Assembly: GCA_963969365.1 (NCBI GenBank)
Contig: OZ017756.1
Span: forward strand, 1,674,001 to 1,738,000
Length of the DNA: 64,000 bases
Direction of reading: 5' to 3'
From: Asterochloris sp. CNOR1
Taxonomy: Eukaryota; Chlorophyta; Trebouxiophyceae; Trebouxiales; Trebouxiaceae
Part shown: one piece after another, positions 1-64,000 of the stretch
How positions within the stretch are numbered: position 1 is the first letter of the stretch
How the letters are laid out: each line of letters starts with the position of its first letter
The notes under the pieces: generated by a model
The model's database searches: none
What the model was told of the DNA's origin: nothing
What the model saw: only the letters and a program-made list of their open reading frames with translations
Translations under genes and position numbers: made by a program

Positions 1-275
1 CAACTCATGGCAGCACATGCCCCAAGGGGGACGGATTGGGAAAAGGTGAAGGAGTTGACGCAGCCTGCTGGTCAGGCACACAGCCGCAGGACTCTGCGTG
101 GTGCCTCACTACCCTTGTTGTGTTGATACACTCCTTTCAGCGCACACAGCTTATCCATGTGCCTGCAGGCTGACGTTACCCCAGCCAAGCCTCAGCACAA
201 GCTGCTCCTGCAGCGAGGCAGCTTTCACTTATTCCAGCTGCCTGCAGCTGCCTGCCAGACAAAAGTGCAACTCAC

Positions 276-3200
276 TCGTCCATGACACCGTCACTGGTCA
301 GCCGCAGCACGATCTCATCCAGTGCAGAGTTGGAAGGGGCGCAAACCAGCACGTGGGTCCTCTCATTGCTCTGGGATCCCACAGGCTGCAGTGGGGCCTG
401 GTCCAGCAGCCCATAGGCGTCCATCCAGGAGGGCTTATCTGTGCCGTGCCAGGGCTTGACCAGGTCCCTGCAGCATGCACAGCTGCATTGGAAAGCTTGT
501 TCACAGCACAGCTGGGCCTAGTCCACAATGCCTGACCACCTCTCAGAAAGAGGCACAGCAAGCATGTCGAGGCAGCAACGCACTACAGGCCTCATAGCAC
601 CAACTTGGCAGTCATACTTTCAGGCAACGGCTAGTGAGACGCACGCCCGCTGGCCAAAGCTACTATCCTCCTAAAGACACAAAGTTCTGCTGGGAAAGCA
701 GCAGGGCTATGCAATGAGCAGCTCGCAGATCAGCAGCAGACCCATCAATCCTCCAGAACACCTGCTCTTCCATAAGCGCTGCAATTAGGGCCTTCTACAA
801 GAAGCATGCAGCCAGAGGCATGCTGGCCCAACTTGGCCCTGTCGCCAATGGTCCAGGGAGATCTGGCCCTCCACAGAGCCTGACGCTCCTTGCTTGCAAA
901 GCATACAGCATGATGCCAAACCAGTGTCTCCTCTTCAACTTGTACATCTGAGGTGTATGCAGGGCTGCTGAAGGCCATGTGGGGGGCCATGGCCTTCTAA
1001 GAGGCGCTTAAGCATTAATGTGCAGTTCCATGCAAGAGCAATATCACTGGGTCCACGGACAGGCAGCCTGCCGTCACCCAAGCCCCTTCTGCAAATGTGC
1101 CAGTGGTCTAGGGGACTGAAAGCTTCTACACACGCTGCAGCTCCTCCTTCCCGCACAGAGCCCCAAGCATGCAGGAGGTGTACCATCCTAAACTATGCAC
1201 TGAAAGGCAACAGAGGTGCAGAGACCCACCTGGGGTTGTCACCAGTGATCCAGGGGGACGCAGCCTTCCACAGGCGCTGCAGCTCTGTCTGCGAGGGTGC
1301 TTGCGTGACAGAGAGCTCTGCAGCGGCCCCATTTTGACCAGACTTTTGACTTGAGGGCTTGGCATACAGGATGAGGCTTAGCAGCGCCAGGATAGTCTTG
1401 GTCTTGCCTGTGCCTGGAGGCCCCTGCAAAGGTGGCACAGGCAGTCTGATATGTTGCTTGTATGCAGATGCAGGTAATGGACAGCAAAGGCTTGGACAGA
1501 CTGGTGAGGCAGCCGGTTTGCCCAGGCGCAGGGCAGTGTGTGTGGACAGCTGAGTACAGGCAACCAGGTGACTCGAGCCTGGTTTGAACTGGGTGCAAAG
1601 CTGTGCTGTAGCACAGCAGATGGCAGAGACTATTTGGGGTAGAAATTCAAGGCAGGCAATGCTTACTTTGTGTGGCAGTGCCAGCATAGGCCAACTTACT
1701 GTGTGCAGACTTGTACAGTGTGACAGCAACCCCACAGACAGCCTGGTGGTAAAGCCTATGTGATCACAATGCTGTGTATGCAAGCAAAAGCTGCAGTGCA
1801 CAAAGCTGGAGGTTTACCTGGATGAGCACAACTGGGGGCCCAGTCATGCCAGCCACGACAGCGGCCACCTGTGACTCGTTGTATTGCTCATGCAGTGATT
1901 TGTGCAGGGCCTGCAGCGCAGAGGGATGCAGCTGGTTCGAGAGCAGCAGCCCAAAGCCCATCAGGGGAGGTGCAAGACATCTCGTTGGGCAGCTGCTGGC
2001 ACAGCATGTCATGCATTGCATGCACTTAGGGTTCCTGAATTGGAGCAGGGAGTCATGCCTTGCCTCCACTGCAGAGCATGTGGTGTGTTTTTACTCCATT
2101 GCATGACAGCAGGGTGCAAAGGGCCCTAGACGCCTGAAGCAACAACACTTGCTGGCTTTGCTTGAACAGTTGGCAAGGTGCATGGTGCAAGCAGACGCAA
2201 AACACTACACGCAGAGAGGTTGCCCTGCAGGCTAGGTATGTCTCGTGAAAGCTGATGGCCTGAGGGCACCATGCACAGACAGTGAGACTGCCTCACAGGC
2301 ATCGTACATCCACTTGCGGGGTTGAAGCCCGCTGTTGGGAGGCACACAGCGTCTCAGATACTGACTCACAGCACATTGTGGGAATCTGCAAGACTGCGTC
2401 CCCCTCTCACAGACAGCCCACCTCAGGGATTTCAGGCTTGCAGGGGGCCAAAGCCACTGCAGAGTGGCCCTTCAGTAGCACGTGAGGGAAGGAAATATGG
2501 CGGACTGAGTGCAGGGCCACCCACTCTCGAGTGATGGTGGACATGTTGCTGAGCTTCTGCACCCACCACTCTCGATTGGGCTGCTTCAGCAGGGCATGGA
2601 TGGCCTGCACCCTGCAGGGCACATGGACTTGGAGCCAAGCTCTTTGCATGTAGTAACTTGGAAAGGGCTGCTTCAGCAGCACGTGTATGGCGTGCCTTCT
2701 AAGGAGCATGAGGAAGCATATAAATCAGTTCTGACGACGAGCATCAGTTGCTGTCATCATGAGGGGCAGCCATGAGGGGGCCCGCATGTCACAGGGCATG
2801 TCCTTTCACAATACGCACGGCAGTCTGCCCCATGCAGCCGACGAAGGCTGCGGCCAGTCAGCGCAAGATGGTCTCCATGTACAGTGATCTATTATGACTT
2901 GATGATACGTGAGCTCAACTATGCTTGGCACACCATCACTCAAGGTAGATCCCAAGGCCAGATCATGAAACTCCTAACCTGCGCCGCGACGGCTCATCGC
3001 TGTACATGCCTGGCTGCAGGAAGAACTTTATCATCAGGCTCTGCGTCCCCTGGTGAGAGTCCACATATCCCAATGCATGCAGCCGTGACTTCTCCTCCCT
3101 CACATCGCCTGGTTCTGATGGTTCCTGCAGCATCAAGCAGCATGATCCATCTGACATGGCAAAAGCCCCTCATCTGTGGTCCGGCAAGAGCCCAGTGCGG

Positions 3201-4698
3201 GCAGCCGGTGAAGGGTATGCATTCTGCCTGAGCCCGGCGCCAGCAGCTGCGACTTTGCCTGGCTCACATTGCCATGATCTCATGGGTTGACAAGGCACCA
3301 GGGGGTCTGGCTCAGGGCTTGTGAAGGGGCTTTCCAGCTCTTCCAAAGCTGAGCAGGCAAGGTGTGCAGGCCCCATGCATTGGTGGCCTGTCTGAAACAC
3401 TCGAGCCAAGAAGTGCACCACTTGACACGTCTCTCCCAGGCAGATACTGTCTTGACAGCGCAGAGAACAAGTTACCTCTGAGACATCTCTTCCAGGGTTC
3501 TGTGTACACAGGAGGACCATATCATTGTCTGAGAACCGGGTTGTGGCGTGGCCATGCATGGTGATCTTGACTTGCAGGAAGTCGCTTTTCTGCATTTCAG
3601 TGGAAGAGCGGCTCATCAGTATAGCTTGGGCTGTTGCTCATGCTGCATGCCAGCAGCTTGACTGCATCCCCCGGGACAGAGCTCGCCCCAGAGGCAGTCC
3701 TTTGCTACAGGCAAAGCCTGACGTCTTGGATATTGAAGCATGCCGCTGCTTGCACAGCTGACTGCTCAAAATGTCAAAGCAGCTGGAGGTGGCATCATGC
3801 CGGCTGCCTGGTTTGAAGTCTGTAACAGGGACAAGAAAAGCACCACCAGCCTCATGATGCTTGAAAGCTGACCTGAGACAGTTCGCTGGAGATGGCATGC
3901 TCGGCTGCTGAGGCAATGCCCTCCTCACTGCCCCTGACCAGCAGTGACCCACACTCCTCCAGCAGCAGCGGCTCGAAAGTATCGACGTAATCCTGCACAC
4001 AATCAGGACTGCAAGCTGAAGTGCAATCATAACAAGACATGACAAGGCCAAGTGCCCTTTTGGCTGGTGCCCACTGCTACTGCTAACAGCCGCTGCGAGC
4101 AACAGACATGCAAGGGCCCCATGGCCTGTTTGGCACAGCAGAGAGGCACACAGCAGACTGCGTGGCAGGCAGGTGTGTGCACTGGCCTTAGATGGAGCCC
4201 ATTGGCAGGAAGCTCCTGTACGCATGGCCCTGTGCAGGCCACAACAGCACTGTGCTTGCACCGAGTCACAGCTTGATGGGCTACAGCCTGCACACTGGAA
4301 GAGACAGCGTGCGCGGGGAGGCATCAGGCCCTTTAGATATGCTACCACCATGCAGGGAGTTCATGCAGGCAAGGGGTCCTGTGCAGGCACCGCTTGTCTG
4401 TCTGCTTCCTGCTTTTGCTGCACAGCCGGGTGTGGCCTGCAGGCTGACCTGCATGTCATTGAACGTGGCCGGCACCGCCTTGAGCTCCTGCTGCAGAGCT
4501 CCCTGCTCATTGGTCAGCCTCTCGTCTAGATCAAAGTAGTCCCAGGCCAGCAGCAACTGCTGCAGCCTGCGCACTGCCAATGAAGAGTAAGCTCAACAGG
4601 AGCCCAGGGCTACCACCTCGCAGTCAAGACGTATGGCAACCCCTCATCAATGGCACCTGTAGACCTGGCACATGTGCTGCCACTTCAGCGAAACGCAT
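276..4698 (-). CDS. MAA3: SEN1/MAA3-type superfamily 1 helicase, N-terminal part (3' end off the window)
   Basis: Putative RNA/DNA helicase of the Senataxin/Sen1/MAGATAMA3 family, which unwinds RNA:DNA hybrids and acts in transcription termination and RNA processing in the nucleus (family knowledge). Exons read on the minus strand: 4665-4698, 4449-4573, 3873-3992, 3476-3589, 2979-3124, 2422-2611, about 2005-1818, 1230-1423, 276-467. Phases join except that the start of exon 7 is uncertain. Visible signatures in order: LLAWDYFDL, DYVDTFEPLLLEE, FSDNDMVLL, HALGYVDSHQGTQSL, ITREWVALHSV, Q-motif YNESQVAAV, Walker A GPPGTGKT, ASPWITGDNPR, and motif Ia VLVCAPSNSALDEIVLRL. The order matches Arabidopsis MAA3. 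The start ATG at 4698 opens a 34-nt exon and is inferred from phase. Motifs II-VI must lie left of position 1; the 275 bases there look intronic. Divergent from the MYB gene. Confidence 0.85.
840..1143 (-). repeat. Two decayed copies of a helicase exon 3' end inside the following intron
   Basis: Segments 1096-1143 and 840-888 align with the real exon end 1237-1285 (encoding LWKAASPWITGD). The nearer copy has acquired a TAG stop. The farther copy keeps an open frame (LWRARSPWTIGD) but has no GT after it. They sit in the intron 468-1229. Confidence 0.75.
2666..2697 (-). repeat. Decayed copy of helicase exon 6 start, in the preceding intron
   Basis: Aligns with 2578-2608 in the real exon (IHALLKQP versus ghost IHVLLKQP). 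The copy lies about 88 bp upstream in the gene's orientation. The phase-matched acceptor is at 2612, so the copy is left in the intron. Confidence 0.6.
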
Positions 4699-5083
4699 GT
4701 GACACACCTCAGGGTGGGGTCTGATGACAACACTGGCTTAGGGATCGCCATAGATCTCCTCCGGGTTAGGCAGTGCTAGTGCTAGATTTGGGATGTTGTC
4801 TGACGGTCGCTTGAACAGCTGTGTATTCAGCTGCGCAGACTGTGATCCATTGCACAGCATGGACATACGGGCACTCCTGAAACCTAAGGAAGGCAAAGGC
4901 GTGGTTAGGTCTTGAATTCTAAAGCACAGTTGTTGAGAACAGGCTGGACAAGGGCAGAGAGTTTTGCTCGGAGGTCCAAGGGGTATTCCGGGAGTGAAGA
5001 CAAGATCCTCAGAAGAGCAACAACGAGACCAGAGTTGCAGTATGACCCTTGCCAGATCGTGCTAGGCCCTCTGGGCAGGCAAG
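4699..5083. promoter_or_regulatory. Divergent spacer between the helicase and MYB genes
   Basis: 385 bases separate the two predicted start codons, so both promoters and 5' UTRs should be here. I see no TATA box or other motif I would defend. A short minus-strand open frame (about 4743-4872) is discussed among the rejected items. Confidence 0.4.
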
Positions 5084-7140
5084 ATGGGGGTGACGCCCCC
5101 CCAACGCACAGCGGATGACTGGAGGTATGCTGCCTTGTGCCTGACTGCTCTGGCTTTGCTCTCTCAGAGTCCAGGCAAGCCCACTTGTGCTGCCATTGCC
5201 TGCAGCATTGATGAGGATAACATCTTGGAGAGGCTGCTAGCGGAGTACTGGGACGCGAAAGACAGGTCTGCTGTGTACACAAACTGGGAGCAAGGGTCAG
5301 GCAGGCCTCCCGTGGCAAGCAAACTAGGAGATGCAACTCAAACTATCAGAAAAGGAACCGCTATGCTAGACTGCCACCGCAGAACCTGGCACCAACACTG
5401 ACTGTGCAAAGCTGTCACAAAGAGCCTTGCCTGCCTTGATGTCCCACTGCCAATTGTGCTGCCTGTTGGACCTGTCTGCAACCAGCTGCCTGATTGCAGG
5501 GCTGAGAAGATCGCGGCCAAGCTGCCCCGCAAGGACATCAATGCTGTGCGCAAACGCATTGCCCTGCTGGAGGTGCGTGTGCCTCTTACTTGAACAGAGG
5601 CGTGTAAAATCGCATGGCACAAGGCCATGAGCTCCCTTGCGGCCGGCCTGGCCGCTTTGCCGCTCGCTGGCCAAGTCGAATGGCTCGCCTAGCAGGCGAG
5701 CCAGAAGATCAGCCGCACAGAGAGGTACAGAGCCCTCAGGGCATCAGCCCAGCAACCCTTGCAACACATGCCTGCAGCAGGACGCAAAGGCAATGTCCTC
5801 ACCGAGGTCGTCTCTCTGGCCACTGCTGACACCTGACGGCGGAGTGTGTGGCTTGCAGGGAGATGTGAGGGACTTTGATGTCAGCTCCGTTGCTGTGCAA
5901 TGCCACATACGTCTATCAGCCACAGGCTGAGTGAGTGGCATCATTTAACACACCTTCCTGCTGCCTGCAGGAGGATGTGAAGGCCATTGATGCTGGCACA
6001 GTCCCCCTGCCGCCCTATGTCAACAGCGTCAACCCCTCTAACACGCCTCTGCCACCCACCATACAGATGCCGCCGCCCATTCCCATAGAGACTAGCGCCA
6101 CAGTAAGCGGTGGCCTGCATCTCTGCAGCAAACAGCTGCACTTGTGCCTGCATGGCTGCTGCCCATGGCCCTGCTCCGGGACTGGCTGCCTGCATCTGTG
6201 CCTTGCTGCAATTCTGCTCGCCAGCGCTGCCTGCTCGTGGCCCCGCTTGTGAAGTGCCGCTGCAGGAACGCCATTCCCGATTGTTGGACTCATTGTCAGC
6301 TTCTGGGGGCAGCTACAGCAACGACTGGGGCCCCTGTAATGCCCACTTTGCCGAGGCTGATGCCTATTGACTGCTGAGGAGAGCAGCTGCAGCAGTAATA
6401 TAATGCAGATGCATTCCGGTGCAGCAAGGTCTGACAACATGCTGCTGCTCCCTGCTGCAGCAAAAGGCCAAAAACAGCTCAGATGAGCGGCGCAAAGGGA
6501 TTCCCTGGACAGAAGAGGAGCACAGGCTGTTTCTCATGGGACTGGCCAAGTTTGGCAAAGGGGACTGGCGAAGTATCAGCCGCAATTTTGTCATCACCCG
6601 CACACCCACACAGGTGGGGGGGTAGAGCCTTAAGGGGCCAGGCCCAGCATTGGCTGTAGAGCCGTACGTGCGTGGGCAGCGGACTTGCTCTGACCGAAAA
6701 GAGCTTCTGTTCAGTCCTTGGGACACTGCTGTGGCTTCCCAGCAGGCCACATGAGCTGGGTGCTCTCAGCTGCAGCTCAGATAGTCCTGCCTGATGCACC
6801 TGCAGGTGGCCAGTCATGCTCAGAAGTATTTCATCCGCCTGAGCTCCCAAAATAAGAAGGACAAGCGGCGTTCCAGCATTCATGACATCACCAGCGTGCA
6901 CCCTCCAGGTGCGTGGCCCTGCCGCGGTGGCCTGCCTTACAAAGGCCCACCTGTGCCTGCAGGGCAGGCAACAGCCGACTGCCACAGCAGTTGGCATGCA
7001 TCCAGTGTGCAGGACTGCTGCACCTCTTTACTGCAGGAATACACCCAGGGATGATGATGCAGCCTGGCCTGATGCAGCCAGGAATGCCAATGATGCCACC
7101 TGGGCTCCCCCCCGGCAGCATCGGGCCCGGCATCATGTGA
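5084..7140 (+). CDS. DIVARICATA-type SHAQKYF MYB transcription factor (221 aa)
   Basis: Seven exons: 5084-5124, 5206-5265, 5500-5572, 5971-6102, 6461-6613, 6806-6908, 7037-7140; the total of 666 nt is exactly in frame. The N-terminal SANT repeat begins [20 protein letters not shown] and runs to [20 protein letters not shown], the linker typical of DIV/RADIALIS relatives. The usual second Trp (RWEKIA in the family) is Ala here (RAEKIA). After a proline-rich linker the DNA-binding MYB repeat reads [20 protein letters not shown], then GDWRSISRN, and ends in the diagnostic [12 protein letters not shown]. The last exon is a Met/Gly/Pro-rich tail. Such proteins bind I-box-like GATAAG sites (family knowledge) and act in the nucleus. 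The ATG at 5084 is chosen because its exon supplies the first Trp of the SANT repeat across the splice. Target genes cannot be inferred. Confidence 0.9.
5848..5892 (+). repeat. Ghost copy of MYB exon 4 start with its acceptor
   Basis: A TTGCAG-ended stretch followed by codons for [10 protein letters not shown] parallels the real acceptor and exon start at 5965-6003 ([10 protein letters not shown]), about 112 bp downstream. The frame stops after about 20 codons. It could also be a weak alternative exon. Confidence 0.6.
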
Positions 7141-7580
7141 CTGCTCCTCACAACCTCATGCGCCTTACTGCGACAAAAGCCTGAGCCAGCACCATACCAT
7201 ACAGATTTTAGGAATCACTGCATGTTGTACAACCCCAGCCTTGCTGTAGATTGTGTGCATGAAATCTGAACTTGGCCTTCCACAATGCCTTGGCAAGCAG
7301 GAGCAGCTTCACTGCCATGCCCTGCAGTGCTGTGTCTTGAACACAAGCATGGTCACCTGCCTTGCCCGTAGCACAGACCACATTGTGTAACACTTTCAGG
7401 TCTCCTCTTCAAATGTTGTGCATGTACAGTTTGGGGCAGGTTCATTTCCTGAAAAAATTTGCAGCATGCGATCTCTGAATATCCCAGTGCGGGACGCAGC
7501 TTCAGTCAGTAAAGAATAGTGCGTCCCAGAAAGCGGGGCATCTGTTCATACAGTGTTGGGGACTAGGCAGATGTCAGTGT
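7141..7580. other. Convergent 3' spacer of the MYB and PRR genes
   Basis: 440 bases with no supported gene. It should contain both 3' UTRs. A TGTAA, the common polyadenylation signal of green algae, occurs on the plus strand at 7386-7390 and could serve the MYB gene. I found no matching signal for the minus-strand gene. Confidence 0.45.
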
Positions 7581-10500
7581 TCAGGAGGCAGATGGAGCAT
7601 TGACTGTTGGAGAACTCTGAGCAGCCTGGACGCCCTCCTCAGCAGCCTGCTGGGCATTAAAGCTAGCTGCAACCTCTGCCTTTACAAATTGGCCTTTGAC
7701 TCGCGGCCTGGCCTCAGCCAGGCGGCGCCTACTCTCATATCGCACCTGCAGCAGCAAACGCAGCCTGGTGCTGATGCTGCTGCTGCAACTTTTGCTTACC
7801 CTAACCTTGCTGCATTATGGGCATCATAGATGTCACCAAGAGCAGCGTTACTCACAATGCACAGTTCCAACGACACCAGCCGGTTGAACGCCTCAACAGC
7901 AGCCCGCTTCCATGTGACATGCCATCTGCCTGCCTGCTGCCAATCCTCAGCTCACCGTCTTATTGAAGTTGCGGGCCTTACGCTTCTCCTTGAAGCGTGC
8001 AATGGCCTCCTTTCTATTGGCAGCAGACTTGTCCACAGTCATGCGGTGCTGCTCGACAGCCGCAGTGAAGGCATAATAGAAGCGCTGGTGTTGCTGCTTG
8101 GCATCTGCACCTACAGCAGGAGGGGTTGGGTACGGGCAGTGCTGCGAGGACCTGTACTGCCAGATCAGCCCCGAGGCCCTAGGTAGATGCGATCAAGGCA
8201 CGAAGCATGGGGGCAAGTGGCAGACAGACACAATCAGGGACACAGCACAGACTGACTGTAGTCCCTTGTCCAACGACAACCGTCTCTCATCAGCAACAGC
8301 GCTCCCACCTGGCGGTGCCACCGGCCCAGGGGGCTGCAACAGCTGTTGCTGGCCCAGGCCAGCTGCCAGCAGCGCGGCTGCTGCTGCAGGGGCAGCCAGT
8401 GCCTGCGCTGCTGCTGCAGGGGGAACATCTCCCAAACGCCCGCAGGTGGGCCCTGCCGTAGCCGTCAGGTGCTCGCCACCGACCTGGGCCATGGCAGAGG
8501 CATCCCCGCGATCGCAGGGCCGTGGGACGATTCCTGCGAAGTTTTGGAAGGCTGAGCGGGTGGCTGAGTGGTGCAGCAGATCTGCAGTGAGGCCAGGGCT
8601 GCCACGGGCTGCCTCGGCCGGCCCATCTGTGCTTGCCTCCTGCTGCTGCTTCGTGCGCACCCGCTCTGCCTCCATCTGAGCCCCCCAGGCTGCACACAGC
8701 ACGGGCGTCATTAATTTGTGCTTGATGAAGCAGTGAGAGCAGCATGGACTTGCAGGCGCCAGGGCCAGCCTTCCTCACGAGGACATACCCTGCTGAAGCA
8801 GATTGCTGACAGGGAAGTCGCGGCTCCTGCCTTCTGAAAATGCCCTGCCCAGTCACCAGCTTTGCACACCAACAGAAAATGGCCTCTGGTACATCACCAT
8901 GCAGCTGTTGCATTGCATGAGCAGTACCCCTTAAACATCTGCATAGTGAGGGGCCCTTCACTGCTGCCCGCTGCATCCTTCTCTGTGTGCACCCCCATAG
9001 CGTGCATGGGAATGACAGGTACATTCAAACCCGCACAGTATGCTGGCTGCAGTTGTGCTTTTGCAGTACCTGCCAGCTCTTTGAGCGCGGGCGGCATGGG
9101 AGCAGGAGTGCTGCCGCCAGCCGGCGTCTGACCGATATCTAGAGGCCGAATGGCCAGGTGCACTAAGGCGTCAGGGACTTGGCCTGGCACCGAAGCTGCT
9201 GGGGCAGAGACATCTGCACAGAAGCAGCTCCAGACTAAGCAAAGGGGGTTATCCATCATGTAGGGTGGACATGCTGCAGGACAGCAATGCCAGCAGTCCG
9301 TGCTTGCTCTAGTGTGGTGAAGGCTGCCCTGGGACGCTGACATGTCATACCAGCAGGCAGTGCATGACTGTGCAGCCCTGCTCTGGCGGCACAAGCACAG
9401 AGCGTGATCTGCTGCGTCGAGCTCAGGGATGACACTGGAAAGTGCAGCCCTGTGGTGGGCAGCCCCTGCTGTGCCCACACATCCTGCCTGACGCTCACCA
9501 TGAGCCCCCTGCTGGCGCAGCCTCTTGGCCTGGGGCTCCTCTGGGGGTGGGGCTTGCTGCTGCTGCCTCTCTGCTGACTCGTCGACAGGCAGTGAGCTGC
9601 TGCCCCCCTCGCTGGGCGCAGGGCCGCTGCTGGCGGACTCTCGGCTTCCCAGGGCGACAGCAGCTGGGCGCTTGGTGCCTGCCAACCCCGACCTCGGGGG
9701 GGGTCCCGCTGCTGCTGGTGCTGCTGTCTGGGAGGCAGCTGGCGGCTGCGGGGTGCCACTCCTGCTGGCTGCTGCTGTGTTGGGAGGCCCTGCTGCAAAG
9801 GGGCTGACTGCGGCAGGGTGGTCTGCAGCAGGCGCGCCTGCAGGTTGGGGACAGAGACGATGTCGCGCTGCCGGAGCCTAAAGTTTGTGCGGATTGGCAC
9901 TGCAAGCTTGTATGACCGGCTGCAAGAAGATGCATGGCCAGCATCAAGCATGGCGTTTCATGGAAGCAGTACAGCTTTCCCACAGCCAACAAGACGGACT
10001 GGCCTGTGCCTTGCTGTCAGTGCTGAACTTTAGGACCAGCCTGTCTGTCAGGGGAGTCCTATGCCTGCCACTGTGTCACTCCTACATCTTGCACAACCAG
10101 TACAAAGCAGCATTTGAGCTTGGTATCAAACAGGCAGCGCTTCACTACAGGTCAAGACAGCAGCTATAGCTGAAGGCCATCATGTGCTACAATCCTTGCA
10201 GAGTGGCATATATGTTGATGCAGACACTGTACATTGCTGTTGTCAGCACATACAGTGGCAGAGGCGCCAACTGTCGTCTCTGTAGAAAAAAATGCCTGGC
10301 CTACGTAAACTACCTGGCTGCGCATCTGCTGCGCCTGCGGCAACACCCCCACCGGCTGCTGCAGCTGAGGGGCTGCTGCCGCCGCTGGTCTGCGAGAAGC
10401 GCCACAGGTGCTGCCACAGGGTGGTGACCTCGTTCTTCCGAATGGGCTTCACCAAGTAGTCCCGCGCCCCAGCCTCAAAGGCCTTCAGCACGGCCTCCTG

Positions 10501-11441
10501 TGAGCTCTGAGAGCTCATGACTGCGGTGGTATGAGCAGGGCATGAGCAGCGTGAGCATGCTGCGTAACTTGCGGGCTGAAGGCAGTGCATCAACACGCAT
10601 GTGCAGCCTGGCTCGATGGGAGGCCATCAACACATATGTGCAGCCTGCCGAGATGGGAAGCCAGGCTAGGTCCCAACCCTCCTATAGGCCCCGCTGGTGC
10701 AGATTGCATGCATGCATTGAAAGCAGCAGCTTCAGCACAGTCGTTGCTCAAGCAAGGGAGTTTAGAGGTGGCCCGATGCAAATGGTTGTACCAGTCTCAG
10801 CTGGGTGCTACATTGTGAGATCTGAGATTGCTACAGTGCAGCCCCCATCTGAGGCCTGCAGTGGAGGGAATTGGCAGGCAAGGTGAGGACATCACTTGTG
10901 AGCCGAGTGCACTGTGCTCTTTGATGCTCACCAATGATAGGTACATCCTGGTACTCCTCCTTTTGCAGGGCGTCAATCAGCTGCATGCCATCCACCTGGA
11001 AAGTGCACATCAAGCTCTGAAAAGGCCCTGCAAGTCTCCTACACCATAAAGAGCCACACAGGTGCTCCCCTGTGAGCGCAATATTCAGATTTGATGCCAG
11101 CTCTCCCACCTCCGGCATCAGCAGGTCAGTCAGCACCAGGTTGATGCTGCTGCCCTGCTCAGACTGCAAGATTTGCAGCGCCTCGCGCCCATTCCTAGCC
11201 GCTGTGACTGCAGAAGAGCGCCGGCCTCAGAAAGTGTGGGACAGTGAGCTTGTCTGCCATGTGAGCAGCTTTGGTCTTCACCTTGATAATCGCATTTGCG
11301 AAGCAAACGCTCGATGACTTGCAGTGTGACTGCGTCGTCCTCCACCAGCAGCACATTCAGCGGCTGTTTCAGGAAAAAGTTCTTGCCCGGCTTGCCAGCA
11401 CTCTCGCTTGATGTGCCAGATGCCTGCTCCGCATCTGCCAT
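7581..11441 (-). CDS. TOC1/PRR-type response regulator with CCT domain (603 aa)
   Basis: Nine exons: 11282-11441, 11110-11207, 10932-10995, 10314-10520, 9499-9867, 9070-9213, 8281-8689, 7956-8151, 7581-7745; 1,812 nt, all phases consistent. Receiver domain at residues about 28-145: LNVLLVEDD, LVLTDLLMPEVDG, VPIIVMSS, and DYLVKPIRKNEVTTLWQHLW, the last being the hallmark of plant PRRs. The middle is disordered, Ala/Gln/Pro-rich and contains a basic AKRLRQQ. The C-terminal CCT domain reads KEAIARFKEKRKARNFNK / VRYESRRRLAEARPR / VKGQFVK. PRRs are nuclear transcriptional repressors of the circadian clock (family knowledge). Unlike land-plant PRRs, the acidic pair, phospho-acceptor Asp and Lys of a true receiver are all present. 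Exon 5 starts at an acceptor inferred from phase. The 2-bp overhangs at exons 7 and 8 also fit. Confidence 0.9.
10588..10661. repeat. Two-copy 37-bp tandem repeat in a PRR intron
   Basis: Units 10588-10624 and 10625-10661 share CATCAACAC, TGTGCAGCCTG and GATGGGA blocks. Intronic, with no coding role seen. Confidence 0.7.
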
Positions 11442-11566
11442 ATAGCGAGCCAGGGCCGTTCCTGTCTACCCTAGTGCAGCAATGCGGAAGGCCAGCCTGA
11501 GCATTCCTTCTTCTTGCAGAGTGACTGGTTCTGGACAATTTCCTTTGCCAGCAAATGTGTTCCACA

Positions 11567-14500
11567 TCAAAGGCGAGACAGGAGCTGTGCAATGCAGTCC
11601 TTCAATCCAGGGGAGGTGTTTGGCTCTGTGCAGGCCACAGTGATCTGGAATTGCAGATGCTGCGTTTTCTCCACCTCAATCCGCACCATGCAAGCCACCT
11701 GCACCAGCAGTAGGGGTGTGAGCAGAAAGCACAAGCAACATGATGCACTGCCCCTTGAGGAATTGCTACACAAACTATGTGAGCATGCCTCTGAGTACTC
11801 AGCCCTCCTCTGCCCACCTGTTGGGGCTGCTGCCCCTGCGGCGTGTATGTGAATGTGCCAACGGCCACCAGGTTCTCGGGGTCAGGGTCAATGCTGTTCT
11901 GTACGCCCAGGTTGAGGGAGGCCAACATGGCCTCAATGGGAGGTTTGGCAACAGGTGTGACCCGTGTCACCCGCTCCCCAACCTTGTGTGGGGGACCTGC
12001 ACCGGCAGCAGGCAGGTGCATGGGGGATGACAGGCCTGGCTGCTGGCATCTGCCACAGGCTGTGAGCAAGCAGTAAGGTACTCCAATCAGACAACCTTGC
12101 AGTAAATGAGCGGCAGTGAGAGCCAGCAATAAGCTGTCAGGCCCTGGCAGCGGCCTCACAACACTTGGTCCAGGTACATGCCTGCAAGCTGCACACTGCT
12201 CCAGCAGATGCTGGCCTGCAGGTCACCCAGCCTGCAAAGGTACCCTCAGGGACCTGCAGTGCCCCATGCAGGCATTCTCAGCGCCACATGGAATGACAGC
12301 AAAGCAGTGAAAACACTGACCTGTCAGGCTCCTCCAGCGCCCAAAGAAGACCTCCTTGGGCACAGGGTTGTCTGGTGGCGTGCAGAACTTGGGCACCACC
12401 AGGGGCAGTGTCAGATTCTGGGCCACCGTCTGCCCTGCGCAGCTGTAACTCAGCTGTACTTTTGGAACAGACAGGAAGGCTGACACGCAGGCCACTGACA
12501 GTGGCACCTGCAGGACAGGAGCAGGTTGTTGTCGTTTCAGCCTGTTGCAAGGAAGTCAGTGCAAAGGTGAAACTCTTGTGCAGAGCACTGGTAGCGGAGA
12601 AGTGCAGCCCATGCGACACTTGTGGTATCCACTGAACATGGCCCGAGATGCGCAAGCACATCTGAACCATGGAGATGCAAGCCTGAATGTTTCATGCATG
12701 CCACAATTCCCCTGCATTGTCATGCTGCAATGCCAAACCCAGAGCCTGGCGTCCACCTGCTGCTGGTTGCAAGGGTCTGGCATGCTGCCACTCACCTGGA
12801 TCTGCTTCTTGGCCTCCAGCAGTGGCGGCACCTGCCCCAGCTGGAACAGGAACTGCGGCTGGGGGGGCACCACCAGAATCAGACGCTGCAGAGCGGATGA
12901 GCTCTTGTTGCCCAGAAAGAAGGTCAACTGCCCCTGGCTGCCCTGGAAGCTCATCTTCATCCCCACCTGCAGGGCAGCACAGTGGGCACCATGATTGTGG
13001 CATGCTGTGAGCTCCAGACAGGCGGCATCAGGCCCGCGCGCGGTGCCTGCGGAGCAGAAGCATGCTGTTGAGTGATGACTGCGTGCAGGAGCTGTTTGAT
13101 TCTTGATTGGGTTATGTATGGTTTTATGCTGTGGTGCTGCAGCCATGCTTATTGTGGGACATGTCCAGCAGTGCTGCTGTGCCACTTGCAGCACATGTGC
13201 GCCCTTCTGCAATGCATGTCATGTATTGACAAGGGCTGAGGAACTCAGTCAGCAGATACTCTGCCTGCTCAAGTCTTCACTGCCATCACGACCAGAAAGT
13301 CATGCATCTTTCCATCTTTGGCCTGTGGCCATTTGTGACCAGTCTCGGTGACAGCAGGCCGCCATGCAGCCTCCTGACAAAAGTGGCCTGTGACCTGCGT
13401 GCTGCCATGCAACTGACCGAACTGACCTGCAGGTATTGGTCCTCATACAGAACTCCAGACCCAGCCTGGCACAGCTTGCGGAACCAGTGGTCGATGTCGC
13501 CAGTCGGCCTCACGGTCTCAGGGGAAGCCCCTGACAGCGCGTAGGCATCTCCGCTGCTCGAGAACGGGTCAGCTGCTGCAGATGCAGGGCAATGGAGGGC
13601 GAAGTCAGCATGAGGGCACAGGCCAGGCTGCATGCTGCCCTGCATGCATTTGTCTACCCAAGCCGTCGCTGTGAGTACCACAGCAGAGCAGCAGGGCTCC
13701 TGGATGAGCTTACAAGAGGGGCCTTCTGGATTCAGCTCCCCAGACTGCATCATGTTGTTGCAGCCCTGACGGCCTCGACTGTGTAAAGGGCTGCGTTGTG
13801 CAAAGCGCTCATGCTATGCAAAACAATGCAACAGGGGAAGTGCCTGCAGGTGGCGAACCTTGCTGGGCCGGAGCCGCGGCTGGAGGGGCTGTCTCAGTGC
13901 CATAAAGTTCAGCCAGGGGGTCGATTGGGGCAGCGGCAGCCACTGGCTCGGGCGCTGCTGGTGGGCCTCCGTTTGCCACTGCAGCGCAGCAGTGCCTCTT
14001 GTCAGCGTGGGCATAGGTGATGCTTGGCCTGATGGTGTGCACAACAGCATCAGTGACGAGAGCCGGCACATGGCTTGGGGCAGTACTCCCAGCCTGACTC
14101 CTGTTGAAACACCACTGCATGCTGGATTCATAATCCAGTACACAGCGGTGTTTGACAGGGAACCGCGAGACGCAGCCCTGCATGACATCTACACATCAAA
14201 GCAACTGATGTAAAGCCTGGCAACCCACCTAGCTCCTTGTTCAAACCGATGAAGTCAGCCAGCATCCTGTCGGTGGCAGGCAAGGTCATGCGCCCATGAT
14301 GGCTCAGCAGTGCATGCCAGGCAGCAAGCTCACCAGCCACCTCATCCAAGCTGATGACAGAGCCGCCCCTCTACTGCTTGCCCCCAGATTCAAGAGCAAA
14401 TGGGTGGGTGGAAAAGTGACTGGCTGCTCACCAGGCTCCTCGTCCAGGCCAATGAAGTCAGCTGCTGCCCCATTGCCTGTGGGGGAGGTGGGCTTCATGC

Positions 14501-17500
14501 TTGGGGGGCTCAGCGGCTGGGGGGCCCCTGCCCCGTCTCCCTGCCCGTCTGCATCATCCTGCATCCACACCGGCTTCTGCTGGACCTCCTCCTCTTCACC
14601 CTGCACACAGGCTACCTCAGTCAGAAGAAGGCTGCATGGGGGGAGATGAGCATCTGGAGCACCTCCCGTTCCCTGCCCTGCATCTAGGGCAAGACCACAG
14701 AGGATGTAGATGCTGCCTCAGTCAGGGACCAGCATGCAAGACACACAGGGAGGACCTAATGCTGCCCATCCCATTTCGGCCTGGCAAAGAGGCTACGTCC
14801 ATCACGAATCAGCATGCTGGCCAAGTGAGAGAAGGCTGGGCTTGCAGTCAGCAGCCACACTGGCCCAGTCAACCCAGCTGCAGGGGATCACTCTAGTCTC
14901 AGCTAGGCACCATAGCAGCAGGCCTCGGTGCCTCGCACTGAAGCCGTCACTCATCATCCAGAGATGCATGCAGCAGCAGGACCACATGCCTCTCCCTTCT
15001 GCAGTGACCCATGCTCCATGCGGGCACTCAGCAGCAGGTACCTGCTGCTATGTCATTCCCACAACACCTCATACAGGAGGGCATACCGCAGAGGCTTGCT
15101 TCTCACGTATGACGGTCACACGTCACCCAGGAAAGCATGTGATGGAGGCTTCCTTTTCCCACAAGGTGCCACACATCACCAAGGCAAGTTGCTGGGGGTC
15201 ACCTCCTTCTCAGCCATGCGCCGCAGCAGCAGGCTCCTGCGCTTCTCCCACTTAGGCATGGCGGTCACATTGCGGCGAGCCACGTCAGGATGGGCCAGGA
15301 GGCCTGCGAACTCCACTGCCCGCTGTTGCAGGTCTGCAGACAGCAGCACAGGGGTGCGCTTACTGGCCAGGACAGGCTGATGTGAGGTGACAATCAGGAC
15401 AGGCAACGATCTTAAGATGTGTTTCAGAGCAGAAGACACCAGGAGGGGCCAAAGGCCAGACTCACCACATCAGGTCAAGGGAGTTGGATCTGGGCATGAC
15501 TCGTACTCTTGCATGAGAACAAAATGCAGGCTGTGATGAGTGTCACAGCTAAGGATCCCACCTGCGTCGATGTAGCGAGAGTAGCGGTCAAAGACGTCCC
15601 CAACCAGCTGCTGCAGCTTGGCATTCTCAGGATCTGACAGCAGCATCTTCAGGTAGGCTGACAGCAGCAGCCCCTGCAGATGCAAGAAGTTCTTCGTTCA
15701 TTTGGCAAAGAAGCAGGCATCCTGCGCGTTGCAAGGGCAGCCCCATCAACCCCAGCCGAGAGCATGCCTGTGTAGAGCGCAGGAGGCGGATTCACACAGA
15801 CACCCTTCAAGCTCTCATTTGGTTCCAGCAGGGACGACAGGCAGACACACATGCATGCACAGTACCGCAGTCTTGGGTGCAACTCGGTGCCAGGCAAATC
15901 CCACCTTGGCCTCAGCAGAGACTGCAGGAAAGCGCTCGTGCAGCAGGGTGAACTGCTCCTGGACGGGCAGATCTTTCAGTGACCGCCCATACTCGCCCAA
16001 AATGTAGGCTGCGCAGCAGACCAGGGACTCATGTGCTGCCCCGCGCTGCAGTGCCTCCACAACCTGCAGGGGCAGCATTGAGCCTCTCGGCTCCTGTTTT
16101 TGAGCCTGACCACCGCACAGCCTGGAGGTGTTTGGCCCTGCACACCCTCTGCTGAAGTATGTGGACAGGTGTGCCAGGTACTGCGAGCTCAGGAGCTGAC
16201 AGCTGTGGGTTCTGGCTGCACAGGACATGCACCTCTGACTGCAGTGCACTGTACACTTGCAAACACACCTTCTGGGCAGCGTAGCCATGCAGCTCATCAT
16301 TGTTGGTGATGAGCTGCACGACTGAGTGCCAGATGTCCTTGGTAGCCATGTCGCCAGCCCTCTCAATCAGGGTAAGCATCACATCCACATACCACTCCAG
16401 GCTGGGGAAGAACCTGCAGCAGCCGCGGGACCACTTCATCTGAATGCTGAGGCCACAGGCTTCTCGAGTAATGTGCAAGGAGCCTGCTGCAATGGGGCAG
16501 GGCTGCAGGGCAGCTGTCACCATGCTAGCTGCTGGGCTGGCAGACGCATGGGGGTGCAGGGAGAGAGCCTGCATGAGGGATGCTGACTGCAGTGTGCGCG
16601 CTACCTGTGGCTGGAGTATGTCTGCGTGCTGGGCCTGCACAACCACTGCTGGCCCCTGTTGGCTGAGGCAGGGAGTGCTGTCTGGGAGGCCGTCAGGGAC
16701 AGCAGCCAGAGGCAGTGGCCACCCTCACCGCTCAGCCAACACAGCTGTCTTCAGCACCAGCTCGTCCCTCATGCTGAAGTCAGCCACTGCCAGATACTTG
16801 AGCAGCTCGTCCACAATGTCTGCAGCGTTGTTGGTGTTGCACATGGTGAACAGCAGGTCCAGGCCTCGCCGGCGGATGCTGACGTCTGCATCCCGCAGGC
16901 TGGCCACAATGCTCTTCTGGTGCCTTCAGCAGGTAACCAGCAGCAAGTCAGCAGGAAAGGGCACACATCACAACTCTGGTGCCTGCATGCACAAATCCAC
17001 AAGCCAGAGGGGGCTGACTTCAGGACGCCAGGTGTAGCTCAAGGGCTTACAGCCCAATGAAACAGCTGAAACACAATTTGCTTGCTTGTAGCGCTCCACT
17101 TACATATGCTGCTGGAAGAACCGTTGCATTGCTTGCCAGAGGGCAGTGCCACTTGGCTGTCCCTACTGAAACATGACATGGATATACTCCGTGGTTGTCT
17201 GTGATGTTTGATGGCAGAGCCGGATAAATTTAAGCTGTTGAGGGGAACTGCACCTTCGCTGCTTCACTCACCAGGCTGTGCAATGTCTAGATGGTGAGCC
17301 CCGCAGCAAGCTTGTAGCCCTCAGTCACTCTTGCCGCTGTGAGACAATGGCAGGAACACAACACCATGACAGAATAACACACACTTGTGGTGTGACGCCT
17401 GCAACACCTCTGATAGCCGTTGAACGCTCTCCAGGCTACAGGCAAGCGCTGCGCCCAGCAGGTATCGACTCTGCAAAGCACTCTCTGGTCCTATCTGTCC

Positions 17501-20500
17501 AGCAGCAGGACCACGCTGCTGACTTGTGAAACGGCGTCAGCAACCGCCACCACCTCCGGCCCCCGGCACATGCTTCCCAGGCTCACTTACCTGATGTTCA
17601 GCTGGCAGGTCACCAAGCACTTCCTAAACAACCAAATATTTGTTGGTAATGGCAACGTAACGGCCAGCACCTCTGGCATGCTGCACATGCTCTCCAGGCA
17701 CAGGGACTTCAGGCTGATCTGTAGGACAACAGGGTGCTCACTTGTGGATGGCATCGCCAACAGCTGGCACCTCCGCCAGGCGACACATGTTCTCCAGGCC
17801 GAGGTACTTGATGTTGGGCTCGCGCACACCAATGAACTTGCCCAGAAGGCTGACGCTGGCCTCCAGGACGTCCTTGTCAGCATCGATGGCTAAAGCCAGG
17901 GCAACCGCCTCAAACACAATGGCGTGCTGAGCGTTGTTCTTGTTTACATTCTTGGCCACCTCAGTGCCTGCGGGGGCACAGTCAGGAAGTCTGAATGCCA
18001 TGGAGCAGGCAAAGGAATGGTGTGCAGCAGGCCATGATGTGCTGGCAGTCTCAGAATACAGCTCTAGGGTGCAACAATGCAGCAGGCACAATGCTGGAAG
18101 CAACTCATGGCACAGGCAACAGGGCAATGGCCCCCCAGGAGGAGGGGCATGATGATCTGCAGCACATCAGGCGGCAGGGCACTGGACAGTGCCAGCAGGG
18201 CCTGCATTGCTGGTGGCTGTTGGGCACTTGCTGGCGCTGGCAGGACATGCAGAACTCCAGTGCCTGCGAAACAGCCATTAGGAGGCAGGAGTGTTCTCCT
18301 TGGCAGCTGGCAAGGTGTGGGCAGCACAGGCAGCAGATGTTGATCAGCGCGCCTCGGTCCTGCGGCTCACGGCCGGCGCGTGAGGTCTGCCAGCAGGGAC
18401 TCAGCAGCGCATGCATGAGACACTGCACCTGTGACGATGCGCTTCAGGACATCATGTAGGACCTTGACGCTGGCTGGGTCATCTGGCACAGGGAAGTACT
18501 GCAGCACCCGCAGGCACTTGACCTGCAGAGAGACAACAGCTGAGTGCCCACATCCTTACTGTGCAGGGGTTAAATGAGGCATGGCGTCTGCACAGGCAAG
18601 CTGTGCAGGCGCTGGCTGGCTGCCAGCCATCCAGCTGTCGTTGGGTACTAGTGCCACCGGCCTTGGCATTGCACACTGCAGGGCACCGCCATGGCAGTGC
18701 AGCGTCGAAGTTGCTGTATTTGGCAAGCACGTATTGGTATGGAAGCACATGGAGGCAGCGAAAACCTGCACGCTGAGTGATTGTGGGCAGAGTCATGTGG
18801 TCATCTTTGGAGATCTGGAGTAAAAGCCTGCAGCCAGTTGCATACGCACCTGCAGCCATGGCGATGCAATGCCATAGTAGGTGTAGTCTGCCGGAACATC
18901 CCTGTTCTTGAGGCGCTCCAGCAGCTTGATCACCTTGGGCACCAGGGACTCATACCCTGCAGCAGGGCACCAATTTTGCACAAAGGATGCAAAATACCCA
19001 AGCCTGCTGGTGATTCAACATGACGGGGCTGCTCAGGCACTGTTTGCTGGCAGCTGAGCACAGGGTGGGGGCCAGCCCTCCTTCCTAGGCTTTCAGCGAC
19101 AGTTAGGCGGGTTTGCAGTGTTCACCAGCACGTCTAGCATGTGGGGGCTAAGGCATCAATGCCAGGCCAGACTTGGGCGGTCGGAGCTGGGGCCCACCTT
19201 CATAGTTGCGCGACACAATGCCAAGCAGCAGGGTCACTGCTGCATTGAGCACGCCCACATCCCTCTCCTCCAGCAGACCAGCCTGCAGTGAGACACTGAC
19301 TGTGCTGAACATGTCTGACAGTGGCACCTGAGCACCACCAGCTGTAGACAAGCCTCATGCAGCACCTGGCAGGCACACAAGTAGCCAGGGCAGCTGCTGC
19401 AGCCTAGCCAGCTGGTTCCTGTTGCAGCCAGGCCAGACTGGCTGTGGCTGCCCGCTCACCAGTTTGACGGACCAGGCATCGGCCGCGAGCATGTCGCTGT
19501 CGGGGCCGGCCTTGCGGAGCAGCCTCAGCAGGCAAAGCGCAGCCTTCTTGCGCACGATGGGCCGCACAGCACCGTTGGTCTGCACAGTTGCAGAAGCGAC
19601 TTCGCAATGGCAGTGGCAGCAGGCCTGGGAACAGTGTGCATCTGACAGAGGCCCTGTGCGCACTCGGCACGCAACTCCAGGACCTCAGGACTTGCCTTTG
19701 TTAGGGGTCAACGAACTGAACTGGTAGAGTGAGAATGCGCATCGCTCACCACGAGGTTCATCACATCAACAGCCAGAAGCGATGCCATCTCCTGCCCACC
19801 CACTGCAGGTCAATGTGACTGTCAGCAGCAGACGTGAGTGGAAGTGCTGCCCGGCATCAAAACATTGCGTCGGCACGAGCGGGCTGCGCTGCATGATGTA
19901 TCCCTTGTGCCTTGAAGCAACTCCTCAACTGTGCATGCAGGCCTGGGCTCAGCTGCGCAGCGTGCCAACAGACGATGTCCCCGACAGCACCCTTAAGTAC
20001 ACGCAGGCCTCCCCCGACAGCTCACCGTTGCCAATGAATGACAGCGAGAGGCACTGGAACGCCTCATTACGGGAGATGAGGTCGTTCCTGATGGAGTTGA
20101 TGATGAGCCGAAGAAACTCATCTTTCTGCAGAGCAGGCGCAGGTGCATGACTTCAAGCCTGGCAGCGATGTGCAGGCAGCAGGGAGCTCTCAAGCCACGC
20201 CTCGGTAGGTGCGCACCTCTGTCAGCAGGACGGCGCAGGCCATGTAGCCGACCTGCTTCTCAGCGTACCTGCAGGCCGACAGATGAGTGGTCAGGGACAG
20301 CATGCAGCCTGGCAATGCATAGCCACCCCTGGAAGGCCAGCTTGTGACAGAACATGCAGTGAGTGCTTCAAGTCGGCACAGCACTCACTTGTTCACAGGT
20401 ATAAGGTCTGCTGCCTGCTTGTGGCCAAACTCCACGTCATGGCCCAGCATGTAGATGTAGAGCAGCTTCCAGACATACTTCTTCTTGTCATACTCTGCAA

Positions 20501-21255
20501 GAGGACACATGATTGTTAACAACAGATACCACAGGCCCCAGGCAGCCATCTGCACAAGTTGTGTTGACCGTCTTTCACATGCAGCTATCTGTGAAAGGCA
20601 GGCATGCCCTATCCCAGACAGGCATGCCTCACATGTGGCTGCGCATGTGAGGGCAACCACAAAACTTACAAACCCAAAAGGCTCCAGCAGTGGGCGACGG
20701 CAAAGAGCATGCTGGGGAGTGCCTGTGAGGACAGACTCCATTCTTCAGTTGTGCCACACCTGTGAGCACATTGCCTGACGCAAACTTCTTGCGAATCTTG
20801 CCCAGCTCCTTGTCCACCCGCATCTGCTCCTGCTCCTTGTTCTGGCAGGCGCGAATGTCCGAAATGAACACCTGGAGCAGGGATGGCAGGAGAGCATCTC
20901 ATGTGATGCACAGACACCGGTCTGGGACGGGCAGCACACCGCAGAACCTGCGGTGCGCATGCTGCTGCGGCTGCAGCAGATGACACAGACTGCTGAAGGA
21001 GATCATCCTGTTGTGCACATGGCGGAGCAGACGGACATGCAGTAGCTGCTAGACAGCAAAGGGCTACGCATCAATCTGAAAGTCTTTCAAGTGTAAGAGA
21101 TGTTTAAGATGGAGGTCACAGATGATGGGGTGCAGCAGACATGCTGTGCAAAGGTGCAACAAGGAGCCCATCCTGTCGTGTTGGAGCAGAAGGTGTACTC
21201 AGCCATGTTGAGATTGGCTCACCTGCAGCCCGCGCATGTTGACCAGCTTTGCCAT
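11567..21255 (-). CDS. AP2A: AP-2 complex subunit alpha (alpha-adaptin), 978 aa
   Basis: Large subunit of the clathrin adaptor that selects cargo and binds PIP2 at the plasma membrane (family knowledge). Twenty-three exons, 2,937 nt, every phase consistent: 21223-21255, 20760-20871, 20389-20494, 20217-20268, 20026-20125, 19750-19802, 19460-19579, 19198-19282, 18850-18956, 18429-18522, 17742-17967, 16729-16923, 16269-16413, 15905-16063, 15562-15673, 15203-15333, 14432-14600, 13859-13978, 13427-13575, 12796-12966, 12321-12507, 11818-11996, 11567-11698. The N-terminal trunk is recognised by [37 protein letters not shown] and YAEKQVGYM (the KKKY belongs to the PIP2-binding patch). Further trunk signatures are [34 protein letters not shown] and ELHGYAAQK. 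An acidic hinge holds DFIGLDEEP. The sandwich and platform appendage ends [20 protein letters not shown]. Length fits the family (about 940-1,010). Intron 11 ends in TGAAG rather than TGCAG. Stop lies 125 bp from the PRR start, same strand. Confidence 0.95.
14227..14285 (-). repeat. Ghost copy of AP2A hinge exon (DFIGL) in the next intron
   Basis: Encodes [11 protein letters not shown] followed by GT, paralleling [11 protein letters not shown] at the end of exon 14432-14600. Its only upstream acceptor gives the wrong phase, so inclusion would shift the frame. It is therefore treated as a decayed copy, about 200 bp downstream of the original. Confidence 0.65.
15060..15205 (-). repeat. Imperfect ~52-bp repeats abutting AP2A exon 16
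   Basis: Two units ending in CACGTCACC and CACATCACC precede, on the plus strand, the donor end of exon 15203-15333. Each carries a GGCTTSCTTYTC-like block. The relation to the exon edge is weaker than in the other examples. Confidence 0.35.
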
Positions 21256-21698
21256 GCCTGCCCTGGCCAAGAGGCCCTCAGGAAACCTGACGCTGGAGGA
21301 AGTGTTCCTCTTCTCAAGAAATCTGCAGTGAGTGCAGGCTGGTGTTGATGACTTGAGAATGCTAATCAGCTGCACCCTGCTGTAACTGCCAGACAGTGAT
21401 GCATTGGCAGCAGGGTCCGGTTGAGGGCCAGCCTGGCAGATGAAAGTTATGCACTCAGCCCACCAATGTCAGACAAGTGTGCAGAGCGATGTGCGATGGC
21501 CCACTAGAACAGAGATGGTACTCTGAGGTGTTTCGAAGGGGAGGGTCTATGTACTAGAAAGTAAGAGGAACGCCTTCATAACCTTTGCACGTCAGTCTTC
21601 TGCGTTGCTGTGCGACAAGCCTTTGCTGCCAGCGGAAACTCCAGTGCAACCTTCAGAGCGATACAACAACCAATCAGTGCACCCATCAGCTTGGAATA
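21256..21698. promoter_or_regulatory. Divergent spacer between AP2A and SDHB
   Basis: 443 bases between the two start codons. No coding content is seen. Both 5' UTRs and promoters are expected here. No motif is strong enough to name. Confidence 0.4.
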
Positions 21699-24463
21699 AT
21701 GCAGGGCTTGGGCAAGGGCTTGAGGAATGCAGGCAGGCTGCAGACACTGTTGCCCAGCCTGTCTGAGTCCCTCCCCAAGGCTGTGACCACCTCATCAGCC
21801 TCAGCAGCACCAGCTGCGTCCCCTGCTGCAAAGCAGCCAGTGATGCGCGAGTTCCAGGTGACAGCATGCCCCGATGCTGGCTTGCAGAGTGTCTACCGGA
21901 AGACATCTGTTCCTGCCTGCGCGACGCAACCATGATGCATGGCTTGCAGTCAGCAACATACTGTGCTGCGTATCAGGTGTACAAGTGGGACCCAGACCGT
22001 GAGGAGAAGCCTTCATACAAGTCGTACAACATCGACATCAACAGGTGCGAGCTGGCCGGGCTGAAGGCGAAGCCGCTTTCCTCATAGCAGATGCTGCCTG
22101 GACTGACAGTTGCTGCATGCCCCAGGCTGCCAGGCCAGATGGCACATGGGTGCCGCCAGCGCTGGCATGCTGGCGACCGCTGGCGGGTCTGCAATGCATC
22201 CCGCCTTGCTGCATGCATTGCATTGCTGGACAGCTCGCAGGCAGAAGCCAGTTATCGACCTGCTAGGGTCTGCATGCCAGGCTGTCTGACCTGCCTATTT
22301 GGCATTTGCATCTGCATGTCCTGCCGTGCCTGTTCCTGATGGTGAGAGGCTGATGGTGGCCTCTTTCCTTGTGAGCCGCCTTTGCTGGCAATCATGGTAC
22401 TAGGCTGCCACGTCAGCCTGAAGTGGGGCAGCGCCTGCTGTTCCCCAAACCCCACGAAGATATGCATACCAGCTTGCCTTAGTGCTGCCGCTAGCATGCT
22501 GCGACCTGATCGTCTGCGGTCACATCCTGACCATGTTGATGGGGGGAGAGGGTTCTGCTGCAGCAGTGAACAAGATGGTGCGTTTCTTGGCCTGCTGTGA
22601 CTTGCTTGGTGAAGCATCTGTGTACTGTATTCTGCCTGCAGCTGTGGGCCAATGATGCTGGACATCCTCTTCAAAATCAAGGACGACCAGGACCATTCCC
22701 TGGCATTCCGGCGATCTTGCAGGCAAGGCTGTTGACATTCTGGCCAGATTGAGTGCGGCAATTGCATGGCCACAGTGGAGGTCTGCCTGTGCATGTCAGG
22801 CTGTGTCAGAGGGTCATCAGATTGTGAGGGCACTCCTGGAGGCAAGGCTGTGCACGCTGTGCATGCTGGGCGGCCTTGCCTGCCACCAGCTGCAGGTATG
22901 TCCCAGTGCACCTCAGCACGCCGCCTGCCGGCCATCAACCCTAATCTCATGTTGCTCGCAGCCTCTGGGACTGCCTCTCCAAAAGTATGGCAGTGAGGGC
23001 TTGTACTAGCTCCTCAAGCATCATGTCTGCCCATGTTGCTGACCATATACATTTCGTCTGCAGGGAGGGCATCTGTGGCTCCTGTGCCATGAACATCGAT
23101 GGCACCAATGGACTGGCCTGCCTGACCAAAGTGGATCGCAACCCCGGCAGGGTGTCCAAGATTGCGCCTCTGCCCCACATGTTTGTGGTCAAGGACCTCG
23201 TGGTTGACATGAGCAACTTCTATGCGCAGTACAAGTCCATCAAGCCTTACCTGCAGAAGAAGGAGGCCAACAAGTGAGTTCCTCCTCCGAGTCTTGTGCT
23301 CTAAGGAGGGGTTTGTATGGCAATCAGGTCCACCTGCAGAAGACTGGAACCGCCAGGGTGCGCGTCTGCATGGTGCACAGGCATCTGTGAAACATAGAGG
23401 AGGACACAGCCCTTTGTACAGGAGAGCAAGCTGCTCAACCTGGGTGTGGGCTGTTTGGCTGTCAGCTGGGCTGCTGTAGTCACACTGCTGCAGTGCGTTA
23501 GGTGCAGGGAGAGGCTGGGCCAGACATGCAGGCTTTGGTCCACTTGTGCGTGTTCACTGCTTGGCACAGATTGGAGCATAATCTGTGCAGGTCAAACAGC
23601 AGCAAAGATGCATTCAGCCTCCAACCCTTGCCTTTGCCAGCGAGTTTCCAGGTGCCGGCAGGCTCACACTGGGCGCATGGCTGCCATGTGGTGCGCAACC
23701 TGCTTCACTGCCGAGCCCTCCCTCTGCAAGCAGGTGCTGTACTGTACACCGAACAAAGCCGGTCCTGCCTGCCCTGCAGGATTGGTGGGAAGGAGTACCC
23801 CCAAAGCAAGGAGGAGCGCAGCAAAATTGATGGGCTGTACGAGTGCATCCTGTGCGCCTGCTGCTCCACCAGCTGTCCCAGCTACTGGTGGAACGAGGAC
23901 AAGTACCTGGGCCCAGCAGTACTCCTGCAGGCTTACAGGTGAGCAGGCTATTTTCTGTAAGCAGGGCAATGCATACATTTGCTTGCTGAGTCACACATCT
24001 GGTTTCACTTCTCGCTGAGCATCAGCCAGCAGCTCTCTGGCAGGTGCTGTCGGCAGGCTGCGCTGCCAGGCCCTGCAGGGGCCCTGCAGGGGCAAGCTTA
24101 CCTATTTTCACTGCCAAACCCACTGATTCACAGCCCCCTGAGCCACAGCTTCATATTGTTTACTTGGCCTGGACCTAGGGACCTGGATTTGACCACCAGC
24201 CTTGGTGTCTGTGAAATCGAAATCTTTGAGTGATTGAGCCCTGTGCAACTTGGCTCTTCTGTACATGGTTCATGTGCTGCAGGTGGATCATTGACAGTCG
24301 TGATGACTTCACCAAGGAGCGTCTACAGCAGGTGGATGATGCCTACAAACTCTACAGGTGTCATCAGATTATGAACTGCGCCAAAGTGTGTCCCAAGGGC
24401 TTGAACCCTGGCAAGGCCATTGCCAAGATCAAGCAGAGTGTCCACTTGGAGCGTGCTGTGTAG
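21699..24463 (+). CDS. SDHB: Succinate dehydrogenase iron-sulfur subunit, mitochondrial (285 aa)
   Basis: Complex II subunit that carries electrons from succinate to ubiquinone through 2Fe-2S, 4Fe-4S and 3Fe-4S centres on the matrix side of the inner membrane (family knowledge). Six exons: 21699-21857, 21977-22044, 22642-22722, 23064-23273, 23780-23938, 24283-24463; 858 nt in frame. The first about 50 residues ([19 protein letters not shown]...) are Arg/Ser/Ala-rich, as in a mitochondrial presequence. The core follows: [40 protein letters not shown] with a fourth Cys in LACL (2Fe-2S), [20 protein letters not shown] (4Fe-4S), and [20 protein letters not shown] (3Fe-4S). The [10 protein letters not shown] motif is split by intron 22723-23063, which uses a GC donor. 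Length matches the family. Confidence 0.97.
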
Positions 24464-24956
24464 ACTCCTGAACGTGTGAAGTTATGACTGCAACACAACA
24501 CAATGCATGCATTTTGCTTGCTCCCACTACACTGTTTCAATTTCTGTATGGTGCACAGCAACCTTGGGAGCTTTCACAATATATGTTACAAATAGTCAAG
24601 CTATGCCACAGTGAAGGAAGGAGGTACAAGGCGCATGAACATACAGGCAAAACCAGATGGAGATTAAACAAGTCAGATCGAATTCAGAGTTGCTCGGGGG
24701 TCCTCAAGGGGCAGTCAGAATCTTTAAGCTACCAGGCCGGTTTGGGATGAAATGTTGAGCTGCAACTGCTGGTACAATGCATTGCAGCATGTGGGGAGGT
24801 GCCTGCCTGACATCCTGCCATCCAGAGTGGACAGTCCTTGTTGCCAGCCCTGCAGCGCTCCAGCAGCCAATACGTGGCTGTGAGGGCCTAGGCTTGTGGC
24901 AGTAACGGCCAGAGTGAACCCGATATACGAGTGATGCCACACACGGCCGGCCAGGC
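24464..24956. other. Convergent 3' spacer of SDHB and the HAD phosphatase gene
   Basis: 493 bases with no supported exon. On the minus strand a TGTAA (plus-strand ttaca, 24586-24590) lies about 370 nt past the phosphatase stop and may be its polyadenylation signal. No such signal was found for SDHB. Confidence 0.4.
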
Positions 24957-27835
24957 TCAGAAGGGGCGCTCTGCCAACATGGTTGCAATGGAGGGCTGAT
25001 CCTCCTCCTCTGCCTCCAGCTCTAGCTGGGGCTGCAGCAGGGACCAAACAATTCACAGATCAAACACTTGAAAGCTGGGGGCCAGACGAGGCTGGGCAGG
25101 AGCCCTTGTGTCTGCACGGCACTCTTGTTGGAGAAGGGCCTGGCCTCTCAAGCAGGATATCAGGCCAAGAAGACCTCACCCGGACAGTGAGCAGCACGCA
25201 GGTGCAGTTCAGGTAGGCTCACCTGTGAGCTGATTGTTTCCTCCATGCAGAACAGCTGCTTTAGGTTGACAAAGGACAGCTCGTCCAGCTGGCGCACCAC
25301 GAGATCAGCAGCAGTCAGCTCATACAAGGGGTTACGACCAGCCACCACAACGCTGGCCATGCCACACTCGCGGGCAGCCTCCACACTCTGCAGCACAGGC
25401 AAAGACTGATGACAGGACTGCCTGGTAGACTATGCGCAGATCTGCCAGCGACATGTGCAATACTGTCAGCCATGTCGTTGCGAATGGCATACACGCTCTG
25501 TAGCAAAAGGAAGCAAGTCGTCTCAGGACGGCCTGTAGACTAGAGATGCCTGGACATTTTGACTCAGTATCTGGCAAATCAAAATTGATGCAGTTTGATA
25601 GGCACCGCAAGACTTTTTCCAAATTGACGCTTCAGATACGAGCTGCGGTACACAGAACACCACTGAGGCTGGTGCCGAGACCTACCTGATTGGAGTTGCC
25701 CACCACGACGCAACGCACAGGGGGCCGTTGCAGCTGCTGGGCTGCATAGAGGTACGCCTCAGGGTCGGGGCGGCCCCTGTACACATCCTCCGCAGTCACC
25801 ACAGCCTCCAGCTGCGTGGCCAGGCCACTGGCCTCCAGCACCTGCTTTACTCGGGCCTCTGGGGCTGAGCAGGCAACTGCAACAGGCACCTGCAGGGACA
25901 TGTGAAAGCACAGGTGTAGTCAAAAGTTATAATGGGCAGCTGGGGTGGCTGCATACTTGAGACCTGATGTCAACACCACAAGGAAGGGATGCCAGGCAGC
26001 TTGTGGTGCATGCCAGTGCACCTGCAACGCTCATTGCTGCCTGGCTGATGGGTGTCCATAATGGGTGTCCATGATTGATTCCCAAGCCAAGAGATGCTGA
26101 GTGCCTGCATGCAGGGCTGCATGCACTGCCTCTGCCTTGTGGGTGCTTGCAGCATCCCCCTCCCCACGTACAACTGCAAGCACACCCCTGTGTGCATGGC
26201 CTACCGTGTGGGTGTTCAAGGTGTCCATCAGCTTTTGCAAGCCGGAGGGGACAAGGGGCATCCTGTCCCCTAGCAGCTCCCTGTAGATCTCCTCCTTGCG
26301 GGCTGCTAGACGGCGAACCTCCATTGGGTTCCTTGTCCAGCAAAACACCTCTTGGATGACCTGCAGCCGCAGGCACCATGTCAGAGCTCTGAGAAGGGCT
26401 GCAGCGTATGCTTCACATGCAGGCGCATTGCAGCACTGGGGCAGGACAGAGAGCAGGCGCTGAGTGATGGCCACGCTGCTACTCACATGCCGCACTCCTG
26501 GCAATGCAAGCATGTACAGGTGGCAGCTTGCTGTGCCTGAAGCAGAGCAGCGTTTGGTGCAGACACACCTGCTGCCGGCTGGCCCCAAGCAATGCAGTAC
26601 ATGCAGACTTGCCTGCTCTGCCTTCATGCCCTCGGCACTGGAACAAGTGCCTCTTGGCAAAGCAGGCTGTGCAATGTTGCATGGTGCCAGACTTGTGCTC
26701 CACTATTCCAAGCCCTCAAGCCCCATGGTGCTGGCAATAGGAGTATGAATGCAGCCCCAAAGCTGTCAAAGCTGTGCACTACCCAATGAAGCATAGCCTG
26801 TGCTGCTGCGGGGTACTTGCCTGCTCTGCCTTCATGCCCTCAGCCCGTTTGAGGGCATGGTGCAGGGGCCGCGCTTTCTGCTCCTCCCGCCCCAGCTGCT
26901 CCCAGGCTTGGCTGTGCAGCTCAGAGGTGTCCTCCACCAGAACCCCCTCATATTCCATGATGACGCCCATCCAGCCAGGGCCCAGCCTGCAGAAGTGCAA
27001 CATGGTGGTGATGGAGCCATGCCCAGGTGGCAAGTTGTTGGGGAGCAGGCAGCTAGAGACACCCGTCTGCCTTAAGGGAAAGCAGAAGTTGCAGGCCCTG
27101 CTAGCTAGCCAGGACAAAGCCCAGCCTGCAGAGCCAACGACCGGCCATGGTAGGGCTGACTGCGTGCAGGCTTGAGACGAACCCAGGTGCCAGCCTGTAT
27201 CAGGTCATGGTACAAGCACAATTCCCTGCAGTGGGCTTACAGGCATGTATGGTGATGTGGTGGCACAAGGTACTGCATGGCTGATCAAAGCCTGCTACGA
27301 GACAGCAAAAAAAGGGTGTGGCTTGATTCAACAAGCACGAAGCCCAGGTACTGATTGTGCGCACAGGTGGCAGATTCTGGTGACAGCAGCAGCACCTGGA
27401 CATCAGGAGGCTGCCAGCTGGTGCGACAGCATGTGCAGGCAGTAGGTGAGGTGATGCGTGCAGGGGCATGTGCACATCAGCTGACCTGTGCATCCGTTGC
27501 AGCGGGTTGTGCAGTGCAGGATCATCTGCCACGCCCTCCACATTCCGAGGCAGGGGCTTGAGCCGCGTCCCCAAGCTGCCAGCATAGTCCTGAGGGGGCT
27601 CTTGCAATGGCATCTGGAAGCTGGCTGGGCTAAGTGCCAAGCATGTTGCTGGCGCGCGTGTGCCCTGCTCCCGCCCCCGGTCCTGCTGTAGATGTGCTGG
27701 CCTGGGCTGCAGGAGCACTGTGGCGCGGGGAGCCAGGTGGACAGTTTGCAAATCTGATCGTTGCTGCCTGGCCCTCTTTGCAATGCCATGCTGGAGCGGT
27801 GCTCCGGTCGAGAATAAAAGGGCGACTGCCTTCAT
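24957..27835 (-). CDS. PYRP2: HAD-family 5-amino-6-(5-phosphoribitylamino)uracil phosphatase, plastid-type (371 aa)
   Basis: Best match from memory is Arabidopsis PyrP2 (At4g11570), the plastid phosphatase of riboflavin biosynthesis. Six exons: 27486-27835, 26821-26986, 26205-26360, 25686-25889, 25223-25387, 24957-25031; 1,116 nt in frame. The first about 70 residues from the ATG at 27835 are Arg/Ala/Gln-rich with few acids, like a transit peptide. Landmarks: LPRNVEGVADDPALHNPLQR, GWMGVIMEYEGVLVEDT (HAD motif I position), EGMKAEQ, RRLAARKEEIYRELLGD, VACSAPEARVKQVL (motif II Ser region), AEDVYRGRPDPEAYLYAAQQ (motif III), VVVGNSNQSVEAA (motif IV region), NPLYELTAADLVVRQLDEL. Motif I carries Glu-x-Glu where most HAD enzymes have Asp-x-Asp. 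Intron 26361-26820 has a GC donor. An alternative longer start upstream (28058) is in another frame and is not needed. Confidence 0.85.
26607..26633 (-). repeat. Perfect 27-nt copy of the phosphatase exon 2 end including its GC donor
   Basis: Identical over 27 nt to 26815-26841, which holds the codons for EGMKAEQ plus the donor GCAAGT. The copy is 208 bp further into the intron and diverges beyond this block. Confidence 0.9.
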
Positions 27836-28108
27836 CCTGTGGGAAGCTGGTCCTAAGGGTTGTGACGTCTTCCGCAAACTTTTCGAGGGCCGAAGTCTGA
27901 GCGGTTGCACCGAGGCCCCTGTAAGTGGGGTAAGCCTTGCAGAGACAGAAAGACCACCTTTGGCGAATCACGGGCAAATACAGAAAATTACTTGATCTTC
28001 TTTGGTGGTGAACAGGCAATGCCGCAATCCATGCTGTATTAGCTGCTACTGGCTGCATGTCATGTAGTTCTGGAGCTCACATCGGCTGGTGTGACGTTTC
28101 GCTTCACA
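27836..28108. promoter_or_regulatory. Divergent spacer between the phosphatase and coiled-coil genes
   Basis: 273 bases between the two start codons must hold both promoters and 5' UTRs. An open frame from 28058 (-) covers much of it but lacks a donor to join the conserved exons. Confidence 0.4.
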
Positions 28109-31100
28109 ATGAGTGTTTACAGGCTCAAGTTGATCAAACAGGGGTTTGCTGGTTTAGAGTGCGTGGGCAAGGTGGGTTCTGCACGAAATGCTCCCCTATG
28201 TGCCCGTTGGTGCAAAGCATCACTCAACCCATGCCGTGTCTGCAGCTCAGCAAGGATGGCTTGATGTTCACCAGAAACAATGGCGAGCAAATCTGTACTT
28301 TCCCCATTGACAGCATCCTGGCTGTGGCACAGCCAGCACGTACCCAGCTTGATTTGCAGGTAAATGTTATGCTTCGTCTAAATTTCTTGGCTGGGTCTCT
28401 CCCAGGAACACACATGCAGCCGTGCCTGTACCCTGCAGGTGCTGCTGCCAGACGAACACAGTGGCAAGGTCAGGCTTCAAGCTGCAGGGGTTGGGCCCAA
28501 ATTTAGGCCAATCGCGGATCTGTATGAGGAGCTGAACACGGTACATTCTGCATGTGTGGCTCCAAGTCTGATGTGACTCAAATGCCAAGCGTCGCCTTTG
28601 CAGTCCCAAGCACCGAAGCTGCACCCTGCATGCAGCATGACAAGCTGCGTTCTGCCTGTGTCCCCGCCAGATTTCGTTCTGGGTCTCTCCAGGCGCCACG
28701 GATCAGGATTAATGCAGCATTTGCAGCTGCTGCCATGGCGGGGATGAGGCCTCCAGTGGGGCCCTGTAGGGTCCATGTCCGCGATGCTCGTGCAGGCCGT
28801 GCAGCAGCAGCGGGGGAGACGGCACCGGTCCCTCAGCATGCAGCCCCTGCAGGCAGCTGAGGCGCTGAAGCAGCAGTCAGTGCTGCTGGGTGGTGAGGCT
28901 GATGCTGCAGCCTTTATGAGCGATGTGGGGCCATTCGATTATGAGGCCTTCAGGGCACAGGAGGCGCAGGAGGGTGCAGGGAGGCGCCCCCAGGTCCGTC
29001 CAAGCGGATCCTGCTGAGCTGGAAGCATGCTGCTGCCCCGGCCTACAGCTGGAACAAACAGGGCGGCCCCCGCAAGTCTATCTGGTGGCTGCCATTGAGG
29101 GGCCCACAGCTGGACCAGGCCACATGACCCACTCCAGTGTGCTGGCTACGCATGCAACTCCAATGATGCTGCATGAGCTTTGAGGGGTGCTCCAAAGTCG
29201 CACACATGCTGCAGCCTGGATGTGGTCTCAGGCACACCCATATGTGTGCAGGTTGCCTTCGCAGCGCCCACACAGGCTTCACTGGCCAAGGCAGCTCCAC
29301 GCGATGGCACCAGCAGCCCAAGGGGCCCACTGCCTTTCACCCCTGGCTTCCCCAAGTCGCCTGCCCAGTCATCTGCTGACGCAGACAGCTCCAGCGGCGT
29401 CGAGATTGTAAAGTCTCCAGTGCTGGCCAGGTGGGCCTCTTGGCTGGACGCAACATCTGATGGGACTCCACAGATATTGCAGCCACCAGCTGCAGAACAG
29501 TGCTGCCTGGTGCCACCTCACGACCAGCTTCCACACCAGAGATGTAGACAGCAGCGAGCCAGCTACCGTGTGCATTCTCTGCGCAACAGCTCCCTGCTGC
29601 CGGCCTGTGGGGCCAACTGTTGAGGCTGTCAGCTCTGTAGGCAGCCAGCAAGCTGGACTGGCGCTGTGGTTATGACCATCCAGCATGCTGAATCTGGTGT
29701 CAATCTGCTGCAGGGGCACTGTGAGCGACGCTGACGCTGTCAGCCCAGTCTCTAGCCTGCCAGCCACGCCTGACGGGGGCAAGCGAGCCCGTGCAGATGT
29801 GCTCCGCACAGGCAGCCAGCAGGTGGGTTGTGACAGTAGCCGCTCATGGCTTGAGCTGGCAGCTGCAGGGGCTTTGAGTTTGAGTTGATCGTCTGGACAT
29901 TCAGCCAGTAGGAGTTCTATGTAGCCTGCGGCTCCTCCCCCTGTGGCTGTTGGCGTGCTGCAAGCTCTATCAAGCAGTACACCGTCATTGCTGCTTGATT
30001 GCAGCTGCCCAGCCCCCTGCGTCCCAGCACGACGCCGACAGCTGCCAGCGATCTGCAGTCGCAGCTGGACGCTTTGGATGACGAGCCCAGCAGCGCGGCA
30101 GGGACGCCCATCAAGAGGTCTGTGCCTGCAGCCCCAGCCGCAGCAGCCCTGCTGGGGCAGGGGTCCCTGCCGCGGGCACCGTCCAGCACTCCTGGGCAGG
30201 TGCGTGGCGATGCCTGGTGTCTTTGTGGGCCGGCACTGTTAGGTTGGCTGTGTATGGTATCTGTCAATGGTGGCTGCGAGTGTCTGTTTGCATGCCATCT
30301 GACAGCTGATGTGTTCTGCTGCATATGCCTGCACCACCAGCTGTGTGCAAGCGTATCATTTGCTGCATGCTGCTGTGAGTGCATGCTTCTTGTCTATGTC
30401 TGGGGCCGAGGCGTTTCTCTGTGTTGGCTGGGCAAGCAGATAGGAAGCCACAAACAGGCTCAGCAACTGCAGCAACCATCGGGGCTCTGTGTGGAAACTA
30501 TGCCAGGTCCCACGTCTTGACCTGATCAGGCACAAGCTGGACGCAAAGTCATGTGCAAGGATTGTTGCGGTGAAAACCATCGACAAGGCCTTGCTCTGCA
30601 GATGCCCCAGCAGCAGATGCAGGAGGGGCTGGCTGCCGCCCAGAAGCTGCTGCTGGCCTCGAGGGCTCAGCACTCTGCAGAGATGGCTGCCCTGAAGCAA
30701 CAGCTGGCAGCAGCCCAGCAGAGCAGCCAGCAGAGCGCCCAGCAGGGAGCAACCACGTCTGCTGAGCTGAATCAGGCCAAGAAGGTGAGCAGCACCCAAG
30801 GGGTGGCTCAAATGCTTGCCTGTGCCTCTTGGCTCTTAGTCAAAAGCAGTCTTGGCTAGCCAGCAAATCAAATCAGTCAGGGCGGCTGCTAGTTGCATTG
30901 CAGCTCAGCAGCTAAGCATGCCTTGGTGAGACCAGCTTATGTCACGAATGGAGTCCAACAAGTGATATGTGCCCACAATAAGCACACCGTCAGACAGAAA
31001 AAACATATATAGCCTTGCTGCCCACTGCAGTGCCCTTGTGTACATATGCTCATGGCTGCAGCTGCCTCATTCTGCTAAACCCCACAAAGCCTGCAGACTG

Positions 31101-34100
31101 TGCCGCACAGGGATGCCTGCTGCCGCTGATGAGGCACGCGACCACCTGCAGGTCCTGCCCGCTGTGGCTGCTGAGGCACCTGCCCACCTGCAGGTCTTGG
31201 CAGAAAAGGATGCTCAGGTGGCCAGCCTGCGGCAGGAGCTGGCCCATGCGTCTTCAGGAGCAGGGGAGACCAATGATGAGGTCATCCGTCTCAAGGCAGA
31301 GCTAGAGTCTTCCCACCAGGTGGTCCAGGGCTGCACGTCTGGGCTGTGCCTCTTGGCGCCAGTCTCGCAGAACGCCTTGTGGCATTCGCAGCACTCAAAG
31401 GCTGTTGCCATTCAAACAGCCAGGCAGCCTTCTGAAGGCTGCTGTACTTGCTCTGGGACAGACTGCCTTGAGTGCTCTGGGGCTGTGCATGTGGATCGCG
31501 TTCACACTGCACGGGTGGCATGGCAGCGATCGGATGCCGAAGGCAATTCCTGGCCTTCACTGTCTCTGAGCGGCAATTATCTGATTGGGGAACCACATCC
31601 TTGTCGTTGCTCTCCTGGGGCAATGTCTGGCCATCTGAAGCCCTGTGTGAACTGCTGCAGGACTCCATGACAGAGCAGCCTCTTCCTCAGCGGAATACTG
31701 CACGTTACTGTTACTAAGTCTGGCAGTGGCACCTTGCAGGAGATGCAGCTGCACAGGAAGCGCCAGGAGTCAGTATTCAACATGTGACAGTGCATAACAG
31801 CATGGTCCATCACTTTTGCAGGAGGTGCAGCAGCTGCAACAGCACATGAGCCAGCGGGAGCGTGCGGGTGACCAGATTGAGCAGCAGATCCTAGCGCTGC
31901 AGAAGCAGCTGAGGGAGGCGCACTTTGAGGCTACCATGCAGGCAGCCACGCGTGAGAAAGTGGAGCGGGAGCTCACCGAGGTGGAACCCCATGAATAGCA
32001 AAGTGTACAGCTCCTGTGGGATCTGAATGACTCAACTGGACAGCTCTGTACACTTGGCTTGGGAAGCGTACGCCTTGGTCTGCACCTGCCTGTGCATTGA
32101 GAGCTGGTGTTCTGAGATGCGGAACTGTATGTCACAGTTGTGCATATTGAGCCCAGACTGCACTGCTCTTGGTGCACAACAAGAAGATCCTGCCCACTGC
32201 ATGCTTTACATCAGCCACCACCCTGCAGGCTGCCTGAGCCGTCAGGTTGACATCATAGAGAGCCATTATCCGCAGGCAACATATACCAACCAGTCGTGCC
32301 CAGCTGCTTGCTTGGGGCCACCAATGCCCTGCAGGCTGTCGGGAGCGGAGCCAGCTCAGAATTGTGCAGAGCCATCAGGCCCCGTCGACAGCAGACAATG
32401 GTCGTGCAGCTGCTTACTTGTGCTGGCCACCGCCCTGCAGGCTGTGGGCAGCGGCCGGGTCAGCATTGAGGAGAGCCACCAGGCGCTGGCCTCAGCCGAA
32501 GCCAGGCTGCGGCAGCTGGAGCAGGAGCTGCGTGACGCACGTGCCAAGGGCACAGCTGCTGATCAGGAGGTGGCTGGCCTGAAGCAGCAAGTGGCTGAGT
32601 ATGATGATGAGCTGACGGAGGCGGCCCAGACCATCTTTGCACAGCAGCAGAATGAAGCCAAGTGAGTGTGCCCCTTTCATATAATGACAGATGTGTGTGT
32701 GTTGCACAGCGCAGCCTGCCAAGGTTGATGTGTTGGGGCTGTGTGGTTCAAGCCCTGGCACTGAGATGCATGTTTCAGCACTTTCAAGATCCAGGACCAC
32801 CTTGCGCAGCAGCAGGCTTCATCTGGCCTGGCTCAGCTGTGTGCCTCCTCACCAACATGGAAGGTTGTGCCTTGTGCAGCAGGCCAAAAAGGGCCGTAAT
32901 GCTAAAGTCAGCTGCTTTGCTCATCAGGGGCCTACATGGTCAGCATGTGTGCTATTGTGGTGGATTCCCTCCCGCACTCAACCCAGCTGCTGTGGCATGG
33001 CAGCTCCAGCCATGCAGGTGGCTCCTGTACAAGCATGACATGCCTGCATTGCAATGTCATTGGCATCCTGCCTGGATGCCCACAGGTGGCAGCAGCTGCT
33101 GCAGCGTCAGGAGGCTGAGGTGGCAGAGATGCAGCGCCAGCTAAGCCTGGCGGAGCAGGTGGTGGCCAGCGCCGCTGCAGACTGGGAGGCACAGCTGCAG
33201 GCCCAGCTGCAGCGCTGCCAGCAGCTGCAGGACCAGGCTGCGCAGCATGAGAGTGCGCTGCAGGTGGCTGCTCAGGTGAGTCTCGAGGATGGATGATGGG
33301 GCTTGGCTGACTTGGCTTGGGAGAGGCTCTGGGAAGGGGGGTTTGCAAATACTACAGCTGGCGTGGCTGAATGGGCTTGTCAGAGCCGTTGAGAAGGGAG
33401 TATTGCCAAGACTGCAGGTTGCAGCCCAGGTGGACGCCTCAATCATGCCGGTCTCTGGGGTGTCATGGGCAGTGCTTGGGAAGGCAGCAGGGCTGTCTGC
33501 AGCTGCTGTCTAAGGACAGGTGGCTTACCATGAGTTTGCCCTCCACATGGCTGCTCACTTGCATTGTTGGGGTCCTTCAGATACAGCAGTGGCCGCTTCA
33601 CAAGTCATGTCCAGGTCATGCTTGTTCCAGCAGCTCTGTTGACAGAAATCTTGTCGTGCCTTCAGCAGCAGCAAACATCGCACCAATGGTGTCGGTGCAG
33701 CAACTCTCTGAGCAGGATGTGCCATGAGACAAGTGTGATTTCAGGGACCTGCAAGGCAGGCTACACTGTGTTAGGCTTGAACAGATTGCTGCCTGTTGAT
33801 GCAGGCAGGTACTCAGCGCATGCTGGCAGTAATTTCAGAGCCTGCTGCAAGCTCAGCCTGGCGCACTGCTGCACTCTGGACACTGGCTGAGTATGCAGCC
33901 GCCTGTTGATACAGGACCGGGCAGCCACCCAGCGCATGCTGGCAGCTGCAGAGACGAAGGCTGCTGCCGGCACTGCTGAACTCACACAGCTGAGGGAGGA
34001 GGCTGCAGCTGCCGCAGAGGGGCGCAAGGGAGATCGCGCGGCACTGGCAGCTGTGCAGGCGGAGCTGCATGCCAAGCAGGCCCTGCTGGCCTCTGCTGAA

Positions 34101-37100
34101 GAGCGTCTGGGGGCTGCAGGGACCCTAGAGAAGCAGCACAGTCTGCTGCAGGTCAGCGCAAGACAGTGCTTGGCGTCAAGTTGACTACAGGTCCAGGTGC
34201 TATGCTTGGCGCTGCAAAGGCAACACACCTGTTGCAGGACAGCTTGCTGCTTGTGCCCAAGTACTGACTCACAGGACACATGACTAAAGGTTATGAGGCT
34301 GCATTCAGCAGGCAGTGTGGCTCCATCAAGTTAGCTGGCAGAGCCAATCATGCGGCAGCAGCGTGGCGCCAAGATCCTCTGGGCGACGCTGCCATTGCAC
34401 CTGTGTTGCTCCTGCTGCAATACGTACCCCTTGCTGCCTGCAGCAGCCAATGCCTGCATGCCTGCGACACCAGCATCGCTATCTCCCCTCCTGCACCCAA
34501 TAACTTCTCTCTGCCCCTTGCCGTCTGCAGAAGCACCAGCAGTCCTGTTGCTCCTGCTGCATTTGACAGTCCCTGGCCCCTGCTGCCTGCAGCGCTCAAT
34601 GAGCTTGCAGAGGCACCAGGCTGACTCTGAGGCCCACCTCTTGGAGGAGTCCAGGGCAGCCCAGGCTGCCCTGCAGGAGCAGCTGCGCACCCTGCAGGGC
34701 CAGTACGCCGCCAAGCAGGAGGCAGAGCATGCTGCTAGCTCAGAGCTTGGCAGATTGCGCCAGCAGCTGTCCGCTGCGCAGTCTGCGGCTGCCACCTCGG
34801 AGGCAGCCAAGCAGCAGCTGGGGGCTCAGCTGCAGGCGGCGCAGCATTCCATGGAGCTGCTGCAACAGCAGGTGACGCAATGCCATGCGACTGGACACTC
34901 TGCAGTCCCTCCCCACTGCAGCCTTCCTGCTTTTGCACTGAGTGCTCCCCCCAGAGTGGCGTGAGCATCTTTGCAGTAGCCGGCTTTCCAGCTGCAGATG
35001 TGAGCCCTCAGCAGATTGCAGCATGTGGTGCCCTGCCTGCAAGACATTGAACTGTCAGTGTGCATGGCTGCCACTCATGAGTGCTGCCCAGGTGAGGGCC
35101 TGCCTTTTCTGCAAGCAGCTGTGCGCAAGCAGGCCAGGCACTGCAGCAAGGCAGCTGTTGTCTGCTGGTCAGGTTGTTGCAGGCAGGTGTGTTGCAACCT
35201 TTCCTGCCCTGCCCCCCCTGCAGGCTGGCACCAGGGCCGGCGCGGACAGTGCCCTGCTGAAGGGCGCCCAGCAGCAGGCGGCGGCCCTGAAGCAGAGCCT
35301 GGAGGTCAGCGAGCACCTGGCAGAGACGCGGGCGGCAGAGCTGCTGGCTATGCAGGAGAAGGTCTTCGCCACGGAGCAGCAGCTGGCAGCCGCGCAGAGT
35401 CAGGGAGGGCTGGACAGGCAGGCACTCGAGTCCAGCAGGCGCCAGCTGGAGGTGCTGCAGGTGGGCCTGCAGGCTTTGGAAGGATTGCGTGCTCTGCGCG
35501 CGAGGCGCTCAGGCTCCAGCAGGCGCAGCTGTAGATGTAGCAGGTGGGGCTGTGGGGTCAAGCAGGGGGGTCAGCAAGTAGGCTGCTGGTGCCCTTCACA
35601 GGTGGCCTGCCTTGCATGTCCTGGCTGGCCGATGGTGCTTAGACTGCACCATGGAGGTGCACCCTGCTGCATTAGTGAAGGTCAGACACCTAGTGGCGAG
35701 TGCAACATCTGCAGGCAGGGGCCCAAGACTTCAACTTCACTGAGATGCAGCCTCGTCAGGCAGGCAGCCTGCTGCAGCTTCTGTGAATGCAGTGTTCCCC
35801 ACCTGCAGGGAGTTGGCTGACAATTTGCAGAGACGCCTTGCCCAAACTGCAGGTGCACACATGACAAGGGTGTGGCCAGCAGCATGCAGTGGGCCTGGTG
35901 CATTTGGCTTGGAACGCTGGCAGCCGGCCAGGGCCTCATCGCCAGCAGCGCAGAGCAGGGCCGACTCTCTTGGCAGCCTCAGCAGCAGCTGCCAGTGCTT
36001 ACAAAGCACCTTGTTCTTTGATGCTGCTGTCTGTGCAGGATTGTGTGGCCAGCAACGAGCAACATGCTACCGCTCCAGCACCCAGGACTGGTTCAAGTCA
36101 CATGCCTGCCTATGCTGTGCAGGGCTGTGTGGCCACCAGCAGTCAGCAGGCCGATGCCCTCCGTCTCCAGGTGCTGTATCAGCAGCAACTGTGATGGCTT
36201 GCAAGCCACTGTCTCAAACAAACGCTGCTGGCTGTGCAGGGCCGTGTGGCCAGCGCAGCTCAGCAGGCTGGCGCTCTGAGCACCCAGGTGCTGGACCAGC
36301 AGCAGCGCCTGACAGAGCAGGAACAACAGCTCGCGCAGTCAGCCGCTCAGGCCCGTGCAGACAGCCAGACGCTGGCTGCAGAGCGCCAGAGGGCGGCCCA
36401 CCAGGCAGAGACGCTGCAGAGCAGCCTGGCTGGGGCCGAGAGGCGGGCGGAGGAGGCTGATGCATCGCTGGTGGCCCTGCAGCGCAGGCTGGACGAGGTC
36501 TCTGCAGAGCAACAGGTGGGGCGCTACCGCAGCCTGTCTGGGGTCTGGCAGCACCTCTGGCGCTGCAAACTCATGGGAGATTGTGTGCCAAGCTGCAGGT
36601 TGGGGCTTGCAAAAATGTGTACGGGGAGGCTTTGTCATCGTCCTGGCAGGCTGGCTGGGTATGCAACAGCAGCTGCCATGCAAATGGCTCCTCAGGTACT
36701 GCTGACGCAGAGTCGACCCTGGGAGACTTGGCTGGTATGGTTCTGCCAAGGAGCAAGTGCCTGGCCAGCATGTGAACCACCCTGCCTCAAGCAGTAGTCC
36801 ACCAGGCTAAGGCTGCAGTACCCATCCCAGGATTGCATCGGGCGGGAGCTGAGTCAGCACAGGGTGTGCTGGCGCCCTCTCACAGCCCGACTGATGCACC
36901 AAGCTGCAGCTGCCTGAATTCTGCCCTGCAGGAGCTGCAGCAGGAGCTGAGGCAGCGCAAGGCGCAGGCCCAGCAGCTGCACACTAGCCTTGAGGCTGCA
37001 CGGCAGGAGGCTGGGGAGACGAAGGCAGAGTGTGACAGGCTGCGTGGTCAGCTGGAGGCGGCAGAGCAGCAGCACACAAGCACCCGTGAACGGGGGCAGG

Positions 37101-40100
37101 GTGCCCTGCAGCAGGCTCAGGCAGCCCAGCAACAAGTTGCTGCTCAGCTGGGAGAGGCACAGCGAGGCCTTCTGGTGGGGCTGCTGGCGGCTGAGCTCTT
37201 GTCCCACCCAGCCTGCTTTACAATGTCTGTTCCTGTGGACACCCGTCCAATGAATACTCAAGCTGGTTGGCATGTGAGTGTATTGCAAGTTGCTGCGCAT
37301 TGCAGGAGAAATCTGCTGAGGTGATGGCCCTGGAAGGTCGCCTCCAGGAGACGACAAGTGCTCTGGAGGCGGCCAGGACAGGCCTGCAGCAGAAGGTGGA
37401 CAGGCTGGCTGCTCAGCTGAGCGAGGCACAGCACGCTCTGCAGAGCAAGACTGCAGAAACAGCAACCCTGGAAGCCCGCTTGCAGGAAGCGGCTCGTCAG
37501 CTGAGTGCAGGGGAGGCCAGCCAAGCTGGCCTGCAACAGAGAGCAGATGTGCTGGCAGCCCAGCTGGCCAGCGCGCAAAAGGCGCTGCAGAGCAAGACCT
37601 CTGAAGCGGCGGCCCTTGAGAGCCGTCTGCAGGTGGCATCCGAGCAGCTGACCCAAACAAAGACCACATGGGAGGCGGCCAGGGCAGGGCTACAGCAGAG
37701 AGCGGACGGACTAGCGGCCCAGCTGAGCAATGCTCAGAAGGTGCTAAAGGCCAAGACGGCTGAGGCTTTTGCCCTGGAGGGCCGGCTGCAGCAAGCAGCT
37801 GAGGAGCTAGCGCAGGTGCAGAGTGAGGGGGGGCTGGCTCAGTCCCAGTTGCAACAGCGCGCTGATGGGCTGGCAGCGCAGCTGAGCAGCGCCCAGAAGG
37901 CGCTGCAGAGCAAGGCGGCAGAGGCGAGCGCTCTGGAAAGCCGTCTGCAGGAGGCAGCTGAGCAGCTTAGCCAGGCAGGGACCACTGAAGAGGCGGCCAG
38001 GACAGCGCTGCAGCAGAGGGCAAACGGGCTGGCGGCCCAGCTGAGCGCTGCTCAGAAGGCACTGCAGAGCAAGGCAGCAGAAGCGAGTGCCCTGGAGAGC
38101 CGTTTGCAAGAGGCAGCTGAGCAGCTTGATCAGGCGCAAACCACTGGGGATGCGGCCGCGACAGCGCTGCAGCAGAGGGCGGACGGGCTTGCGGCCCAGC
38201 TGAGCGCTGCTCAAAAAGCACTGCAGGCGAAGACTGCAGAAGCGGCTGCTTTTGAGGGCCGTGTGCTGGAGGCAACAGAGCAGCTCGCGCAGATGCAGAG
38301 TCAAGGCGAACTTGCCCAGAGAGGGCTGCAGCAGAGGGCAGATGGGCTGGCAGCCCAGCTGAGCAGCGCTCAGTCGGCATTGCAGGCTAAGACTGCAGAA
38401 GTGGACGCTCTTGAGGGCCGTTCAAATGAGATGGCTGTTCAGCTGAGCGAAGGGGAGGCAGCCAAGACAGCGCTGCAGCAGAGGGCAGACGGGCTTGCGG
38501 CCCAGCTGGGCGCTGCTCAGAAGGCGCTGCACGAGCTTACTACAGAGGTCCAGGCTGCCCAGGGGCGCGTCGAGGACCTCACTGCGCAGCTGAACGGGGC
38601 CAGGCAGGGCGCCCAGGGCACTGAGAAGCAGTTGCAGCAGCGGGCACGCGAGTTGGGCGCCAGGCTGGCTGAGGCTGAAAAGGCGCAGCAGGCCGCGGCT
38701 GCACAACTCCTGGGTGCGCAGCAGCAGCTGGAGGAGGGCCAGCTGAGGGAGCAGGACCTAGCGAGGCAGCTCGGCCAGGCGCAAACTAAAGTGCAGACTC
38801 AGGCTGCGCAGCTGCGCAGCGCCCAGCAAGAGCTGGAGCAGCGCAAGCTGAGGGAGCAGGGCGTGTCCAGACAGCTCAGTGAGGCGCAGAGCAGCATGCA
38901 GGCACGTGCTGCCGAGTTGCAGGCTGCCCAGCAGCAGCAGACGGAGCAGCAGCAGCGGGAGCAGGAGCTCTCCAAACAGCTGAGCGAGGCTCAGAGCAGT
39001 GCACAGGCTTGTGCCGCAGAGCTGCGGGCCTCCCAGCAGCAGGTGGCAGAGCTCGCACGGCAGCTTGAGGCAACTCAAGCTGACGGCACCAGCCGAGACG
39101 CTGAGGCGAGCGCTGCTGCAGCCAGCATCCAGAGGCTGGCGGGGCAGCTGGCAGAGGCGCAGAAAGCCCTGCAGGCTCGCAGCAGCAAGGCGCAGGCTGG
39201 CAGCCGCCAGCTGGCTGAGGTGACAGCTCAGCTGGGGGTCGCTCAAGCTGCAGAGCAAGCCCGGGCTGGCGAGCTCCAGGCTGCAGAGGCGTCGCTGCAG
39301 CAGGCCATTGGGCGGGCAGCCTCTGCCCAGAAGCAGCTGCAGGTGAGCTGGCGCTACAGCGCTGTCTGCGGCCAGTCCAGTGACGTACCAGGGACTGCAT
39401 TTCTATCTATGTCTTGTTTGCGGGTGGTCTAACAGCAGGTACTTGACATGCAGATAAGCTCTTCACCAGCAAGGCACCACACTGCAGTGCCTTCTCCCTT
39501 CTCCTAAAACTTTGCTGGAATCGGCATGTTCTTTGTGGGCCGACTCACCTGCCGTAAGGCGGGCACTGTTATTCACACAGAGCAGCTGCTGCACCAGCAC
39601 AAGGCACCATATGGCAGTGGCCTTAGTCTCTGGCATGCGGGCTCCAGGCTGCAGGCCCAACAGCACATGTGTCCTGCACCTTGCTGATGCAGGCTGCCAA
39701 TGGCAAGCTGGCGTCTGTGCAGCAAAAAGCGCACCAACTGGAGGTGAACTTTGCTGAAGTGGAGCAGCGCGTCCACGAGCTCGATGCTGCTTGCCAAAAC
39801 AAGCAGCAGCAGCTGGAGGTGACCGCCCAGCAGGCAGCGCGGGCTCAGGAGGCGGCTGCCAACGCAGAAGCAGAGGTGTGGGCCACTCTCGAAACTTGGC
39901 AGGCGGTCACATGAACAAGGCATGGAGAAGGCTCAAGTGTTGCACTGCTTTATCAATATCTGTGGCCTCAGGCAATGGTTCTTGGCCCGCCATGGGTCGG
40001 CGTCGGAGACCTGAAGGTTGGGGGAGCAAAGGCCTGGCCCTGCTGCAGGTTGCAAGGCAGGCTGTGCAGGCAGAAGGGCTGCGACGGCAGTTGCAGGATG

Positions 40101-43100
40101 CTCAGAGGCAGCACCGCGCCGCCGAGCAGAGCATCACCAGCCTGCAGCAGGAGCTGAAGGCTGTGCAGGGGCAGGCCGAGGCAGCCGAGGCCTCGGCTCA
40201 GCAGCTTCAACGGAGCCTCACGGCCCGGACGGGCGCAGAGGCCCAGCAGTCGCACCTGCAGCAGCAGCTGGCCATGGTCCAGCAGGCAGCCTCGGAGCGG
40301 GAGCAACATGCGGTCGCGCTGCAGCAGAGGCTGGCGGCTGCTCAGGAGGAGCAGGCTGCCCTGCACCGGCAGGTCACAGATGTCAGGGCGCAGCTGCGCA
40401 GCCGGGAGCAAGAGCAGGAGCACCTCCAGGTGTGTGCTTCTCTGGACTTATTGAGGCAGGCAAGATTGGACATACTTGCTAGCTGTTGGAACAGGAGCAC
40501 CTGCAGATGGGTGCAGCAGAACCCGCAGGTCTGCACCGACAAGTGGGTGCCCCTGACCAAGCCATAGGCGGCTGGCAGTACAACGAGGATGCTGCACCAG
40601 GCAGCTTTGCTAGAGGCATGGACTGCTGCTTGTGATGCTGCATGTCATGGCAGATGCACCTTGCTGGGCTCGAATCTGCGTTCAGCCAGATATCAAGGAG
40701 TTGTTGTGGTAGCAGCTTGGCCGTCATCACTCACAGCATGCCTGTGTGGATGCAGGCCCAGCTGGCCGATGCCCGGCGGGAGGTTTGGGCTGCAGAGGCT
40801 GAGTCCCCAGGCCTCCGATGTCAGTTGGCTGAGCGCCAGAGCCAGCTGGTGAGCTGGCATGTAAATTTGTCAAGAAGATGGGCACATGACCCTGGGTGTC
40901 ATTCTTGCAGCACATTGATGCGGGGCTTCTGGTGCCTAGCGATGCTGTTGACTGCTTTCGGAGGACTGCGCCCAGCAATACGTTGCAACTGGCCCCCACA
41001 TGGGTGCGCTGCAGGCTGCTGGCACTGCCAGTCACCACCCTCTGCAAATTGCAAGCTCAATGGGGAGGCAGAACACCTCTGTACAGGAGAGGCGATGGCA
41101 GATGCATGCGCCTGATGCCCTGCTGGCTCACATCAGTGGCTGAAGCAGCAGAATATGTGCCCTCTGTGCATGAGGAGTCACGCAGACAGCTGCAGGAGTC
41201 CTCAACTCCAGGCTCTGGCATCAAGCTCAAGACTAACCTCCACTGTGCAGGAAAGGATGCAGAGGCAGCTACACTGCATGCCCACACCCGAAACTCACAA
41301 AATTCCTGTGCTGTGCAGGAAGGGCGCCCAGTAGTCTGACGCCTATACACATTCTATTGTGTGCAGGGAAGCTCAGAGGTTGCTCAGAGGGGTAGGGCTG
41401 TGGTGGGGCGTGCCTCTGCAGGCTTACGCCATTCATAGGGTGGCCCTGAAGACTTCCCGCTGTGCAGGAGGAGGCACAGAGGCAGCTGCGGAACGCCCAG
41501 CGCAGTGGCGACGAGGCCCGCGCCGAGCTGCGAGCCGCCCAGGCGGAGCTGAGGTCGGCCCACAGCAACCTGGACAGCCAGGCAGAGCAGCATGCCACTG
41601 CTGCCCGCCTGCTGAGGCAGGAGCTGGAGGCCGCCCAGGCCGCCCAGCAGGTAGGCGCGCCAGGGTTGCGCATATCAGGTGTGCCATGAAAGAAGTCAAC
41701 ATGTCGTCAGGTGCTCATGCAGTCAGAGCTGGGTCCTGCAGGAAGCCAAATGATCTGCGGACGACATAGGCTGCACTCAAGCATTGCAGCAGGTGCAGGC
41801 AGGCAGGGGCGGGTGGCTTGACCTGCCGATGGGTACCTGCCTGACATCAAAGCAGCAGCGCAGGTGCAGCAGGTGGGGAGCTGGCTGGAGTGGCTGCATG
41901 CACACTTGATGGGCAGTGCTTGCCTGCAGGGAGTGCAGCAGCAGCTGGGGGTGGCACAGGCTGAGCGCGACTCCCGCACTCGACAGCTGCAGGACCTTCA
42001 GAGCCGCCTGCAGGAGCTGCAGTCTGCTCTGCGGCGGGCACAGGACCCACAGGCCCACAGGTGGGCACTGCTGAGCCGAGCGGGGAAGACTGATTCTTTG
42101 GACAGACAGTTTTGCTGGACATGCCAGATCTGTGGGCATGCATGGGAGAGATGGGCGTACCTTAGGGGAGACGGTGCCAAGCTTGCTGCCAGCATCGTGC
42201 CACATGTATGGTACATAGCATGGTACACCCCATCCCCCTCTCCTCCTCCACATCCCCACCGCTTGTGGGAGCATTGGCTTCATCTGGCGGTGACATGAGG
42301 GACTCATCACTGCATCACAGACCTTCCCACTGCTGTCCTGGCTGCCTCTGGTGCATACATCGCTGCAGCATGGCACCACACAGTGCCTCTGCACCAGACA
42401 GTCATGCCGTCCAGTGCCGAGCCTGAGCAGCCTCGTCTGGCCGCTTGCGCAGGCTGCGTGAGGCTGAGCAGGCGCTGGCTCAGGAGCAGGCAACCTCCAG
42501 CCAGAGGGCGCACGAGCTGGCAGATGCGCAGCAGGAGCTCGCAGACCTCCAGCAGGCCCGGCAGCACGCTGTTGGGGCAGATGAGCGTGTCGATCATCTG
42601 CAGGCTCAGCTGCAGGTGATGTGACATGTAACAGCACTCCGTGCCTGTGCTTCAGCACTTCAGGGACATGCATGACCAGGGTAGTCGTGGTGAGTGTAGC
42701 CCAGGCTGGACAGGGCCAGGGATCAGCAGAGGGCTGGGCGATGGTCAAGGGGTCACTCTGACAAGGATGCTAACATGTTGCTGAGCTCAAATGAGCGTGC
42801 TCACCCACCTGCAGTGCGCCTGGGCTGCTATGCTATGCAGGCAGCGCAGCAAGATGCACTGCACAAGGGAATCCAGATTGCGCAGCAGCGGGTGGCACTG
42901 TCAGACGCCGACCACAGGCGGCGCCTTTTGGAGCAGCAGCTGCAGGAGGTCAGCAGGCGCAATCATGGGCCGGACATGCAGAGCCTCAAGGTAGGCACCC
43001 ACTGCTGCGGCTTGTGCCAAAAGGCTCCTCTGCACAGTGCGAAGCATGCCGTCCCAGACTGGGCCCCTGTGGTAGCGCTTTCTGCATGTGCATGCCTGCT

Positions 43101-46100
43101 GCTTGTGCATGTTGCGCACCTGTTGTGGTTTGTGAGCGCCTGCCAGCCAGCAGCAGGCTCTCTCTGAGCCTTCAAGATGGGATCCAAACCTGGTCCCCTT
43201 GCTGTTGCCAGGTGCAACAGCATTCAGTGCCTGCTGCAAGGTTGCTGGGCGTGCTGCAGGCCCAGGTGGACAGCCAGCAGCAGCTTGAAAACCAAGCCAG
43301 GGGAAGCAGAGGGGGCTGGGATAGATGAGGGCCTGCATCTGCCTGATCTAGAATGTTTGCGCAGCACCTGGAGTAGCAGCTGAAGGAGGCAAAAGGGCCA
43401 GTAGCCAGGCAGCTGGCAGCTGCCGGGAGGCATGAGCACACGTGCAAGCCTCGCGTGCAGGCTGACTTATGACGTGCTCTGCTGCAGGCTCAGGTGGTCG
43501 CCCTGCAGCAGCAGCTGGAGTCCCAGCTGGAGGCGGCCGAGGGGGCACAGGCCAGGCAGCGGGAGGCTGCCGGCGAGCAGCAGCTGGCCCTGGAGCAGCG
43601 TGACTCAGCCCTGCGGCAGCTGGCAGAGGCAGAGGTGCAGCTGCAAGACGCCCGGGCCCAGCAGGGGGCCCTGCAGCAACGCTTCGCGCATGCACAGCAG
43701 CAGTTTGCAGATGTGCGGGCCCAGGCCCAGGCCATGGTTGCGGAGGCCCAGGTATGGAAGCGCATCTTCATGGGTGCGTCCTTGGCTGAGTTGTCGTCAG
43801 TACTGTGCAGTCACTGCTTGGCTACCTGCGTCACTTGGCCATGCAAGCTGCCCTGAGCACCTTGCTGCATGCAACAGGTGGCCAGTCATGGGCCTCCTCA
43901 TCCCGCATAACGGCTCTCATTGCGCATGCTCATCTGAGACAAGGCAGCCATGCCTTCAGAGTGGGCAGCAGACTATGAATGATGATGCTCAGTGCACATG
44001 CTCATCTGGGACCGGCCAGCCATGCCTGCAGTGGAGTGGGCCGACCTTGAATGGGCACACGCCCGCTGTGCCTTGCAGCATGCATTCCTGACCAGCCCTG
44101 CTTGCAACCTGCGCCTTCAACGAGCCCTGCTCGTACACTCCCAAAGCCCTAGCATGGGTGCCCTGCAGCATGCCCAGCACCTGCGGAAGCAGCTGGCCGG
44201 CGCGGAGCAGGAGGCAGAGCAGCTACGACTGGAACAAGACTCCCTGCAGCAGCGACTCCACCATGTGCAGGAGGCAGCCGCCGCTCGACAGGAGGAGCTG
44301 CATGCCCTACAGGTGAGTGGTGGGCTAGCCTATGCTCCTTTGCTGTTGATGTATTGCTGCTTGGGCTGGCCACACCTGCATCGTTGCCTGCATTTGTGAT
44401 GGGCAGCCACTGTGCTGTCCTTGCTGCGCAGCCAGCACGACTCACTATAGTTCAGCACCTTGTGTGTCTGGAAACCCTCAGCCTGTGGTGATGTGCTTTG
44501 CAACTGGTGCTGGGCCCAACAGGCTCCAGCTGAAAGCTGTACTGCTTGCCCCACCCATGGCTGTGTGCTGCAAGATTGTCCCTCCACACCACAGTGGCAG
44601 CTGTTCAGCAGTCACCAACACAGGTCTTGTGTGCAGGAGCGCTTTGACCGCGCCCAGCAACGACACGCTGCTCAGATGCAGCAGCATGCCGAGAAGCAAG
44701 CAAGTGCTCTCGAGGCGGCTGCTGCCCAGAGGCAGCGTGCCGCGCATGATGCAGCGGCAGCACATGCCGCCATGGTGAGCAACCTGGAGGGCCAACTCTG
44801 GCAGGCACAGTCTGCAGCCCAGGTGCGTTGCAAATCGGCTGCCCTTACGTCCGTCGGCTTGGCTCGTGTATTGAGCTTGAAATTAGTGTTGTAAGCAGCG
44901 GTAGAGGCAGCTCCCTCTCGATTCAGCAAAACTTGGGTTGTATCAGCCACGCTGCATGCTGAAGCCATCCGACTTGGTGGGTTCAGTTCCCCCTGAGGTC
45001 CTTCGAATGAAGTACGTATGGCTGCAGGATGCTGAGCACCATGCCCAGATCGCCAGCACTGCAGCCGCCGCAGCTGAGGCACGCGCTGCCGCAGCGCAGG
45101 CCCGGCTGAAGGCAGAGCAGGAGCAGATGGAGGCGCAGCACGCAGATAAGCTGCAGGCTGCGCAGAAGGAGGTGCAGCAGGTGCAGGTGCGCTGCACTGG
45201 CATGCAGGTCACACAAGCACAGCAATGAGGCACCTCCAGCCAGCAGCCGGCCTGTGAAGAATCTCCTCAGCAGAGGCTGCATGTTGCTTCTCTGTGGGGC
45301 CATAGCGTTGGCGCCAGTGTTACTAGAGGCTCTACTGCTCATCCCAACCCTCAGTGGCTGTCCCAAGACACAGCTGTGCCAGAGGTTTGGGCAGACACGG
45401 CCAAGTTGCCCAGCGCCGGCCGCACCTTCAGCACCGGCTCAGTGACAGCAAAGAGAAAAGGACTGCACCTGCCACGCAGGATGAGCTGGATGCCCTGAGA
45501 GTGTCTCACAAGGCACTGCAGCATGAGGGAGCAGCCCTGCAGGCTGACAGAGTGCGCCTACAGGCAGAGGCAGAGCGTGCTGCCACCCGCATAACAGAGA
45601 GTCAGCAGGAGGGGTTGGCGCTGAACAGGTACCTCAGGTTAAGAGTGGCTTGACTGATTGCGGTGGCACGCTCCTGTGCTTTTCAACCTGCCAGCCCGGG
45701 GTGGGGAGGATTTGGGCAATGAGACGGCTGACTTGCGGCTACTCCTGGCTTGCACGTGGTGCTGCTGCTGCTCTGCTGATATGGGGTGTCAAGAAACAGT
45801 TTAGCGAGAGTGGCTGACCCTCAACAGGCACATGTGTTAGCAGCTGCAGGCAGGGGCAGCCATGTTGCACTGGCATGCTGTGGCATTTGCTGAATGATAC
45901 TGCCTGGCACAGCTGTATATCACAAGGCTCTTGCGGGAGGCCTGCTGGCTTGTGTCTTGTCCTGCCCCGCAAGGCAGCTCATGCGACAGCGCAAGCATGA
46001 CAGCAAGTCAATGGCACCTCAAAGTGGTTTGTTGCACTCATGCGCGCCTTTACCTGTTTCTCACGGCATTTAGCTAACTGATTGATGCCTGCCTATCTGA

Positions 46101-49100
46101 TGCTTTCTCTAAGTACAGCATCGCTCCGCTTCGCTTGCATGTTGGACTGGCTTTTTACACTGCACCTGCAGCTGCCTGTCCCCTCTGCTGCAGGCGGCTG
46201 ACTGAAGTGGCAGGAGGGCAGAGCATGGCTCAGCAGGAAGTGCAGCAGCTGCAGCAGCAGCTGGCTGCCCTGCAGCACGCCGTCAGTTCTGCTGACCAGC
46301 TGCAGCAGGACAAGGTCACGCTTCAGGTAAGCTTGCCAGAACACTCCATTGCAGCCATGGAGGCAACCGCGGACCGTCATTTGCTGCCCATGCTGTATCT
46401 GTGGCACCCTTCCAGCGCCTCACCCAGCCCAGCTGCACACGGTCCAGCTGCACATATCAGGCACCCCATAGTCCATCTGCAGAGGTCATGCACCCCATGG
46501 TCCATCTGCACATGTCATGCACGCCATGGTCCAGCTGCACATGTCGTGCACCCCATGGTCCATCTGCATGTGTTATGCACGTCATAGCCGCCTGCAAGCT
46601 GGGACGCTTGCTTCGATGGTGTCTCTGCTCAGGTGCACTGCACAGCCTGCATTCGCCAGCTCGTGGCAGAGTATATTGCCTCCCCTGAATTCCTGGCACG
46701 TGAGGGCTCAAGAGTCTATGGTGAGTGTACCACCTCAGCCACAGCAGCATGGTTGAGCAGTCGACATGCTTCTGTGCTCAGGGGGCCCTGGAGGCAGAGA
46801 AGCAGGCGGGCATCTCCACCCAGGCCGCTCTCAAGGGGGCCCAGTCCTCCACGGCCGCCGCACAGCAGCAGTGTCGTGCAGCTCAGGCGCGGTGCACCCG
46901 TGCGGAGGCCCAGGTGCAGCACCGGGATGCCCAGCTGGAGGAGATGCAGGGGGAGCTGCAGGGCCTGGAGCAGCAGGTGAGACCTGCTGGTTCTACATGA
47001 GGCACACTTGAGGAATGTTTCCAATTGGAACTTCCTTGGCTCGGGGCATTGTTCCCACGTGTGCCCGTCCCAGGGCTTGTGGAGGTAGGGAGATGCGAGA
47101 AGACCTGCAGGGCTTGTTTAGTGCGGAGGAGGGAGCCATGGGCAACCCTGCACCAGGGCCTGTCTGGTGGACCCTCAAGCACCCCTTGGTAGTTTGTTTT
47201 CTGGAGTTCACTAGCAGCTCCTCTTTCCAATGAGGTCCGCCAGGATATGAATTGCTTGCCTGCATGATCTGGCAAAAGTGATGGTCAGCAACAAGCATGG
47301 CGCAGGTCACAGGCCTGTGTGAGAGGCAGGCTGTCATGTACCGAATGCTGCAGGTAGCAGAGCTGCAGCAGAATTACAGCGACTGGCTCAGCCAGCAGGC
47401 AGGGGAGCAGGATGCTGCTCATGAGATGCAGAGGGCCCTGAGAGAGGCGCAGGGAGACAGCCAGACCCTGCGCCACAAGCTCAACGCTGCGCAGCAGCAG
47501 CACTCTCGTGCAGAGGCCAAGTACCACTCCAAGGTGGGGTGGCCTGCACGAGTCACTCTGTCAGGGAGGCTCCATCTGGGTGCCCAATGATTACCTCTGT
47601 CTCTGAATGTATTGCACAGCCGTTTTGCGTGTTGCTGCAGTGCAAAGGAAATCAGCAGAAGCCCGGCAGGGTGGCTGCTGCAGAATGCTATTGCTGAGGG
47701 GAGCCAGCCCTCTGGGGTGCTGCAGGTACTTTGAGGCCTGCCCGCCACTGGTGCTGCAGGTGCAGCAGCCAACCATGAGGCTTGCAGTGCGTGCATGCTG
47801 CCCTGCGCAGCAATCGTGCTACCTTCCTGATTACAGATGCGGAGATTGCTCCACACAAAGTGCTGCTTCCTGGCCTCTGAGGTGCCAGACTGCCCTGACG
47901 CATGGTCCTGCCGCTGCTGCTGCAGGTGCAGCACCTGGAGGACAGGCTGGCAGCAGAGCAGGCCAGCAGCGAGGCGCGTGCCCACGACCACGCTCACCAG
48001 GTCAGCATGCTGCGGCAGCAGCTCCAAGGGCAGCAAGGCCAGCTGGAGCGCCAGGCACGCGAGGTGCAGCAGCTGCAGGCAGCCCTGGCGGCTGCCCAGA
48101 GCGACACGCAGGCTGAGGCGTCCGGCATCACTGCCCGCCTGGCCACTGCTCAGGTGACGCCTGGGGCTGGCACCAGGAGTTCCCTGTCGCCAAGGCAGCT
48201 GCACAGAGTGGGGCCACTGGGCACCAGCGCCTATGTCAGGCCAACGCTCTGATTGGGCCTGCACTGTGTGTGCTCCACTGCCAAGTCCTCACTGGCCCTG
48301 TCGGGCTTACGCACCCGGCACCTGCCCCGTACACGGAGGGCTCCAGAGGCAGCCAGGAGCCGCCTGCAGGCTGCAGGGTGTGTGTTGAGGGGCACTGCAG
48401 CACAGCCACCTGGAGCTCATCAGGTGCAGAGTGCTGCTCACCATGTGTGGGACTCTGATGGCGCCACCGAAGACATGAATCTGCCTGCTGTCAATGGTGA
48501 CGCTTGTCACAGTGCCTGATGCGGTGTCGCGCGAGGAGTGTGGGCGGTGCCGCAGCGCAGGGGTGGCCACCCTTGACATCCAACACCTCACATGCAGTGC
48601 ACGACAGCAGGGCAAGTCCCTCGGCTAACCAAGTATCATCCAGCATCACTTCTTTACTGGCTCTTCAGGCGGCTCTGGAGCAGGCTGAAGGGCAGATCGC
48701 AGCCCTGCAGCAGGACGCCTGGGCAACAACGCAGCAGGCTGCTGCAGATCGGGGCAAGGCAGATGCCGCTGCGGAGCACCTGCGCAGGCGCCTGCAGCAG
48801 GCGGAGCTGCGGGCGCAGCAGGCTCGCGCAGAGGCCCACCACACGGCGCGGGACCAGGTCGGGGCTGAGCTGCAGGCCCTGCAGCAGGAGCTGGGAGCAA
48901 AGCGCCAGGTGGGTGTCACTGCGCAACAGCAAGCGTGCCTGCTGAAGGAGGTCTGCTGGCAGGACTTCTTGCAGCTGAGCTGGGGGGGTCTGAAGTGAGA
49001 GCTGGGATGGGTGTGTCTGGGCAAGAGCAGGGTGGTGTCAGTGTGGGCAGAGGCAGAACAAGGCAAGACAGCTCCCTGGAGGGGTTTTGAGTCTGGCAGC

Positions 49101-52100
49101 ACCGCTGTCTAGAGAGGCAGCATGCCACATGTTGCCTGTCATGGCACTGATGACATGGATTGCAGTTCACAGCAGCTTTACTTACCCCGGCTGAGACAGT
49201 GAGCTGGTAAGGATGCAACGCTTCTATTGAAGGATACAGCAGGGCTGCTGCAGTAGAAGCAGCAACAGAGCCCCGTCAGGAACAGGCTTGGTGAGCACGA
49301 GCATTTTTCTCGTGCAGGAGGTGGCACAGCTGCAGAAGCAGCAGGCTGAGCAAGCAGCGCTCATCGGCCAGCTGCGGTACGCAGAGGCTGCTGCAGACCG
49401 CCAGTGCAGCAAGCTGACGGAGGTGCTGCAGCAGCAGGAGCAGGCGCATGCAGAGCTCAAGGCTGAGGTTTGTGGCTACGCCAAGCATGCATCTGGCAGC
49501 GCCGTCTGTCTGTCTGGGTCTGCATTCCCAAATGGTGTGCCCCCGCCAGGCATGGCTGTCAGGTCGACCTTGTTGTCACATGATGTCTGGCTGCCTCAGA
49601 AACAAGTGATGCTGGTCTATGGCGCAGGGAACAAGCAGTGCAGCTGCACTGGTATGTGCCTGCCAGCAATGCATGGGTGAAGCTCTTGATACCATGTACC
49701 CCTATGCCGCAACACTTCTGCATGCAGAATGGTTGGGCTGCTCGCGAGGCGACTGCTGATCAATGAATTTCCTTGCTTGCAAAGAGTAGCAGGCTTGCTG
49801 CAACAACAGTCAGCGCAGGGCTTGTATGACTGAGATGACCATATCTTTCATTGGCAGGAAGTACATAGTCGTTCAGACAGCCCTGCTGTGGTGCAGGTGA
49901 TGACAAAGGCTGCAGCAGCAGAGGCCCGCTTTGAGCGCCTTAGTGAGGCTCTGGGTGCTGAGAAGCAGACTTGTAAGGCCCTGAGGGCTGAGCTGCTGAG
50001 CAGCAAAGCTGCGGCTGAGGCACAGCTGAGTCGCCTCAGGATCGAGCTGGATGCTAAGCAGGTGAGCGGCACGCCAGGCGGTTGGAGCAGACCCCAGGGC
50101 TGTGCATCACTTGCCATCACATCTTGTCAGCAGCAGGCAGCAGACCACACAGTGCCATGGCTGTGCGCATTCATGCAGAGCCAGCCAGGCTGCATCCTTC
50201 AGGTGTGCCAGGTCAAGTAGGCCTGCATCCTTCAAGTGTTCCTGGTCCCCGCAGCAGACTGAGACACTGTTGGGCAGTCACCACTGGTTGCTCTGCTACA
50301 TGATCAGCCAAGCAGTGTAAATGGTCCAGAACGCTAAGGCCCATTCCTCCTTGAGCAGGGGCTGCTGAAGGGCTTGAGCGCCAAAGTGCATGCGGCCAAG
50401 TCGGATGCAGACGGCGCCAAGACAGAGCTGCGAGGGGCTCGAGCTAGCCTGACGGCCGTGGACAGCACGGCCGCCGACCTGAAGCATGCACAGAGGGAGC
50501 TGCAGCTGATGGCTGAGCGTCTAAGGGAGGAGCGGCATGCAGCTGCAGGGCTGCGCCGGCGTCTGCAGCAGCAGCAGGTGGGGTGTTAAAGCTGGTACCA
50601 GGCCACGGGGCGCATACATCATGCCACAGCTGGCTGCAGCAGCAGTGGGTGGTTGGCAGGCCGGGAGGTGCCCTTGCTCCTGTGTTTGTCAGGCAGAGGC
50701 TTGGTGCAACGGCCCTGACAATCATGCTGCCCTTCCCTGGGGAGTGAATGCGGCACTTTGCTAGAAGGTTGTCAATGGACCAGAGCACCAAGCGCTGCTG
50801 TGAGGGGTGCCAGATGGACTTGGCAGCAGTGAGTCAACAAGCAGGACGAGGCAAAGGCAACAGAGTGCTTGATTTGAAAGGTGCTTGCTTGCCAGCAGCT
50901 GCCAACAGCTGGGCCCGTTGCAGCTTCAAGCAGCGGCAGCCCCAAGCTCACCAACTGCATGCACCATGTCTGTAGCAAATGCAGGTCTGCAGCCACCTCC
51001 TTCACGTCAACATTGGCACCTGCAGGATGCGGCTGAGGCAGCAGAGCAAAGCTCCCAGGACCTGGCACGGGACCTGCAGCGGGCTGAGGCACGTTGCAGC
51101 GCCCTGCAGGAGCAATTGTCTGAGCAGCAGGCGCGCAGGCAGCAGCCTCAGCACCGCGCTGGGGGCCTGCCGCCTGCCGCTTCTCGGGCACAGGTGAGGG
51201 AGCCTGCGGATCCCTTCTCCTTGGACAGCCTGCTGTGGCCCATTGTCATGCAAGGGCTCTGTGCAAGCAACAGCTTGCAGGGCCCTGAGGTGGCACTGTC
51301 TGGGAGCTGTGGTTGAGGGTGAGTCGCATGGCGGCCCCTCTGGGACAGGTGCACAGCACAGCAGTGGGGGTCCACCCTGTCACACATGTGTGCTGCAGGC
51401 CGGTGCGGTCCTGCCAGACCGTCCCGGCACAGTGAATGACTGATGCTGCAGTGACGTGCCAGAGGAAGTGTTGTGAGTGTCACCTCTGCAGCTGGTAACA
51501 TCCCAACCAGAGTCAGTTGCTGCAGCGGTCTGAAGGGGCGGCAGCCTCGTCTGTTGGGGACAAAGGGAGCCCGCCAGGCAGGCAGGGTCGGGGCGGTGGG
51601 GCCCGAGAGGCGACTTCTGCACGGGAAGGAGCCAGCAGGGAGGCACTGACGCCCAGAAGGCAGCCCATCGTGGCGCCAGCCAGCCTCACGGACAGCCTGG
51701 GCCGGGTGCAGCAGGACATCATGGCCCTCAGGCAAGCTGCTGCCTGCAGGGGTGGGGCTAGCACTGTGCAGTGTAGCCAGTCCAGGGCTGGTCTGCTCCA
51801 GCGCCTCTCGCAATGAGATGGGAAGGACAGCAAATCCAAGCAGCTAGAAGCTCAGGAACGCCATGTCTGGATCTCTATGCAATGCAGTCATGTTCACCGG
51901 GCCACATGCTGCTCCTTGGTGGGTGAGCTGGGCTAGCATGTGGCACAGACACCCAGGCTGCTTCACTCACTGCCAGGAGAGAAGTCTTTGCCCCAGACAA
52001 GTCTCTTTCCTGCAGGGCTGAGCTGGAGGGCACCATGCAGAGCCCCAGGATTGATGAGCAGCAGCAGCCCACTGCTGCTCATCTCTCCGCAGGCTGGCAT

Positions 52101-53142
52101 GACCAGGGCAGTGAGCTCATCAAGGCCCACTCCCCAGAGCGCATGGTGCAGGTGGGCTGTGGCTACTGCCATGCAACTGCCATCCCCCACGCTGTCCCCG
52201 CAGACTGCACATCAGTCCTGCCGACAGATCAGCATCATCTGCAGCGCAGAAGTGTTGCTGTGCAGCGGCTTCCTTCACGACAGCAGCAAAAGGCGAAGTA
52301 CAGCAGCTGTCTGATGCAGGCTAGAGGGCACACAGAGCTGTGCAATGCTGCAGCACCTGAGACACCACTCAGCGCTTGGCGTCACTGCATGTGATGTGGC
52401 CAAGCTGTCCTGCTAATGTGCTGTCTGCTTGCCGCCAGGTGCTTGCAGCGGAGGTGGCCAGCTTGAGCACCTGCGTGCACACCATCCAGGATCGCATGCA
52501 CGCAGAGCACGAGGCCGCCAGCAGCTTGCACAGAATTTTGTCCACCTTGCAGCACCAGGTGGGCACTGGTGGTCTGCTGACGGCTGACACTGTTTGAGCA
52601 GCATGCTTGCATGTGCGCAGTACACTGCAGATCAGCAACAAGCCCTGAATGGCCGGCCGCAGCATTAAAGCAGAGTCTGGGTGCAGTCTTGCTGCCTGTG
52701 TTGCAGAGCTCCTTCATGCATTTGCAGTACTTAGTCAGACTGTGCTGGCAGCCGCAATCCTCTGCTGCTGGTGCTGCAGGAGGGCAACCGCCAGGCCCCA
52801 GCACCAGTGCTGGCCACCAGTCCTGCACGTGCTGAGCTGCCTGCCAGTCGCGCCAAGCGCCGCCTGCAAATGCCAGCTGTTGAGTTCAGGCACTCTGCTG
52901 ATCTTGATAGAGGCACAGAGCTGCAGACAGGTGCGCTCTCTGCCAGGGCTGCGTCACGCTCCTGCTTGCAGTGCCCCACAGTTTGTTGCTGCCTCTCTGC
53001 AGGTCCTGTTCTGCCCCTCAGAAAAGCAACCCTGCGCAAGCTTGGCAACAGCTTCCCCGCCACTGATTTCTGTGTATACCAGACCAGTCCCAACAGCATG
53101 CAACGGCATGGCAGCAGAACCACACCCGCCTCGCCCTGCTGA
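28109..53142 (+). CDS. Giant coiled-coil protein with N-terminal PH-like domain (~3,258 aa)
   Basis: About 45 exons sum to 9,777 nt in frame. First: 28109-28171, 28246-28359, 28439-28540, 28671-28682 (tentative), 28796-28993, 29252-29430, 29714-29822, 30005-30199. Coiled-coil exons: 30602-30784, 31194-31319, 31822-31980, 32441-32661, 33086-33275, 33915-34151, 34593-34871, 35224-35460, 36240-36515, 36932-37174, 37306-39342, 39693-39875, 40049-40429, 40756-40848, 41468-41650, 41930-42060, 42453-42615, 42841-42990, 43488-43751, 44169-44312, 44637-44822, 45028-45186, 45480-45628, 46194-46326, 46782-46976, 47354-47533, 47926-48153, 48669-48908, 49318-49467, 49897-50061, 50359-50577, 51026-51193, 51526-51731, 52016-52151, 52439-52558. 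Last: 52780-52930, 53003-53142. The N-terminus (MSVYRLKLIKQGFAGLECVG; LSKDGLMFTRNNGEQICTF; ADLYEEL) looks like a small beta-rich PH/PTB-type fold (inference). A Ser/Pro linker follows, then about 2,700 residues of Gln/Ala/Leu/Glu heptads and a basic tail. A tether, golgin or cytoskeletal role is possible but unproven. No family is recognised. Confidence 0.8.
32221..32381 (+). repeat. Two ghost copies of intron end plus exon start before exon 32441-32661
   Basis: 32221-32278 and 32327-32381 each start CCCTGCAGGCTG and parallel the true junction at 32433-32485. The second copy also repeats about 35 bp of upstream intron. Period is about 106 bp. Confidence 0.8.
33792..33862 (+). repeat. Ghost copy of the acceptor and start of exon 33915-34151
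   Basis: Parallels 33902-33972: CCTGTTGATRCAGG, then CAGCGCATGCTGGCAG and GCCTGCTGC-like blocks. Distance is 110 bp. Confidence 0.8.
35515..35556 (+). repeat. Ghost copy of the end and donor of exon 35224-35460
   Basis: TCCAGCAGGCGC and CAGGTGGG blocks parallel 35428-35469, but the copy reads into TAG codons. Confidence 0.75.
36024..36195 (+). repeat. Two ghost copies of acceptor plus start of exon 36240-36515
   Basis: Copies at about 36024-36095 and 36111-36195 contain GTGCAGG followed by TGTGTGGCCA, as the real junction does at 36231-36256. The second is similar for about 75 bp, down to the GTGCTGKAYCAGCAGCA block, but ends in TGA. Confidence 0.85.
37306..39342 (+). repeat. Nine tandem 46-53-residue coiled-coil modules within one exon
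   Basis: The exon encodes 679 residues. Its first about 455 are successive modules with the pattern A-E-x-x-x-L-E-x-R-L-Q ... LQQRADGLAAQLSxAQKALQ followed by SKT/AKT. Module lengths by eye: 46, 49, 53, 53, 53, 53, 53, 49, then a looser ninth. The most similar neighbours (modules 5 and 6) differ at only a few positions, which indicates recent in-exon duplication. The remaining residues form Q-rich coiled coil without clear modules. Confidence 0.85.
41241..41390 (+). repeat. Three ghost copies of the acceptor/start of exon 41468-41650
   Basis: Copies at 41241-41279, 41308-41337 and 41356-41390 each have TGTGCAGG followed by a purine-rich start resembling GAGGAGGCACAGAGGCAGCT. The first keeps GATGCAGAGGCAGCT. 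Confidence 0.65.
43249..43432 (+). repeat. Two ghost copies of parts of exon 43488-43751
   Basis: 43249-43320 parallels the acceptor and exon start (GCTGCAGGCYCAGGTGG, AGCAGCAGCT). 43371-43432 parallels a later stretch of the exon start (GAGTCCCAGCTGGAGG region), with TAG stops. Confidence 0.7.
43908..44060 (+). repeat. Imperfect ~76-bp tandem duplication in an intron
   Basis: Two units share CATGCTCATCTG, CAGCCATGCCT and TGAATG blocks in the same order. Intronic. Confidence 0.7.
46441..46585 (+). repeat. Minisatellite, five units of 29-30 bp
   Basis: Units follow GTCCAKCTGCACATGTCATG plus CACCCCATG, with a few substitutions each. It lies in the intron between exons 46194-46326 and 46782-46976. 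Confidence 0.9.
47717..47785 (+). repeat. Ghost acceptors resembling the start of exon 47926-48153
   Basis: GTGCTGCAGGTGCAGCA followed by CCATGAGG parallels the real GCTGCAGGTGCAGCACCTGG at 47918-47937. A weaker GTGCTGCAGGT is at 47717. Confidence 0.55.
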
Positions 53143-53336
53143 CCTCTGTACTTTTCTCAGAACGTCCAAACCTTGCACTGACCCTCATCAGCTTGTCAAC
53201 GACTACTATACTGGCAACGCCCTGCTGCAATGACCTCAAATGATTTGCAGAGCAATGCTGCCTTGGTGCTGCTCATGTTTTGCTTTTCACTCGAGGATTG
53301 TTTTGAACAATGAGAAGACTCGCTGATGCAGTAGTC
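53143..53336. other. Convergent 3' spacer
   Basis: 194 bases between the stop of the giant gene (+) and the stop of the orphan gene (-). No feature is seen. Confidence 0.4.
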
Positions 53337-55035
53337 TCATTCCTCAACATCCAACAGAGCAGGCAGGGGTAGTGGCCAATACTCGGTGCAGTCCTCAAAG
53401 GTGGGCGAGTTGGGAGGTGTGGGCCCGGTCATGTCCACCTCAGGTGAAGCAGTGCCGAATGTTACAGGCGAGCCAGCCTGCAGGCAAGCACATCCTAAGT
53501 GCAGAAATGGTGCTTGTTTGTGCTACAGCGGCTGCTGCTGAGACTAATATAGGCTGCAAGCCAGCAAGCAAACACCGTGTGCGCAGACGTGCTGGACTGA
53601 TCATGCTTGCTAAGCTGCACTCTGGAAGTGCTGAAGAAGCAGACCTGCTGCATGTCAAGCATGTGTCCCTCAGCTGGAGTGTTGGAGAAGAGGCCAGCCT
53701 GGCATGCTGCAGCATCTCCCGAGGCAATGGTGGGCAACAGGGTGGCTGCCGAATGCTGCACGCTGCCTGAGAGAATTGAGCCACTGGCCTGTGAAGGCAG
53801 CGTGTGGGGCAGGCTGGGCCGGGCGTCTGCTGCGCTGAGTGAAGGGCGGCTCAGCATGTCAGGTCTAGGGATGATCCTTGAAGCTGTTGCCCTGGGGCTG
53901 CTGGCTCTGCCTGCCACTTCTCCTGCAGCTGACTCAATGGCTGAGTGCCTGAGCGCAAATCCTTGTGCTGGGGACTCCACATGGAAGAGCCTGCCAGGGG
54001 TGACAGCAGCTGCGCTAGCAACTGTCAGTGACCCCGATGTGTACATGCCTGGTGAGGCCATGGCATGGTTGGCTGCTGGGTGCTTGAGGACTGACTCCAC
54101 TTCAACTAGATCATTGTCGCTTTCTGCATCCTCCTGGCTAGTGTTGGAGGCCGCAGAGAGTAGTGCACTGGTGTCGCCTGCCAGCTGCACCTGCTGGCTG
54201 CTGAAGGTGGCAGACATCATGTTGGCAGACCTCCTGTATGAGGCAAAGGACGCCGCCCCTGGCCTGGGGAAGCACTGGTGCTGAGCAGAGCGAGGGAGGT
54301 TGCACACAGAGGCGCTCTCTGTGGTGGCCTGGGGGCTGTGTGGCATGGCCTCTGAGTTCTGCATTTTGGTGACCGGGCCTGCCAGTGATGCTGACATATC
54401 AAGCTGCTTATCCCCTGCAGTTGGCACGTGATGAACTGTGAGCAACAGCATTGGACGGACTGCTGCAAGTGCTGTCAAGGGCAGATCAGCACAGGCAGCT
54501 CTTGACTCAGACAGACGCTCAGTAGGGAGCTACACATACCTGCTGCAGATGCCCCTGGCTGTACATTCGAATCGACATGCTTCAGCTTGAACCGCTTGTT
54601 TTCTGCTGGTCCCAAGATGGTGTGGTCTGTTGAGGGAGACCTTGGGGCTCTCTTAGGTGCTGCCATCTGCCTGACCCCAGTCTTGCCTGCTGCTGCCGCC
54701 GTTCCGGTACAATCTATGAACGTGAAATCCGGCGATAATTTGTAGGTGGCCAAATTTGGGAGGGAAACCTGTTCAAAATCTGCATATCACATGCATGGTT
54801 GCTATCAACTTGTCTGTGGCTGTGACAGAGTGAATCTGGAGGGCAGAGTAGGATCATTGCTCTGTTTGTCTGACGAACTGTGATGCTGCCTGTGCGCGCG
54901 ACCTTCATTGGGCGAAATCGAAGAGGAGTTTGCTTGAGCTGCACTGCCAGAGCCTGCAGCCTGCTGCTTGCTGGAATCCGGTCCACTGCAGTCAGAGCCT
55001 GAGATGTCAAACCGCATCAGCTCCTGCATCAACAT
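53337..55035 (-). CDS. Hypothetical Ser/Ala-rich disordered protein (427 aa)
   Basis: Not recognised. Four exons in consistent phase: 54903-55035, 54540-54779, 53645-54414, 53337-53477 (1,284 nt). The start is the ATG at 55035 (MLMQELMRFDISGSD). The N-terminal part includes DFEQVSLPNLATYKLSPDFT, FIDCTGT and a basic stretch KRAPRSP...ENKRFKLKH that could be a nuclear signal (inference). The long third exon is low in hydrophobics and rich in Ser, Ala and Pro, with an acidic DAESDNDLVEVESV patch. The tail PPNSPTFEDCTEYWPLPLPA looks like a short linear motif. A phase-compatible donor (55090) and acceptor (55024) would fuse it to the upstream stomatin gene, so independence is uncertain. The donor of exon 1 (GTCGCG) is weak. 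Confidence 0.55.
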
Positions 55036-55072
55036 CGGTAAAGACGAGAGCAGTCACAGCACCTATAGGTAG

Positions 55073-58000
55073 CTACCTGCCCTGGGTCACACCCCTGAAA
55101 ATGCCCATGGCCTGCGCCACCATGGAGGCTGGGTTGCTGGTGTCAGCTGGCAGCAGCAGGGTGGTGCTCTGCTTGGCAACCCCTCTGAAGGCCTCCAGAT
55201 ACTGCTCAGCAATCCGCAGACTGGCTGCCTCACTGCCGCCATTGGCCCTGCAAGTCCAAGCACAAAGATCTGCGTCCAAAAGCTAAGCAGCGGCAGAGAC
55301 AATGAAGTATTGTGACCACACGCTCAATGTGTCAAGACAGCACAGTCGAGTCCAACACAAGTGCAGTGTCTGCAGCATTGCCACCCTGTGCAACACACTC
55401 ACATCAGGGCGGAAGAGGTGACCTCCAGGCTCCTGGCTGTGGCCTGCGCCCGCATGCGTATTGCTTCTGCCTCACCTGCAGCAGCGTTGCTGACCAATGA
55501 TCAGCTTCCAGGGACTGCAGAGACAGAGCAGTCTTGCCTTCTCCATCACAGCCACTGGTCACCATTGATAGCTAGACAACAGCCCAGCTCAGACACAGGC
55601 GCCATCTCTCACATGTCCAGGGGGTTTCCCAGCTGTAACACCACCAACATTCAGCCCCAGCCTGGCACTAGACGGCCTCAGCTTGCCCAAAAGGTAAGGC
55701 GGCATGGACTGAATTACCTTATGTCAGCTTAGCATAGAGCAGAAATTACAGCATGCTTTAGACAGGCAGTGGACGGCACATGACTGCCTTCACCTTTTCG
55801 TCAGCGCAGCCAACACAGAGCACCTAGACCCCAGACATTGCTCAGGGAAGAGCATGGGGTGTCCCCCAACAAACGCAGAGGGCCAGCAAGACGGAGCAGA
55901 CTCACTTGTCCCCTTTTGCAGGCGGAGGGCCAGCACCTGTCAAGAGGTACTGGTGCACCCAGATACAAGTACAGAATGGTTGAAAGTACAGCTTGGTCAG
56001 CAGCACAGTCAGCGTCAAGCATCCCATGATGCAGGCCGAGAGCAGCACCTGTGGCTCTGTTGATGGAGTCCTCCTTGGCAGCCTCTGATCTGAGGATGAC
56101 TTCCGACTTCTCAGCCTCTGCCCTGTTGATGAGGGCCTGCTTGTCCCCCTCAGACTCTAGCACCTGTGCCCTTTTGCGCCGCTCCGCCTCTGCCTTCAGC
56201 GCAGCAGCCAGTCCCCCTCAGGATGGGTGCAGAGGATGCGGCCGAGCATGTGCCACATTGCAAGGCAGCTCTAGTCATGCTGGGCACAGTGCACAATGAA
56301 CCTGTGCCACCATGCTGCTGCAGGCGGTGGTGGCAGCCCCAGCATGCCACCAAATGGCCATTGAGGTATGCAGAGACGATGTCTGCCTGCATCACATGCC
56401 ATGCCAAGAAGCACAACGCACGCTGCTGCCTGTGAGGCCCTGGCTGCCTGGGGGCTAACAGCCTCAGTCAGCAGCCAGGATGACGCAGGCCATATGTCAA
56501 GCCCCGGTGGCGAAGTCTCTGTCTGCATCCCTGTACTGCTTCACGCTGCCAGCAAGTTCATGCTCCAGTGCCCCAATGCATGACGGCCTCCACTGTGGCC
56601 AAACAGGCATAGCCTGGACACGCACAGCGCCTGGGTACCCTACAAGCTGCAGCTCCATGGCCTTGTGCGGGCAACTCAATGCAAGGAGAGGCATCCCTGC
56701 ACCATGTGCCTCACCAGCTGCCCAATGCGTGCAGGCCCAACCTGCAAATTCTTGCTGCTGTGATGCCAGCAGTGCAGTAAAAGTCCCAACCTGCAGTTCC
56801 ATGGCCGCCTTGATCCCTGACGGCACGTTGATGTCCTTGATCTCGTACCGCAGGCACTCCAAGCCCCAGTCAGCCGCTGCCTCTTTGATGTCTTCCCTGA
56901 ACACAAACAGCAAAGGCTACATAGCCTTCTCTTGAGTAACAGGTCAGGTGGATGCTGCTGAGCAAGACATCAGCTGGAGCTTGCTCAGCATCCGCCCTGC
57001 CAGAGCCTGATGACATGTGGCCTCAGCAGAGTGCATCGAACCCCAGCGTGAGCGCCCTGCCAGACCAGCAATGCTACCTATGACTCTGCCACAAGAGAGG
57101 AGCGCGTACACAGGCCCCAACATTTAGGGCCCAAGTTCAAGGCCCGAGACGACCGTTGTCACACACATCAGGTGCTGTCTTGAGACAGGGATTGCAGTCA
57201 CCCACGGACAGTACGCCTGCAGGTGCACCGCACCTGATTTCATGATTCAGAAGCTGCCGCTCCTCAAAGGTCTTGTCGAGCGTGATCTTGCCCAGCTCAC
57301 TGCGCATGGTGGTCTGCGCCAGCTGCACCACCGCATACATGGCATTCTCCACGCCATAGGAGGCCTTCTGCGGATCCACCACCTGCAGGCATGGGTTGCT
57401 GGCTGGCGCTGGCAGCTGCGATGGAGCCTGCATGCCATCCTATATGCCTTCCTATATGTCACCAGGCCATGTGGGGCTTCACCTGCCTGTGCGCACAGCA
57501 CTCATTTAGTGCTGGATTTTTGGCTCATGAGTTTCAGCCAAGACATGCAGTGCAAGATGTCTGGGCGTTCAGCAGAATGCGAGCCTGCACATGCTGCCAT
57601 GCCCCTCAGCCTGCTTGGGTACCACCAGAGTGCAGCTGCTGGCGCGGCACCGGAGTAGAGCTGGCCTTGTGCCGGGGCAGGGTGGTGGCACAAGCTGCTG
57701 TGCAGAGCAGGATGCCGTGAGGCTTGCTGGGAGCTGTATGGGGAGCCTGGCATTGACTGCTGTGGCATGCACCATCTGCATTATGGTCCATGGTGTTTGA
57801 CGCTGCACATGTCCCCAGGGGTCCATCTGGTTGCCCACAGCCCATGGCCAACTGTGTCTGGTCACCTTGACATACAGCACTCCGTCTATCACCAGGGCCA
57901 CATTGTCCCGGGTGACAGCGCCTTGGTTGGGAATCTGGATGGCTACCTCCTTCAAGGAGTGGACATAGGCAATTCGGTCGATCTGCAGGTAAGAGGAGAC

Positions 58001-58533
58001 CTGTGCTGTGCTCTCGCCTCACAGAAGGTGGCGGCTGCAGCTGTAGCAGGCTGCCTGGGGCTGCTGTGCTGCAACCTCAGCTCGGCTGCCAGGCAGGGGT
58101 GACCCTGGACTCACGAAGGGGATCAGGAGGTGAATGCCTGAGCCCAATGTTTTAACATACTTCCCAAAGCGTTCCACAACATAGGCCATCCTCTCTGGCA
58201 CGATTCTGCATGCAACAGGTTGGAAGTCAGGACATTGCTGCAATACCAAGGCAAAATGACAGCTTTCCGGATGACTTACACAATTCCAATGTTGGCAGGC
58301 CTCCCAATTTGCCGGTATATCATCTGATCCTGGTGATTTGGCTGGCTCATGAAGCCTGGCACTTGTGGCGCTGACACCCATGCTGATGTGTGCAGCTGTG
58401 CAGGTGTTACAAGGAGGGTCTGACGCAGAAAGAAACCGGCACAAGGCTGCTGCTCATGCCAACATGCTGTGACGAGGCCAGATTTCGTGCTTGCATTAGC
58501 CAGGCGAGGCAATGCTCTCAGACATCGGTGCAT
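55073..58533 (-). CDS. Mitochondrial stomatin-like protein (SLP2 type, SPFH/band 7), 369 aa
   Basis: SPFH-family scaffold of the mitochondrial inner membrane (family knowledge: binds prohibitins and cardiolipin-rich domains). Eight exons: 58280-58533, 58115-58205, 57866-57982, 57234-57382, 56791-56896, 56049-56193, 55403-55475, 55073-55247; 1,110 nt in frame. The N-terminus [20 protein letters not shown] is Arg-rich and suits a mitochondrial presequence. SPFH domain: [95 protein letters not shown]. Then [20 protein letters not shown], the coiled coil [20 protein letters not shown], and the conserved end IAEQYLEAF ... [20 protein letters not shown]. The usual LN-x-I-V before the coiled coil is replaced by [14 protein letters not shown]. 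Intron 5 ends TGAAG. Size matches human SLP2 (356 aa). Confidence 0.92.
56641..56667 (-). repeat. Ghost copy of stomatin exon 5 end with dead donor
   Basis: Parallels 56788-56813 (AMELQ plus GT). In the copy the base after CAG is C, so the donor is lost. Confidence 0.6.
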
Positions 58534-58635
58534 GGTCCCTGTTCACTTCGACAGCAACACCGTGCTCCCTCAATCTGGCTGTGAGCTGTAGTATTACTTT
58601 CAGATTTGACCAGAAATTGGTTTGACTGTGTCTCA

Positions 58636-61600
58636 TTACTCACACTTGATGGCCTGCAGGGCGGGCAACAGCAGGACCAATCAAGTGTTACGTGTATGCA
58701 GCTATGCGTACTGGACAGAAGCTGGGTACCCACCCGATATATATGTCTCACAAACATGAGCGAGGCGCGCCATCCTACGAAACCAAGCAGCAGGAAGAAT
58801 GCGAAGCACACTGCAGACATTTGAAGGCCTCAGCTGAGCACTAGCAGCGTATGTAAGCAACAGAGGTCCCATGCATTTAGCAGGCACCATCCTTACCAAT
58901 TGCCATGTAGCCGAAGTAGAAGCTACTCTGCAAGGTCCAGTAAGACATAGCTGAGCCACTGACAGTTTGGCCTTTGGCAAGTCGAGCAAGGTCAGCAAGC
59001 CGTACATACCTGCATAAAGCCCGACATGTCGCTACGGGCTGTGAAGTAATAAACTGCGTAAAACATGACAAAGATCCCTGCAGGCAGAGGCAGTGTAGTG
59101 TCTGTCAGCAGCGCCCTCAGGCCCAAACAAGCAAGATGTAGCAGCCCCTCGCTGCACAGCTGCACTCCAGCAAGACAGAACCCACAGGCCGCCAGCCAGG
59201 AGCAGTAAAGCTTGGAACCCCAGCCCTAGCTTCTTTAGCTGCCAGACCCTTGCAGCCAGACGCTTGTAGCTGCCCTGCAGCAAGGCAAACCTGCAGGACT
59301 GCCTGCTGCTCTACCAGCACTGCAGCTGCGATCTTCACACGAAACTAATGCCATTGACAATGAGTGCAAGAGGCCACAGGCTGCCTGCCTCTCAGCTGTG
59401 GAAGCCGCACAAGTGGCCATGCCACCACCAGGCATGGTCTGACTGCCAGTTGGTTCCAGCAGCTGGTCAGGGCATAGTCCTTTTGCGCCATGCTGCTGCT
59501 CTCCCCATTTGCAGCTGCTCTGCAGCGAAACCTACGAGCTGCCTTGCCTGTGCAACCCCTCGCACATCTGCTCGCACTAGGTGCCTCACTTAAAAAAGCT
59601 GCTCACGGTGATCACACCTGTGGACCTGCCGCACAGGAAGCTGCGCCATCATCAACACGCACTGCCAACAGGACGAAGCAGGCTGTCCTGACATGCAGGC
59701 GCCTCCCCTTTCGGCAGCTGTACTCAGTGACAGGAATGATGAGCTGCGCTTCCACCAGGCGTGATGCCCCACAGCCAGCTGGAAGCAGCAGGCTGAGTCC
59801 TGAGTTTCACGGCCCGCTGCTGCCGCCCCTCCCAGCATCTGGCCCCCAATGGCAGATGTGGCAAGCTGCCAAGCCAACTCGGCTGGCTCACCTGTGGACC
59901 CGCCGCACAGGAAGCTGCGCCACCACCAGGCATGGTCCTCCACTGCTAGCTGGAAGTAGGTCAGCGCAATGGTGATGAAGGCAGTCACAATGTTCAGGAT
60001 GATGAACACAATGAACAGTATGGTCCAGATGGTGTAGATTTTGTGGCCCCACACGCTGGCAAAGATGTAGTACAGCTCGATGTAGATGGCTGAGAAGGGG
60101 AGGAAGCCTACAGGGCAACATCAAAGCACAGATGTCTTTAGTGGCTGCTACAGCAAAGCCCTGAAGCAACATGAATTCCAGATTGATGTGGATGGCTGAG
60201 ATGGGCAGGGAACGGCAGCGGGACAAAGCCAAAGGCAGCAGGGCTTAGGTAGCGCAGTACACTCTGACCCTGGTGGTCAACTTCTGAGTATCAGCAACAC
60301 ATCCCAAGCCGCCAATGTCAAAGGCACCACGCCAGGCGATGTTGAGACGAACAAAACTTACTTTTCACGAAATCTGGTTCACAATTCAAAGCAGCCATGG
60401 TAAACAGTTTGTGCCTAAGAGCAACTGCTGCAATGCCGCACCCAGCCATGCTCACTTGGGACAATATCCTGCAATGCGGGGGCAGCTGGGGACATTGTGA
60501 ATCGCTGTTCATCGCTCCAGCAGTGATCAGCAGCAGCAGATGCACACCCTCACCAGCCATGATCATCTGGGGAACAGCCCTCCTGTACCAAGGCAGCTGG
60601 GGGATCTCACGTGGGTACTTGTTGGTCCGGCAGGGCGCATAGAACTGCGACCTGCACCCAGCTGCACACGGTGTAGTGCTTGCCTGCCAGAGAGGCGAAG
60701 CCCAGTTGTGAGCTGCACCCATCTGCTTGTGCCACTGCTCGGCCTGTGAGTCCCGGCTTGAGCGCGGTATGGACACAGTGCCCTGCAAACTTGCAGCCCA
60801 GGAAGGGTTGCCATCTCACCTGTTGTTCTTGCCAACAATGCCTCCGAAGATGCACAGCGGGATAGTGACCAGAGCCCACAGCACCAGAATAACCACGATT
60901 GTGCCAAAGGGCAGCGCTGCGGTGGTCTGCAGAAATCCAGCTGAGCAGTCAGAGTGCCATCAGGAGTAGAAGTCTTGAGGCACGCAGATCTTGCCAGGCC
61001 ATGCAGAGAGCAGCTCTGGTGCATGCTGCAATCAGACTGGACCCTACAATTGGTCATGCCAGACCTCTGACCTGGCATACAAGCCTGCTGAAAGCACCAC
61101 TGCAGCTTGAGCAGCCCCAAATGAGGTTAACCATGTCACTTGGGATGCTGCAGCTTGAGCCGCAATGTATAAGACCATATGCAGCTTAGGATGTACGCTG
61201 CAGCTGTATGTGCACAGCCAAGCAAAAACACATGATCAGCTCCTCACTCTGTAGATCCAGGCGACGGTGTTGTTGAAGCAGAACATCAGGAAGAGGGGCC
61301 CACAAAAGACCACACAGGTCAGCAGGATGTTGCGCACCCAGTCCTGCCCCTCCCTGGATCATGCGACACTTGGCGTCAGTGAGGGCTTGTCGCTGGCACC
61401 TGAGTGATACGCATAGTTGAGTGCCATTGCATGCTGCGTTCATGGATGCAAGATGCATGCTGACCTTCAGCAAGTCTCACCCTTCCATGAGTCAGGCACA
61501 GGCAATAATTGTGGACTTTTGAGTGCTTGCTGTTGCATGCAAACTATTTCCATGCTTGACGGAAGCGAAGCGCAGCGCAGCAGGCATTGTCGCTGCGCTG

Positions 61601-63771
61601 CGTCTCAGGGCAGTCGCTGCAGTAGAGAAAAGCTGCAGAGGCAGATGGGGCAAGTGACAGACCAGGTCTCATCCGGTCTTTCCAGAGCATGGACGCACGC
61701 TGTGGAACAGACGAGGCACAACACTACGCTCATGTGGCAGACAACCATTACTCACATCTGGCGGTAATAGGAGGCAGCCATGTAGCCGCTGATGCTGGCG
61801 GTCAGTGCGTACAGCACAATAAGGGCCGTGAATAGCCCTCCTCGGTTGTAGGGGTAGAAACTGCCCAGGCAGGCCAGCGTGAAGATGAAGAGGGCCAGCG
61901 TGAACAGCTGCAGCGTCAGAGAGCAGACATCAAGAGGCATGACGCACCTGCTGCCGAGGCAAGTCAGGGTGAAGGTAGGATAAAGAGTACGTGGCACAGC
62001 ATGAGCAGCTGCAGCGATCAGTAAGGAACTAGGTTCAAGGCAAAGGCCAGCAGAACAGCTGCCATGAACTCAACAGCAAATGTGGGCTCCAGGCACCGAA
62101 ACCAGTCACCAGCATGCAGTTCAGGCATAGGGGGACTGCCACAAGTTGCAGGCAGCAAAATTCCTACCTGAGCACCACTGCCCACAAAGGCACAGAACAG
62201 ATTTTTGTGGGGCGGGAACCTGAAGACATCCCCATGGATGTACTTCCACCCGGTCTCATCACTGTCATCCATCACTACAGCAGAGGCAGCGTCAAGTAAG
62301 GCACTGCACAGCTGCGCCATGTCTCTGCAGCACAGTCCGATGCATTGCCTCTGCCAGCAAGCTAATGGTGCAGACTCCAGTGACTTGTGTGGGGTGCCAA
62401 GCTGCAGGGCAGCCTTCCGATTGCCTGTGTACTGTTGCAGGCCATGTTCCTGCTGCTGCTGCTGATGGCAGGTACGCTTGCTGGCCTGCTGATGCTGTCA
62501 CAGGAGCCATCAGACAAGCCAACAGAGGACACCCACCTTCATCATCTCTGGTGTATTTGACAAAGTCATTCTTGAGCACACGCATGAGGATGGTGGCCAG
62601 GAACCCCGTGAGCAGCAGCACTGTGACACAGGAGTTGATGATGCTGAACCAATGGATCTGCAGGGCACAGATCCTTATGTGTCCAAACAGTCAGGTACAG
62701 GCTGCACATTGCACAACATACACGGGCAACGTGCACCATGCTGTCACACTGGCGACTGCTGTGGTGGGCACCTGACTGCCCAGCACGCATAGGTCTCACT
62801 ACTTCAGATTGCAGCCAGGCGGGGGCATCCTTGGGCAGATTGAGCAGGGCTTGGCCTCATGCTGTGTCAATGGAACAGGACGAACTCAGAGACCCACAAC
62901 CCACTTTCAGGTGTTGGCAGGATCCAGACACCCTGCCAGCCAAGAGAAGGCAGTGTCCTGCAGTCCTCTCCGCATCTCTGAGGGAAGATCCAAGCTGTCA
63001 AGCCTCACCTCCAGGTGCTGGGGCAGAAACTGGTAGCGCCTGTACTTGTCCATGCGCTTGTCAAAGGTGACTTCTGTCTCCTTCCACTTGACTGAATAGG
63101 TGAAGTCCACGGGGACTGTTGCGCCCTCGTCCTGGCCCACCACCTGCCATGCGTGCATGAGGGCTGCTAAGTTGGAGGCATGCTACAATGCAGTCCCTGC
63201 ACTACCAAACAGTTTCAGGGGACCAGTGGCGCTCTTATCCTGGGGCCCCCTACCAACATGTGGGCTGTTGAGCTTTGAGAAGCCGTGCCCCTGCAGTTGT
63301 GGGTCTCAAGTGGGGGGCCAGCTACCTGCCACACTGCCACACTCAGGACAGACAGCTCGCCGTGCACAGCTCAGTGGCAAGTGGTGAGGGATGTGCAGGG
63401 CTCAGCAAGCATGACTGGCAGAGGCATGACATGGCAGAGGTGCACAGTCTGGCTGGCTCTTGCTATTGATAGCCCACACCAAGCCAAGTCTGCTTGCAGC
63501 AAGATCTCCCCTTCTACAGTACCTGCGCAGGATCTTTGCAGACGCAGCCCTCAGCAGCAAATCCAGCCTCAGAGCAGCTTATTGAAGGGTTGAAAGAACT
63601 CACCGAGGGTGATATGTCCACCACCTGTGCAGGGTCTGTTGAGACTGCCAGCTCGATGATGTAGTTGCCATTGTAGGAGACCTCGAAGTGGACGTGCGTG
63701 AAAATGAAGTACTTGAGCTCGTTCCCTGAGGCCTTGAGTAGCTTCTCCGGCTTACCAATGAACCCCCAGAT
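58636..63771 (-). CDS. Transmembrane 9 superfamily (EMP70/TM9SF2-4 type), C-terminal 467 aa; 5' end off the window
   Basis: Nine-span endosome/Golgi protein (family knowledge). Thirteen visible exons, phases consistent: 63604-63771, 63009-63143, 62537-62657, 62168-62274, 61756-61907, 61248-61353, 60820-60926, 60554-60651, 59892-60107, 59010-59077, 58897-58927, 58734-58810, 58636-58653. Lumenal part: [49 protein letters not shown]. The membrane part begins [18 protein letters not shown] and contains [142 protein letters not shown]. The C-terminus FVRHIYRAIKCE ends in the K-x-D/E sorting motif that binds COPI in plant EMPs. The last exon has only six codons including the stop. The lumenal N-terminus and signal peptide lie beyond 64000; 63772-64000 appears intronic. 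Confidence 0.95.
59393..59787 (-). repeat. Two further copies of the [15 protein letters not shown] exon end
   Basis: The real exon end is 59886-59956. 59615-59648 matches 59889-59922 at 33 of 34 positions, donor included. 59739-59787 matches the part coding for [10 protein letters not shown]. 59393-59460 is a third, more diverged copy of the whole stretch without a GT donor. All lie in intron 59078-59891. Confidence 0.9.
60180..60223 (-). repeat. Ghost copy of the start of TM9SF exon 59892-60107
   Basis: Encodes P-I-S-A-I-H-I-N-L, paralleling P-F-S-A-I-Y-I-E-L at 60070-60107. It sits about 107 bp upstream of the real exon in the gene's orientation. Confidence 0.75.
60440..60497 (-). repeat. 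Ghost copy of TM9SF exon 60554-60651 end and donor
   Basis: Shares CCCCAGCTGCC and the ATGGCTGG-GTG donor block with the real exon end (about 60548-60610), with many substitutions between. Confidence 0.7.
61947..62016 (-). repeat. Ghost copy of TM9SF exon 61756-61907 start with acceptor
   Basis: CTGCAGCTG, then codons giving FTLTCLGS, parallels the real CTGCAG/CTGTTCACG start with FTLACLGS. Distance is about 100 bp. Confidence 0.75.
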
Positions 63772-64000
63772 CTGCGGGCAGGCACACTGACAGCATTCCA
63801 ATGTGATTTCAGTGGAGACTCAGCAGGGCCAGTGGATGAGACCTTCGCCAGTCCCCAATACCTTCGCCCGGGATGCGCGCACTTCTGCAGTAGGTGCAGA
63901 TGTAGCAAACCAAGCACTGCAGACCAGTACGCACGACAGCAGGGTGCTGTGAGGTCGCTTTGGCGCTGCATGCACTGATTTGTAACACAGACAGGCAAGT

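Follow-up and report, generated by a model that had tools for sequence, protein, structure and literature searches.

Many introns of this genome hold decayed copies of their own exon edges, splice site included, and they do so genome-wide. Alignment of 60 exon and 15 intron bases at each junction to the remainder of the same intron revealed a copy (score of at least 70) at 13.2% of donors and 10.7% of acceptors among 410 introns, compared with 0.2-0.7% in controls. The reading we favour, at a probability of roughly 85%, is that short tandem duplications recur along genes; an event that spans a splice junction makes the intron longer and remains recognisable through conservation of the exon copy.

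Our sample consisted of a window of 64 kb (the whole stretch of DNA analysed, G000:C11:1674001-1738000), four 50-kb blocks (C1, C2, C4 and C6) and a held-out 50-kb block from C8; the source genome, eukaryotic judging from introns and genes, comprises 56.4 Mb in 21 contigs. Gene models were obtained with our own unsupervised hidden-Markov gene finder, which was seeded with peptides of the window, trained on the window and the four blocks, and run with the GC-donor prior fixed at 3% and a raised intron cost. It recovers conserved exons known to us; its models carry no transcript check, and neighbouring genes get fused. Predicted introns have a median length of 284 bp and a mean of 327 bp, and predicted exons a median of 132 bp. 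According to PMC6652019, the 56-Mb genome of Asterochloris glomerata has a GC content of 56-62% over 98% of its length; each gene has 9 introns, with a gene length of 4240 bp and an mRNA length of 1400 bp. By our arithmetic these figures imply about 315 bp per intron, compared with the predicted mean of 327 bp here. Across all blocks, the gene models show a very strong acceptor consensus, CTGCAG/G, a donor consensus of CAG/GTGAG and about 5% GC donors. We left 49 predicted introns of a coiled-coil protein gene out of the counts, as the coding sequence is repetitive and confounds the copies. Introns shorter than 100 bp were dropped, as were those longer than 1500 bp (main junction test) or 2000 bp (a test with longer queries), and 410 of 517 introns were kept after filtering.

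The preliminary description of the window had asserted the presence of such copies, on both the acceptor and the donor side, and both assertions hold in the window, the blocks and the held-out C8 sequence. The comparison it had proposed, each intron against shuffled or randomly paired ones, gave control values far below the direct ones: for the 410 introns of the window and four blocks, the frequencies at donors and acceptors were 0.5 and 0.5% with the reverse complement, 0.2 and 0.2% with the shuffled intron, and 0.7 and 0.2% with other introns. Using the preceding and following introns of the same gene as targets gave 0-1.1%. The C8 block, which was absent from training, has a copy at 10 of 89 donors and 10 of 89 acceptors; its controls gave 0/267 donors and 1/267 acceptors with other introns and 0/89 with the reverse complement. 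At a score of at least 65, 94 of the 410 introns contain one or more direct copies and 9 of 410 a reverse-complement match. With longer queries and a score of 78, 50 donors and 36 acceptors passed, against 3 and 3 in the reverse complement. The junction itself is spanned by 43 of these 50 donor copies and 29 of the 36 acceptor copies; the others are 13 exon-only copies, at most 18 bp from the junction, and 1 intronic copy. In the C8 block, 14 of 15 copies at this score cross the junction.

We also counted ungapped repeats at distances of 40-400 bp without recourse to annotation. The controls were inverted repeats over the same distances, direct repeats 1000-1360 bp apart and sequence shuffled locally by dinucleotide. 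Direct repeats were far above all three in the window (1-34 kb and 51.5-64 kb) and in the four other 50-kb blocks. At a score of at least 70, the 1-34 kb part of the window, into which the coiled-coil gene extends with its first 6 kb, has 27 direct, 1.6 shuffled, 0 inverted and 0 long-distance repeats. The corresponding numbers for block C6 are 96, 3.2, 12 and 4, and inverted repeats in this block are not wholly at background.

In the window, 37 copies with a score of at least 68 are found in 26 of the 115 introns of at least 100 bp (reverse complement, 3/115 introns; introns from elsewhere, 1/115). The coiled-coil gene supplies 18 of the 37 copies and 14 of the 26 copy-bearing introns; without it, there are 19 copies in 12 of 73 introns, and each control gives 1/73. 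A Pfam scan of ten single exons yielded five that pass the cut-offs: EMP70 in two TM9SF exons (PF02990, E = 1.6e-28 for the exon of donor 59889-59928; E = 1.3e-9 for the exon at 61861-61919), 2Fe-2S (SDHB), MYB and HAD hydrolase. Adaptin_N, response regulator and AAA_11 fell below the cut-off, the first of these in the AP-2 alpha exon at 17723-17820 with E = 1.5e-8 and a score of 34.1 against a curated cut-off of 37. One exon of the HAD gene had no Pfam match, and the coiled-coil exon had sub-threshold matches only; the HAD domain is located in an exon other than that of 26815-26844. The names AP-2 alpha, SLP2 and helicase presume in part our own reading of the predicted proteins, which for SLP2 is the whole basis of the name. 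The copies in the window, with identical over aligned positions where given, are as follows.

59889-59928, minus strand: end of a TM9SF (EMP70) exon and its donor, source (junction scan; Pfam EMP70)
59615-59654, minus strand: decayed intronic copy of the TM9SF donor edge 59889-59928, 37/40
59742-59788, minus strand: second copy of this donor edge (exon part 59913-59959), 38/47
59391-59453, minus strand: third copy of this donor edge (source 59887-59953), 51/63
60062-60103, minus strand: start of a TM9SF exon (acceptor side), source (junction scan)
60168-60209, minus strand: copy of the TM9SF exon start 60062-60103, in the upstream intron, 33/42
61861-61919, minus strand: TM9SF acceptor and exon start, source (junction scan; Pfam EMP70)
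61951-62021, minus strand: intronic copy of the TM9SF acceptor edge 61861-61919, 52/59 aligned positions
26815-26844, minus strand: end of a HAD-type phosphatase exon and its GC donor, source (junction scan)
26607-26636, minus strand: copy of the HAD GC donor edge 26815-26844, 29/30, both ends of the similarity abrupt
17723-17820, minus strand: end of an AP-2 alpha adaptin exon and its donor, source (junction scan; Adaptin_N below cut-off)
17507-17603, minus strand: copy of the AP-2 alpha donor edge 17723-17820, 69/96
17649-17716, minus strand: second copy of that AP-2 alpha edge (source 17748-17816), 51/68
14217-14259, minus strand: copy of the AP-2 alpha donor edge 14420-14462, 33/43
14328-14357, minus strand: second copy of the AP-2 alpha donor edge at 14420-14462 (source 14426-14455), 24/30
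14876-14944, minus strand: copy of the AP-2 alpha donor edge 15187-15257, 49/69
813-888, minus strand: copy of the helicase donor edge 1211-1285, 53/74
1100-1143, minus strand: copy of the exon part of the helicase edge 1211-1285 (source 1242-1285), 33/44
2665-2695, minus strand: copy of the helicase exon start 2578-2608, 26/31
3243-3285, minus strand: copy of the helicase exon start 3079-3121, 32/43
55917-55940, minus strand: marginal copy of the SLP2 donor edge 56030-56052, 21/23
32316-32395, plus strand: copy of the coiled-coil gene acceptor edge 32425-32499, 61/75, with a second copy at 32214-32277; this gene is outside the statistics

Copies at a score of at least 68 thus occur in six genes of the window (helicase, AP-2 alpha, HAD, coiled-coil, SLP2 and TM9SF), of which SLP2 is marginal and the coiled-coil gene confounded, and the earlier figure of at least seven genes in ten could not be reproduced at this score. 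The MYB, response-regulator and SDHB genes of the window have no copies at this score. The coiled-coil gene (predicted at 28.1-53.1 kb) has a long exon with about six diverged 159-bp coding repeats (37306-39342, 37531-38536), and its predicted intron 46327-46781 contains a minisatellite at 46441-46580 with a 29-bp unit in 4.8 copies. The density of copies is not special to this locus: the window has them in 12 of 73 introns, and the blocks in 6/93 to 35/79. The share of introns with junction copies is uneven among blocks, ranging from 6% (C2) to 44% (C6), and the difference is far beyond chance (chi-square p = 3.5e-8).

The similarity between source and copy typically takes in some 60 bp on the exon side of the junction and 10-30 bp on the intron side. 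Copies lie 55-591 bp from their source, a wider range than the 90-260 bp first described, and the nearest copies have a mode of 70-110 bp. Gaps between successive copies are 55-163 bp in 45 of 54 cases. The clearest array (L015:2690-3090) is located within a 989-bp intron; read by eye, it comprises a donor-crossing unit repeated five times head to tail. Repeats begin at 2690, 2772 and 2859, and donor-like motifs lie at 2767, 2854 and 2942, giving units of 82, 87 and 88 bp. Decay is heavy in the final two copies, and Tandem Repeats Finder reports 2.4 copies for the array. Elsewhere, age mostly prevents head-to-tail contiguity from being seen directly, and many older copies at longer spacings retain similarity only in part. 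Over 264 kb, coiled-coil gene included, the same program finds 29 arrays with a period of at least 20, two of them at a match of at least 95%. The copies had been described as progressively diverged, but arrays show no gradient of divergence: the exon-proximal copy is the better one in 17 cases and the worse one in 19.

We propose the following mechanism. Short tandem duplications of about 100 bp would keep arising along genes, probably by slippage or unequal exchange. Where the duplicated segment crosses a splice junction, two junctions would stand in a row, and continued splicing at the outer one (first donor or last acceptor) would leave the protein unchanged and the intron longer by one unit. 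The inner copy, freed from constraint, would then decay while the source stays readable as coding sequence, and repeated events would build arrays of two to five copies. The junction presumably used by the cell was assigned from the coding frame and the gene finder. The idea that only one copy keeps the phase joining the flanking exons survives in part: the spacing is divisible by three in 25 of 86 copies, so that frame is not always decisive. A single tandem unit of more than 140 bp should leave a longer similarity, yet at such distances the match still extends no further than some 60 bp into the exon and 10-20 bp into the intron; we therefore infer that long-spaced copies are remnants of multi-step arrays. 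Where junction and copy are 70 bp or more apart (47 gaps), an intermediate copy at a score of 60 is present in 43%, compared with 1.3% in controls; the 57% of gaps that have none at this score count against multi-step arrays.

Introns with copies are longer, with a mean of 495 bp as against 329 bp for introns without. To give every junction an equal search space, we used a fixed 160-bp target adjoining it. The proportion of junctions with a copy was then 6/162 (3.7%) for introns of 185-260 bp, 11/156 for 260-350 bp, 35/182 for 350-500 bp and 37/176 (21%) for those above 500 bp. Donor-crossing and intron-only duplications were also simulated, under substitution and indel rates that we assumed, in introns no longer than 600 bp and free of copies. 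In the simulation, intron-only duplicates are lost to detection sooner: 71% of donor-crossing and 45% of intron-only events are detected at a divergence of 0.22, and 56% and 9% at 0.26. Uniform placement predicts about 54 intron-internal duplications from the divergences of 67 copies, or 69 if scaled to 86. We observed 53 intron-intron pairs in 41 of the 410 introns, and 22 of those introns also hold a junction copy. Some of the pairs may be copy against copy; if all 22 are, junctions would be favoured about threefold, and if none, hardly at all. With 53 pairs seen and about 54-69 predicted, we rejected the need to assume that junctions are strongly preferred; in this model little or no preference is needed to explain the copies. 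An estimate from the 67 copies suggests about 140 junction-crossing events among 820 junctions within the detectable age. Of the view that tandem duplication across junctions is a route of intron lengthening, junction-crossing duplication, the decay of one copy and the longer introns stand, but the junction need not be a strongly preferred site.

A TM9SF paralog on C3 (L002) is 82% identical over 227 bp. The two paralogs share both affected intron positions, which means that no intron was gained there, and copies occur at the same two junctions in each, L002 being counted without a separate control. At paralog-diagnostic sites, seven copies side with their own gene in 51 instances and with the other gene in 21 (p = 0.0005), although the sites of any one copy depend on each other and the margin is narrow for two copies (6:4 and 8:6). 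The copy at 59615-59654 matches its own exon at 6 such sites and the paralog at 1. Judged from these sites, most of the copies seem to post-date the gene duplication, and the copies probably arose independently in the two paralogs. An intron of the TM9SF paralog also contains, on the reverse complement of L002, a perfect inverted repeat with 29-bp arms (995-1023, 1026-1054) that could form a hairpin. A protein search of the same genome found four further, more distant EMP70-like places (L032-L035). One TM9SF exon was searched against other genome and viral contigs, and no matching relative was found.

The preferred reading thus draws on the copying itself, its direct orientation, the spanning of junctions, non-coding decay, the association with long introns, one contiguous array and recurrence in a paralog. 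Counting against it are two sharp-edged blocks, the short similarity of copies beyond 140 bp, the rarity of copies below 5% divergence, the lack of a divergence gradient along arrays, the inverted repeats of C6, two weak paralog tests and the dependence of all gene models on our own gene finder. The blocks, two of the best-preserved copies, are near-identical to their sources over 29/30 positions at 208 bp and 37/40 at 274 bp, and their sharp ends suggest later gene conversion or occasional short templated copying. They would be better explained than by tandem duplication if break repair or replication-fork switching had pasted 30-80 bp of exon edge, non-tandemly, 100-300 bp away, a process that would also fit a length of similarity that is flat with distance. 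As a general explanation, such pasting is unlikely: inverted copies are rare, a contiguous array exists and intermediate copies are common, and pasting could draw on any part of the exon, whereas most copies take in the junction. Errors of gene prediction, or spurious matches from coding sequence that is repetitive or of low complexity, might be suspected in a GC-rich genome with an internally repetitive coiled-coil gene; with that gene excluded, unrelated introns, shuffles and reverse complements at 0.2-0.7%, a domain-confirmed TM9SF gene and annotation-free counts that agree, we regard this as next to negligible.

The inner copies could instead function as exons, either alternative or mutually exclusive, or be maintained as decoy splice sites. 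Their splice signals lend this some colour: 18 of 44 copied donors and 17 of 29 copied acceptors still outscore the lowest-scoring tenth of real sites, compared with 0.9% of random intron positions, and the splice dinucleotides are kept in 48 of 68 copies, compared with 62% for other dinucleotides. The decay of the copies makes it very improbable. Over all copies pooled, 51 of 58 indels are not a multiple of three, 15 stops occur among 938 copied codons, and mismatches between source and copy are spread over codon positions 1, 2 and 3 at 19.3%, 18.2% and 27.4%; the open reading frame is not kept, and the pattern is that expected for a free copy beside a constrained exon. Spacing in multiples of three in a minority of copies also speaks against exon function, and we rejected functional second exons as the explanation. 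Decoy sites persist, with no evident selection for or against them. Divergence is below 5% in only 2 of 67 copies, and the scarcity of young copies has one of three causes: a process that has slowed, quick loss of fresh identical copies, or collapse in the assembly.

Introner elements are a dispersed family, and the introns concerned share internal sequence. The copies described here match their own exon edge and rarely other introns (0.2-0.7%), and two array-bearing stretches match only themselves genome-wide; a mobile element was rejected as their source. A closer likeness is the potato RdRp gene, where a tandem duplication runs across the boundary of an intron and an exon and both copies have the acceptor side (Ma, Lan and Niu 2016, PMC4974935); an 83-bp tandem duplication within an intron is also mentioned there. 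In potato one event created a new intron and a new piece of exon, whereas the events here number in the scores, make existing introns longer and leave the inner copy to decay. Gene segments duplicated in tandem also alter exon-intron structure in the model of Rogers (1989), where a tandem-duplicated exonic AGGT gives rise to a new intron, and in the internal gene duplications of Gao and Lynch 2009, both as described in PMC4974935. Unlike in the Rogers model, the unit here holds an existing junction and the intron merely lengthens. Relatives of Chlamydomonas have median introns of 198-343 bp without a peak at 60-110 bp, a range that includes our predicted median of 284 bp, and the accessible text of Craig et al. 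2021 (PMC8226300) gives the advantage of long introns as unknown and leaves the mechanism behind their length open. Our results go beyond this in offering a mutational route, in what is presumably a different green-algal lineage. A literature search, with most subscription journals outside its reach, found no account of genome-wide intron lengthening by junction-crossing duplication. Such duplication is known from single cases; its scale and its link to intron length are new here.

How introns lengthen in compact genomes is an open question, for which we propose this mutational route. A constrained exon beside an unconstrained intronic copy gives oriented duplications that can be dated in a single genome, so that the growth and decay of introns and the competition among splice sites can be measured with no need of an outgroup. 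Of the inner sites that could be placed, about half (35/73) outscore the lowest-scoring tenth of real sites and may constitute a standing source of alternative donors and acceptors. More tentatively, it is possible, though we would not count on it, that a flux of tandem duplications of about 100 bp is the main determinant of intron length in this lineage, much of the intron DNA being decayed duplicates of the intron's edges and interior; the edge copies would then serve as a within-genome clock, and the clock would read a largely stopped pulse or a strong loss of fresh copies.
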